DNA of 64,000 bases from Sipunculus nudus (Eukaryota > Annelida > Sipuncula > Golfingiida > Sipunculidae), in assembly GCA_026874595.1 (NCBI GenBank), contig CM049320.1, positions 8,063,464 through 8,127,463 on the forward strand, in the 5' to 3' direction. Shown piece by piece: positions 1 through 64,000 of the stretch (positions are counted from its first letter, which is position 1; the number at the start of each line of letters is the position of its first letter). Position numbers and translations under genes: made by a program. Below the pieces are notes generated by a model. The model made no database searches and was not told the DNA's origin. It saw only the letters and a list, made by a program, of their open reading frames with translations.

Positions 1-110
1 AAATCTATTTCTTCCCTGGGAAGAAATGGTGGGAAGAAAGTATTTCTTCCCTTCCGGGAAGAAAGTATTTCTTCCCTTCCCTTCCCTTCCCTCCGGGAAG
101 ATTGTGCCAA
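1..110. repeat. GGGAAGAA/TTCTTCCC palindromic low-complexity repeat
   Basis: Short inverted motifs TTCTTCCC and GGGAAGAA alternate with AAGTATTTCTTCCCTTCC units, so the stretch can fold on itself. It is cut by the window edge. No coding signal is visible. Confidence 0.7.
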
Positions 111-116
111 CCCTGA

Positions 117-133
117 TATATATATATATATAT
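117..133. repeat. (TA)n microsatellite
   Basis: Uninterrupted AT dinucleotide run. Confidence 0.9.
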
Positions 134-1193
134 ATTTTCATGTAATGGTCACAAGGTAGGGTTAAATGAAACACAAATTGAATAATGTATTTTATTCACC
201 GAATTTTGGCATTCTAATTTAAAGAAAGTCAACTTAACATTTCAATATATATGTATATATGTATAAAACCTCCTTTTGAATTAAAAATAAACTTCATTTT
301 TTTTTCTTAATATTTTCTTATGATTGCATTTAAATTTAAGTAAAAATATAAGAAAATAAAAAATATATATATATTTACACATACAGGAAAAAAGTATATT
401 AGATGAAGGAAAAGACGATTGAACAATCAGATTATACAAACAAAATAAACCTTGTAACAGGTGGATTGCGATTAAAATAAATTCTGATTAAACGTGTATG
501 ATTCATATGGAAAATGTTACGAAGAAGGTAAATACAGTTTGGCAGGGCACACACCAGAAAGTTTTTTAAGAGTGAAATCACGTTATGCAGGGGATCAAAG
601 TAACAGGATCAAAGGAGAGGATCCTTTGATTCATCATCACAGAAAGTCCCGCTGATTGATGAGCCTTAGCTGACATTGCTCAGCTAACAAAACACATCCA
701 TGAAACCATGCGAAACATGGTTAGCCGTCACCCGGACACTGATTGGTTGACACAAACAGGCTCTGTAAAAGCAGTGCCTATTGGCCAATACGCCACCAAA
801 TTTTTGGTGACGAAGTGACTGTCCGTATCAGGCTAGTAATTGGTGACGAAACGACCGTGGTGACGAATCGACTGGTATTCAAGTATACATACATGCATGC
901 ACTGGCATATGAGTAATACTCCGTGCAAATTATGGATAAACTTTACTAAAGTTATTAACCTACATGCAAATAGAAATTTATAAAAAAAACCATCATATTA
1001 ATCAGTTTTTATTAATTTATTTAAATGTTAAACTAGGAGTAGGCCTAACTATATTTTCATAAAAAAATTATAAATGGGCTTAATCCCGAATGTATGAAAA
1101 TAAATTTATATATTTTAAACGGGTACAAGTGAATTCGGCCCATTTCGAACCCGGCCCAACCAAATTACCAGCCCGGCCCGTCCCTGGTTCTGC

Positions 1194-1196
<3 letters not shown>
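134..1196. other. AT-rich DNA without recognisable gene
   Basis: I see no coding signal in either strand. A small inverted repeat (ATCAAAGGA / TCCTTTGAT) lies near 608-633. A GC-rich stretch with GGCCC motifs at about 1130-1190 leads into the next (TA)n tract. Confidence 0.5.

Positions 1197-1240
<44 letters not shown>
1197..1240. repeat. (TA)n microsatellite
   Basis: About 22 AT repeats. The only open frame here spells alternating Tyr-Ile and is an artefact of the repeat. Confidence 0.9.
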
Positions 1241-1245
<5 letters not shown>

Positions 1246-1724
1246 CATCTTTCTTCCTTCACATATATAAACAGGTGTTAATTAATGGAGACTTAGAGGA
1301 TCAAATTTTTTTGGCTTCAGCTCTCTTGTCTCTCTCTCACACTCCGATGTATAAGAAGTTTTTTTATTTTGCCTCAGCTCTCTCTCTCTCTCTCAAATAA
1401 AATACACAAAATATTTACTGAGATCTAAAACTTTATTTTGTCACACATTTATGGGTATACCTGTGCTCTCTGTCTTTCACTTATAGAAAAATAAAATAAT
1501 AAAAAAACTTAATGCCTAGAATAATACATTTCCACCTGTTATTTATTTTTGCATATCCTTTGAATCTGAAGCTCTAACGCAGTCAATATATAAGTTGTGA
1601 AGTCTTTCACAACTGTGAAATTTCACTATGGCATGTGCCAAAGTTCATATGAATAAAAAGTTGGTCTTAAAATTTATAAAAATCCTAACTATTCTTCATG
1701 TATATATCAATCACAATGTTCATG
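1241..1724. other. CT-rich and AT-rich spacer
   Basis: CTCTCT runs occur at about 1319-1398. Nothing else is recognisable. Confidence 0.5.
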
Positions 1725-1740
1725 GCCTAAGCACTTAGGC
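1725..1740. repeat. Small perfect hairpin
   Basis: Seven-base arms GCCTAAG / CTTAGGC flank a two-base loop. Function is unknown. Confidence 0.5.
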
Positions 1741-1845
1741 TTCCTCTGGCACTCAGACTGGGTATGATATCCGTGGGCAGTAAATCCGTCCAGCCTCCCG
1801 CAAGAAGATACTGGGAGAGTCCCTATATCATACCTGCTGATGTCT

Positions 1846-1938
1846 GTCCGTAAGACTGGCACGTTTCGACACCATTGGACCCACAAATCTGAAATTCTGC
1901 ATACAGTAAAATGTCCCCAAAATCTCCTACCATGCTGA
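1846..1938 (+). repeat. Fragment of the AGCT-type rolling-circle element core
   Basis: This stretch closely matches 28519-28607 (same CCGTAAGACTGGCACG start and CTCCTACCATGC end), which lies just inside the 5' end of the rolling-circle element at 28415-31076. Here it abuts the first PHD repeat unit directly, so it marks the junction between that element's debris and the array. Confidence 0.75.
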
Positions 1939-1957
1939 AAATTTAGGCATGGAGTGC

Positions 1958-2170
1958 CTAACATTGTGGGCACATATAGTCGGCCATGGGGGGGGGGGGG
2001 TGCTTGGTGATAACCACACAGGGGAAGTGGCACCACTTGCCACAGACGTCGCACCTTACCCACTTTGCGTGGCCTTTTGGTTTGTAGCAAGACAAAGTGT
2101 CACAAACCAGTTTCAGTTTTTTCTTTTCTTGACTGTAACTAAGAAGCTTCATGAGTGTGTAGTGGCTCAA
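1958..2170 (-). pseudogene. PHD-like finger, array copy 1 (complete zinc-ligand set)
   Basis: This is the only copy with all eight ligands. Spacing is C-x4-C-x11-C-x2-C-x4-H-x2-C-x14-C-x2-C, ending CPQC and then an immediate TAG stop. PHD fingers bind two zinc ions and usually read histone H3 tails. The G-run here is 13 long and keeps the frame. It lies at the downstream end of the array on the coding strand, so it is a plausible original terminal exon from which the others were copied. Whether it is expressed is unknown. Confidence 0.6.
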
Positions 2171-2310
2171 GTCTTTAAATTACCCATCACCTTACTGGGA
2201 TTTAACTTTAAATGTTAAATACGTATGAACCTTTCTTTAAATAAAGTAGAAAACAATTTTATTGCATCATTTTATAGATGTAAAGCTATATGCATATTTT
2301 CTCATCCTCT

Positions 2311-2592
2311 CTATATATAATTAGTAATTATTGTTTGGCTCTTCCAAATTATGCAGAATTTAGGCATGGAGTGCCAGACCTTGTGGGCACATATAGTCTG
2401 CCGTGGGGGGGGGGGGGGGGTTGGCGTGGTGATAACCACACAGGGGAAGTGGCACCACTCACCACAGACGTTGCACCTTACCCACTTTGCGTGGCCTTTT
2501 GGTTTGTAGCAAGACAAAGCGTCACAAACCAGTTTCAGTTTTTTCTTTTCTTGACTGTAACTAAGAAGCTTCATGAGTGTGTAGTGGTTCAA
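2311..2592 (-). pseudogene. PHD-like finger, array copy 2
   Basis: The first six ligands are intact (VRCNVCGEWCHFPC). The G-run of 16 shifts the frame, so ADYMCPQ is replaced by RQTICAHK and the last cysteine pair is lost. Confidence 0.6.
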
Positions 2593-2730
2593 GTTTTTAA
2601 ATTACCCATCACCTTACTGGGATTTAACTTTAAATCTTAAATATGTATGAACCTTTCTTTAAATAAAGAAGAACAATTTTATTGCATCATTTTATAGATG
2701 TAAAGCTATATGCATATTTTCTCATCCTCT

Positions 2731-3012
2731 CTATATATAATTAGTAATTATTGTTTGGCTCTTCCAAATTATGCAGAATTTAGGCATGGAGTGCCAGATC
2801 TTGTGGGCACATATAGTCTGCCGTGGGGGGGGGGGGGGGGGTGGCGTGGTGATAACCACACAGGGGAAGTGGCACCACTCACCACAGACGTTGCACCTTA
2901 CCCACTTTGCGTGGCCTTTTGGTTTGAAGCAAGACAAAGCGTCACAAACCAGTTTCAGTTTTTTCTTTTCTTGACTGTAACTAAGAAGCTCCATGAGTGT
3001 GTAGTGGCTCAA
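2731..3012 (-). pseudogene. PHD-like finger, array copy 3
   Basis: Nearly identical to copy 2, with a Tyr-to-Phe change after the second cysteine. The G-run is 17 and the frame after the prolines is shifted. Confidence 0.6.
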
Positions 3013-3186
3013 GTCTTTAAATTACCCATCACCTTACTGGGATTTAACTTTAAATCTTAAATACGTATGAACCTTTCTTTAATTGAAAGAAGAAAACAAT
3101 TTTATTGCATCATTTTATAGATGTAAAGCTATATGCACATTTTCTCATCCTCTCTATATATAATTAGTTATTATTGTTTGGCTCTT

Positions 3187-3429
3187 TCAAATTATGCAGA
3201 ATTTAGGCATGGAGTGCCAGACCTTGTGGGCACATATAGTCTGCCGTGGGGGGGGGGGGACCGTTGTGATTACCACACAGGGGAAGTGGCACCACTTGCC
3301 ACAGACGTCGCACCTTACCCACTTTTCGTGGCCTTTTGGTTTGTAGCAAGACAAAGTGTCACAAACCAGTTTCAGTTTTTTCTTTTCTTGACTGTAACTT
3401 AGAAGCTTCATGAGTGTGTAGTGGTTCAA
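3187..3429 (-). pseudogene. PHD-like finger, array copy 4
   Basis: Six ligands are intact; the HAKW segment is HEKW. The G-run is 12 and the frame after it is shifted. Very similar to copy 5 except for run length. Confidence 0.6.
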
Positions 3430-3619
3430 GTCTTTAAATTACCCATCACCTTACTGGGATTTAACTTTAAATCTTAAATATGTATGAACCTTTCTTTAAT
3501 TAAAAGAAGAAAACAATTTTATTGCATCATTTTATAGATGTAAAGCTATATGCACATTTTCTCATCCTCTCTATATATAATTAGTTATTATTGTTTGGCT
3601 CTTTCAAATTATGCAGAAT

Positions 3620-3850
3620 TTAGGCATGGAGTGCCAGACCTTGTGGGCACATATAGTCTGCCGTGGGGGGGGGGGGGGGGACCGTTGTGATTACCACACA
3701 GGGGAAGTGGCACCACTTGCCACAGACGTCGCACCTTACCCACTTTTCGTGGCCTTTTGGTTTGTAGCAAGACAAAGTGTCACAAACCAGTTTCAGTTTT
3801 TTCTTTTCTTGACTGTAACTTAGAAGCTTCATGAGTGTGTAGTGGTTCAA
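3620..3850 (-). pseudogene. PHD-like finger, array copy 5
   Basis: The G-run of 16 keeps the frame, so the finger continues through ADYMCPQ. The final cysteine codon is glycine (CPQG), and the frame ends LALHA before a stop. Confidence 0.6.
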
Positions 3851-3990
3851 GTCTTTAAATTACCCATCACCTTACTGGGATTTAACTTTAAATCTTAAAT
3901 ATGTATGAACCTTTCTTTAAATAAAGTAGAAAGCAATTTTATTGCATCATTTTATAGATGTAAAGCTATATGCACATTTTCTCATCCTCT

Positions 3991-4260
3991 CTATATATAA
4001 TTAGTAATTATTGTTTGGCTCTTCCAAATTATGCGGAGTTTAGGCATGGAGTGCCAGACCTTGTGGGCACATATAGTCTGCCGTGGGGGGGGGGGGATGA
4101 TAACCACACAGGGGAAGTGGCACCACTCGCCACAGACGTTGCACCTTACCCACTTTGCGTGGCCTTTTGGTTTGTAGCAAGACAAAGCGTCACAAACCAG
4201 TTTCAGTTTTTTCTTTTCTTGACTGTAACTAAGAAGCTTCATGAGTGTGTAGTGGCTCAA
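3991..4260 (-). pseudogene. PHD-like finger, array copy 6
   Basis: Six ligands are intact. The G-run is 12 with a small deletion beside it, and the frame is shifted after the prolines. Confidence 0.6.
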
Positions 4261-4308
4261 GTCTTTAAATTACCTATATGCACATTTTCTCATCCCTTCT
4301 ATATATAA

Positions 4309-4530
4309 TTAGTAATTGTTTGGCTTTTCCAGATTATGCAGAATTAAGGCATGGAGTGCCAGCCCTTGTGGGCACATATAGTCTGCCTTTGGGGGGGGGG
4401 GCGTGGTGATTACCACACAGGGGAAGTGGCACCACTTGCCACAGACGTCGCACCTTACCCACTTTGCGTGGCCTTTTGGTTTGTAGCAAGACAAAGCGTC
4501 ACAAACCAGTTTGTTTTTTCTTTTCTTGAC
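4309..4530 (-). pseudogene. PHD-like finger, array copy 7
   Basis: A two-base deletion near 4512 breaks the leader frame before the first cysteine. From the second cysteine on, the frame is open through an 11-base run to ADYMCPQG. Confidence 0.55.
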
Positions 4531-4745
4531 TGTAACTAAGAAGCTTCATGAGTGTGTAGTGGTTCAAGTTTTTAAATTACCTATCACCTTACTGGGATTT
4601 AACTTTAAATCTTAAATATGTATGAACCTTTCTTTAAATAAAGAAGAACAATTTTATTGCATCATTTTATAGATGTAAAGCTATATGCACATTTTCTCAT
4701 CCTCTCTATATATAATTAGTAATTATTGTTTGGCTCTTCCAGATT

Positions 4746-4975
4746 ATGCAGAATTTAGGCATGGAGTGCCAGACCTTGTGGGCACATATAGTCTGCCGTG
4801 GGGGGGGGGGGGGCGTGGTGATTACCACACAGGGGAAGTGTCACCACTTGCACAGACGTCGCACTTTACCAGCTTTGCATTGCCTTTTGGTTTGTAGTCA
4901 GACAAAGCGTCACAAACCAGTTTCAGTTTTTTCTTTTCTTGACTGTAACTAAGAAGCTTCATGAGTGTGTAGTGG
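4746..4975 (-). pseudogene. Degenerate PHD unit, array copy 8
   Basis: Belongs to a decayed subtype shared with copies 9 and 12. The second cysteine codon and the histidine-containing GHAK segment are mutated, and a deletion in the CGKWCH segment shifts the frame. No useful minus-strand open frame remains. Confidence 0.55.
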
Positions 4976-5120
4976 CTCAAGTCTTTAAATTACCCATCAC
5001 CTTACTGGGATTTAACTTTAAATGTTAAATACGTATGAACCTTTCTTTAAATGAAGAAGAAAACAATTTTATTGCATCATTTTATAGCTGTAAAGCTATA
5101 TGCATATTTTCTCATCCTCT

Positions 5121-5396
5121 CTATATATAATTAGTAATTATTGTTTGGCTCTTCCAAATTATGCGGAGTTTAGGCATGGAGTGCCAGACCTTGTGGGCAG
5201 ATATAGTCTGCCGTGGAGGGGGGGGGAGGCCTGATGATAACCACACAGGGGAAGTGTCACCACTTGCACAGACGTCGCACTTTACCCACTTTGCATTGCC
5301 TTTTGGTTTGTAGTCAGACAAAGTGTCACAAACCAGTTTCAGTTTTTTCTTTTCTTGACTGTAACTAAGAAGCTTCATGAGTGTGTAGTGGCTCAA
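5121..5396 (-). pseudogene. Degenerate PHD unit, array copy 9
   Basis: Decayed subtype: CDTLSD replaces CDALSC, GNAK replaces GHAK, and the frame shifts after KCDVC. The G-run is interrupted by A residues. Confidence 0.55.
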
Positions 5397-5585
5397 GTCT
5401 TTAAATTACCCATCACCTTACTTGGATTTAACTTTAAATCTTAAATACGTATGAACCTTTCTTTAAATAAAGAAGAAAACAATTTTATTGCATCATTTTA
5501 TAGATGTAAAGCTGTATGCACATTTTCTCATCCTCTCTATATATAATTAGTAATTATTGTTTGGCTCTTCCAGATAATGCAGAAT

Positions 5586-5807
5586 TTAGGCATGGAGTGC
5601 CAGACCTTGTGGGCACATATAGTCTGCCGTGGGGGGGGGTGTGGTGATAACCACACAGGGGAAGTGGCACCACTCGCCACAGACGTCGCACCTTACCCAC
5701 TTTGCGTGGCCTTTTGGTTTGTAGCAAGACAAAGGGTCACAAACCAGTTTCAGTTTTTTCTTTTCTTGACTGTAACTAAGAAGCTTTATGAGTGTGTAGT
5801 GGTTCAA
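5586..5807 (-). pseudogene. PHD-like finger, array copy 10
   Basis: Carries the shortest G-run (9). It is in frame through ADYMCPQG, with six ligands plus the penultimate cysteine. Confidence 0.6.
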
Positions 5808-5982
5808 GTCTTTAAATTACCCATCACCTTACTGAGATTTAACTTTAAATCTTAAATACGTATGAACCTTTCTTTAAATAAAGAAGAAAACAATTTTATT
5901 GCATCATTTTATAGATGTAAAGCTATCTGCATATTTTCTCATCCTCTCTATATATAATTAGTATTTGTTTGGCTCTTCCAGA

Positions 5983-6219
5983 TTATGCAGAATTTAGGCA
6001 TGGAGTGCCAGACCTTGTGGGCACATATAGTCTGCCGTGGGGGGGGGGGGGCGTGGTGATAACCACACAGGGGAAGTGGCACCACTCGCCACAGACGTCG
6101 CACCTTACCCACTTTGCGTGGCCTTTTGGTTTGTAGCAAGACAAAGCGTCACAAACCAGTTTCAGTTTTTTCTTTTCTTGACTGTAACTAAGAAGTTTCA
6201 TGAGTGTGTAGTGGCTCAA
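5983..6219 (-). pseudogene. PHD-like finger, array copy 11
   Basis: Six ligands are intact; the G-run of 13 shifts the frame after the prolines, giving HGRLYVPT. Confidence 0.55.
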
Positions 6220-6394
6220 GTCTTTAAATTACCCATCACCTTACTGGGATTTAACTTTAAATCTTAAATACGTATGAACCTTTCTTTAAATAGAGTAGAA
6301 AACAATTTTATTGCATCATTTTATAGATGTTAAGCTATATGCACATTTTCTCATCCTCTCTATATATAATTAGTAATTGTTTGGCTCTTCCAGA

Positions 6395-6620
6395 TTATGC
6401 AGAATTAAGGCATGGAGTGCCAGACCTTGTGGGCACATATAGTCTGCCTGGGGGGGGGGGGGGGGCGTGGTGATTACCACACAGGGGAAGTGTCACCACT
6501 TGCACAGACGTCGCACTTTACCCGCTTTGCATTGCCTTTTGGTTTGTAGTCAGACAAAGCGTCACAAACCAGTTTCAGTTTTTTCTTTTCTTGACTGTAA
6601 CTAAGAAGCTTCATGAGTGT
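6395..6620 (-). pseudogene. Degenerate PHD unit, array copy 12
   Basis: Third member of the decayed subtype, sharing the lesions of copies 8 and 9, with a G-run of about 16. Confidence 0.5.
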
Positions 6621-6782
6621 GTAGTGGCTCAAGTCTTTCAAGTACCCATCACCTTACTGGGATTTAACATTAAATGTTAAATACGTATGAACCTTTCTTT
6701 AAATAAAGTAGAAAACAATTTTATTGCATCATTTTATAGATGTAGAGCTATATGCACATTTTCTCATCCTCTCTATATATAA

Positions 6783-7043
6783 TTAGTAATTGTTTGGCTC
6801 TTCCAGATTATGCAGAATTAAGGCATGGAGTGCCAGACCTTGTGGGAACATATAGTCTGCCTGGGGGGGGGGGGGCGTGGTGATAACCACACAGGGGAAG
6901 TGGCACCACTCACCACAGACATTGCACCTTACCCACTTTGCGTGGCCTTTTGGTTTGTAGCAAGACAAAGCGTCACAAACCAGTTTCAGTTTTTTCTTTT
7001 CTTGACTGTAACTAAGAAGCTTCATGAGCATGTAGTGGCTCAA
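6783..7043 (-). pseudogene. PHD-like finger, array copy 13
   Basis: Last unit on the right. In frame through the proline run, but the penultimate cysteine is phenylalanine (DYMFPQG). Confidence 0.6.
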
Positions 7044-7085
7044 GTCTTTAAATTACCCATCACCTTATTGGGGTTACCTATACAT

Positions 7086-7274
7086 CTTAAATACATATAA
7101 ACCTTCTTTAAATTAGGTAGATATGAAGTGGCTCAATTCTGACGCCACCACCCCCCTCACCAGGGCCAGGGCATTCTGTAAATACAAACATCAGCTCACA
7201 TTTATAACAATTATTTATGTGACAGGTAGAATGAAAGTCAGTTTGACATGAAGCAGAAATGTTATGACAAAACC

Positions 7275-7329
<55 letters not shown>

Positions 7330-7440
7330 CAATGTTTTTGAAATCTTGACATATTATTCTTCCATTCCAAACACCCTGCTTTGTGCATCTGTATTAATCA
7401 CAGCTGTGGTATCCACTGTAGAGCTTTATATTCTTTACCA
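7086..7440. repeat. Duplication copy A, left segment (pairs with 16903-17265)
   Basis: Near-identical to 16903-17265, including a GTCAGTTTGACAT-type stretch, a (TA)n tract and the following CATTCCAAACACCC segment. The homology stops exactly where the Helitron 3' terminus begins. Confidence 0.85.
7267..7325. repeat. (TA)n microsatellite
   Basis: Long TA run at the same place in the duplicated segment as 17096-17149. Confidence 0.9.
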
Positions 7441-7875
7441 CTAGGGGATTACCCGTGTTATGTGGTTAGCGATTTTAGGCAAATAACTATTTGAGATGGT
7501 TTCAGTGTGTGGGCAATTATCTTGCGCTTGCAATGAAATACAACACTGTTTAGTAATAAAAATGATCCCCAAACCACAGGACTAATTTTCTTAGTCTTTT
7601 TACTATAATCCACACCATTGCCATATACATGTATTATATTTCTGTACAATGTAGGTGTTCTTGTAAAACCCCAAAATTCTATAATTACGGGCTACACATT
7701 AGTTACCACAAAAGAATTTGTAGGTATAAGTACTTACGACACCAGTATTTGATATTGTAAAATGAGAGCTTTGTTTGATCCGTTCGGAAAAAAAGCGAAC
7801 TGTATGCAGTCAGAGATGTAAATGTGACACACTTGGTCCATGGTAAATAATTGTTTAAGTTATACCGTACAAAGC
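7441..7875. other. 3' non-coding part of the Helitron fragment
   Basis: Lies between the CTAG end and the helicase stop codon. No other gene is seen. Confidence 0.5.
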
Positions 7876-9357
7876 TTATAGAATTTCATGGTACACAATG
7901 TTGTTGATGAAAGTGCCAGTTCTGTTGCCTTTTTTACCATTCTTGGCCAGAATGCAGAATTTTGCAGGATCTCCCACACGGCTCGTGGCAACATATAGCT
8001 GACCATGTGAGTAGAAGTCATTTTTCAGGTAGATCCCCACCTGTTTCAATGTTTGTCCTTGTGATTTATTTGAGGTCATTCCAAAGCACAATCGAAATGG
8101 AAATTGACGGCGTTGCATCCGAAATGGGTAGATGTTATCAGATGGTGTAATAGGAATCCGAGGAATAAATAGTGTCTTCCCAGCATGAGTTCCTGTGGCA
8201 AGAGCCGCCTCAATGACGTGATCATGAAGACAGGTTACCACATAGCACTATTAGCAGCTCCCATTGCAGTGACAATTTGATGGATCAAAGTTACGAAGAA
8301 GCATGATAGGACAACTGAGCTTTAGTACCAGTCGATGTGGAGGCATTCCAGAGACATCTAATGTGTTAAGGAACTCAGTTGGATACTAAACGGCATTAGC
8401 ATCATCAATAACTTTGTCAGAGCTCAGGTTTACTCTGTGTTGACCTGGTAACTTGGAGATGAGGATGTTATTCACATGTTCTACGTCCTCGTTCTTTGGA
8501 CAAAGGACAGCTCTCGAGCAAAGCCATTTTGCATCTTTATATTTGGTGGTGAGGTTACTGTAGACATGGGTGCAGAGGCTGGTCAGAGAATTATCTTTGA
8601 AGACAAATTCCTCTTTGAGCTTTATTGTGTGTGGACCAAGGTGTTTCTCAACAGGCACACGTCCTTCTCCTGGAAACCAAATAAAGTACTATAAAAAAAT
8701 TTATAGGTAATTTACAGGTAATAATGCTACAATAATCTTGTAACATGATATGAAATTTATCACAATTGAATATATCAAAGTTTATCATATTTGAATTTTA
8801 CAATACTGCTTGAACTCTATATTTTTCATGAGGTGGGAGTAATAATTATGGCGGAGGTTAAAGGTTGAAACATAATTTTGGAAAAATGTGTCGTGTTTTT
8901 TTATTCCTGTAGCCGCAAATGATCCAATTGTGCTCACCCTTGTTATTATCATCTTCGGGAAGATTGCAAAAGGAGTATATGGTTGGATTGTACCATAACC
9001 TAAAATATACGAACCTACTTCTAGAAGATGGTCAGCAAACTGCCGAATGTTCCCAGCAGCTAACTGGACACGCATATTTGTTGTGAGCTTCATTATTTGG
9101 ATGTTGCTCCAGAGGGGAGAGGTCTTCAAACACGCCTCCACGATTTCTGGTCGGCCACCTCTGCGCACAACTGGTAGGATCTGCCGCCAGTCTCCTGCAA
9201 GAACAATTGTCATTCCTCCAAATGGTTGGGTATTGCCTCTGATGTCTTGGAAAGTGCAATTGATTGCTTCATATACTCTGCAATGTGCCATGGTTACTTC
9301 GTCAGTGACCAGCAGACTGCACTGCAAAATGAGTTGAGCAGTACTGTCTCGCTTTGA
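7876..9357 (-). pseudogene. Helitron PIF1-like helicase, C-terminal part
   Basis: Encodes helicase motifs II to VI of a Helitron/PIF1 superfamily-1 helicase, the enzyme that unwinds DNA during rolling-circle transposition. Visible in order are LLVTDEVTMAH (Walker B), MTIVLAGDWRQILPVV (motif III), LTTNMRV (motif IV) and VMLLRN-type PIMLLRNFDPS. These are followed by GMTSNKSQGQTL (motif V) and YVATSRVGDP (motif VI). An intron at 8670-9014 has GT and AG borders, and splicing it restores the family sequence LLEVGEGR. The exon after it has in-frame stops at 8386-8388 and 8248-8253, so it is dead. The upstream Walker A exon lies at 11698-11880, beyond an insertion. Confidence 0.88.
8670..9014 (-). 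other. Intron in the helicase gene
   Basis: 345 nt, donor GTTCGT and acceptor TTGGTTTCCAG on the minus strand. Joining the flanks keeps the reading frame and rebuilds a glycine codon of the conserved LLEVGEGR segment. Confidence 0.8.
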
Positions 9358-11697
9358 GGCCATCCTTAAAAAGTTCTGTGTTGGGGCTAACCCGGCCGGT
9401 CGTGATTTTTGGCTGCGGCTAGAATTTTTTTTTGACATATCTGCAAATTAATATTTTTATATGATCTGCCGCAAGCACCTGGGCCCGTAAAAATCTGCCT
9501 TCATGTGCTAGAAAAATAGTCCTTCTATTACATTTTTAGATGCACTTAATTTCCATAATGAAAGGTATTACCCAACGTCGCCGATCGTTTAATTTGAGCC
9601 CAAACAATTAGTCAGGTTGTGCCTATATATATACACGTGGAACGATCGCTACACTCGTGCGCGAGAGTAGAAAAACTGCCGGGAAACCGCCATCAAATTT
9701 CGTTGTTCTGGCGAAACAGGCTGAAAAAAATATTGAGCAATTAGAAATGGTTCTTATTTGATTTCAAATAAAGCGGAAGCTTACCGCTGTCGCATTAACT
9801 GATTAAATGAAAGTTCTCTCGACATTCATACTATCAACTGACCAATGTTGGCATTTTAACCATGTGACACGTTGATTTGCATAAACACGTGCCTGGCCCA
9901 CGCAAACGTTCTTGTGATTGGCGGAGCGGTCACGCGTCATAGCCAGAGAGCCAATAAGAGGTCCGTAGTAAAAGTTCACCCCATATGACTTCATTCATCA
10001 CTATTTTGGCGGGAAAATGTTCACTGACATCATGTGGCTTACGCTGCTTATAATTTCTCAGCAACACTCACGGTGCCACCGTGAGTAGGCCTATATCAAG
10101 CAAATGAAGCGGGCCTATTTAATGGAATCTGCAACTGATGATGTGTAACGCACAATCTCCACAAATCAGATGTTTGGTATTACAAGAATTGCGTGATTTC
10201 GTCAGTTCTGTGGCGATCATGACAGGGTTTTGCGAGGTGTCTGACGCATCGTTTCTACCGGCCACAGCTGATCAGAACAGGCATAACATATAAGCGACTG
10301 TCTTTTTTCGGTTGTGTTTCTTTTTAACTGCCTTTGTAAGTTTATTTCATTTTATTAATAGCTTTTATAATAAACAGATATTTCCTGACCGTACGGCATT
10401 TCTTGTTCAGACGTAGACGAGATAGAGATCAACATTGCTCGCTCAGTCATTAATTACAGAAAAATACTAGAATATCAGCAAAAGCTGACAAAAGCCCTCA
10501 GCCAAAAGAGCAGTATTTATGGGTGGTAACAGTAACAAGTATTCATGTAATATTTGTTCTCACATGGATGTTTATCTGTACATATGTCTTTTGTTCAAGT
10601 TGTGAATTGGAACTAGAGAGGTATGAACTTTGCAAGTCTGGCCCCAGTCTTTGTGAGTCATGCAGCACTTTCGAGATCATCAAGGCCAATGACCATTCCA
10701 TTTTCCAAAACAATCCATCCAGTGGTTCCTTAGAAATAAGCTCCTAAGTTTTTTCTATTATAAGCTCTGTGACCTTTGGTCATCCATCTTGGAACTTGAC
10801 CGAGATTTTGTTGATATGTATCAGCACCAAAGAAATGAAATTTCTGTGTTGAATACTTTTGGAGATATCCTCCTCACATGGTAGATGTTAACACACGCCG
10901 GTTATTTTCTATAATTCGCTCTAAAATGTCGAGAAATAAGTCAAGGTCATCCATCTTCTAACTTGACCAATATTTTGTTTGTATATACATCAACACCGAA
11001 GAAATAAAATTCCTAATCAGGGTACTGACATCCAATATATGGTTTCATCTTTCAAGAAGTACAGTTTTACATATATTTATATAAACATTTTATATATTCT
11101 ACTACCTTATTAGGCATTGACTATTACTAAAGAGTTCATTTATTACCATCCTTCTTAATTATACCTCTTCACTTGCAAAGGAAATCTCAAACTGCACTCA
11201 TTCCTACAATTCTAGCACTCGCATACAACACAAAATAAAATTGTCTGCAAATTCATGTGAGATCCAGAACAAGGCTTACAGGCCTAATGCGATACGGTGT
11301 GCAATGGGATATACATCAGTTATAATGCTTCCATGATAACATGCTTGACCATTATTGGAAAAGTACTTGATAACTTTACAAATACGTGAATGTTTGACAT
11401 GTACATGTTCAAAGCATGTACTAAAACATTTTAAACCCAAGTACAGGATTTTAAGCCTGTAATAAAACACAAAATCTGTTCAGAGATACCTTGTTGTGCA
11501 TGTTTCAATGGTATCGAGGCAAGGAATGAATGGAGTACGGGTATGTAATTTGACATAAACCTCGCATGTGCTAATATCCGGTAAAAAAAGGTGTAGTAAA
11601 CTCCAGATCCTCCTTTAAAAAAAATATTTTTTTCCTCCCTACCTGATGACTTTTTTTACCAATGTTAGCCCCAACACAGAAATTTTTAAGGATGGCC
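9358..11697. mobile_element. 2,340 bp inverted-repeat DNA transposon inserted in the helicase gene
   Basis: Termini are 34 bp inverted repeats with one mismatch, starting GGCCATCCTTAAAAA (9358-9391 and 11664-11697). The flanking trinucleotide TGA occurs at 9355-9357 and 11698-11700. Deleting the element and one TGA joins ...STCSIS to KRDSTAQLI... of the helicase in frame, so the insertion is exact. No transposase is recognisable inside, so it is non-autonomous or eroded. A 3 bp duplication and GGCC ends are compatible with PIF/Harbinger-like elements, but TGA is not the usual TWA target, so the class is uncertain. Confidence 0.85.
9440..11660. other. Interior of the 2,340 bp element, no gene recognised
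   Basis: Only short open frames without family features. Two diverged copies of a roughly 200 bp segment with GGTCATCCATCTTnnAACTTGACC lie at about 10770-10880 and 10910-11030. Confidence 0.5.
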
Positions 11698-11880
11698 TGA
11701 TATGCTGCAGGTTGAAGTATCTGTGATGTTGATAGGGACCTTGCATCGGCTATGAAGGGTCCTTCCATTGGGAAGGAGTGTAGCTGCTATCCCGCTAGTG
11801 GCCGTAGCAAAAGCAATCCTCCGTTCTCGTCTGACTGCTGCGAGCAGAGTTGTCAACAGGAATGTTTTTCCAGAACTACC
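11698..11880 (-). pseudogene. Helitron helicase, Walker A exon
   Basis: Encodes GSSGKTFLLTTLLAAV (Walker A P-loop) followed by ATATSGIAATLLPNGRT (motif Ia), diagnostic of Helitron PIF1-like helicases. It continues into 9357 once the insert at 9358-11697 is removed. Just upstream of the P-loop the sequence switches abruptly to the EnSpm-like transposase of the duplicated segment, so the helicase N-terminus is absent. Confidence 0.85.
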
Positions 11881-12260
11881 TTCACTTGTGCATCACAAAT
11901 GATGCTTTTACATTCAAGCTAAATCACTTTTCTTCAAACTTTAATCTGCAGTTGTTCTTTAAGTTCAAGAACAGTATCTTGCAAAAAAATAGTCTTTTGG
12001 TTTTGAATCTCCATAAGCCAGTGCCAATGGGAAAACAGGAAGACGCTCAATGTCAATCACACAGAACTGGTAACAAGGCATTATGTGTACTGCTGAAAAT
12101 CGGCAACCCATCAGTCTTCAGATAAATGGATACAGTTTTGGTGTGCATCCTGGTTTCTTCTGGGTATTTTTTCCAGTATTTCATAATTTGATCTTTCACT
12201 CCCAGATTGAATTAACTCGTTCGGATTTTGTTTGTGGGCCTGTTTGGTAACTTCCCTGGT
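11881..12260 (-). pseudogene. EnSpm/CACTA-like transposase fragment, copy A
   Basis: Translation in pieces gives the family segments LKTDGLPIFSSTHNA, FPLALAYGDSKPKD and IICDAQVK. These resemble the IDGLPLFKSS, GNSKPKS and FICDAPAR blocks of metazoan EnSpm-like transposases. Frames are broken by several indels compared with copy B at 17275-17660. Confidence 0.6.
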
Positions 12261-14929
12261 GGTTTTTAATAAAGTCATTTAATCTTAATAATTGCAATAT
12301 CAATACATTTGAATGCAATGATACACCGAACAATTATCTAGTTTTATCTGATAGTTGATACTCTCAGTTATTCTTTGTTCATTCAATGGATGAGATGGTC
12401 CGGTATTTTTGCCATGCAATCAATTTTTTTTCTAAATTGGGCAACACAGGGTTTACTTGGTATTACTCTAAATTTAAATTAGTGTCAATGCTGATTTCAC
12501 CCAATTTTAATTTTTGCAAGACATGATTTTTCAATAATTTGATGCCACATCGTTAAGTTTTTTAAATTGCCAAGTATTATCAGTATATTTTGTTAGATCT
12601 AATAGACAACAGTTTATAGTATGAGGTTTTTGTCTCGCACAGCCTTCATGAAAATACTCAACCAGTCAGGCGGTACTTCTTATCTATTTGCCTCTCAATA
12701 TATCAACGTAAGTCCCTAATGTTATCACCAACAATGACTTCCTGGAGACTCTGGAGGGCAGACCATGTGTTCATGGGGAACGCATGGTAGGGCAAGGAGA
12801 TTGTAGATTTGCTTGTATGTATTCTCACGTTGGTTGTAGGCAGCTTGCGCTTAAGTTGCAGGCCCATCTTTTGAGCTTCCTCCACATGGCCTGCACGCAC
12901 TGTAGGGAATGCCTGTCTCACTACTTGCGTATACCTGTGATTGATAAATCATTTCATCCATGAAAAATTATAAAGATTAATTATGAAACGGCAAGTTAAT
13001 TCAGATTTTTATATTTATATAAAAATATCTTTATAATTGTATATTTTTACAATGTATTTGATTAGGTTTTGGGGTTTGCAGTTTCTTTTTATTTGACTCT
13101 GCATGTATTCCATTTTCTTCCCTCCCTTCTTTCAAATTCACCACAAAACAAGAAACCCAGGATATATCTGGGAGGGAGCACTTGGTGACCTTTAGCACAT
13201 GTAAACCGATACCAGGATGTTTACTACAAAAATAATTATAAAATATATTCACAAAACTCAGTAAAATTAAATGCCTAATGGTTTATGGTGGTATATGGAT
13301 TCTTCTAAAGTTCCAGCAGTAACATTAATTTGTTGTTTTGTAGCCCCATAAATCGCACATTCACTAGTTGTTTCAGCTTCTTCCCGCTTAGCACAACCGG
13401 TGAAATAATAACCCAGTGCTGACAAACCATGAAAACCAGCATGCAGTCCCATACATGCCATTTACCTCCTTATAGTCTTTCTTCTTTCATCTTGACATTA
13501 AACAGAAGGCCAATGGCACTCGCTTTTTCTACTCACATCTCCTGACAAATGCATGTATGGAGAACAGTTGTTTGATAGGTTTCCATACAATCTTTGACAT
13601 TCCGTCCAGATACCAAACGTGCGATCTGCACAGCGGTTGAAGCTGGTTTTACGTTGCAAATATCAAGTAGCATTGCCCATCATGCCTGACATCTTGCAGT
13701 ACAAACCCCTCTGTCAGAAAATACTTGGGTAACTGTAAAAAAAGTGATTGGATATTTTTAAATGCAGACATGTAATACAAGAGGTTGGCCACATCTGTTA
13801 ATTCTCTCCCAACGATATCCTTGATCTTCAATTAAAAGTTTATAATCATAATGCGGGCGAGGCTTATTGTTTTCCTTTAATTTGTAACTGAAGGAGTTAA
13901 AAATTATAATCTTTTTCCTGACAGTAAATCAATATTAAAACCATATAGAACTGAAAGTAAAGCCCAACCTTTGGCCCCAAATTGATGCATGTCAGCAGGC
14001 CTGGTTGTCCTGTATGTGCATGCGACATTCTGCCTGCGGGGAAAATATCACCACCGTGTTGTACAAAGGTGGTACTGGCAGGAGCTTCACAGACTCATCA
14101 ACAGGTCATTGGAACTGACAGAATTTGATGCACACTTCAAAGTCCCCAACTCCTTCCAGACACCTCAATATCCTTCTCCTGAGCTGTGACCAGCCTGTGT
14201 GGCTTGGTCATAAGATCAGCCAGATTTTGCTGCTTCCATTCAGTAAAGTTTTACCAAATGGTTTATACTCTTACAATAATTGTTTGTCCATTTGATGAAT
14301 GAGATGGTTCAGAATTTTTGCTGTGCAATCAAATTTTTGTTTAGACTTGGCAGCACCTGTTTCACTAGGTACATCTCCAAATTTGAACCAGTGTCATGGC
14401 TAATTTCACCAATAAGTTCAGCTAGCCTTACCATTTTTACCAAAGATAATCCTCATATTTCATCATTAAATCTAAACTAAAAACCGTGGTGCATATTATA
14501 CATGGAGGTATAATTTTCCAACTATTTTCTGATGCATTAAACATTGATTGGTAGGCCGTAAGACTGCCAAAATTATCAGCCGGTGTTGAGCGATAATAAA
14601 GGAATTAAGAAAAATAAAGGAATAAAGAAATCAATAATATAACATAACGTTTGATCTTATTTATTGCATTCATTTCAAAATACTTAAGATAACCTTTGAT
14701 ATGACTTGTAATCCCAGAAAACTAATGAAATGCCAACTGGAATATGCAGCTTGCTGAGATAGTTTGACACCGTTGTTAATTAGTAGATGGTGCCTAATGC
14801 GCTACCATTGGAGCCCTGTAAAGGAATACTGGTTTTCTTTAATGGGGAAATGACCCATGACACACTAATTAGTTTCCAAAAAGTTTGACCCTTGAGTGGA
14901 ATACTTGTCTGATTGTGATTGCTTTGGCT
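12261..14929. other. Unclassified transposon-derived block, copy A
   Basis: Minus-strand fragments such as LPYHAFPMNTWSALQSL (12703-12921) and TSECAIYGATKQQINVTAG (13267-13461) have counterparts in copy B at about 18815-19500. This shows the block was duplicated, but I recognise no family. Frames are short and broken. Confidence 0.5.
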
Positions 14930-15960
14930 TTAATTAGCCTGCTGGTGACAGCTCCATGATGCTGTCACCTCTATCATTGCTGTCATCAAGCTGCTTCTTT
15001 CTACAAACTTCTGATCGCTGCTTGAGCCACCATAGGCAGAAGGAATGTTGGAAATCAGGCCCCCAGGAATCTTGCCAACAACAAAAACCTCAGCAGTATT
15101 TCTGTTTATGTAAGTAGGTAGCCTGCTGTGAAAGGGGACATTGTGGTTTTTAATTGGGCACTCCATACCATCCAGAATGATTTTGGTGGCGGGGTATTTC
15201 CTGGCAAAGTCAGAAGGCATTATTAGGAAACCTGGTCCCTCGTATGCCAGATATCTAAATCCTGCCATTGATCAAACTTAAAGTTAATCCAGCTTATGAA
15301 AATGTTTGAGACCAAAAATTCAGATATGTCAAACATCAAAGCAAGGTCTTTGTTGGAACAATATTGTCTAAGTTTTATCAATGTTAAAAATAACTGGTTG
15401 GGCACAGAAAACAGCTGACAGTTCCTCCACCTGTAGTTTAAATCATGAGCTGCTGGGCCTAGAGTGTTCAGTACAAACATGAATCTTGCATATGTTTCAA
15501 GTCCAGTCAGGGGGTGCACAGCATCATCATTGTGAGTGTAGTTCTCAATGTTGTAAGGTGAATTGTGAGGGGTCTGTGTGCCAGCTGTCACAGGTAACCT
15601 CTCGGTCTTACAAGTGGGGTTGTGTTCTGTGTGTCGGTAGGACTCCTCTTCTGTTGTCACCACAACTTCATTCTCTACTACAGGCCAGGAGCTTCAAACG
15701 GCTGATTATCCTGATGATTCAGCGCTTTGCTGGCTCGCTCAGACCTCTTGGTTTCTGGAGTGGATTCTTTAGTCCAAAAGAAGACACTTGGCACAGCGTC
15801 AGGTTTCAACAGTCTTCCTTGTGGACTTGCCCCTACAAATCATATTGTTACTGTTTTTATATTCGTGCCTGCAACCAAGACAAACTTGAGAAATCATGGG
15901 GTTTTAGTGTAAAAACAGAAAATGTATACATGTCTGCTTATTTAAAAAGTTCTAGGTAAT
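14930..15960 (-). pseudogene. THAP/ISL2EU-type (DDE_Tnp_4) transposase, copy A
   Basis: Cut-and-paste transposase remnant. The minus strand starts with a THAP-domain tail (LLKPDAVPSVFFW, about 15790-15830). A linker follows, then the helix-turn-helix region NQLFLTLIKLRQYCSNKDLALMF, and then the catalytic core with IILDGMECPI (first Asp) and SAYGGSSSDQ (second Asp). The frame changes near 15230-15268, stops interrupt the THAP part, and the third catalytic segment is frameshifted (MTAMIEV instead of TACDRGDS). It is dead. Confidence 0.78.
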
Positions 15961-16382
15961 ATAGTATCAGCTGTGGGTTCACATTGATACTCAATGAAAT
16001 GGTATAAATATTTTTTGGTTAACAACCGTGCTGTATTATTTTGTTATATTATCAAATAATTTCATATTAATACACACACACTGACACACACACACATACC
16101 GGTGTTTATATATATGTTTATAATCATACATATCAGTGTCTTACATATATATGTAACAGAAAGTAAATGTTCAATACTGACGACTTTGTGTTTATTCCTT
16201 ATTTACTTAATTATTACATGTGCTCACTCTTACTTAGCAATAAATCACATAATATATTTTAAAAGTTAAAGCAGTGGGAAAAATTCAACACTTTTGGCTT
16301 TGTGCTAATTCTTAAATTGAACTAAATTATTAAACATGATAGATGATAGAACTGCCTCGGCAATAAGTAACTTAATTAAAGT
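15961..16382. other. AT-rich tail with (CA)n, copy A
   Basis: Non-coding; matches 21591-21658 joined to 24415-24765 in copy B. It shows the uninterrupted target site of the rolling-circle element found in B. Confidence 0.7.
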
Positions 16383-16898
16383 TTAAGAGTACAGCAAGAT
16401 TTTTCGGAAATTTTCGGAATGGTTCACAGTTTGATGTGGGAACCCTAGGTCAGCCAAACAATGGTATGCTGCCCAACAGTCCGAACGTATGATTGAGTCT
16501 GTATATATATGTTTTTGAATAAGTGGTATCAATGTTTCTTTTCTATGATCTGGCACAACAAACATGAATATTTATTTCTTATCTAAATGTTCGCGTCCAC
16601 AAAAAACCCATGCTCCCTTGAAGATATGGCCACAGTGGAATTTTCTCTTCGAGAATTTCGACTCGTCGATTTCTACAACGATACCCAGCCCGCCGATTTT
16701 TTCTCCACCATCTGATTCCCTCAGGAGTGTTTCCTCACAGACTTCCCGTGGGGAGCTACACCAATCAACCAAAGTATTCTTACTACAACCAGTCTTTATT
16801 TGAATTTGACTTTGGGTTAGACCAAGGCTCCACATGTAAGTGATATTTAATATCTCTTCTAAAGTTAAGTTTGACACATCGAACCAACTACCATGTCG
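16383..16898 (-). pseudogene. Merlin-type (IS1595/ISXO2-like) transposase fragment
   Basis: Starts within HGSWFDVSNLTLEEILN, the N-terminal family block. It continues through NTLVDWCSSPREVCEE and the DDE core segments GIVVEIDESKF (first Asp) and SIIRSDCWAAYH (second Asp). The catalytic third acidic residue segment (usually NTIEGTW) is missing because the sequence stops after VNHSENFRK. One in-frame TAA at 16572-16574 separates two otherwise continuous halves. Merlin elements are cut-and-paste DNA transposons related to bacterial IS1016. Confidence 0.82.
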
Positions 16899-16902
16899 AA
16901 TA

Positions 16903-17092
16903 GATAATTTAAATACATATGAACCTTCTTTAAATTAGGTAGATATGTAGTGGCTCATTTCTGATGCCACTACCCCCCTCACCAGGGCCAGGGCATCCTG
17001 TAAATACAAACGTCAACTCACATTTATAACAATTATTTATGTGACAGGGAGAATGAAAGTCAGTGTGACATTAAGCCAAAATGTTACGACAA

Positions 17093-17153
<61 letters not shown>

Positions 17154-17272
17154 CAATGTTTTTGACATGTTGACATATTATTCTTCCATTCCAAACACCC
17201 TCCTTTGTGCATCTGTATTAATCACAGCCATGGTTTCCACTTTAGAGCTTTGTATTTGTTACCTTTGGCTTA
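16903..17272. repeat. Duplication copy B, left segment (pairs with 7086-7440)
   Basis: Begins inside the tail of a PHD array unit and runs through the (TA)n tract. It joins directly to the EnSpm-like fragment without the Helitron block present in copy A. Confidence 0.85.
17096..17149. repeat. (TA)n microsatellite
   Basis: About 27 AT repeats. Confidence 0.9.
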
Positions 17273-17274
17273 AC

Positions 17275-17660
17275 TTGTGCATCACAAATGATGCTTTTAC
17301 ATTCAAGCTAAATAACTTTTCTTCAAACTTTAATCTGTAGTTGTTCTTTTAGTTCAAGAACAGTATCCTGCAAAAAAATAATGTCTTTTGGTTTTGAATC
17401 TCCATAAGCCAGTGCCAATGGGAAAACTGGAAGACGCTCAATGTCAATCACACAGAACTGGTAACAAGCATTATGTGTACTGCTGAAAATTGGCAATCCA
17501 TCAGTCTTCAGATAAATGGATACAGTTTTGGTGTGCATCCTGGTTTCTTCAGGGTATTTTTTCCAGTTTTTCATAATTTGATCTTTCACTCCAAGATTGA
17601 AGTAACTCGTTTGGATTTTGTTTGTGGGCCTGTGTGGTAACTTCCCTGGTGGTTTTTAAT
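17275..17660 (-). pseudogene. EnSpm/CACTA-like transposase fragment, copy B
   Basis: Better preserved than copy A. The order is SYFNLGVKDQIMKNW, IYLKTDGLPIFSSTHNA, FPLALAYGDSKPKD, ELKEQLQIKV and SIICDAQVK. The frame is open from 17589 to 17323 and then broken by a stop. This matches the central part of metazoan EnSpm-like transposases; catalytic completeness cannot be judged from this fragment. Confidence 0.62.
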
Positions 17661-17734
17661 AAAGTCATTCAATTTTAATAACTGCAATATCAATAAATTT
17701 GAATGCAACGATATACCGAACAATTACCTAAAAA

Positions 17735-18395
17735 TGCAAGATTAACAATGTGATGCTTCATTAGAAATATATCTTATAACCATGACTAACAATAATCCAA
17801 AAGTGTCAAATTTTAATACCAGTTTGGTGCACCAATTTCCTAATGACCAACAAAGTTTGACACAACACACCTGATGATACTATATATCTTCTTGAGGAAG
17901 ATGCATTGCCAGAGCATAAATCTTGATTGCAGGGAGGGGGGTGGTCACACAACGCACGCATTATAATTAATCACTGCCTTCATTACCCAAATAAGTGCAA
18001 AAGTGTTGTAAACTTACATGTTTTGTTTGTGGGTCTTCTAATATTTATGCTCATTTCTTTATTTCCTTTAAGAGAGTTGTGGACCTGGCTTTTATTCATT
18101 TTTTTTCCTGGGTTTTTACTTTAATTTTTCTATGCAACCACTCCTAAACATCTATCCCTGAGGATCACTTTGTTTGGGTCTGCTGGCATTGAACAACTGT
18201 AGAAATGTGTTAAGTGGCACTCCCCTTGTAATTGTTCACGATTTCTCCAAATGGTATACATGTATAGTCACTGGAATGGATGGCATTGGCTGCACACTCC
18301 GAGTCTCCCACTCCTATCAGACACCTCTTAATTTCCTTCACTGATAAATAACTAGTGTGTGTAGCTTGATGGTACGATCCGCTAGTCATTGCTTC
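17735..18395. other. Copy-B-specific 660 bp
   Basis: Not present between the matching flanks of copy A. No gene is recognised; it could be an insertion in B or a deletion from A. Confidence 0.5.
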
Positions 18396-20659
18396 TTCCG
18401 TTCACTAGTTTTATCTGATGGTTGATACTCTCAGTTATTCTTTGTTTATTTGATAGATAAGATGGTACGGTGTTTTGCCATGCAATCAAATTTTTTTTTC
18501 TAAGTTTGGCAACACCGGTTTCACTTGGTATTTCTCCAAATTTGAATAAGTGTCAATGCTGATTTCACCCAATTTTATTTTTGCTAGACATGATTTTTCA
18601 ATAATTTGATGCCATGTCGTTAAGTTTTTTATAGCCAAGTATTATCAGTATATTTTGTTAGATCTAATAGACAAGAGTTTTTTTATTATGGTATTATTTC
18701 ACAAAACTTCAACATTGATATTTGTTCGCACAGTCTTCATGAAATTACTCAACCAGTCAGATTGTACTTCTAATCTATTGCCTCTCAATATGTCAATGCA
18801 AGTCCCTCGTGTTGTCACCAACAATTACTTCCTGGAGACTCTGGAGGGCAGACCAAGTGTTCATGGGGAACGCATGGTAGGGAGAGGAGATTGTAGATTT
18901 GCTTGTATGCATTCTCATGCTGTTTGTAGGCAGCCTGCAGGCCCATTTTTTTTAGCTTCCCTGACACGGCCTGTGTCCAGAGAAAGCAGCATCTGTGAAG
19001 TGTCACTGTAGGGAATACCTGTCTCACTACTAGCCACATACCTGTGATTGATAAATCATTTCATCCATGAAAATTATAAAAATTAATTATGAAACCGCAA
19101 GTGAATTCAGATTTTTATATTTATATAAAGAATATCTTTATAATTGTATATTTTTACAATGTATTTGATTAGGTTGTGGGGTTTGCAGTTTCTTTTTATT
19201 TTACTTTGCATGTATTCCGTTTTCCCCCTCCCTTTCTCAAAATTCACCACAAAACAAGAAACCCGGGATATATCTGGGAAGGAGCACTTGGTGACCTTTA
19301 GCACATGTAAACCGATACCAGGATTGTAATTAACATCAACATGTTTACTACAAAAATAATTATAAAATATATTCACAAAACTCAGCAAAGTTAAATGCCT
19401 AATGGTTTAAGGTGATGAACTGATTCTTCTATAGTTCCAGCAGTAACCTTAATTTGTTGTTTTGTAGCTACATAGATCGAACATTCACTAGTCATTCAAG
19501 CTTCTTCTGGCTTAGCACAACTGGTTAAACAATAACCCAGTGCTGACAAACCACAGAAACCAGCATGCAGTCCCATACATGCAATTTACCTTCTAAAAGT
19601 CTTTCTTCTTTCATCTTGACATTAAACAGAAGGCCAATGGCACTTGCTTTGCCTGCTCACATCTCCTGACAAATGCATGTATTGAAAACAGTTGTTTGAT
19701 AGTTTCCTGTATGATCTTTGACGTTCATTCCAGATACCAAACGCGCGATCTGCACAGCGGTTAAAGCTGGTTTTACATTGCAGATATCAAGAAGCATTGC
19801 CCATCTTGCCGGACATCTTGCAGAACAAACCCCAAACAGGTTTATCAATAGGTCATTGGAACTGACGGAATTCACTGCACACTTGAAAGTCCCCCATTCC
19901 TATCAGACACCTCGATATCCTTCTCCTGAACTGTGACCAGCATGTGTGGCTTGGTCATAAGATCAGCCAGTTTTTGCTTCTTCCATTTAGTTAAGTTTTA
20001 CCTGATGGTTTATACTCTTATATAATTGTTTGTCCATATGATTAATGAGATGGTTCAGTATTTTTGCTGTGCAATCAAATTTTTGTCTAGACTGGGCAGC
20101 ACCTGTTTCACTAGGTACATCTCCAAATTTGAACTAGTATCATGGCTAATTTCACCAATAAGTTCAGCTAGCCTTACCATTTTTACCAAATATATTCCTT
20201 ATTTTTTATCATTAAATCTAAACTAAAAACCCTGGTGCTTATTATACATGCAGGTATAATTTTCCAAAAATTTTCTGGTGCATTAAACATTGTTTGGTAG
20301 GTTGTAAAACTGCCATAATATCAGATGGTGTTAAGCCATAATAAAGGAATTAAAAAAATTAAAGGAATAAAGAAATCAATTATATAACATAAAGTTTAAT
20401 CTTATTTATTGCATTCATTTCAAAATACTTTATATATACCTTTGATATGGCTCTTAATCCCAGAAAATTAATGATATGCTGACTGGAATATGCTGCTTGC
20501 TGAGATAGTTGGTAGATGGCGCTGTATGCGCTACCATTGGAGCCTTGTAAGGAATACTGGTTTTCTTTCATGTGGAAATGACCCATGACACACACTAATT
20601 ATTATACAAACAGTTTAACCCTTGAGTGGAATACTGGTCTTAATGTGATTGCTTTGGCT
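18396..20659. other. Unclassified transposon-derived block, copy B
   Basis: Counterpart of 12330-14929. A minus-strand fragment (about 19657-19820) reads DICNVKPALTAVQIARLVSG; no family is recognised. Confidence 0.5.
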
Positions 20660-21590
20660 TTAATTAGCCTGCTGGTGACAGCTCCATGATGCTGTCACCT
20701 CTATCACATGCAGTTATCAAGTTGCTTCTTGCTACAAACTGCCCATTGTAGGTAGCATTCTGCGAAAGGAGACATTTGGGTTTTTTAATTGGGCATTCCA
20801 TACCTTCCAGAATGATTCTGGTGGTGGGGAATTTCCTTGGAAAGTCTGACGGCATAAAGAAGGAAAACTGGCCTCTCGTAGGCCAAATATCTAATTCCTG
20901 CCAATGATCATACATAGAGTTAGTCCAGGTTATAAAAATGTTTGAGACCGAGAATGCAGATATATCAAACATCAAAGCAAGGTCTTTGTTGAAACAATAT
21001 TGTCTAATTTTTATCAATGTTAAAAAAAACTGGTTGGGCACAGAAAGCAGCTGACAGTTCCTCCACCTGTAGTTTAAATCATGAGCTGCTGGGCCTAGAG
21101 TGTTGAGTACAAACATGAATCTTGCATATGTTTCAAGTCCAGTCAGGTGGTGCACAGCATCATCATTGTGAGTGTAGTTCTCAATGTTGTAAGGTGAATT
21201 GTATGGGGTCTGTGTGCCAGCTGTCACAAGTGGGGTTGTGTTCCCTGTGCTTTGGGGACTCCTCTTCTGTTGTCACCACAACTTCATTCTCTACTACAGG
21301 CCAGGAGCTTCAAACGGCTGATCATCCCGATGGTTCAGCGCTTTGCTGGCTCGCTCAGACCTCTTGGTTTCTGGAGTGGATTCTTAAGTCCAAAAGAAGA
21401 CACTTCGCACAGTTTCAGGTTTCAACAGTCTTCTTTGTGGACTTGCCCCTACAAAACATATTGTTACTGTTTTTATATTGTTGCCAGTGACCAAGAAAAA
21501 CTTGAGAAATCATGGGGTTTTAGTGTAAAAACAGAATGTATACATGTATGCTTATTTAAAATGTTCTAGGTAATATAGTATCAGCTGTGG
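20660..21590 (-). pseudogene. THAP/ISL2EU-type transposase, copy B
   Basis: One open frame runs from 21227 to 20664 and keeps the HTH region, LDIWPTRGQFSFFMPSDF, IILEGMECPI (first Asp replaced by Glu) and TACDRGDSIMEL (third catalytic segment). About 40 codons containing the second catalytic Asp are deleted between NATYN and GQFVARSNL compared with copy A. The upstream THAP part is broken. It cannot be active. Confidence 0.78.
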
Positions 21591-22180
21591 GTTTACATTG
21601 TTAATCAATGAAATGAATAAGTGTGAATATATTTTGTTAATAACCGTTCTGTATTATTGTATCCCCAGACAAAGTTGGGGGGATACTATGTTTTCATACT
21701 ATGTTTGACCTTGAATAGGTCCAATTTTGGGGAAAATCACACAAATTCTTAAATATCTCAATAAATCTTGCATGGATTGATCCCAAAATCAAGTTGATGG
21801 AAGATCATGGATAGGATTGTCATGTTCCAGAAACTGGTGGCGCCACCTATTATTCTTTACTTGTTTTTGTGCTGTTTATCACCCCCAAAATTGCTACTTG
21901 ACAGTACTGTGAGCATTATAAGTCAAAAACTAATGGACAGATTTCTCTTATATTATGCATATACATAGATATGGGTTATGGGATGATGTATATATAAATT
22001 GGGGTCATGACCTTTCCTATTAGAGTGGCCTTGACCTTGAATATTGCCATATATGGTGAAAATTACACAAAATCATTAATATCTCAATAAGGGATGCATG
22101 GATTGATCCCAGAATCAAGTTGATGGAAGATCATGGATAGGGTTGTCATGTTCCGGAAACAGGTGGTGCCACCTGTTATT

Positions 22181-23910
22181 GTATCCGCCAAAACAGAGTT
22201 TTGCGGATACTATGTTTTCAGCTGCACGCAGCCGCCACCGCCGCAGCCGCGTAGGTGTGCGGAGAACTCCTCCGTAACCGCTGGGCAGAATTTTACGAAA
22301 CCCAGGATTATGTGAACTGCTGCGCCCCGATTTTGTTTCGACCTCTGACCTTTCCTCTGTGCTCTGCGTCCGTTTGTGCGTCTGTTTCCACACATAAACC
22401 CACATATCTCGGGAACCGTTTGACCGATCAGGAAAATTTTTTTTTCACAAATGAAGCCCTTGGAGAGCTTTATAACATACACAAGAAATGGTGGCGCCAC
22501 CTGCAACCATGTTTGCACAGTGTCCATCTGTTCGTCTGCCTTGGGTTAAAATCACTCATATCTCTGCAGTGACTTGACTAATTCACCTGAAATTTGGCAT
22601 GCGTAAATATCCTGGATAGCTTTTCTGACCTAATGACAGGTGGCGCCACCTACATTCACGTTTACGCTGCAGACATCCAAGCTCATATCTCGGGAACCAT
22701 TTGACCGATCAGGAAAATTCTTTTGCACAAATGTAGCCCTTGGAGAGCTTTATAACATACACAAAAAATGGTGGCGCCACCTGCAACCATGTTTGCACAG
22801 TGTCCATCTGTTCATCTGCCTTGGGTTAAAATCACTCATATCTCTGCAGTGACTTGATTAATTCACCTGAAATTTGGCATGCGTATACATCCTGGATAGC
22901 TTCTCTGATTTTGTGACAGGTGGCGCCACCTACATTCATGTTTACGCTGCAGACATCCAAGCTCATATCTCGGGAACCGTTTGACCGATCAGGAAAATTT
23001 TTTTGCACAAATGTAGCCCTTGGAGAGCTTTATAACATAGACAAAAAATGGTGGCACCACCTGCAACCATGTTTGCACAGTGTCCATCTGTTCGTCTGCC
23101 TTGGGTTAAAAATCACTCATATCTCTGCAGTGACTTGACTAATTCACCTGAAATTTGGCATGCGTATACATCCTGGATAGCTTTTCTGATTTTATGACAG
23201 GTGGCGCCACCTACATTCACGTTTACGCTGCAGACATCCAAGCTCATATCTCGGGAACCGTTTGACCGATTGGGCCAAAATTTTGCTTGTGTATAGATCT
23301 CACATAGCTCTTCATCATACGCAAAACTGGTGGCGCCACCAGCAGCCATTTTTGCACAGCTCCTGTCTGTTTGTCTGCCATGGGATAAAATCACTCATAT
23401 CTCGGCAGTGGTTTGACATATCTGCCTAAAATTTTGCAGGTTTATACATCCCCGACAGCTCTCTTGATTTTATGACAGGTGGCGCCACCTGCAATCATGT
23501 TTATGCAGCAGACATCCAAGCTCATATCTTGGGAACCGTTTGACCGATTGGGCCAAAGTTTTGCATGTGTATAGTTCTCACATAGCTCTTTATTATACGC
23601 AAAACTGGTGGCGTCACCTGCAACCATTTTTGCTCAGCGTCCATCTGTTTGTCTGCCGTGGGCTTAAGTCACTCATATACATGTAGTGGTTTGACTTATC
23701 TGCCTTAAATTTTGCATATGTATACAACTTGGACGGCTTTCTGGATTTTGTTGTAGGGGGGGCAACCTACATACACAATTTGGCTGCAGACATCCATGCT
23801 AATATGCAACACTCTATTTCCCCTTGCCACTCAATCCATGCCTCACTTCACCCGTTCCACTCTGATTTAGGCGGATACACGTAGTTGCTTGTCGACTACC
23901 CGTATTCTAG
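22181..23910 (+). mobile_element. Nested rolling-circle element, GTATCCGCC family
   Basis: The 5' hairpin has arms GTATCCG / CGGATAC with inner stem CAAAAC / GTTTTG. The 3' end has the subterminal inverted copy GGCGGATAC, the hairpin GTAGT...ACTAC and terminal CTAG followed by T. The host sequence ACCTGTTATT | CTTTTACTTG is found uninterrupted at about 24232-24250. That shows the insertion point, and TT is present on both sides. The core is a tandem repeat of about 281 bp. Confidence 0.82.
22398..23790 (+). repeat. Core tandem repeat, five units of about 281 bp
   Basis: Each unit contains CTCATATCTCGGGAACCG, TTTGACCGAT and the palindrome GGTGGCGCCACC twice. Open frames here are by-products of the repeat. 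Confidence 0.85.
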
Positions 23911-24324
23911 TTCTTTTACTTATTTTTGAGCCCTTTAATACCCCCATGATTTCCACTTAACAGTACTGTGAGCATAATAAGTCAAAAACTAATGGACAGA
24001 TTTCTTTCATATTATGCATATACATAGACATGGGTTATGGGATGATATATATATAAACTTGGGTCATGACCTTTCCTATTAGTGGCTTGGCCTTGAATAC
24101 TGCCATATATGGTGAAAATTACACAAAATCATTAATATCTCAATAAGGGATGCATGGATTGGTCCAAAAATCAACTTGATTGAAGATCTTGAATATTATT
24201 GTCATGTACCAGAAACAGGTGGCGCCACCTGTTATTCTTTTACTTGTTTTTGTGCCGTTTAATACCCCATCATTGAGATGACCTTTTCTATGAGTGTGGT
24301 CTGATATTAATTGTTGCTGATGAT

Positions 24325-24361
24325 GGGGGGGGGGGGGCTATTCGTAAAGGAGGGGGGGGGG
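24325..24361. repeat. Two poly-G runs
   Basis: G13 and G10 separated by CTATTCGTAAAGGA, close to the 3' end of the GTATCCCC element. Confidence 0.8.
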
Positions 24362-24765
24362 GATTAATTGTCTGGGGATACTATGGCACCTGCGGTGCCA
24401 AGAAATATCTATTTTTGTTATAATATCAAATAATGTCAAATAAATACACACACACATACCAGTATATATATGTTTATAATCATACATATCACAGTGTCTT
24501 ACATATAATATATATGTAATAGAAAGTAAATATTCAATACTGACGACTTTGTGTTTATTCCTTTATTTACTTAATTATTACATGTGCTCACTCTTACTTA
24601 GCAATAAATCACATAACATATATTGAAAGTTAAAGCAGTGGGAAAAAATCAACACTAATGGCTTTGTGCTTATTCTTAAATTGAACTAAATTATTAAACA
24701 TCATAGATGATAGATCTACCTGGGCAATAAGTAACTTAAAGTTTAAGAGTACAGCATGATTTTTT

Positions 24766-26404
24766 TCCCTTCCAAATTGTCAAGATGGGTTCCTTCATGA
24801 CTTAAGTTTGGCAAAGAAGCGAAATGCGAGAGTGCAAGAGCCATTAAAAGGATGACAGTGACTGAGGCATTTTACCAGATATTTCAACAATAATAATAGT
24901 AGAAAAACATCGCAAGTCGATTTTCATTAAAGGATAAAGTTCTACCGGTATGAAATTCAGGAAACTCGGGATGTAGAGGGACCCTTGCTCATGTGGCGCC
25001 GCCCTGTCAATGACAGTTTTCGCGCATGACTCTCATTGATCAGTTATGTGATCACAGTCGTTTCCAGCTCTAGTTCCCATCTTCCTATGGGCTCTCCCTA
25101 CAACCTAAAGGATCTTGGAAACAAAGTACAGGTGACACTTATATCTTACATAAAACAATTCTGTTCCGGTCTTATTGAGTACATTTCTTTAACACTTTAC
25201 AACTAAAGGAGCATAGACTCTTTGCTGTGATTACAATTGTAATGATCTGATAACTGAGATCGATCTTAGAAACTTTGTTTAGTCGGTCTGACTATCATTC
25301 TCAAAAGTTCACTGCCATGGAACCAGTAAATTGTCCAATGACTATCAGAAATATAATATGCTTAATCCACGATTTAGGCCAGAAACAGGGCGAATATAAT
25401 ATATGTTGGTTTTTACACCAAAATTGTGGCTCTAAATGGGGTCGAGGATTTTCTATAGTAGCAGATTATCTTTGGTAAAAAATTATGTGGTTTAATTCTG
25501 GGTTGTCTGCTGTTGTGACTAAGTTTTCTTCTCTGAAAAGGACTGGGAGGCACTGATCCCTCTGCATTTTCGCTAATCTGACTTTGTCAGCCAAGTAGTT
25601 CCTAACATTCCTTTTCCAATGGTGCGTACATGTAACATGTTCCAGGATGTGCTGCAAATAATTTTAAGTACCGGGTGGCAGTCCATGCAAATGACTGGGA
25701 TTTTGTTCCATGGGAAATTGAAACTTTCATTTCTGCTAGACCACTGTTTCCATGTAACATGGGTCCAGTCATGCAGACATGCACACACACATTAGCATAT
25801 ATGGTGTTCCTCCAGTAGATAGATCTGGGTATCATGGCCAGGTTTTAGTATGTGATGACAGTGACAAATAAGTCTCACAGAGTTGTTTGTTTTTTTCCGC
25901 ACCCTTCTAGATTTTTGGCTCCAAGGATGTGAGCAACAGAAGCTGCGTGAATCCCAAATTTTTGTCTTTTATAAATCATATTATGTTTGGTGTTTTACCG
26001 CATGTGCTGATCTGTTGTATTCATGAATGGATTTAGTTGATGGCGCATGGACATCATGAATGGCATCAATTGTTCTGCAAAATTGCCCCCATGGTGTAGA
26101 GCTTGTTTGCCCTCTCCGTTTCTTGGTACTTTACATTTGCAACCTGTGTCAGAGTTTTTCCTGCACTAGTCAAAGTTTTCATTGAAAAGAAGTTCATTGT
26201 AGACCTGTTTTGCAGCTTTTCCTTTAATTTATTCTTTGATTTTCTCTATGACATTACTTAAAATATATATATATATATATTTATAGTCAATGAACATGAA
26301 AAGAAGACAATCATATTTTTTAGATATACAGAATGTTGCTAAATTTTCAGCTACCCCTGTAGCCTTCGTCAGAGCGAGTGATTATCCGTAAACAAGCTGA
26401 CAGT
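24766..26404. other. No confidently recognised gene
   Basis: A minus-strand stretch at 25466-25835 gives overlapping open frames (for example VRNYLADKVRLAKMQRDQC) whose pieces could belong to the downstream part of the YqaJ-type gene, but I do not recognise them. A (TA)n tract lies at about 26263-26280. Confidence 0.4.
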
Positions 26405-27170
26405 GTTCTATTCTTTCAGTATGCATATGCTTTCTATCCATACCACAAAAATGCACAATTCTGTGTTGCAATCAAGTAACTGTGTCTGTACCTGATAGTA
26501 ATACGAATGCCCACTTTTGACACGCATTTTGCCATCCTTGACCCACAAACATGATTTACTATCACAAGAGTCTACCAGTTATTTTTTTCTCTTATGCTCT
26601 ATGGACAACTCCAGAGCCACAACAATTGCAAGAAATTTTGGAATCTGGAGTGGCAGATTCTGGAGTGGCAGAATGGTTGGATTAATAACAAGACCACTCT
26701 TGACACAAACCAAGTTCTTATGGTCACTGTTCATGATCTGGATGTAACACTCCAGAGCTTTTCTCTTCAATGTTCACAAGCCCATCTTGTGGCAGGAGTC
26801 TGGAATGTAATGCACTCTGGGTAGCTAACAGCTTTCAGAGTGGATCACAGGCACTTGTTTCCAGCACTACAATGGCCTAGAAACCGTAAACACATTGAGT
26901 ATGGGTGATATACCCGTTATTAAAGAACAACTTTTATAACGGGTATATCACCCATACTCAATGTGTTTACGGTTTCTAGGCCATTGTAGTGCTGGAAACA
27001 AGTGCCTGTGGAGTGGATAGTGCTTCTGGGCATGTTGCACAAACAGACTTCATGCGTGATGCTGTTATACAGCCTGCTCTGAAACGAAACCATTCCCGGC
27101 TCTTTTCCTGTACCCTTGTTTCCATTGCGACTGCCTTTGCTTGCTCTTTTGTTTTTTGTCAAGTGTCAGA
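26405..27170 (-). pseudogene. YqaJ-type nuclease domain, second copy, split by a foldback
   Basis: YqaJ domains are lambda-exonuclease-like nucleases that are common in transposon-linked proteins of invertebrates. Reading down the minus strand: EKSREWFRFRAGCITASRM (N-terminal RAGRITAS block), then the foldback, then AVSYPECITFQTPATRW and KSGLVINP. Next come the frameshifted TPDSKISCNCCGSGVV block and GHSYYYQVQTQLL. The catalytic E-x-K segment after SGVV is destroyed by a stop. Removing 26846-27010 and one 8 bp repeat rejoins the frame. Confidence 0.75.
26846..27010. mobile_element. 165 bp foldback element with perfect 75 bp arms
   Basis: Arms 26846-26920 and 26936-27010 are exact reverse complements; the loop is 15 nt. 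The flanking octamer GAGTGGAT occurs at 26838-26845 and again at 27011-27018 in direct orientation, a perfect 8 bp target duplication. The ends read CACAGGCAC. An 8 bp duplication suggests mobilisation by a hAT-type or Merlin-type transposase; which one is unknown. No arm-to-arm mismatch is visible, so it is young or maintained by conversion. Confidence 0.88.
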
Positions 27171-27510
27171 GACCCATTGTCACATATTGGTTGAAGCAAT
27201 TTGGTAAGAGTGACCTCCTTGTCTTGTGCAGTGTATTGACACTTAACCTTGATAAAAAAATTGTACCATTAATTATCCCATTTGGTGAACTAGCAAGAAT
27301 TGGATGCTGGAAAAATATCCCACACCTGTTCACAACACTGTTTGTTTGTTTCTCATACAGTTGCAGTGACTCACCTTCATATGTGTGCCTGTGCTTTCAA
27401 GCTGGCAATTTTAAATTAGTTGGAACAGTGCAACTCTTTGCTAGAGCATCCATATCAGTTTTGCCTGTTGCCTTGCAAATTCTCCCAAAATTTGAAGAGT
27501 GAAGCCTGTT
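27160..27510 (-). pseudogene. YqaJ-type nuclease domain, first copy
   Basis: Minus strand reads SSNFGRICKATGKTDMDAL, then after an in-frame TGA YEKQTNSVVNRCGIFF and HPILASSPNGIINGT. A frameshift leads to IKVKCQYTAQDKEVT, the position of the catalytic V-E-x-K motif, here with Lys in place of Glu. It runs directly into the N-terminus of the second YqaJ copy, which belongs to a different subfamily. Confidence 0.72.
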
Positions 27511-27857
27511 AAGTCTTTCTTGCCTCCACAAATTGTTACTACTTTGGCCCCTAGGTGCAATTTCTAGCTCTTCACAATTTGTTTTGCTTATAGCTGTGAA
27601 TTGAGATGTTTCAGCAGTCTGTCAGGGCCACTTTCCACCATGGTCATGGTACAAGGCAAAGGGATTTACTGGGTTTACTGTTTGCAATAATGACATTTTC
27701 AATTCTTTTGCAGCAAAGCTTACAGCCAAACTTTTTATATAGTCAGATGTAACCTGGGTTGTTCATATATACCTGTTTTCTTGCATTAAATGTATCGGCA
27801 CTTCTATAAGTTACACTTTGATCTGAAGCCCCCTCCCCCCTTTCTGAATGAGATGTT
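27511..27857. other. No recognised gene
   Basis: Spacer between the YqaJ remnants and the satellite; nothing recognisable. Confidence 0.5.
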
Positions 27858-27874
27858 TTGAATGCTTCTTTTTA

Positions 27875-28414
27875 CACCTCATCTGTGAGAGGCCACGTTT
27901 GTCAAATTGCATCTTTTCACATCTCATATATACAGGCCAGGTCTGTCAAGTTGCTTCTTTTTACAATTAAATCTGTTACAGGCCAGGTCTGTCAAATTGT
28001 ATCTCACCACATTTCATCTGTTACAGGCCAGGTCTGTCAAATTGTATCTCACCACATTTCATCTGTTACAGGCCAGGTCTGTCAAATTGCATCTCTTCAC
28101 ATCTCGTCTATTACAGGCCAGGTCTGTCAATTTGTGTCTTTTTACATCGCATCTGTTACAGGCCAGGTTTGTCAAGTTGCATCTTTTCACATCTCATATA
28201 TACAGGCCAGGTCTGTCAAGCCGCTTATTTTTACAATTAAATCTGTTACAGGCCAGGTCTTGTCAAATTGCATCTTTTCACATCTTATCTATTACAGGCT
28301 AGGTCTGTCAAATTGTATCTTTCCATATCTTATCTATATCAGGTCAGGGTCTGTTAAGTTGCTTTTACTTCACCTCTCAGTTGTGACAGGCCAGGTCTGT
28401 CAAGTTGCATTTTT
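27875..28414. repeat. 46 bp satellite, first block
   Basis: About 12 copies of a 45-47 bp unit built on CAGGCCAGGTCTGTCAA followed by a T/C-rich half. All three plus frames stay open because of the repeat composition; I do not regard them as coding. Confidence 0.85.
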
Positions 28415-31076
28415 AGCTCAGCTGACTATAAGTCATCTGAGCTATAGCCCTGGTCCATTGTCTGTCGTCTGTCTGTCTGTCTGTTTGTCCGTCCGTCCGT
28501 CTGTCCGGATGTCCTTCCGTAAGACTGGCACGTTTCGACACCATTGGACCTACAAATCTGAAATTCACCATACAGTTAGATGTCCTCAAAATCTCCTACC
28601 ATGCCAAAATTAGGTCAATAGGACTTCGTTCCTTTGAGATATTAAGGAAAAACCTCAATTTTTTATTAGAAATCTATTTTCACACTTTAGGACTGCCTTA
28701 TATCAAAACCACTCATCTGGTTTTCTTCATATTTACCATAAATATTCCTCTATATAGTTCCTATGTACATGCCAGAAATTAAGTCAGTATTATTTAATTT
28801 AAAAAAATTATGGGCCCAAACATAATGGACTTTGTAAAAAAATCAGGAAAGATATTTGGTCACTTAAGACCAAAAGTGTTAAAGGTAGGGACTTTTTTTC
28901 AGTAATACAACTTTAATTAATCAAAATTTAATTGTATACCAAAAATTAGATCAAAATCTGTTAAAATTTTTTAAATATTGGCAAAAATATAAAATTGGTA
29001 CCTTAAATTTTGCCCAAGTTTGACCATGGCACATTTTTTTTCCTGTAAGTACTGTGGATTTAATTTTCACAGCATGTTTTTGTTAGCATTTTGTCTGTTA
29101 ACACCAAAAATTTGAAACCAGTTGATCAAAAACTGTAGATTTTATTTAAGTTTTCAAGCACCATGTCACATCAAGTTTACTTTAAGCTAGTGTTATGCAG
29201 TTTGCTAGAGCTCAGCTCCCCAGCTTCAGCTCTAAGTTCCTTAAATTTAGCATACAGTTAGATGTCTCCAAAATCCCCTACCATGCCAAGAATTTGATCA
29301 CTAGGACTTAATTCCTTCGAAATATTAATGAAAAACTTCATTTTCCCATTAAAAACCCATTGTTCCACTGTAAGACTGCCTAATATCAAAACCACTGATC
29401 TGACTTTGATCATATATAATATACATATTTTTCTATACATTCGCCATGCACATGCAAGAAATGATGTCAGTATTGCGTAATTGTTTTAAGTTATGGGCCC
29501 AAACATTATGCATTTTTTTTTTAAAATAATAAAGAAATATATTTACTCCCTTAACAATAGGATTGCTGAAGCTAGAGATTTTTTGTCAGGGATGTAACAT
29601 TATTTAATCAAGATTCAATTGAATACCAAAAATTAGTTCTGAATTTTTCAAATTTTATAAGTTATTAGTATAAATATAAAATTAGTACCTTAAATTTTGC
29701 CCAACTTTGACCAAGGCACGTTTGTTTCCTGAGAGCACTGTTGATATAATTTTCATATTATGCACACAAGGATTTCATCTTTGTAGTTTAGAAAGCTGAA
29801 AGAAATTGGCCAAATATTGTAGCTTTTATTAATGTTTTTATGAGACCATGTCAGACCCAGGCTTTATCCAGCCCCTCTTCAGTCACCTGTATGTTGACCT
29901 TTCTCAGATTATGCATGCTTGAGCGAAGCATACACTTGGGCAGCCAGGCAGCTAATGCCCAGCCACAGTTGATCCAGGTGTCCAACCCAACTCATCTAGT
30001 AGTTGTTTTTAAAAACAACATAACAATAAACAATAAATTAATAATTTTGTATTGGTTTTGTTATAACAAATTAAAGAAAAATTTATAGAAAAGGAATTTG
30101 TTAGTTGATGAGTAACAGAAAATTAACTTGCAGTTACTGATGATGTAAGAATCTTGTATGGATGGATAGAATGTCAATGTCAATGTTATTCCAACTAACA
30201 CCATGCAGTCACCTATGGTATTTTCAGTGAAATTTTAATGATAAAAAAATAAATCATATTATTCATTACTAATCATTAGGGATCATATGAAGGAAATTAA
30301 TGATAGACAAAGATGCAGTTGATAATATTTATCTAGATTCCTACTGTGTCTGGTGTGTAGATTGATGTGAAAGTAGTTCAAAGTGAATATATTACATTTA
30401 TTTTTTTTAACATAAGTAAAAGCCATAAAACCAGGTACTTATGATCATTATTTAAATTTGTGAATTTTGTATATTCTGGATTCTCACCATCATTGTTTTG
30501 CTAAAACTGAATAAATACTAGACATGGTGCGAATGCTTTGAAATGTATTTGAATACGAATATGAATATGTACTGCATGAAAAAATTTTATTGCATAAGAA
30601 AGGGAATTCAGGTAAAAATGAAAGTATTTGAATACCAGTGCAGATACTTTCAAAATGTATTCATGAATGCATTCATGAATATATTCTGTAATATTAATTC
30701 AATGATCATTTAAGTTAAATTTTATTTAAAAAAATCATATGATTTTCTTCTTTTTTTTTAATAAAAAATTATATTGGCACAATATTTGTTATTAAATTTT
30801 AATAAATAGTTACTCTTTTATTATATGTATTGCTTATAAGTTATATGGCCAAGTCAAAATCTGTGTGACAATAGCACTCCATTTGTTAATAAAATAAATG
30901 AAATCAATCCTCTCCCCTGTCTCCACAGGTACTATCAATATCATACATAAGCTAAACACCAACAACTCATTATAAAGCTTATATTTATTACCACACAAAA
31001 CAAGCATGTGCCTCTTTCCCAAATCATATTTTTTATCATATATAACAGCTGAGCCCCGTGACCCATGGGTCCCTTG
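28415..31076 (+). mobile_element. Rolling-circle (HINE-like) element, AGCT family, inside the satellite
   Basis: The 5' hairpin has outer arms AGCTCAG / CTGAGCT, inner arms TGACT / AGTCA and loop ATA. The 3' end has subterminal CAGCTGAGC, palindrome GACCCATGGGTC, then CCTTG. The satellite resumes on both sides, and joining at TT restores its unit. It has a CTGTCTGTC/GTCCGTCC microsatellite at about 28457-28515 and two core units of about 690 bp (from 28540 and 29240). No protein is encoded. Confidence 0.82.
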
Positions 31077-31560
31077 TTTCACATCTCATCTGTTACAGGC
31101 CAGTCAAATTGCATTTCTTCAAGTCTCATCTTTTACAAGTCAGGGTCTGTCAAGTTTCATCTTTTCACATTTCATCTGTTACAGCCCAGGTCTGTCAATT
31201 TGCATCCATTCACATCTCACCTATTTCAGACCAGGTCTGTCAAGTTGCTTCTTTTTACAATTCATCTTTTACAGGCCAGGTCTGTCAAATTGCATCTATT
31301 CACATCTCGCCCATTACAGACCAGGTCTGTCAAGTTGCTTCTTTTTACAACTCATCTGTTACAGGCCAGGTCCGTCAAGTTGCATCTTTTCACATCTCAT
31401 CTGTTACAGGCCAGTCAAATTGCATCTCTTCAAGTCTCATCTTTTACAAGTCAGGGTCTGTCAAGTTGCATCTTTTCACATCTCACCTATTACAGGCCAG
31501 GTCTGTCAATTTACATCTCATGTTTCAGGTCAGATATGTTAAATTGCAACCTTGTTTCAG
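31077..31560. repeat. 46 bp satellite, second block
   Basis: Continuation of the array at 27875-28414 after the inserted element; about 10 units. Confidence 0.85.
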
Positions 31561-33085
31561 ATGAGGACCTGTAAAATTTCTTCTCTGCTTACCACATCTC
31601 ATTGGGCAAAGTTAATGATAATTTGCCCCAGTCTAAATAAGAAAGTACTTCTAAAACTTGGAACTGGTCACACAATTTAATACATAAAAGAAACTTTACA
31701 GAAGGCTCCAAGATGGCTACAGGAGATGTTCCATAAAAAGTCTCAAAGATCAAGGTTAAGACACTTAACCATTTAATAAACATTTAATAGTGAAGGGAGT
31801 TTGACAAAGGAACATTTGCTAACAATTTTAACTGTACTGTCAAAATGTCTGGCATTCCATTTCTTCATATCACATTACATATGTAACAGGCCATACCAAA
31901 TTGCATCTCCTCACATTTGCCTCGGGCCATACCTTTAAATTTGCATATCTTCTCATCTTTTCAGTCCAGGTCTTGATAGCAATTTATCACATGCAAATAA
32001 AATGTGCCTCAATGTTAATATTAGTTATTCCTCTCCATCTTCAGTTTCTAAAACCACAAAAACTAAGATCTTGTGCAGTGTAATTCCGCATAGGTAGTGC
32101 TGGCAGGCTGTTGTTCTGTGGCTCCACATATTTGTTTCTTTGTATCTGGTTTGCCTTCAGGGAATCTGCAGCTCTTTTGATCAGTTGGCATTCCATCTTG
32201 GTGTCAGATGGCACATGGCAGAACATTTATGGTTTTGATACAACTTTTGTTTTGAAAGATATGAGAATAGATATGCTGAAATGTAAGTTAACACCTCAAG
32301 CTTAAATACTATAATTTCTATTCGAACACATTTAGAATATTTCTCATTACCATGCTAAAACCTTATGCACTTCTAGTCCTGAAGTCAGTTTAACAGTACA
32401 GATGTGGGCTGTGGCTAATTGATCAATATCAGCTCCGCCCTGGTCGGACATTGGTCTGTACTTGAAGTACCCTGGAATTATGCCTACTAGGTGCCAGTGT
32501 TACAGAAACAGGAGGGCTGCTGCAATGTCTTTACTAGCCAATGGCCTCATTATGAATCTGTCAACAGAAGCTAACTTACTTGAAAAGAAAACCAGTAAAG
32601 CCATCTGGAATAGAATACAGATATCCAGTAGAAACTTTGGGACAATTTTTTTTAAAGCAGTAGAGTTCTTCTCTTAAACTTTAAATAAAACAGAATATTC
32701 AAATTGTGTTTGCTGAAGGCTTATATCATTGAAATAACATTGGATTGACCAGTTTAGCTCTCTTTAGTTATTAAGAAAGATGTTTTTATCAGTAACAGGT
32801 GGGTTTTCATGATAAAATGTAATGGAAACACTTCTGTCTGGAGGAGCATTTCATTATCTGACAGTCACTGTCATAATCTGTCATTTTGCCTCTTTTGTCA
32901 TTTTGTCTTCTTGAGGCTTATATCCACAAGTTGCCTTTTAAAGATACATGTCTCAGTTCACAACTTATTTCAAGGCAAATTATATCACCACCTAATTCTG
33001 CCAGACAACCGCATGGTTCATTTTAGTAATATGTGGAAGGCTAGATCTGCAAATTAATTAAGTTTTCACGTAAGATCTGTTGTCT
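31561..33085. other. No confidently recognised gene
   Basis: Isolated satellite-like motifs (ACAGGCCATACC near 31888). Open frames around 32111-32680 lack family features. Confidence 0.4.
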
Positions 33086-33089
33086 CAGT

Positions 33090-33840
33090 TTTATCTCACT
33101 TAAGAAAGGCTAAAACTTAATTTTTCCTATGTTTCACATCTCTGCTGACAGGTTAGAGCAGTCATTTTAATTTGCCTTGATTTTAATCTCACCTCTAACA
33201 GACTAGAGCTGTCAATTTGCCTTAACTTTCACCTCATCTCTGAGAGGCTAGAGCTGTCAAAATGCTTCAGTTTTGACCTCACCTCTGACAGGCCAGGTCT
33301 TGTCAGTTATTTCTATATACACCTTACCTCTGACTGGCCAGACCTACCAAATTGCCTCAGTTTTCACTGTACCTTTGACAGCCCACTTGTGTAAATTTCA
33401 CTTGATTTTATCCCACTTCTGATAAGCCAGATCTGTCAATTGCCTCAATTTTTACTTTTCTTCTGACAGGCCTAATCTTTCAGTTTACCTCAGTTTTCAC
33501 AATGTCTCTGACAGGCAAGATCTGTAAATTGCCTAAATTTTGGCCGTGCCTGGGACAGGCTAGAACTGTCAGCATGCCACAATTTTCACCTCACCTATGA
33601 CAGGCCAGGTCTGTTGAATACTTAACTTTTGACAGGCAAGATCTGTCAGTTTCCCTGAATTTTCACCTCACCTCTGACAGACTAGAGCTGTCATAATTCC
33701 TGAAATGTCTACTTGCCTCTGACAGGCCAGGTCCATCATATTGCCTCATACAAGTCCTATATCATATGTTTTCACTATATACCCTTGAAAGGCCAGGTCG
33801 GTCAATTTGCCTCAATTTTCACCTCAAATATTTTGAATTA
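33090..33840. repeat. 46 bp satellite, decayed third block
   Basis: Degenerate units of TCTGACAGGCCAGGTCTGTCAATTTGCCT type, with period 45-55 bp and many substitutions. Confidence 0.7.
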
Positions 33841-34860
33841 AGTGTACCTCTCGAGCTTTTGTGATGGTGCGACATTGTCCAGTGTCTGTACATTTTCCAA
33901 TATTATCTCAAAAACGGTATGAGCTACCACCACCAAATTTTATGCAAAAAATCAGTCATCTAAAAAACTGTCAGATTTTTCTTATTTTCTGCCATCTGCA
34001 TTTACTTAGAATTTAAAGGGAAAAAGCAAAAAAAAAAAGTTAAATCTTCTCCAATACTATCTTGCCATATTGTTCAATATTTCACAGAAATAATCTCTGA
34101 ATCAATCTTACTCAAGCTATTCAAATGGTTCCAGTTTGGCGAATTTTGGCTGAGTTACAGGAAGCTGAACTTAGTCATTAGGCCAAAAAGGATACTAAAA
34201 TAACAATTTCAGAAACAGATTCAATAACAATATCAGAAACAGCTGGAGCTATCTCAACAAAATTTTATGCAAATGTTGGTCACATGACTTGAAAATGAAT
34301 TTGAGGCCATGGTGGCACCACCTGCAATCACCCTTTGCTGTACAACAGTCATCGTCATTATTACATTAACCCATTATTTCTCAGAAATAGCAGAAGCTGG
34401 CATCCAAAAAGTTTATGCAAAATTCTGTCACATATCAAATGTTGTGCAATTCAGCTTTTTGTGGTGCCACCGGCATTAACTAACATTTTACAGGGAAAAA
34501 GCTTTGAAAAACTTCTCTGAAATCATTCAGCCAAATGGTTCCAGTATTTCACAGAAATGATCCCGGAGATAAACTCTCAAGTTTGTTATAATGGTTTGGG
34601 TTGATGGATTTTGAAGGAGTTACAGGAATTTAAACAAGTCATTTGGCCAATTAAGCATACTGATATATTAATCTCAGAAATGACTGGAGCTAGCATCACC
34701 AAGTTTTGTTTAAATGTTGGTCTCATGACTTGTATATTTGAAATTTCAGTTTTTGTGGCACCACCTACATCATCCTGTTTTTTATCAACAAAAACCACAT
34801 AATTTTAGCCTCTTTCAGTTTAAAAATGGTTTATGATGAAACTGTCAAGCTGAATTATTA
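33841..34860. repeat. Degenerate core repeats of another interspersed element
   Basis: About four diverged units share GGAGCTATCTCAACAAAATTTTATGC-like, GTGGCACCACCTGC and TTCACAGAAATGATC segments, resembling the rolling-circle cores elsewhere. No clear ends are seen. Confidence 0.5.
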
Positions 34861-35620
34861 ATTTTTTCACAAGAATTATCTTAGGGTAGGGTTCTTTCAA
34901 TTGTAAAAGAATAGCTATGTTAATTTGTTTTTGGATGACTCTTAGAAAGCTGCATTAAATTGGTCTTATGGCCATTTGTAAGCCTATTTCAAACTGATGA
35001 CTGCAATGCAATTGTCTTCTTCTGTTATTTCAACTTCTGTAACTTTTGCACACAAATTATTCTTAGGAGGCCTTTGTTCATGTTTACTTAAACAAGTGTT
35101 GGGAGAACCATGGGACCTTTGACAGTGAAAGGATTACATTGTTTATTATTCTTAACCCTCCTCCCGCTGAATTGATTTTTTCCCTGTATGTGCTGTATAC
35201 TGAATTGTTTGTAGTTTTTAGCCTTAGAAGGAGTGTTTAAAGGATGCATTATTTGCTGCATCTGTTTGTACTCCTATTTTGGTCCCAATGGTCATTACCT
35301 GTTTTATAGAATACCAGACTTAATCAAAAAGGCTAAAGTGCCACCATCTTATAATATGTAAATTAATTACTGACTCAAGGAAGTTCTACCTGCACTTCAG
35401 TATATTAACATGCCTCATGCATGTGTGCTAATTCACATGAATGTAAATTAATGGAACCTGGACAGCTGAGTGGTAAAACACTTGGTCTTGTTGTTGCCTG
35501 TTGAAAGGCCAGTTGTTTTCTCGAGGTCCTCTGGATTCTTCCACAAATATCAATTACAGAGTGCCAACATCTAATAATATGTAAATTACTGTGTGAAATA
35601 CTGTGATTGGGAAAATTCTG
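34861..35620. other. No recognised gene
   Basis: Non-coding between the repeat and the piggyBac C-terminus. Confidence 0.45.
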
Positions 35621-35627
35621 CCTGTAA

Positions 35628-36659
35628 TTATAATTCCATGTCACTGTCACCACTCTGGGAGGAGTCTGACAAGATTTTCTCACCATTGGTCTCCCAGCAA
35701 CGGTAGGCAAGTCTGTAGTCTTTGTATGTATGGTAGAGACCAAAACATGGAGAAACACAGAGACCAGTATCACAATTTACGCACTTATATGTTGATTCAG
35801 TTCGTTTCCTGGATTCTCCTGGCTGCCTTCGTTTGCCAGCAGCCACATTACAAACAGCGCATACACGAGCTGGGTTACACTTTGATGCCCCCTCCTTCTG
35901 CCGGATTTTACTAGGGAAATGACGCTCAGTCAAATGCTTCATGTGAGGCATGGCAGCAGAATGATGTCCCCGTCTGGGTTTCAGTTCTGCTTTGCCTGCA
36001 TGGACAAGTTTATCAGCCAAATTACACCTGAATGCGCACTGAAGTATTTTATTTCCGGTCATTTCTCTACAAAATGTAAGCATTTGTGCAAGTTAGGGAC
36101 AAAACATGAAAAAAACCTTTTTCCACCACTTCAGAGTACCATGGCAAAAGGCCTGATACTTTAGCATCTGGTCTGATCTATCAACTGCCCCCATGTACTT
36201 ATTGTACTCCACAATACAAGAAGGCTTTATGATGGCCTCTTTAGTTTTGGGGTCCTTCTTACCGGTATTAGTTGGATCAGATGACGATCAATACTGGCTT
36301 TCTGTCCAACATCTTCATAGCCATGAGAGGTCCTGTATGCATAACCACTACGTCCCCCCTCTCCTTTAAAGTTGCATCCTTGATTCCCCGCGGTAAGCCC
36401 TTTCGGTTTGACCTGCATGTGCCAGTGGCACCAGTTTTACAGAAAAATAATTCAAGAAAAATAAAGGGTGACGTATAGTAATTGTCTACAAATAACTGGT
36501 AACCTTGGTGTAAATATGGCGTAATCAAACTGAACACAAGATCATAAAGTACTCCAAACCAAGACACCTCGAGAACCTTGCCAATATAAAGCTGAAAGCA
36601 AGAACAATATCCAGAAGAAGAATCACAAAGTTCATGTGCCTTTACACCATATTTATCAG
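35628..36659 (-). pseudogene. piggyBac-type transposase, C-terminal two thirds
   Basis: DDE transposase that normally inserts at TTAA. Minus-strand order: KYGVKAHELCDSSSGYC, LHQGYQLFVDNYYTSP (catalytic Asp), TGATGTCRSNRKGLP, EYNKYMGAVDRSDQML (family signature with further catalytic Asp). The C-terminal cysteine-rich finger (CAVC..., YKCVNCDTGLCVSPC) follows. Frameshifts near 36275 and 36120 and a stop near 36080 break it. The N-terminal part lies beyond the hAT element at 41340-41450. Confidence 0.85.
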
Positions 36660-37129
36660 CAGTGCTGTAGTGGTAAAAAATTAAGTGGGTATACTATGAG
36701 GGCATTTGCAATGAGGGGGCGAGGGCGCGAGGGGGGAGGGTGTGTGAGGGGGTGTCACCCTCCCGCGGTGCGGAAATTTTTTGAAAATATGATGATTTAG
36801 AAATCAAATTGGAGCAATTTTAGGCACTCAAACGAGACAGATTTTCTAATATCCTATTCATAAATGTTCATGTGTTTTTGTAAGCTCTCTGCATGGATGG
36901 ATACCAATGACACCTGGTGGATGACATTTTGTATCAGACATTGTACCAATACGTTTTTTGTTTCATAGGGGGCGTAAAACACATGGTTTTATGCAGTGCC
37001 TTTCTTGTAACATATTCAGTTTGATATAAGTAAAAATAACATTAAATAAAATCACAAAAATCAATGCAATACATGCACATTTTTACATTATTTAATTTTG
37101 AAGCAGAACTGAGAATTCATTATCAATGT

Positions 37130-39261
37130 TCACAGCATTTTCCATAGAGCAGATTTGTCAACCATTTTACTTTTGTTTTCAGATGGTCTGGTCCTGGTAT
37201 CAGTAGCTGATCTGTGTTTCAGCAGCCATGACTTTATGTAGGGTGTTGGATTGAACTTATTCAGTGGTGGTCCATTTTGATTGACAAACATCAATGAGGC
37301 TGTGTTCTTTAGCGATAGGCTGTTGCGCTGTGGGGTAATGATATTGTTCATCAAACTGAACCCCCTTTCACACTCTGCTGAGCTTACTGGTATGGTGCTG
37401 ATGATGTGCATGAGCGGTTGAAGCTGTACTGGCACATTTTTTTTATTTTCCTTGAAATCCCGAAAGCCGTCGATCACAGTCAGGGAATTCAGGTTGAATC
37501 TGTGACAGAGTTGTTTAACTTCTGCATCTCCATAGTTAAACTCCAGCACTTCAGGCCAATTGTTGGTGTCCAGGACAGCAAGGTTGCTCAGCAGAGCTGC
37601 ATATGAAGCACTGTTTGAGGTGGCAGTGGGTTCGTGTCTTGTAGATCCAGTAGTGAACAGGCACTCGTGCATGTTGTTCACAAGACTTGCAATGAATTGG
37701 CCTGCATGAATGCGTTTCATCTTGGGATGGGAAGTAAGTTTTATTCCCTTAAATTCCATCTTATTGGTTGCTGCCTGTGCCTCACTGAGCCTGTCACCTG
37801 GATGTTCCTGCATGGACAAAGCTGTCTAATAGAGCGCTTCATTAACTTGTCAGCTCTGAGGAGAGTCACACCTTGACACTGCAGTTTGACAGACAATGCT
37901 GAAATTTCCTCAAGAACATCATACATTAAGGCAAGATCACAAAGAAACTCTGTGCTTTCTAGACGTTTCATCAGTCCTTTGTATTTAGACTGTTCTTTGT
38001 TGTCTCTTGCTTTGTCACTGGATGCAGTTTCAAAATGCCTATGAAGTGCTGTATAACTAATCCAGACAGCTTTGACGGTGCGGAAGCTGCTTGCTGCCCA
38101 GCGGACATCAAGGACACGACCGATCTTCTGCAGATTTGCATCCAATTCAAGTGCTGCAGCACATAGCTCCCGCTGATTCTTCGGCGACTGGTTGTACAAA
38201 GCATACAATGTGTCAAGGAATGCCTTAAAGTGGTTTACTTCTGTCACGTCCTTTAAGACATCACCAACAGCAAGTTCCAATCGGTGGTTCAAACAGTGCC
38301 AGACTATGATGTTGGGGAACCGTTCCTGTAGTTGTACTGCTACCCCCGACTTCTTACCGAGCGTGACACTTGCACCGTCACAGGCAAAGGCCACCCAGTT
38401 TTCAGACAGATAGCTGTCTGTAAACCCAAGTTTATTCAAGCATGAAAGCAGACTACTTGTCACAGCGACTGATGTTTGTGCATCTAGTTCAACAAGATCC
38501 ACAAATATCATAGTTGGCTCTTGATCAATGACACATTGGATGTAAATTACTAATGCTGACTTTTTGGATAGCGTTGTTGACTCGTCGATCATGACACTGA
38601 ACTTAATATTCCTCGAGACTAACTGCTCAAAAATTCTGTGCCGCATCCCATCACCCAGATGGTCAATAATTTGTGTAGCAGAAAATCGGGAATGTAGTGT
38701 AATACCCATGTCCAGTCCATTTTCCTGTTGGAGTTCAATAAAGTCTGGAAAATCACTGAAAGGTTTGTTCTTCTTGGCAAGAACATAGGCTGTCCAAAAT
38801 ATGCATGCTGTTTTACACACTTGATCTTCTACCTGTTTTTCAAAGGAATGGTGAAGAGGTTTTGATGACTTGACAATTTCATCAGCTTTTTTGTGTGCCT
38901 TGGATGCAGCATGCTTGTGGATCTTGCTTCTTAAAGTGGACAGCTGACTCTGATGGTTGCCAGTGTTAGTGAAAGTAACAGAACATGATGTCCACTCTGT
39001 AGATATATTCATGCCCTGTTCTTTGAAGACACTAAGACCCTGTCGCTTTACCTCTGAACAAATAGAGCAGCCCATATAATCACCTTTTGTAATTAACCAT
39101 GGATTTGCCTCTTTAAAATGAAAATACTGTTTTTCAGTCCAAATGTGTGGATACAGATCCTTCTTCACTTGGGGATGACAGCATGTCATTTTCCACTACA
39201 CTGATGTCTGGTTCCTGCACTTCCATCACTTCAGCTACTTCTGTTACAGTATCAGCAACAT
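37130..39261 (-). pseudogene. hAT transposase (KIAA1586-like), nearly intact
   Basis: Open for 482 codons (39189-37741) and 229 codons (37819-37130). N-terminal zinc finger GCSICSEVKRQG...HAASKAH; RNase-H-like core with SVMIDESTT, FACDGASVTLGKK and WHCLNHRLEL. The C-terminal hAT dimerisation block is SSAECERGFSLMNNI with the catalytic Glu. Two frameshifts, near 39180 and near 37820, are opposite in sense: the exon at 39261 and the C-terminal frame agree, and only the middle is shifted. Acceptor TTTAAACTAG precedes 39261; the first coding exon is at 40890-40953. No other damage is obvious. Confidence 0.88.
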
Positions 39262-40505
39262 CTAGTTTAAAAAAAGTATAAAAAGTTTAAAATGATGCAC
39301 ACAAACTGTGACATAATAAATTGCTTGAACCCGATCATGTCAGCTATATAAAATCACCACCACATTTTATATATTACAGACCAAAGCTTAAACCTCCACT
39401 TCTGAATTAAAAAAAAAAATAAAAAAACTGGGGTAGCAGTGTGTGACTGCTTTACCAATCATTTCTTGTTCAAAAAGGGTTTACACAGGGCCGTCAATAT
39501 AGGGGAGATGGGGGTAAACACTTAAAACATAACTCCTTTTCTAAAACATTATACTTAATTTTTATATATTTGAAATGTGATTACGTACATATATATATAC
39601 TCGCTTACCTTCTTTAGTTTTCTTTTTCAAAGGCACGAAAAACTTCCAAATGGGCGGAATTTTTTCGCCGCTTTTCTTTTTTACGCCCCCTTTGTTCAGG
39701 GCGTCCCATTTTGGGACGTTGAAAGTCTTTGAATAATATTGCTACCAGATACAACTTTAATACATTAACCATTAAATGGGACTCAACCATTACACATACA
39801 GGGGGTAATAATTTAAAAAAAATGACTGGCATTCGAAGAAGATGGAATCATCCATTTTTATTTGAAAATGATATCAGCTGAAAAAGAAATATACATCAGA
39901 TTGCATGAAATTAACAAATATGACCATGAACGCGTTACACCGTTTAACATGCGGAACCTTTAAATTGACATTCTGAACGTTTGATGTCTGGTTTCAGAGA
40001 AGAAATCAAGCGTTGTTCAGATTTGCGGTATTGAAATTGAAATCACTTGAAACTGACAACATACGAGACTGAGAAGCAGCAGTCATGTAAATATCAGAGG
40101 GGAATTGAAATTTACTCCAGAGACATGCGAGTTACGTCCCTAGAATTCGACAATAAAATTTAATAAAGAAGTCACAACTCACAAGATATGCATTATCTGC
40201 TTGGATATTGTTTTTGTTACCATTGTGCACTGTCGGTGTCAGGCGGAACTGGTGGGGGGGGGGGGGGGTCGTGCCTGGTCACTAGATTCTAGTTTTTACT
40301 TATCTAGACAGTTTTGCCTACCCCTAACGTATGGGCCTCGACAGGGCTAAATGCAGTAGGGCACACAAACCAAGTCTTAATCATTAATACATGCTTCATG
40401 CATATTACAAGTGGAGCATGCTCATGTATCATGCACGAATAGTCCTCAGACCTGCGACTCTATGAGTATGAAGAGTAGGCCTAGATTGAACTATTTATTT
40501 TATTT

Positions 40506-40518
<13 letters not shown>

Positions 40519-40548
<30 letters not shown>
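40519..40548. repeat. (TA)n microsatellite
   Basis: Short AT run preceded by (TTA)n. Confidence 0.85.
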
Positions 40549-40551
<3 letters not shown>

Positions 40552-40575
40552 GTGGCGGATCTAGAACAAAATGTT
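40549..40575 (+). repeat. hAT-like terminal motif inside the hAT intron
   Basis: CAGTGGCGGATCTAGAAC is typical of ends of other non-autonomous hAT elements. I could not identify a matching opposite end. Confidence 0.35.
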
Positions 40576-40889
40576 AGGGTGTGCGACTGGTCCGAGTGTA
40601 GCTGACATGGTGTTTGAGGGCGCATTCTAAGAGTCTCCACATAATAAATGTTTGACTCCAGTATAGGGGAAACAAAGAATGACAGGCCTCTGTAATGTTT
40701 GCTCTGGGATGAAATTGAAAGCTTTAAATTCCCCGGATGAGAGACCCTCTGGCAAGTAATCATAAACTTACGTCTTTTCCTGAGTGCTAATCAGGTTTTG
40801 AAATGTTCATATTTAGGTATACTTATGGAGCTCTAAATTGTCCAGACATAAATGTTTTGTAGGGGTAATATATTATTTCAAATTCTTAC

Positions 40890-40953
40890 CTTCAGCAATA
40901 TCCTTACTGCGCTTTGGCTTAAGGAACTGTTCCAGAGAAGATTGCCTTTTCAT
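40890..40953 (-). pseudogene. First coding exon of the hAT transposase
   Basis: ATG at 40953 followed by KRQSSLEQFLKPKRSKDIAE, then donor G|GTAAGAAT. The KRQSSLEQFL segment is a PIP-box-like start seen in many hAT transposases. Phase 1 at the donor matches the exon that starts at 39261 and gives DVADTVTEVAEV. Confidence 0.7.
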
Positions 40954-41339
40954 ATTTTGACATAAGTATGCTGTTTCTGGTCCAGAGAGATCTTGTATAC
41001 AGAGCATGTGGTCTAAGACTATGTACTAAGGCTTCTCTCACAGTCAGATCACCGTATTTGATACAGTGTATCAGTTCTGATCCGGCTCAAGTTACCGCAC
41101 GTGATACGCAGGACTGCGCAAGACCCCGGCAATTTCAAATCGTATGGAAACACGATTGTGGCAAGATTCAAAGTGACAAAGCAATATATATATTTTAAAA
41201 AAATCACTTGTAAAAAATACACGTTGATAAACGATCTTGTTAGGCAAAATAAGTGCGTACACGCTACATGCTTTGAATTGCTTTCTAAAATAAGTGAGTA
41301 TACGGCGCATACTCGCGTGTACGCCCGACTACAGCCCTG

Positions 41340-41450
41340 TTTATCAGGTTTCTCTTTGTACACACTTTAAACGACAGCTTCCCTTGCCATGGGATCATTG
41401 CCTCATCAGTGGCCATCCACTTGCCTGGAGTGTAGCAAGTTTGGAAACTG
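41340..41450 (-). pseudogene. piggyBac-type transposase, upstream exon
   Basis: Acceptor TTTGTCTTTGCAG, then CYTPGKWMATDEAMIPWQG and LSFK, which is the piggyBac block with a catalytic Asp preceding KYGVK. It is separated from the rest by the hAT insertion. One extra frameshift lies near the junction. The preceding intron contains a (TA)n tract and the inverted-end element at 41562. Confidence 0.82.
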
Positions 41451-41526
41451 CAAAGACAAAAGCTGAAATAATCATAATTATAAAATGAATAAAGTGTGTA
41501 ATGAGATTTATATATAAAATACGTAA

Positions 41527-41528
<2 letters not shown>

Positions 41529-41557
<29 letters not shown>
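41529..41557. repeat. (TA)n microsatellite
   Basis: AT run immediately left of the inverted-end element. Confidence 0.85.
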
Positions 41558-41560
<3 letters not shown>

Positions 41561-41561
41561 G

Positions 41562-43478
41562 TGTCAAGGCCCAGATCGCGATCTGGACGGATCTTAGATC
41601 TGTCCAGCCCAAATTGCGATCGCAGTTCAGGCCGGCCCAAACTGCGATCGTAATCCAGGATGGCCAGATCTTAGATCCGTCCAGCCTAGATTGTGATCGC
41701 AGTTTAGTCCGGCCCAGACTGCGATCCTGTCTTTCTTGCTCAGGATTGCAATCTGGTCTGGACAGATCTAAGATCAGTCCAGCAGAGATTGCGATCCTAA
41801 ACTTGACCAGCCCATATTGCGATCCATGCTTTTACAATCACAGGAGTGAAACATTGGTTGTTTTACCAACTCATTTGGTATTGCATTGTACCATTTTCCC
41901 ATAATAAATACAATTATAATACAGAAAGGCAATTTTCACTCCTTCATATCACAGGAGTGAAACATGGGATGTTTCACCAACTCATTTAGTATTGCATGGT
42001 TGTTGAAAAAAGGTTACAAGGAACCCATGGGTTTTATATGCTCACAAAATATGATTTGGAAGAGGAGGTAGGCAAGTGCAGGTTTTGTGTGGTAATATAA
42101 GCTGCAATATGAGCTGATGGTGTTTAACTCAAGTTATGTAAGATTATGATAATATCCTTGGAGACAGGGAAGAGGATTGATGTCATTTATTTTATATACA
42201 GCTGGAAATGGTGTGCTGTTTTCACATAGGTTTTGACTTGGCCATATAACTTTATCTACATTGCAGTAGAATTATTTGAAAAAAAAACCTGTCCATTATC
42301 AGTCATGGTAATTCTGATTTTTACAAATGAGAACTTTTATTTAATAATTACTGGTTATTCCTACCCAAGAATAAAACTTAAATAATATAACTATTTATTA
42401 TAAATTAATAACAAATATTGTGTCAAATATTATTTAAATTAAAAATAATAACAGCATCATATGAAGAGATCTTTTAATAATATAATCGAAATAAATGATT
42501 ATTAAAATAATATAATAGAATATATTCATGAATACATTCATGATTACATTTTGAAAGTATTTGCATTTGTATTCAAATACTTTCATTTATACCTGTATTC
42601 CTATTTTTATGCATGAAATTATGGAGTACATATATTCATATTCACATTCAAATATATTTGCAAAATATTCTTATCATGTCTGGTATTTATTCAGTTTCAG
42701 CAAAACAAAGTTCTTGAGAATCCAGAATTTACAAATTTCACAAATTGATCATAAGTATGGTCATAATGATCATAAGTACCTGGTTTTATGGCTTTAATTT
42801 ATATTTAAACATAAAACTATTATATTCACTTTGGACTACTTTCACATCAATCTAAACACTAGACATAGCAAAAGTCTTATGACAATTATCAACATTACAG
42901 AAATCATAACGAGAACTTGTCTAAGATCTGATTTTTATCATATTTAAATATTTTTATTTAAAAAAAATGTAAAAAAAATTAAAAGCAATCTCAGCTATGA
43001 AACCATTATATAAAATAAAAAAATAACTCAAGCATAAGAACACCCTATAAATTGTACAAGGAGAAAACTAGAGATGGGCAAGTTTAATTTTATTAACATA
43101 AATTGAGGAACCAGCAATACAGATTTTGATTATTTACATAGTCTTGTGACAGCTGATACAGCCACGAGTTAATATTATTGGTGAAAAATATTGACATATT
43201 TAATCAGTACTTGTCTGAGTAAAATTTTAAAATTTTGACATATTTTATTTTATTTTTTAATTTTAATATAACTATAAATTAACAAGCTGAAACACTTGGA
43301 TCGCATGGATCGCAATATGGGCTGGTCAAGTTTAGGATCGCAGTCTTGACTGGACAGATCTTAGATCTGTCCAGTCCAGATTGCGATCCTGAAGCAAGAA
43401 AGACAAGATCGCAATCTGGGCCGGACTAAACTGTGATCGCAGTATAGGCTGGACAGATCTAAGATCTGGGCCTTGACA
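41562..43478. mobile_element. 1.9 kb element with long, internally repetitive inverted ends
   Basis: Left arm 41562-41826 and right arm about 43293-43478 are inverted copies, both starting TGTCAAGGCCCAGATC. Each arm is made of 30-40 bp subrepeats with AGATCTTAGATCTGTCCAG and ATTGCGATC motifs. The subrepeat number differs (more on the left). It sits between (TA) tracts. No transposase is seen. The interior carries an inverted fragment of the AGCT-type element. Confidence 0.82.
42002..42900 (-). repeat. Inverted fragment of AGCT-type rolling-circle element
   Basis: Reverse complement matches about 30320-31078: the CACACAAAACCTGCACTTGCC stretch, a polymorphic TACTTATGATCAT region and the 3' end CCCATGGGTTCCTTGTAAC. 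Confidence 0.75.
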
Positions 43479-43678
43479 TATATATATATATATATTTAAA
43501 TGTAATAACACACACATATATATTTATATATAATAAGCTCTGCATTGTCTAAATATATTACACTACATCCACAATTTTTTATCAATACACATATACACAC
43601 ATACAAAGTAATTCATAATCTATAATCTAATTCATATAGATAATAAATCTATATATAACTTTCACAACTTGGACTTTT

Positions 43679-43735
43679 TTATAACACAAAACACACACAC
43701 ACACACAAACACACACACATATATATATATATATA
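43679..43735. repeat. (CA)n and (TA)n microsatellite
   Basis: Compound run AAAACACACACA... then TATATA. Confidence 0.85.
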
Positions 43736-44125
43736 TTTCTATTTGGAGTTAAGGAGACACAGGTACTTAAGGTGACATTTAACCTATATCTTTAAATATT
43801 GTTGATTTTTTAATTATTTTCACATGAAACGTTGGAACATGGAACATGCTAACATATGAGAATAACTCTTTTTTCCTTAAAAGATAAAGTGTAAAGTTAT
43901 ATAAGAAAAGATAAAATGTCGCCCTAATTCTGTCGCCTTAAGTTCTTAGCCGATATATACGCTGTCGCCATAAGTTTTTAAAATATATTTAGCAGTTAGG
44001 GCGACATTGTCGAATAATATTATGTAATAATATGTATGTCGCCCTAATTTGGTTATTAATTTCTTAATCTTTACGATTTTGTGTCGCACTGTCATTCTAG
44101 ATCAAAGCCAGATTAACCATTTAAC

Positions 44126-44190
44126 TAATTCAGAAAGACAAAGTAAGAAGTGTAGGCGTATCATGACATCTTATTTGTCTTTCTGAATTA
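44126..44190. repeat. Hairpin with 17 bp perfect arms
   Basis: Arms TAATTCAGAAAGACAAA (44126-44142) and its complement (44174-44190), loop 31 nt. Five more pairs (TAAGA/TCTTA) form after a one-base bulge. Confidence 0.75.
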
Positions 44191-44434
44191 AGATCCTAGT
44201 TAGACAATCAGGGATTTTCTACCCAGAGGCTCTTTAAGAAATGATGGATTCTTGGATGTTGATGAAAATCTGCCCGTTGGGCCGATCAACGAGGAATATT
44301 GGTGTTACTGCTATGGCGTTTTGCACTACACGCCCCGTATATATGAATAAGCGAAATTATATCATTACAAATCTCCTTCCATGGTGGTGTCGCCTTAATT
44401 CTTATACATTTTTATTATAATAAACACCCGCACT

Positions 44435-44655
44435 GCCATGCCTGGGCTAAAATCACTCTAATCTTGACAGAGGTTGGACTTCTTCACCTAAAATTTTGCG
44501 AGCTTATACTTCTTTGGTAACATTCTTGTGCAAATGACAGGTCTCTCCCCGACAATCATGGCGCTACCTACCACTCAGTCGGTGTGTCACTTCACCCGAT
44601 GACTCTGAGTTTGGCGGATACACGTAGTCACATGTCAACTACCCGTATTCTAGTT
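44435..44655 (+). mobile_element. 3' end fragment of a GTATCCGCC-type rolling-circle element
   Basis: Contains TGGGCTAAAATCACTC and the terminal segment GGCGGATACACGTAGT...GTATTCTAG followed by TT, as in 23873-23912. The 5' part is missing. Confidence 0.75.
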
Positions 44656-45928
44656 TGGAGATCAACTGTAATCAATTGGTACATAATGCACACTTCCTAA
44701 ACAAAGGAAATGCAGAAATCATATCAGACTGTGGTGTCGCCTTAATTCTTATATTCTAATATAACTCTGGCTTTGCCAGCATTTCAAAATCATGATGTAG
44801 ATCTTTACGTGAAACATAACACTTATTATACCCATGATGTGGTCAAATCTCCATTGATGCTGGTGTTGCCTAAATTCTTATATATTAAATTATCCTTGAT
44901 GCTGCAATTATTTCACTTTATTCTCATGTTTGTGCTCATGGTGGACCTCATTGCAATTCGAAAAACTGGGATTTTCTACCCAGAGGCTCTTTAAGAAATG
45001 ATGGATGCTAGAATGATGATGAAGATCTGTCCGTTTGGCCGATCGACGACAAATATCGTTGTTGCTGCTATGGCGTCTTGCAGGCTTTCGAAGGCAATTA
45101 TTTCTAGATTAATATATTCTGATCTTTAAGGAAAACATCATGATATTGCTACACTTCTTACCTGTGGATTGCTGAAATTTTGGTCCACATTGGTGTCAAA
45201 TTAATTCTCATGATACAAACATTAATATTTGCATTGCCCTTATATCAAGATCGTGTTGCTGTCGATCTTTACAAAAAAAGAAGTGCATCGCAAGACTTCC
45301 TATACACAGTATCTGCCGAAATTTCCCACCACGCTCCTTTAACCTTAATGGCCATATTAGATATTTGACCCATGGAGTTCCATTTTTTTTCAGGAGTGTG
45401 GTATTATTTATCTCTACTAGACACATCACGATTTCACTTAATGCCTTTATGATAATGTGCAATTTTATTATTCGAAATCTAATTCCATGCTGGTGTCGCC
45501 TTAATTCTTATACATATACATTATAATTAACACCCGCACTGACATTATTTTAAGATAAACTCTAATTAGTTGGTACAGAATGCACTCTTCCTAAACAGAG
45601 GAAATGCTGAAGTCCCATCTGATGCTGGAGTCGCCTTAATTCTTATATTATATGAGATTATATCAAGATCTTGATGTTGTCGATCTGTACATGATACAGA
45701 AGTGCATCGCCATATAAACTTCCTATTCACAGGAACTGCAGAAATATTCCTCTACACTCCTATATCGCCTTAATGCCCATATAAGAAAGTTGAATCATGC
45801 AGTTCCATTTTCGGGAGAATGGTAGTAATTATCTTTACAAAATACATCATGATATCACTACACGTCCCTTATGTATGATTAAGTGAAATTATGTCATTAC
45901 AAATCTCCTTCCATGCTGGTGTCGCCTT

Positions 45929-46086
45929 AATTTTTATACATGTATATTGTAATAAACATCCGCACTGCCATGATTGGGCTAAATTCACTCAAATCTCGAC
46001 AGTGGTTAATTTTTATACATGTATATTGTAATAAACATCCGCACTGCCATGATTGGGCTAAATTCACTCAAATCTCGACAGTGGTT
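45929..46086. repeat. Perfect 79 bp tandem duplication
   Basis: Units 45929-46007 and 46008-46086 appear identical; they overlap the start of a rolling-circle fragment. Confidence 0.9.
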
Positions 46087-46257
46087 GGACTTAATCACCT
46101 GAAATTTTGCGAACTTATACCTCTTTGATAGCATTCTTGTGCAAATGACAGGTCTCTCCCCGACAATCATGGTGCTACGTACCGCTCAGTCGATGTCTCA
46201 CTTCACCGGTCGACTCTGGCAGATACACGTTGTCGCTTGTCGACTACTCTTATTCTA
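46025..46257 (+). mobile_element. Second 3' end fragment, GTATCCGCC type
   Basis: Ends CTACTCTTATTCTAG followed by TTTT; the subterminal GGCGGATAC is eroded to GGCAGATACACG. Confidence 0.7.
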
Positions 46258-46908
46258 GTTTTGAGATCAACTGTAATCGATTGGTACAGAATGCACGCTT
46301 CCTAAACAAAGGAAATGCAGAATTCATATCAGATTGTGGTGTCGCCTTGATTCTTATATTCTAATATAACTCTGGCTTTGCCAGGAGTATGGTATGATTA
46401 ATCTCTATTAGACACATCATGATTTCACTAAACGTCCTTTATGATGATGTGAAATTTTATTATTCCAAATCTCATTTCATGCTGAAATCCCACCTGACGC
46501 TGGTGTCGCCTTAATTCTTATATTCTAATATAACCCTGGCATTGTCATTATTTCAAGATTATGATGCTAGCTGTAGGTCCTTATGTGAAACATCACACTT
46601 CATATACAGATGATGTGTTCAAATCTTTATTCAGGCTGGTGTTGCCTTTATTCTTATATATATTAAAATTGACCATGATGTGGCAAATATTTCACTTGAC
46701 TTTAAATTAACGTGTTCATTGTGCCCCTCTGGGTAGTTAGAAAATCCTACCCAGGGCTGTTTAAGCGAATGATGGATGGTCAGATGATGATTATGTCTGC
46801 TTGGACGATCGACGAACAATGTCGGTGTTGCTGCAGGTAGAGAGAAAGACAATATTGAAATAATACCATTGCAAAGGTTAATCATACTATAATTCACCGG
46901 ATCTTTCT

Positions 46909-46931
46909 GTGTGTGTGTGTGTGTGTGTGTC
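46909..46931. repeat. (GT)n microsatellite
   Basis: About 11 GT units. Confidence 0.85.
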
Positions 46932-49400
46932 TGAATTCATGTGGAGACTCAGAATCGCCGGTCGTCAAACTTGGTGGGAGGGTGCATCTGGGTCTGAGGA
47001 AGAACGAGTTATATTTTTTTTAAGCGATTAGTCAAGAAATGGCCTCAAAGTGGGTAAAAATTTGTTTTTTAATGATTGTTTCCATCTCCACTAACAGGGG
47101 TCGCCATTGAGCCCAAGTGGACTCTTTTTAAAGTTTGTAAGCCCTCCATGGTTCACTGATTATGACTTTCATCTTTCGCAACAGTCAAAAGACCACTGCA
47201 GGAACACAGTTGAAAGCACATGACAGAAGTGATTGAATGGCAAGTAACAAAGACAGAGAAAGAGGGGTGGGTACTTGGGGAGAGGTCTATTCTAGTGCTT
47301 ATATAATAAGAATCAAGGCGACACCATTATTGACCGAGACTTCATTAAACCACATGTAAGAAGTATAGTGATATCATGTTGTTTCTTGTAAATATCAGAA
47401 AATCACGATCTTGAAATAATTGCAGCATCAGGGTTAATATCATTTAATTATAAGAATAAAAGCGACTAATATGGACCAAGACTTTAACTGTTGACATGCA
47501 AAAAGTGTAACTATATCGAGATGTTTCTTGTAAATATAACACAATCTTGATCTTGAAATAATTGCATCCGAGAAAGATAAATATTATTTTCAAATTTCTT
47601 TTCATGGTGTTGTCTCCTTAATTCGTATACATGTATTTATAATTAACCGCCGCACCGCCTTTTTCAGATCTGATTTTATCCGTATGTACAAGATACACAC
47701 TATTTAATGACAAAAGTGTTGAAATCTTATTCCAAACTGTCACAATTCTCATACACAAGATATGCTCAAGATCATGATGCTATAGGTCTCTATGTGAATC
47801 AGACTCATATCTATCTGTAATCTGGTGTAACCAGTGTGGCTGCATTATTTCAGTATCATTATTTTCTTATCTTTAATAGAAACATCACGAGGTCGATATA
47901 CTTGTTACAATTGGATTGCTGTATTCTCGTTCCACATTGGTGTTGTCTTAATTCTAACTATGTTACCATTAACCTAGGTTCTGCCATTATTTGAAGATGG
48001 TTTGAATGGTGTGGTTTGAATCTGCATACCCATGCTAAGGTCACTTCGGACACTATATTTGAGCCGTTTGATCTAATTTGATAAACATTAGTTTTACTTT
48101 GGAAGAATAAAAAACGCTTCTTAGAGTAATTTTAAAGAGTCCTGGCATCTTCTATAGTACTTCGTATTTTCTGTATTGATGAGGGGCATCGCGGTAACAA
48201 TGACAATTAGTTAAAAAAATCGTTACAACCTTTGGCAATTATGACCATCAAAGCTCAGGATTTGGTAAGGAAAAGTTAGGTGAGAAGTTAGAAAGAAAAC
48301 TGACTTTCCTGTAAGTATGAGAATCATTAACAGGTCACGTTTTATCTACTTATCTTGTGAGAGATGTTTACTGAAAGTCCTATCGTAGGAAATAATGTTA
48401 TCTGCATAAATTAATTTTGAAAATGTCAATATTCATGCAAGGTCGGGTCAAAGTTTTAAATATATTTTCTAATCAGATGTTGCTTGGTTTCAATATCATC
48501 ATCCGCATCATTTCAGCCATCATGATCCACAAAAACAGGACAAAATACTTAACAGGATTCTTGATATATTTTATTCACTTATAAAACTATAACTAATACG
48601 TTTAACAAGACTTAACTGGATTAATATTCTTGTTATCAACGTTTTGCCCTGTGGTTCCGCAAGCAGTATGAACGGTCCTAAATAGTTTGCAATGTATCTT
48701 CCGGAGGTAATGACTGAATATTGTGATTAGGACAACACTCAATTATCGACTTATATTAGCATAGTAGAATTTGTCCTCTGGTACATACAGAATAGTGATA
48801 ACGGTTGAACCATATATGTTCATATATGTTGAATCTATATGTTCAAAATTAATGAACCATTTATGACGGCTGCAAGTAATTCATCATTTAAGGCATTTTA
48901 CATATTTGATGTCATATGACATATTTCATGAAATAAGGGTTTTACTTTCAATTGTTGATGGCTGGATGCTATAACACTTTTGTTCATCCACAATGTCATT
49001 CTTTATTCTTTCAGTTGTGTTGATCTTCCATTCTGTGGTTGAAGGATATTCTTTCAAATTTGACTTACTGTTTCATTTTCGATTTGAATTCTTACATCAA
49101 AAATATTGTAGAAAATATTTCCAGTGGTTGAACTGAATTTGTATGTGGCAATGCTCTAATGTCCATACAGATCAATAGTAATACGGAAAGGTAATTCACA
49201 ATTATATACACACATTATATGCAGGTATCAGTAACACTTTTCGTTGGGTATTCTGTGTCACATTTGTATTGTATTGTCACTCTTTATTCATTTATGTTGC
49301 ATATCTTTCATCCTGGCGATGTATCTTTTCCTTGTCATTTTCCTTTCATTAAATACTTTTGTCTTTACTTTGAGTACTTTTTCTTGGGTTGTCATATCTC
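46932..49400. other. No recognised gene
   Basis: Apart from a few motif-field copies before 48000, I see no repeat ends or coding homology. Confidence 0.45.
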
Positions 49401-49406
49401 CAAACC

Positions 49407-49454
49407 CTAGTTGACTATTATACTCTGAAAGGAATTCCATAACCTCTGCTGAGC
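49407..49454 (-). pseudogene. Recombinase gene, terminal exon
   Basis: 48 nt after TTTTCATTTCAG; encodes AQQRLWNSFQSIIVN and stop TAG. Confidence 0.55.
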
Positions 49455-49847
49455 CTGAAATGAAAAGGAATAAATGTGTTATGTAATTTCATTAAGTCAG
49501 TAAATCTGAACAAAAATATATCGCTGGTTACCATCTGTAGTTTCTCTATGAATAATCCTGCGAGTTCACGAACCAATAATCAGATGTATTATTAATGGCC
49601 ATAAAACGGTTAGAAGACGATTGCTTCTAATTTATGGATGTTCAAGATAATTGACTCATATTTATGGGATATTCTGTACAAATGTTTCAGCCTATGATAC
49701 TGCACGATTTCTCTTACAAACAAAAAAAAAATATTTGCATAAGGTTAATAAATAAGGCTTGGTTGATCTAACCAAAGAGGAAAAACGAATTAATGTTTAC
49801 TTCATACTTATTTTACTTCATAAATTATATCATACCAGGTAGAGAAC

Positions 49848-49946
49848 CCTTGTTGTCATCAATCTGAGCTGTATCCTGAACGTATTCCTTGAAATGCTGA
49901 CGGACTAGTGCGGTCTCTCTGGATAACCAGCAGAACCTCCTTTGCA
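49848..49946 (-). pseudogene. Recombinase gene, penultimate exon
   Basis: 99 nt, reads QRRFCWLSRETALVRQHF, a W/R-rich block typical of the C-terminus of this family. Confidence 0.6.
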
Positions 49947-50396
49947 CTTGAAACCAAATATAAAAATATGATGATGAGTATTTCCTCTGATTACTTCACT
50001 ATTTTAGATAAATATCTAGTATTATCCTTGTCCCATCAACGATTATACATATAAAAACAAAAACACTGATTTACCAAAACATTCCTCAACACAGATTTAT
50101 GGATTATAAATCAACCAACATTTTGAAGGCTGCAAATTTCGTAACCGTCTGTTTTAGATATTTTAAGAAATAAAATATAGTAAGCATTTTTTTAACAAAG
50201 TGCAACTAATTCTTTGAAAAAAAAACAGCATAATGTTAAGAAATTCTGTAAACATTTACCCAAGTCAATCCTTATGCAAGGTTTGGAGACGATAAAACAG
50301 TGATCGTTGAGGGTGGAATAAACAAAGGAAGGACATGAAGGCGGGTAGTATAACATCCATTTCTTCATTAAAAAAAGACGGAATGACCAAACTCAC

Positions 50397-50462
50397 CTTC
50401 TGATTTTGAGGAACTCTTTATATTCGTCTGTTTTTCCTTTGGTTTCTTTTTGGCAGCTTTTT
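50397..50462 (-). pseudogene. Recombinase gene, small basic exon
   Basis: 66 nt between TTTCATTTAG and GTGAGTTT; lysine-rich KAAKKKPKEKQTNIKSS. Confidence 0.6.
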
Positions 50463-50928
50463 CTAAATGAAAAGAAATATATCAAGGAACGTGTTTGCTA
50501 TAAAGAATTAGGGCTATATTTATTTTATAAGTCCAAATGACAATTTATTAAAGTGTTCTGGTATATTCTTCTATCATTCAGCAGTTCTTATTTTCAATTC
50601 TGAAAATATCCAAAATGCTGCATCATATTTTAAATTATTGCATATTAATCTGTAGACGGCTAATCACGATAATTTGAGCAAAACTCATTTGAGAGGAAAA
50701 GCTTAACACTGTACTAACGAGTGCCAAATATCGTATATCTATCAAAACAAAGTAAAAATGTGGTACCTAAACAAGATTGAACTATTATGTACAGTACAAT
50801 ATCAACGTTTAGAATGGTAAACAGAATAGATTACAATATCAGAATAGTGTATACAACAGGCTAAAGAAAACACTAAATACTGTATTTCTTGTTGATCTGT
50901 AGGTTTGTCACTGCAATTACGTTTTTAC

Positions 50929-51177
50929 CTGTGTGGACCTTTGCTGATTGTTGTCGAACCTTCTCTATTGACTGCATCTGCGTTGGTTTTCTGAGCTGAT
51001 CATTTGCCCCAGAGCTGTCCTTCTCACCAGATGAGTCTTCATCGTTGTACTGTAAGATCAAATAGTAGTGGTCTGCTATCGCTCCTCCAAAGGGCATTTG
51101 GTCGTCAAGGCCAGCCTGTTTGCTAACATTATCAGATTCTGCATCCTGTTGACTGGTAGTGGTAGTATTTCTTGGGC
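50929..51177 (-). pseudogene. Recombinase gene, exon after the catalytic domain
   Basis: 249 nt, acceptor CTTTATTTTCAG, donor CACAG|GTAAAAAC. Encodes a Ser/Asp-rich linker (EDSSGEKDSSGANDQLRKP), probably disordered. Confidence 0.65.
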
Positions 51178-51713
51178 CTGAAAATAAAGTATTTGTTTCA
51201 GTGACAAACACATATGTTGCTGTACATTTATGATTTTAGAATAAACTACGATGAGAAAACAAATAAACTACAACAATAAAATAAATATTTATACTTTACA
51301 TGTATTGTAGCTCTATTATTTACTGTCACGTTTTGTTTTATATCGCATATTATAAATCCTCAGCTGCAGTCTTTTATAACAAGGTCACCCTATAATGGGA
51401 TTTAAATGACTCTCGTAATTAGGTGGGTGATTAAGTTGCTCCTATTGTTATGTGCTTTTGTTTTCATGTGTCAGCATTCATATATATGTATAAATTAAGT
51501 CATAAAATATTAGTTGTATAGAGTTAGAGTTTGATAATTTATCAATAATAATAATTTATCCATAATGACTGAGCATGAACAGCAAAATTAAGTCGGACAT
51601 TCCAACAGATTATGAATAGAGTCTACGATGGTTAAAAATTTAAAGGTGCATAAATATTCAAATTATGAAATGGTGATTCGGATTATTCAAAATAAATGTA
51701 CAATGATTATTAC

Positions 51714-53330
51714 CAAATGATCTGTCCATTTCTGCACAGAATGTCCCCGACACTTCCAGTTCTTTTGAAACTAAGGGGCATTGATAAACGTTCTTGTTTA
51801 TCTCTAGTGCATGGCCCATGTGTTTGTAGAATGCATCTTTGTCTTGGTCATTCGTATAACTTTCCTCGAATCTTGTAGACATCAGGTGCCACATTTTTGT
51901 AGCTGTAATCCATGATGCTGAATCGAGGCCCGCCTCTACATTCACATCATGCAAATCCTTCCATCCGTCTGCATGTTCAGGGGAGTATTCAGTACTTGGA
52001 AACAGAAAGGTATTATTTCCACTAACAGTTGCCTCCTTTCAGAAATCAGGTTCAGCAGATCGGTCTCGGAGGCTCCAAGTGTCTCTTGGGTAGAGGAATG
52101 GAACTGATCCTTTACCCTTGCCTCCAGCATACGTTACTTTTTTGTATACTCGTCAGCGATTCATCTTCCTGGGATGTCCATTCCTCATTTTTGCTTCGGT
52201 TTAGTCTTTAACAGTTAACCTGCTTGGTTCCCCACCTCTTCGGGCATTATAAGTTGTGATGCGAATGACCAAAAGTCGCCTGACCTTTTGGAAGTCCCCC
52301 TTTTCAAGTTTAGACCGGGCACTAAACTCTAGTTTTGATACAATGTAATTTCTGAGCTGTTTCATCGCACTGTCTTTTTGGAGATTCTTTGGTTTTCGCA
52401 GAGTGTTCTCTTTTCTTTCTCGCAGATGATAGCTTGCATCGCCAAATACGCTCGCTCTCCTCCAATGAAGGACTCTCTCAAATCTGTTTACCTCTTTTTC
52501 GTTTTCTGTCTGTTTCATCATGGCGTAATATCCTGACATAACGCTGATGCATGTAGTCAGTAAGTTGCCAATTATTTGCTTCTTTCCCGCTTTCATGGTC
52601 ACCGAGTCCTTGGAGCATTCTCTGTCGATGGCCTGTACCAGAATTTCAAAATTGTCTGCATTAATAATGGACACAGGGCCGATCTTGCTTAATTTGTCAC
52701 ATCCTTCTTCCTGTACAATAGATTTCATCTGTTGAAAGAGGTTCACAAGAAGCCTCATGCTCCACTTTGCCAACTTTTTTCCTTCAAATTGTTTTTGGGG
52801 TTTCCCCTTGTATTTGTCCCATATACTGTTCCCAACCAGTTTTATGAATGTGTCTTCTTTACATATGTTTCCAACGTCATCATCTCTCAAACTTCCTAAC
52901 ACATACTGTTCAAATTGGGAGTTTTTCTCCCACATTTTTCCTATAGAATATGTTGGAATTTCAAGCTTTTTGGCAAATAAATCATTTTCTTTGATTGAGG
53001 CAAATTTTCTGACATGCTTCTGAATTGTGGTTGCTGCGAAAACCCCACGGCACCCAGCACAGATTTTAGGTTTGCTTTCCAACATTTGTCTCCTTTCCCT
53101 GTGAAGATCCTTAGTTACCTCCTTCCTTTATCATATTCTGATTTGCCTTCTCAATGCCATGTTTTCGAATTTTATCGAATTCAGCACGCTGTTCCGTTTT
53201 TGACATTTTTCTGGCAGCAGCAATTTCCTCGATGTTTTTGTGTTTGAGAAGTATGTGCCTTTTTAATTAACTTTGCAATATTCCGCAGTACACGCAAGGT
53301 CTTTTGGGTTTCTCTTTCTTATTTTTCTTA
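51714..53330 (-). pseudogene. Recombinase gene, large catalytic exon
   Basis: After the acceptor TTATATTTTAG: a finger CVYCGILQ...RHILLKHK, KMSKTEQRAEFDKIRKHGI, then a second Cys pair CAGC...HVRKF. The open frame 53085-52201 ends with the catalytic arginine segment NARRGGEPSRL. Past a stop, the catalytic lysine segment GGKGKG survives (near 52150). Next come ITATKMWHLMST, where the family has MRHRVST, then FYKHMGH and INKNVYQCPL with the nucleophilic tyrosine. Several frameshifts lie between 52200 and 51950. Confidence 0.75.
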
Positions 53331-53575
53331 GGTTCTAAAATATAAAATTATTTGTCATTTAAAAAAGTGTATACAGCGAGAATCAATTATAAAATTACGT
53401 TGAAAATATTTGAAACACTGTACACATGTTATCTTACAGTTGTTATAGTGTATTATTCCAGAACATTTTAAAATTTTTAATTATTAATTTTATAATCTGT
53501 AAACATTTAAAAAATTCTAAATTTGCAACTAGGGATGGATAAAAAAAAAGTAAATCAATTCCTGATCCTAATTAC

Positions 53576-53734
53576 CTGTTCTTGTTGTAATATCTCCTGC
53601 ACTTTCAGCTCCAATACCTTCATTGGAATCATCTGTCAGTGGGGTACATTCTTTTCCAGCCTCCTGTACCAATTGTTCAGTTTCAGCCTTATCATCTGCT
53701 GAAGCCACATGCAAGTCATCATTACCGACGTTAC
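53576..53734 (-). pseudogene. Recombinase gene, duplicated acidic exon (downstream copy)
   Basis: Also 159 nt, reading GNVGNDDLHVASADDKAE... and SNEGIGAESAGDITTRTG. Paralogous to the exon at 54195-54353; open in phase. Confidence 0.75.
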
Positions 53735-54194
53735 CTAAATTAAAAAAAATGTTTTATCTGAAGTGGGGTTACGAGATCCATATTTAGATTTGTATAACAG
53801 TCCTGATTCATAGGGATGATGACCAATCATGCTATTTATTTTAGCGTTCTAATTAAAATCAAGTGAAAATAAGATGTTATCTCAATTATTTTTGTCTAGA
53901 TCTCAAGTATCTCTATTGTTTGCGGGATGATGATTGGGTGAAATTGTAAATTAACTCATCATTTTGTATTCCTTTTAATATCAGTCATCTCACAATATTA
54001 AGTGGAAAAATATTTTAGTTAAAATATGGTATACCAATTATCTAACAAAATTATTAGAATTATAGTCAAGACCAAATGTTAATTCTAGTTATTAATGTTT
54101 ATTATATATAAAGAATTTCAGAAACCCTTAATTTTGCAAATTATAGGCGGGTGGTAGTAAATCAGGGTCTTTATCATTTAGTGGTCCAAATTAC

Positions 54195-54353
54195 CTTTTC
54201 TGTTCATAACATCCCCTACAGCTTCAGCTCCAATACCTTCACTGGATTCGTCTATCGGATAGGTACTTTCTTTTCCAGCCTCTGGTACCAATTGTCCTGC
54301 TTCATCCCAATCATCTGTTAAGGCCATATGCAAGTCGTCATTACCGACGTTAT
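54195..54353 (-). pseudogene. Recombinase gene, duplicated acidic exon (upstream copy)
   Basis: 159 nt, acceptor TATTGTAG, donor AAG|GTAATT. Reads DNVGNDDLHMALTDDWDEAG..., then SSEGIGAEAVGDVMNRKG. The intron flank TCTGAAGTGGGGTTA is duplicated with it. Confidence 0.75.
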
Positions 54354-54689
54354 CTACAATAATAAATACTTCTATCTGAAGTGGGGTTATGTTTCATAGC
54401 CAATATATATATACTAAAGGTACGTTTTTGAGCTTTCAATTCGAATACAGAGAATATAAGATTTATCATATTTTCGTTGTTTTTTTTATCTTGATTTAAG
54501 TATTTTTTTCATTTCTATATTGTTGTAGGGGAGCGCCGAGTGAAAATGCAAGTCAATTCATCATATTCTATTTCCTCTCTATGAGTCATCTTGAAATGTT
54601 AAGTTGAAAAAAACATGTGTATGATATTCATAAGCTTTATCGACTCGATATAGTATTACAGTGGAGAAACATTTATAGTCCAATCACGA

Positions 54690-54721
54690 TCAGCTGAGCG
54701 CCGTGACCCATGGGTCCCTTG
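54690..54721 (+). mobile_element. Solo 3' end of an AGCT-type rolling-circle element
   Basis: CAGCTGAGCGCCGTGACCC then ATGGGTCCCTTG followed by TT, like 31045-31078. The rest of the element is absent. Confidence 0.75.
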
Positions 54722-54726
54722 TTATT

Positions 54727-56803
54727 ATGCCCCCGCCACAAAGTGGCTGGGGCATATAGTTTTACCCATATCCGTCATTCCGTCCTTCCGTCATTCCGAA
54801 ATCAAACAGTTGTACAGACTTTTTTTGCAGTGCCTGCTGATATTGGCTTGACTTTTGGTGTGTGGGCAGATATAGACCAGTTACAGATCGAGTTCGCGTT
54901 TCGTCATGGTTGACCTACTTTTGACCGTTTTACGGCTCCTGAACATAGAAAATTTCATGAAAAATATGAAATTTCATGACAAATACACATGTACGGACTT
55001 TTTTTCGCAGTGCCTGCAGATATTGGCCTGATTTTTGGTGTGTGGACAGATATAGACCAGTTACATATAGAGTTCACGTTTCATCCCGGTTGACCTACTT
55101 TTGACCGTTTTACAGCTCCTAAACTTAGAAAATTTCATGAAAAATAGAAATATTCATGACAGATACACATGTACGGATTTTTTTTCGCAATGCCTGCAGA
55201 TATTGGCTTGATTTTTGATGTGTGAGCAGATATAGACCAGTTACAGATCCAGTTCGCGTTTCGTCATGGTTGACCTACTTTTGACCGTTTTACGGCTCCT
55301 GAACATAGAAAATTTCATGAAAAATATGAAATTTCATGACAAATACACATGAACGGACTTTTTTTCGCAGTACCTGCAGATATTGGCCTGATTTTTGGTG
55401 TGTGGACAGATATAGACCAGTTACATATAGAGTTCACGTTTCATCCCGGTTGACCTACTTTTGACCGTTTTACAGCTCCTAAACTTAGAAATTTTCATGA
55501 AAAATAGAAATATTCATGACAGATACACATGTACGGACTTTTTTTCGCAATGCCTGCAGATATTGGCCTGATTTTTGGTGTGTGGCCAGATATAGACCAT
55601 TTACAGATCGAGTTCACGTTTCGTCATGGTTGACCTACTTTTGACCGTTTTACGGCCCCTAAACTTAGAAAATTTCATGAAAATTTGAAATTTCATGACA
55701 AATACACATGTACGGACTTTTTTTCGCAATGCCTGCAGCTATTGGCCTGATTTTTGGTGTGTCGGCAGATATAGACCAGTTACAGATCGAGTACACGTTT
55801 CGTCCCAGTTGACCTACTTTTGACCATTTTACGGCTCCTGAATATAGAAAATTTCATGAATTTTTTTAAATTTCATGACAAATACACATGTACGGACTTT
55901 TTTTTCGCAATGCCTGCAGATATTGGCCTGATTTTTGGTGTGTCGGCAGATATTGACCAGTTACAGATGGAGTTCGAATTTCGTCCCCAGTTGACCTACT
56001 TTTGACTGTTTTACTGCTCCTGAACATAGAAATTTCATGTAAAATATATATTTTCATGACAAATACACTTGTACAGACTTTTCTTCACAATACCTGCAGA
56101 TATTGGCCTGATTTTTGGTGTGTTGGCAGATAATGACCAGTTACAGATCAAGTTCACATTTTGTCACAGTTGAACTATTTTTGACCGTTTGACGGTGCTC
56201 TACCATAGAAAATTTCATTAAAAGGTGCACATGTATGGACTTTTTTTCGCAGTGCCTGCAGATACAGGCCTGATTTTTGGTGTGTAGGCAGATAATGACC
56301 AGTTACAGATCAAGTTCTTGTTTTGTCTCAGTTGACCTACTTTTGACCATTTGACTGCTCCTGAACATAGAAAGTTCCATGAAAAATATAAATTTTCATA
56401 ACAAATGCATATGTACTGACTTTTTTTCCCCAATGCCTGCAGATACCACCCTGATTTTTTTTGTGCGGGCAGATAATGACAGTTACAGATCGAGTTTGCG
56501 TTTCATCTCGGTTGACCAACTTTGATTGTTTTACTGCTCCTAAACATAGAAAATTTCATGAAAGACAGAAATTTTAATGGAAAATGCACATGTATGGACT
56601 TTTTTTCACAATGCCTGCATATACTGGCATGATTTTTGGTGTGTTGCTTGATAATGACCCGTTACAGATGAAGTTTGCATTTTGCCCTTGTTGACCTACT
56701 TTTGACCATACGACACCTCCAGAACTTAAAAAATTTTCCAAATTTTACAAATGTTTCTAATTTGCCCAAGGCGGGGGCATTCGTGTCGTTCCGACACATC
56801 TAG
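54727..56803 (+). mobile_element. Rolling-circle (HINE-like) element, ATGCCCC family
   Basis: The 5' hairpin has outer arms ATGCCCC / GGGGCAT, a C/T mismatch, inner arms GCCAC / GTGGC and loop AAA. The 3' end has subterminal GGCGGGGGCAT, hairpin GTGTCG-TTC-CGACAC and terminal CTAG followed by T. The core is about 11 units of roughly 180 bp with GCCTGCAGATATTGGCCTGA and GTTGACCTACTTTTGACC. GTTAT occurs at both outer flanks, possibly by chance. Confidence 0.82.
54811..56740 (+). repeat. Core tandem repeat, about 11 units of 180 bp
   Basis: Units start near 54811, 54989, 55169, 55348, 55529, 55708, 55888, 56070, 56230, 56413 and 56589. Divergence increases to the right. Confidence 0.85.
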
Positions 56804-57714
56804 TAGTTATAAAACTTTGTAAATTGTTTATAGGCTTTACAGATCTGTTCCTGTTCTTTGACATAAAATATGCGGAAATTTGAGGTAGTTGCATTCAAAT
56901 TATACATAAATATATGTTTAGCCTCTACTTCATAGGCAATATCATCTGGCCATAGGTAGAGTTCTCGCTTCACATGCTTTAGGCACTTAACATCACCTAT
57001 TTCGGCACTGTGAACGTTAATTTCACAACCAACATAGAATGTGTGCTCATAGGCTATTGCCACATATTCACTTTGTGCATTGAAGTGATATGGCTCAAAT
57101 TGAATCTCAGGAACATTATGCTTGTTTGTTTTTCCTCGAGTCACTGCTGTTTTTGTTTTAGAATGTTTAGTTTTCAGTTTTTTTCTGTTTGTAGGCAAGG
57201 AATCCTCAACTTCAACCTCTTTTTTTAGTGTCAATCAGTTTATTCATCACATCATCAAAAATGTGGACCCCAGGATGTTCCAGTGCTGATATTAAGGCAA
57301 GGCTGTTTGAAGTTGGCCAACATTCTTCTTGGTCACTGTCAGCATCTACTTCACTTCAGGAGCTACATTGATCACTTCTTTTAAATACTTAATTTTCCAG
57401 ATTAAAGCTTGTTTCTTGGCAGCCACTGTTTTCATTTTTGACAGAAGCTTCACTACATCTGTCCTGCACCTGCATGGTCCGCTTTGGTTTTTCACCATTT
57501 TCGCTATGTTCTGTTTTGCAGCCAGTTTCTTTTTCATAAGCTTTTCCTTTTTGATGCAGTTTTCCTTCATTATAGCCACAATTTTTTCTTTTACTTTTTC
57601 TTCACTGAATTTGTGTGTTTTTCAAAGGTTTATAGCTTTTTCCCTTGCAACACTCAGCAGCTTGTGTTGTACTTGATCACACTTTTTATCCAGCCACTGT
57701 GATACAGTTTTATT
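56804..57714 (-). pseudogene. C-terminal part of an invertebrate transposon-type gene
   Basis: Continues 60298-62660 beyond a rolling-circle insertion. Reads KTVSQWLDKKCDQV, a coiled-coil/basic stretch (KKLAAKQNIAKMVKNQSG) and an acidic SDSDQEECWPTSNS segment. A basic linker leads to the end domain (EYVAIAYEHTFYVGCEINV, ELYLWPDDIAYEVEAKHIF). I recognise it as part of a repeated invertebrate family but know no named function. Frameshifts lie near 57228 and 57345-57350. Confidence 0.6.
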
Positions 57715-60297
57715 AGCTCAGCTGACTGTAAGTCATCTGAGCTATAGCGATCATTCTTTGTCCGTCGTCCGTCAGGCCGTCCGGCCGTTTGTCCGTTAAC
57801 AGGGCACAAATCGTAACCACTGGACCTGGAATCTTCTTACTTTACATCCAGAGAGGTCCATGAAAAAACTCCTTGGAAACCTGGAAGTAGGTCTCTGTTA
57901 CCCATATCCTTCGAGCTATGGGGCCCCAAATTACCCCCCAGAATAGTGAAAAATTTCATAGAAAAACTTCAATATCTCATTAACTACATCACTGATAATC
58001 ATGATTTTTGGCATACATATTGATCATGAGATGTTCCATCAGTTCCTGCAGACTGGTGGCGCCACCTGTATTTTTCAATTTTTTACGAATTTTTTCTCTA
58101 TTTTTTAGACCTTTAAAAAAGGTGGACATCTGTTAACAGGGCAGTAATCGTTAAGACTCGACCTAGAATCTTCATTCTTGACATTCTTAGAGACCTATGA
58201 AAAGTCTCCATTGAAACCAGAAATAAGGTCTCTATTACCCATATCCTTCGAGCTATGGGGCCCCAAAGTACCCCCCAGAATAGTGAAAAATTTCATTCAA
58301 AAACTTCAGTATCTCATTAACTACATCACTGATGGTCATGTTTTTTGGCATACTTATTGATCATGAGATGTTTCATCAGTTTCTGCAGACTGGTGGCGCC
58401 ATCTGTATTTTTCGATTTTTTACGAAATTTTTTCTCTATTTTTGGGACCTTTAAAAATGTGGACATCTGTTAACAGGGCACAAATCGTAACCACTGGATC
58501 TGGTATCTTCATTCTTGAAATTCTGAGAGACCTATGAAAAGTCTCCATGGAAACCAGAAATTAGGTCTCTGTTACCCATATCCTTTGAGCTTTGGGGCCC
58601 CAAAGTACCCCCCAGAATAGTGAAAAATTTCATACAAAAACTTCAATATCTCATTAACTACATCACTGATGGTCATGATTTTTTGGCATACATACTAATC
58701 ATGAGATGTTCCATCAGTTTCTGCAGACTGGTGGCGCCACCTGTATTTTTTCAATTTTTTACGATTTTTTTCTCTATTTTTGAGACCTTAAAAGATGCAG
58801 TCATCTGTTAACAGGGCACAAATCGTAACAACTGGACCTAGAATCTTCTTTCTTGACATGCGGGGAGGCTCATGAAAAGTCTCCTTGGAAACCTGGAATT
58901 AGGTCTCTGTTACCCAGATTCTTCAAGCTATGGGGCTCTGAAGTACCCCCCAGAATAATGAAAATTTGATACAAAAACTCAAATATCTGAACAACTGATG
59001 CATTGACTGCCATGATTCTTTGCATGGATATTGATCATGGAGTATTTCATTGGTTTCTGCAGACTGGTGGCGCCACCTGTATTTTTTCTATATTTTACAA
59101 TTTTCTTTCTCTATTTTTGATACCTTAAAAGATCCGGTCATCTGATAACAGGGCACAAATCATAACGGCTGGACCTAGAATCTCCTTTCTTGACATGCAG
59201 AGAGGCCAAAGAAAAATCTCCTGGAAAACCTGAAATTAGGTCTCTGTCACCCATATCCTTGGAGCTATAGGGCTCCAAAGTACCCCCCCAGAATAATGCA
59301 AAATTTGATACAAAAGCTCAAGTATCTGAATAACCACTGCATTGATCACCATGATTCTTTGCATGAATATTGATCATGGGATGTTCCATCAGTTCCTGCA
59401 AACTGGTGGCGCCATCTGTATTTTTTTTCAATTTTTACCATTGTTTTCTTTATTTTTGAGACCTTCAAAGAAGTTGTCATCTGTTAACAGGGCACAAATC
59501 GTAACCACAGGACCTAGATTCTTCTAACTTGACATAAAGAAAGGTTCATGAAAAGTCTCTGTGAAAACATGAAATTAGGTCTCTGTTACCCATATCCTTC
59601 GTAGTAAGTACCCCTCAGAATAATTAAAAATTTGATACAAATTTAAACTCCAGTATCTGAATAACCAATGAATTGATCTCCATGATTCTTGGCAGGCTTA
59701 TTGATCATGGAGTGTTCCATCAGTTCCTGCAAACTGGTAGCGCCACCTGTACTTTTTTCAATTTTTTAGGCATTTTTTTCTCTATTTATGAGACCTTCAA
59801 ATGAAGTGGTCATCTGTTAACATGCCACAAATTGTAACTGCTGTACCTAGAATCTTCTTACTTGACATCCAGGGAGACTAATGAAAAATCTCCTTGGAAA
59901 CCTGAAATTAGGTTTCTGTTACCCATATTCTCCGAGCTATAGGGCTCATAAATACCCCCAAGAATAATTAAAAATTTGATACAAACAAAAGCTCTAGTAT
60001 CTGAATAACTTATGCCTTGATAGCCATGATTCTTTGGATATATATTGATCATGCAGCGTTTCATCAGTTCCTGCAGACTGGTGGCACTACCTGTATTTTT
60101 TTTTCAAATTTTTACGCATTTTTTTTTTCGTTTTATGAGACCTTCAAATGAAGTTGTCATCTGTCCAAAAGCACACTGTTACCCATTTCTAAGGACTTTT
60201 CACAAAATTCATGATTTGTTTGCACTCTGGCAGTCATTTTGCTCATTGTTCAACATTCCTTGAATTCAGCAGAGCGTCATGGCCCATGGGCCACTTG
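57715..60297 (+). mobile_element. Rolling-circle (HINE-like) element, AGCT family, inside the transposon-type gene
   Basis: 5' hairpin AGCTCAG / CTGAGCT with inner TGACT / AGTCA and loop GTA. GTCCGTC-rich segment at 57760-57797. 3' palindrome TGGCCCATGGGCCA, then CTTG. TT on both sides (57713-57714 and 60298-60299); removing the element and one TT rejoins LCMLKN to NKTVSQWL in frame. The core is about seven units of 338 bp. Confidence 0.88.
57795..60170 (+). repeat. Core tandem repeat, about 7 units of 338 bp
   Basis: Units begin with CTGTTAACAGGGCACAAATC near 57795, 58133, 58468, 58806, 59147, 59481 and 59815. Each has CTGGTGGCGCCACCTGTA near its end. Confidence 0.85.
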
Positions 60298-62660
60298 TTG
60301 TTCTTGAGCATGCACAAAGTAGAATGATGGTGCATTGAGCATTGCCTACGCCTATTTTGATCATAATCTAAGTCCCCAAATGCATATTCTGATATGAGGT
60401 TACTCAGTGGGCATGGCCGGAGCTGCTTTCTGACATCATCTGATAGTGGCGTACTGTACACTCCAACCAGGAAGGAAATCTTGTAATTGCCTTTTGACAA
60501 CCTCAGCGAAACCAGCCAGTACTTCCTGCAAAAATGTCTTAGTCACTTCATGAGATTGAGCTTCAACACTTAAAATAGTGAATCAAACACTGCATCTCTT
60601 GGAATATCAAACTCAGGAAAGATGGAATCTGTATCAGGATGCAGTAGTGCTGAAGAATCGACTGACAATTTCTAAAATTTGTCATGCATTTTCTGTACAT
60701 ACTGATGGAAATCAACATACTGGGTGTCACTTTGAATTAAGGACCAATAAGGCCCCGTGATTTTGTAATAAATAATACCCAAGAAGCATATCAATGCACG
60801 AACTAGTTCACATGTAATGTCCTGCAATACACTTTCAGGTTTTTAATTGATCGGTCCTGTTGCACCCAGATTACCCTCTGATAAAAATTCAATGATATCT
60901 TGATAATGGTGGAACAAACTTTCAGCCCCTTCAAAAAAATATTGAATCTATTCATCCTAAAGCTTCCTATATGAGATTTCTTTCCAACAGAACTTCAGAA
61001 TGCTAATCACTGAGATTTACAGCCATTTTTGCTATCTCCTCTTAGTCCAAATGAATCACATCCTAAACGAATTAACCGTGCAGTTGCAGATTCAGAACTT
61101 CTAAAATTATTAAACTTCTGTGACCTGGCCCTACCAAGTTTTTGACTGAACTGTTCCTCTAGTATGACCTCATGCTTTTTTAATAAAGTTTCTCATTTGT
61201 TGGACAGGCCCAATAAAAAATGTGCGTTGCAGAAAAGGTAGTGCAAATCTTCAGAATCCATGTATTCTTTTTTTAACATTGTTTAAATCAAACCCGAACT
61301 TTTTATTCACACTCGCCCGATCCGACATAACTCACAACAGCTTTGAAAAGATGTCTTGAAAAACTGTATCCTGCTCTTCCTCATCAAATATTACAGCCAG
61401 TTACCTCATGAGAGATATACTGATGTCCAATAATGTAGCACTATCCTCTGTAGCAATAGAAGTGAAACCAGCTGACAGGTTTGCACCATCTGATAGCGTC
61501 ACTTGTTGTCCTACAATCTTTGTATGGTCACGTGTTGTACCGTCCAAATGGTATAGCCATCCAACACTTTGGAAATTGATTCGCTCACTTGATATTTACC
61601 AAGAATATGGCCTTCATCTGCAATATTAAAAATTTTTTTTTCACAAGGTAACTGATTGTCAGAAATATCAGTTTTAAACAAGCATTTAGCGACAGTCTTA
61701 ATCACTTAACTAGTCTTTTGAGCTGAAACATCACACTCCCCTTGGAGAGCTATCACACACTTTCTCATTTCATCTGAGTACATTTTTTCCTTTTGGGCGA
61801 GTATTGATCTCAGTTTTGTTATTTAGCAAATCCTGTTCGTGATCAGATAATGCATGAAGCTTAGACAAATCCCGTTTTAATGTACATATTTTTTGGGCTT
61901 GACAGTCAGAATTCTTTTTGATATTAGAAAATGTTGTTTGTAGCATTTTAATTTTCCGTTTCTGTTTATTAATGTTTGCATGGCACATTTCAACTCAGTT
62001 TCTTTTTGTGATAATTTTTTCTGTAGCTTAATTTTTTTTCTTTCTGAATCTTTCATTTTGCCACTGCAAGTTTTTAATTTTTTCTCCAATGAACCAACTT
62101 TTTTTTGCAATTTTGAAATTATGTTTTCTTTGGCTTTCATTTTGTTTTTTCTAACTGTCTTACCAGGACTTTATTCTCATCAATTATTTCAAGATATGCA
62201 TCTGCCATACCCTTTTTCACGTAATTGTCACAAGACGTAAGTGGGCGTTGTTTTGGGAGACAAACTTTGACTCTTCCTCTTCACACCAGGTGAAACTGTT
62301 TTGTTATAAACATAAGCTGTCCTTTTAAAATCTTCATAAGCTACTTGATTTCTAGATTTTGATTTTCCCAGCTTAAGCTTTCTTGCTTTGATTTTTTGCA
62401 CATCATTCAACAAGACTTGTTTATCATAACTACAGCTTTTGGGCAATAAACTCTGCAACCAATTCACTAATACAGCTTTTGGTAGATTTTCCTGGGTTAG
62501 AAATCTGTCTACCTCAAGCAGTAATTCATTTGTCACAAATCATTCACTACAGTCTAGTGAGCGGGGGTTATTTGCAGTCTCAAGAAGATCTTCACGCGTA
62601 ATGTCACAAGCATCACAAGATGGACCAACCGATGAAAAAGAAAGTTTTTGATCTAAAAAC
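60298..62660 (-). pseudogene. Transposon-type gene of unnamed invertebrate family, main part
   Basis: N-terminus at right: SCDACDITREDLLETANNP, then after an in-frame stop LLLEVDRFLTQENLPKAVL and a basic segment. A long coiled coil follows (62140-61790), then EMRKCVIALQGECDVSAQK, CLFKTDISDNQLPCEKKIF and NIADEGHILGKYQVSES. Past a frameshift comes LDGTTRDHTKIVGQQVTL, then VMSDRASVNKKFGF, LHYLFCNAHFLLGLSN and finally 60500-60298. The DGT, SDRA and CNAH blocks resemble an RNase-H-like transposase core. At least five stops or frameshifts are visible. Its catalytic mechanism is not established. Confidence 0.6.
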
Positions 62661-63440
62661 TACTAAAGAGCATCTTTAGTTTCTTTATTTGCAGCTGTCT
62701 TGGAACTTTTTTCAACTATATATCTCGCCCTTTCTGAAGAACATAACGGCTCTAGTTTTTGAACAGCATCCATCACAAAATTCCAAGTGTAACCATTGGT
62801 GACTCACAGCAAATTAACTTGAAGCAACAGTTTATTCGTTAAATGTGGTATGTGAGGGAGATCAGGTCGCCGGCCCCTGCCAACTCTGCAGAAGCTTCTC
62901 ATAAAGCTCATCCTCTGTGAAAATCAATAAAAAAAATTTCCAATGTCATCCCAATGTTGATTTAAATGTTACAATTAAATACCTAAATGTGTCTGTGTGG
63001 TGCACGTATGTCTTGTAATATTTGTATACTACAGAAATGACCTTTATAAATTACATCCATTGATATTTTGAATGCAGGTATTTAACAAAAATTATTTGTT
63101 AAAATTGTTATTTATATGAGTAGTGATGGCTAGGTAGCTAATAAAGTGTTTGTACTTGATGACCTTTGGAGTGCACCTTTCCCCGGGTTTGTTTACAAAC
63201 AAAGGGATGTTGACCTGTTGGGGGCTGAGCGGTAATTGTGATGATGACCAGACGTCTGGTTTTATAAGATGATGACCTTTGGTTATACATCTGGAAAGTT
63301 CTGCAGGTAGGCTGGGTTGGGTGAGGCTTCGGGCGATCACAGGATGTTTTTTACTGGAGGTGTGCTGCTAAATGCAGGGCATGATAAGCTAGCCTGTAAT
63401 TTTCTGAATGGTGACGCTGATGTCACCGAGCTAAAACATG
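62661..63440. other. No recognised gene
   Basis: Possible decayed upstream part of the transposon-type gene up to about 62800; then non-coding. Confidence 0.4.
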
Positions 63441-63443
63441 AAT

Positions 63444-63447
<4 letters not shown>

Positions 63448-63475
<28 letters not shown>
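63448..63475. repeat. (TA)n microsatellite
   Basis: AT run followed by a short (GT)n at about 63494-63509. Confidence 0.85.
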
Positions 63476-63476
<1 letters not shown>

Positions 63477-63620
63477 CTCCAGACACGTGGGCTGTGTGTG
63501 TGTGTGTGATGTATATGCCCTGACTTAATGAGTAATTGGAAAACTGGGGTCAGCTCCATGCACAGCCCCCCATAAACCGAGCGCATAACCTTTCACAGGT
63601 CACCCTAACCATTGTCCAGC

Positions 63621-63664
<44 letters not shown>
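63621..63664. repeat. (TA)n microsatellite
   Basis: About 21 AT units. Confidence 0.9.
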
Positions 63665-63668
<4 letters not shown>

Positions 63669-64000
63669 ACCCAGAGTAGGTCTGGAGGTATGATTAGATT
63701 GATCTTTAGTATCTTCAAGTCTTTAGTATCCTGGCGATAATTGAGGGGATCCTGGTGGACAATTGGGTCGGCTGAAAATGCTGTGATATGAGTGAAAGTC
63801 AACCAGTGGGGTGATTATTTCAAATACTTCAGTGCATGAAGGGGAAGGGGGTTCCACCCTTATTGAGATTTTCTACAGTGACATCACAGTTCACTATAAA
63901 TACATTGTGTCCCCGCCCAACAGACCATACCAGCTTATTTTCAGCATAACCGGTCATTCCTATTTTGCGCTAACACAAAATGAAGTTTAATCTGAAGTGT
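63665..64000. other. No recognised gene
   Basis: Non-coding to the window end. Confidence 0.4.

Follow-up and report, generated by a model that had tools for sequence, protein, structure and literature searches.

The mobile repeats in the 64,000-nucleotide stretch of the Sipunculus nudus genome analysed here (the window) are very probably HINEs, non-autonomous elements mobilised in trans by endonuclease-bearing rolling-circle Helentrons, which is the best explanation of the whole. The HINE plan is known already; what is added is a sharper end rule, consisting of a stem with one defect, a triloop and a flawless long-range partner. Unexpectedly, and beyond what the earlier note on this DNA had described, neighbouring copies of different families mostly share direction on contig C1.

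HINE anatomy and Helentron genes

Published HINEs comprise a 5' subTIR with a complementary repeat, a GTC microsatellite, central tandem repeats, a 3' subTIR and a 3' palindrome, and insert at TT (PMC7492417, PMC4067079). In the window, a 5' subTIR and its complementary repeat are found at the 5' end, and a microsatellite and central tandem repeats, frequent but not obligatory in HINEs, are present among the elements (Table 1).

Table 1 Elements of the window and their parts
Feature	Positions	Strand	Parts and context
HINE, GTATCCCC family	21659..24412	+	Interrupted by nested element 22181-23910; 5' hairpin 21659-21686; 3' subTIR 24368-24381; 3' hairpin 24384-24400; end CTAT|T
HINE, GTATCCG family	22181..23910	+	Nested inside HINE 21659..24412; 5' hairpin with 1-nt bulge 22181-22210; central 280-bp tandem repeats; 3' subTIR GGCGGATAC at 23870, then hairpin; end CTAG|T
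45-bp minisatellite	27867..31518	.	Divided by the 28415 element (natural empty site)
HINE, AGCT family	28415..31076	+	5' hairpin 28415-28443; GTC microsatellite; 3' subTIR from 31046; hairpin GACCCATGGGTC; end CTTG|T
Two stretches resembling the 28415 element body	42031..42893	-	Opposite orientation; discordant HINE-related piece of the window
Solitary AGCT-type 3' end	54691..54721	+	subTIR, hairpin, CTTG; 5 nt upstream of the ATGCCCC element
HINE, ATGCCCC family	54727..56803	+	5' hairpin 54727-54755; 180-bp central tandem repeats; 3' subTIR 56770-56780; hairpin GTGTCGTTCCGACAC; end CTAG|T
HINE, AGCT family	57715..60297	+	5' hairpin 57715-57743; 337-bp central tandem repeats; 3' subTIR eroded; hairpin TGGCCCATGGGCCA; end CTTG|T

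Like Cg_HINE of Crassostrea gigas, the elements combine a 5' subTIR (11-12 bp in Cg_HINE) and its complementary IR with a GTCY-type microsatellite, central satellite-like tandem repeats, a 3' subTIR and a 3' palindrome, occur in both orientations and insert at oligo-T/TT without a TSD; an autonomous partner was sought in C. gigas too, without success (PMC7492417). By contrast, the subTIR-IR spacing of Cg_HINE varies from 1 to 12 bp, and the available text describes for it neither a one-defect triloop stem nor regional orientation blocks (PMC7492417). Palindromic subTIRs, a 3' stem-loop, a TT target with extra Ts and a Rep-helicase-endonuclease partner are likewise shared with Helentrons, HINEs and DINE-1, but the 3' subTIR of mite elements lies about 38-60 bp from the 3' end (PMC4067079). 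In four elements here the 3' copy begins 31-45 nt from the end. Helitron2/FoHeli elements resemble them in that their terminal inverted repeats are asymmetric, that some groups carry a hairpin at either end and that FoHeli1 and FoHeli2 have GAA triloops, but have other terminal motifs (such as ATTTT) and another target (PMC5148889).

The proposal that insertions resolve to TT is borne out by both natural empty sites (2/2), where the filled site exceeds the empty one by two extra Ts and no target duplication is longer than TT; a TT duplication is there indistinguishable from Ts brought by the element. The empty site of 28415 is a 45-bp minisatellite, with one C/T difference beside the junction, and that of 22181 is a central repeat of the GTATCCCC element.

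Exact-pattern matches in the genome number 24,895 5' ends and 14,599 3' ends for AGCT, 3,599 and 2,290 for ATGCCCC, the two families for which such 3' ends were found genome-wide, and 3,141 5' ends for GTATC, against 0 or 1 match with reversed-pattern controls. A both-ended census at 20 evenly chosen 10-kb loci was dropped for want of intact elements: the both-end filter gave 26 hits in the window and these loci, window elements counted, versus 15 in reversed sequence, mostly tandem repeats.

Derivation from Helitrons/Helentrons, with which the earlier note had called the ends consistent, is supported by the HINE anatomy together with Helentron ORFs in the same genome. The Rep profile PF14214 has at least 143 matches (150 of 195 candidates scored), and both ORFs scanned join Rep, PIF1 helicase and endonuclease: in the 2250-aa ORF of locus L029 all three are over cut-off, while in the C17 ORF (2166 aa scanned, most of it) the endonuclease match is under the curated cut-off. 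Whereas Helentron partners described elsewhere share HINE ends (PMC4067079), none of the six Helentron loci examined with flanks (C8, C11, C4 on its 5' side only, two on C13, and C17), most ends of which were not reached, yielded an autonomous element whose ends match; the C11 locus and one C13 locus are homologous across nearly all of the 6 kb fetched upstream, their 5' end lying beyond that. At C17, an AGCT-type 3' end about 1 kb past the ORF was rejected as partner evidence, since chance alone would place a same-strand AGCT 3' end in the 17 kb of 3' flank covered with a probability of ~0.09 (~9% of samples, estimated from the 14,599 copies), and no AGCT 5' end was detected within 5 kb upstream.

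The 5' hairpin and its 3' partner

Hairpin geometry had been called identical for the AGCT and ATGCCCC families. Searching both strands of the window with Watson-Crick pairs only, we found the exact form (7 bp, a 1x1 mismatch, 5 bp and a 3-nt loop) solely at 28415, 54727 and 57715; 29 of 30 dinucleotide shuffles of the window lacked it, and the count of 2 in the remaining shuffle is a single hairpin read on both strands. Identity is thus exact for AGCT and ATGCCCC but does not extend to the other families. The GTATCCG copy, described as close, does have a one-defect stem and a 3-nt loop, but as 8 bp, a 1-nt bulge and 5 bp; in L039 and L043, two further copies of the GTATCC type, degeneration has gone further. 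As for the supposedly looser GTATCCCC version, the window copy indeed has an additional flaw, but the family norm is 12-nt arms, usually with a single mismatch whose place (pair 9 or pair 6) depends on the subfamily. GTATCCG and GTATCCCC also have their first six bases and post-hairpin sequence in common and are thus related, so that three unrelated groups of ends remain.

Genome pattern searches that print the unspecified bases supplied 100 listed copies per family, the patterns presetting the outer pairs (7 for AGCT, 6 for ATGCCCC, 5 for GTATC) and, through their geometry, the 3-nt loop. A stem with one defect and this loop is the usual form in all three: exactly one mismatch occurs in 91/100 AGCT copies (perfect stems, 0), 83/100 ATGCCCC copies (perfect, 2) and 81/99 GTATC copies (perfect, 1), where it lies at pair 9 or 6 by subfamily. 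The C/T mismatch that had been reported is present in AGCT (C.T at pair 8 is the usual form in the listed copies) and in the window ATGCCCC copy, which represents a minority form: pair 8 is C.C in 84/100 listed ATGCCCC copies and C.T in 4/100. Within-family variation was too small to reveal any compensatory changes in the stem. Copies of one family inherit their defect together and hence do not count separately as evidence for selection; the independent cases number three or four.

An inverted copy of the start, then a second hairpin, then CTTG, CTAG or (in GTATCCCC) CTAT followed by T, had been attributed to every element. The termini are as described, and the full arrangement is seen in four of the five window elements (28415, 54727, 22181, 21659); 57715 retains the hairpin and CTTG, but its inverted copy has decayed (3 mismatches in 13 at the best-matching place). 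In the four elements with a legible 3' subTIR, this subTIR pairs across the 5' defect, with a computed energy more favourable than that of the local hairpin when the long-loop closing cost is left out. An intact 3' copy was not seen in the GTATCGCC subfamily (none within locus L013; 3 mismatches in 12 at L025), and the rule of pairing through the defect accordingly rests on the four window elements. These features suggest a sequence of events in which a Rep protein, probably that of a Helentron partner acting in trans, would read the flawed 5' hairpin; the 5' arm would switch from local to long-range pairing, which together with the second hairpin would define the 3' end, and the single strand would be pasted between two Ts.

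We consider it unlikely that the shared hairpin is read by no protein and is constrained by its subTIR copy alone, or arose by chance. Since the known HINE plan already places a complementary repeat close to the subTIR, an imperfect stem is to be expected, and the published spacing (1-12 bp, PMC7492417) is variable; nevertheless, exactly one internal defect characterises 255/299 scored copies of three families (their 3-nt loop being preset by the patterns), and the GTATCCG window copy has a one-defect stem as well. Recognition of structure by one replicase across families is plausible, because the one-defect stem recurs in groups whose ends are unrelated, and three of these groups obey a single regional rule of strand, in keeping with a shared machinery for insertion; it is unproven insofar as the six Helentron loci gave no autonomous partner with such ends.

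Strand agreement along contig C1

On C1, the single contig to which all orientation statistics refer, the insertion strand is regionally common to three families with unrelated ends. Cross-family nearest neighbours lie on the same strand in 48/52 comparisons within 20 kb, 80/94 within 50 kb and 100/117 within 100 kb, where one element may count in several. In the first 1.2 Mb, 62 of 63 AGCT 5' ends point in one direction, and the sign reverses beyond. From 5.3 to ~19.8 Mb, ATGCCCC agrees with the nearest GTATC copy within 100 kb in 37/45 cases, a value attained by 0/5000 label shuffles and 0/86 circular shifts. A pooled orientation test gave a weaker result (21/28, p 0.03), the ATGCCCC 3'-end list alone showed no fewer strand runs than chance over 42 Mb (46 vs 49, p 0.30), and same-family pairs 50-100 kb apart beyond 5.3 Mb agreed in 7/20 and 9/19 cases. 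Agreement fades with distance over several hundred kilobases, the fall being steepest past about 50-200 kb.

Two controls were usable: the strand of a SINE-like repeat does not follow that of HINEs (4/10, few pairs), and T13 runs agree weakly with the nearest HINE (34/55 within 50 kb). Two others were discarded: CTTTGGACTACTYTCACATCAATCT, because it matches a stretch of the AGCT body in reverse complement and is accordingly anti-oriented (1/20 within 50 kb), and a GACCGG... pattern, because it has 33 copies only. If forks simply ran towards the telomeres, the three sparse copies that could be placed within 3 Mb of a contig end (two on C4, one on C12) would be expected on the other strand, while the left end of C1 conforms to the fork prediction.

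Origin and meaning of the orientation blocks

In our reading, the blocks reflect elements entering a single exposed strand, the simplest setting being the replication fork, by analogy with IS200/IS605, whose orientation follows local replication direction (PMC5371812); these are prokaryotic peel-and-paste elements with TnpA, an HUH transposase, and thus mechanistic analogues rather than relatives by membership. The exposed strand would be set by local replication direction or, less likely, by transcription. That transcription makes the blocks, through pasting into the displaced strand of bubbles or R-loops or through purging of one orientation from transcribed regions so that elements follow the gene strand, is rather doubtful: the decay scale also suits long genes, and in the window the longer TE-like-looking ORFs lie on the minus strand (only a PIF1 piece is Pfam-confirmed) and full HINEs on the plus strand, but the near-uniform first 1.2 Mb would require many consecutive same-strand genes, and selection against one orientation usually produces weaker ratios. 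Descent of co-oriented copies from one duplicated block, segmental or tandem, is quite improbable. Five GTATC copies 2.6-2.8 kb apart (C1:1407721-1418654) and three AGCT copies ~5 kb apart (C1:5.14-5.15 Mb) form local arrays, yet concordance survives thinning to one copy per 10 kb per family and holds between families, and C1:0-1.2 Mb shows no surplus of lags relative to jittered positions (30 observed, against a mean of 27 and a maximum of 34 after jittering). Still less probable is that insertion merely tracks T-rich strands, the blocks being strand-asymmetric stretches. Insertion is at TT, T-runs often precede elements, and in the window outside recognised HINEs, where unrecognised remnants may remain, T is in excess on the strand of the HINEs (AT skew -0.067); the masked composition of the loci is suggestive only, unlisted remnants still lying inside. 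However, T13 runs fall short of the agreement among HINE families at the same distance.

IS200/IS605 single-strand transposons have flawed hairpin ends that are recognised. We advance as a tentative possibility that fork-coupled pasting targets the lagging-strand template, that HINE strand, over tens of thousands of copies, is a fossil map of replication direction, and that the one-defect hairpin is a docking form. Switches from minus to plus would then mark initiation zones and those from plus to minus termination zones, and the 5' hairpin would yield to the flawless 5'-3' pairing once the strand is released. That families whose ends are unrelated agree regionally in strand gives a hint of how a Helentron selects its target and gains entry to it. 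If the blocks match fork direction, abundant HINEs would provide a cheap ancestral map of replication direction for animals without such data, and eukaryotic rolling-circle elements would be tied to the fork-coupled insertion known from bacteria.

Terminal architecture of the window elements

The earlier note held that unrelated families open with a hairpin of identical geometry. A whole-window scan for a 7-bp stem, a 1x1 mismatch, a 5-bp stem and a 3-nt loop returned exactly three matches, precisely the hairpins that the note had placed at elements 28415 and 57715 (AGCT family) and 54727 (ATGCCCC), elements being named by their start; shuffled controls gave no hairpin in 29 of 30 cases and one hairpin in the other. 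Identity did not extend to 22181 (GTATCCG), which has 8 bp, a 1-nt bulge, 5 bp and a 3-nt loop, nor to 21659 (GTATC, starting with GTATCCCC), which carries one flaw more than its family's form. Because GTATC and GTATCCG are alike in their first six bases and post-hairpin sequence, the elements form three unrelated end groups rather than four. Elsewhere in the window, a near-perfect 35-nt palindrome flanked by inverted ATGGGTGATA (26911-26945) is, judged by sequence, no HINE (non-autonomous Helentron) end.

To survey family-wide form, copies of three families were listed with patterns leaving the inner bases unspecified; the first 100 listed for each family come from contig C1. Overall length and the outer 7, 6 or 5 pairs were set by the pattern, which makes the counts uninformative on outer-stem decay. 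AGCT (24,895 pattern copies) showed exactly one mismatch in 91 of the 100 listed copies, and pair 8 was mismatched in all 100 (C.T in 97, C.A in 2, C.C in 1). ATGCCCC (3,599 copies) showed exactly one mismatch in 83 and none in 2, with C.C at pair 8 in 84 and C.T in 4. The C/T mismatch attributed to both families is thus present in their window copies, but 54727 represents a minority form of ATGCCCC and its agreement with AGCT is coincidental. For GTATC (3,141 copies), 81 of 99 scored copies had one mismatch and one was perfect; depending on the subfamily, the mismatch falls at pair 9 or at pair 6. No clear compensatory changes were seen within the three families among the listed copies; covariation therefore does not prove structural selection, and the case rests on the recurring plan.

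The 3' layout ascribed to all elements, namely an inverted copy of the 5' arm, a second hairpin, CTTG, CTAG or CTAT, and T, is complete in four; 57715 retains the second hairpin and CTTG but has an eroded inverted copy. TT insertion was borne out at both natural empty sites: 28415 lies within a 45-bp minisatellite and 22181 within the central repeat of the 21659 element, and each site has two extra Ts relative to unfilled monomers, with one C/T difference beside the 28415 junction.

Inverted 3' copies of the 5' arm in the window elements
Element	Family	Position of 3' copy
28415	AGCT	from 31046
54727	ATGCCCC	56770
22181	GTATCCG	23870
21659	GTATC	24368

In the four elements whose 3' copy is legible, it can base-pair with the 5' arm across the locally flawed position. 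Pairing through the defect is a rule absent from the earlier note. Computed energies were -8.8 to -12.5 kcal/mol for local stems (family forms) and -12.3 to -18.1 kcal/mol for the 5' arm with the 3' copy, the latter excluding the cost of joining the ends. A flawed local hairpin giving way to flawless long-range pairing would be a natural switch.

HINE identity and the search for Helentron partners

Published accounts of HINEs of C. gigas (PMC7492417) and of HINE/DINE-1 (PMC4067079) describe a 5' subterminal inverted repeat with a complementary repeat, a GTC-type microsatellite, central tandem repeats, a 3' subterminal inverted repeat, a palindrome and TT insertion, and the window elements carry the same marks. 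In large part, the earlier finding correctly describes HINE anatomy already on record, now with a sharper rule common to the families. Its proposal that one replicase recognises structure is a possible reading.

The genome (1.43 Gb, 153 contigs; window at C15:8063464-8127463) holds at least 143 Helitron Rep domain matches, with open frames of up to 2,426 aa. Both scanned ORFs match Rep, PIF1 and endonuclease, and one also OTU; the endonuclease match of the C17 ORF falls short of the curated cut-off. From these predicted domains, we class both as Helentrons. None of six loci yielded Helentron ends matching window HINEs at both sides, most ends lying beyond the sequence reached; likewise, no link between autonomous elements and HINEs could be made in oyster (PMC7492417). 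Helentron ORFs of one family at C17:35.62-35.64 Mb and C13:9.10-9.12 Mb (loci L037-L043) share upstream patches of ~60-77% identity scattered over ~5 kb, which may represent old segmental duplicates or long untranslated exons; one of the two upstream regions contains an inserted GTATCC-type HINE.

The window also contains a tandem array of a 411-420-bp unit (1940-7113; 93-95% matches) and, on the minus strand, a PIF1-type helicase fragment, probably from a Helitron (7876-9447; Pfam PF05970 at 8785-9447, no Pfam match for ORF 7876-8247). Between 7876 and 57234, longer TE-like ORFs, judged by eye, lie on '-' and full HINEs on '+'; of these ORFs, the helicase piece alone has Pfam support.

Strand blocks shared by HINE families

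Copies listed for the AGCT 3'-end pattern over the initial 5.2 Mb of C1 were 84 '-' and 16 '+', against 7,337 and 7,262 genome-wide. Within C1:0-1.2 Mb, AGCT gave 62 '-' and 1 '+' 5' ends and 41 '-' and no '+' 3' ends, ATGCCCC 10 and 5, respectively, and GTATC 6, all '-'; in these C1 counts, 5' and 3' ends belong in part to the same elements. The sign reversed at 1.2-1.5 Mb, where AGCT had eight 5' and five 3' ends, all '+', GTATC six '+' and no '-' (five from one local array), and ATGCCCC one '+' 5' end and one '-' 3' end. This array (C1:1407721-1418686), five head-to-tail copies on one strand spaced 2.6-2.8 kb apart, is either the multimer expected from rolling-circle copying or a tandem duplication. 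At 3.18-4.17 Mb, ATGCCCC (five 5' and two 3' ends) and GTATC (five) were all '+', and AGCT 3' ends were 4 '+' and 1 '-'.

After each family was thinned to one copy in every 10 kb, closest copies from different families on C1 had the same strand in 19/20 pairs at up to 5 kb, 48/52 at up to 20 kb, 80/94 at up to 50 kb and 100/117 at up to 100 kb. From 5.3 to ~19.8 Mb, the end of the GTATC list, 37 of 45 ATGCCCC copies with a GTATC copy at up to 100 kb shared the strand of the closest one, a level matched by 0/5000 shuffles and 0/86 circular shifts. Pairwise agreement between families dropped to 0.43-0.63 at 0.5-1 Mb. Over C1:0-24 Mb, three HINE families whose ends are unrelated have strand blocks of tens of kb to >1 Mb in common.

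Some results are weaker or count against such blocks. Taken by themselves over 42 Mb, listed ATGCCCC 3' ends formed no fewer runs than chance (46 vs 49, p 0.30), whereas AGCT did form fewer (15 vs 28, p 0.00005). In an earlier test, pooling all other families at up to 50 kb, ATGCCCC 3' ends agreed in 21/28 cases (p 0.03). Same-family pairs 50-100 kb apart beyond 5.3 Mb agreed in 7/20 (ATGCCCC) and 9/19 (GTATC) cases, which is unexplained. T13 runs had the strand of the nearest HINE in 34/55 cases at up to 50 kb and in 44/74 at up to 100 kb. A SINE-like repeat did so in 4/10 and 6/17 cases, respectively, and its own copies agreed with each other in 7/11 cases at less than 50 kb, all small numbers. 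This SINE-like or MITE-like repeat (L016:3869-4285, L026:2599-2769; start TGTTACGGGGTGACATAAA, end TTCGTAACA) has 1,417 exact 3' ends genome-wide and, by eye, a stretch resembling a tRNA-type box. No prominent duplication lag was found in C1:0-1.2 Mb. Off C1, the evidence comes from the window and sampled loci: window HINE sequence amounts to 10,575 bp '+' vs 772 bp '-', and the seven of 20 sampled 10-kb loci in which HINE sequence reaches 300 bp or more (one of the seven on C1) are each uniform in orientation, the library for these counts deriving in part from the same elements.

What may set the strand

Since families with unrelated ends share their strand over tens to hundreds of kb, we take the insertion strand to depend on something regional rather than on the element itself, and the families to share a single mode of insertion. 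A replication-fork reading would follow by analogy with IS200/IS605, single-strand transposons that target the lagging-strand template and whose orientation recapitulates replication direction (PMC5371812). In the simplest transfer, the Helentron sense strand would enter the lagging-strand template, and '-' to '+' switches would then mark initiation. Transcription is the main rival to this replication reading. The telomere-ward forks predicted by the simplest form of this replication reading fit the left end of C1, but three AGCT copies within 3 Mb of contig ends speak against them. No report of orientation blocks for Helitrons or Helentrons appeared in the literature searched, which missed most subscription journals, and these blocks are the part most worth specialist attention.
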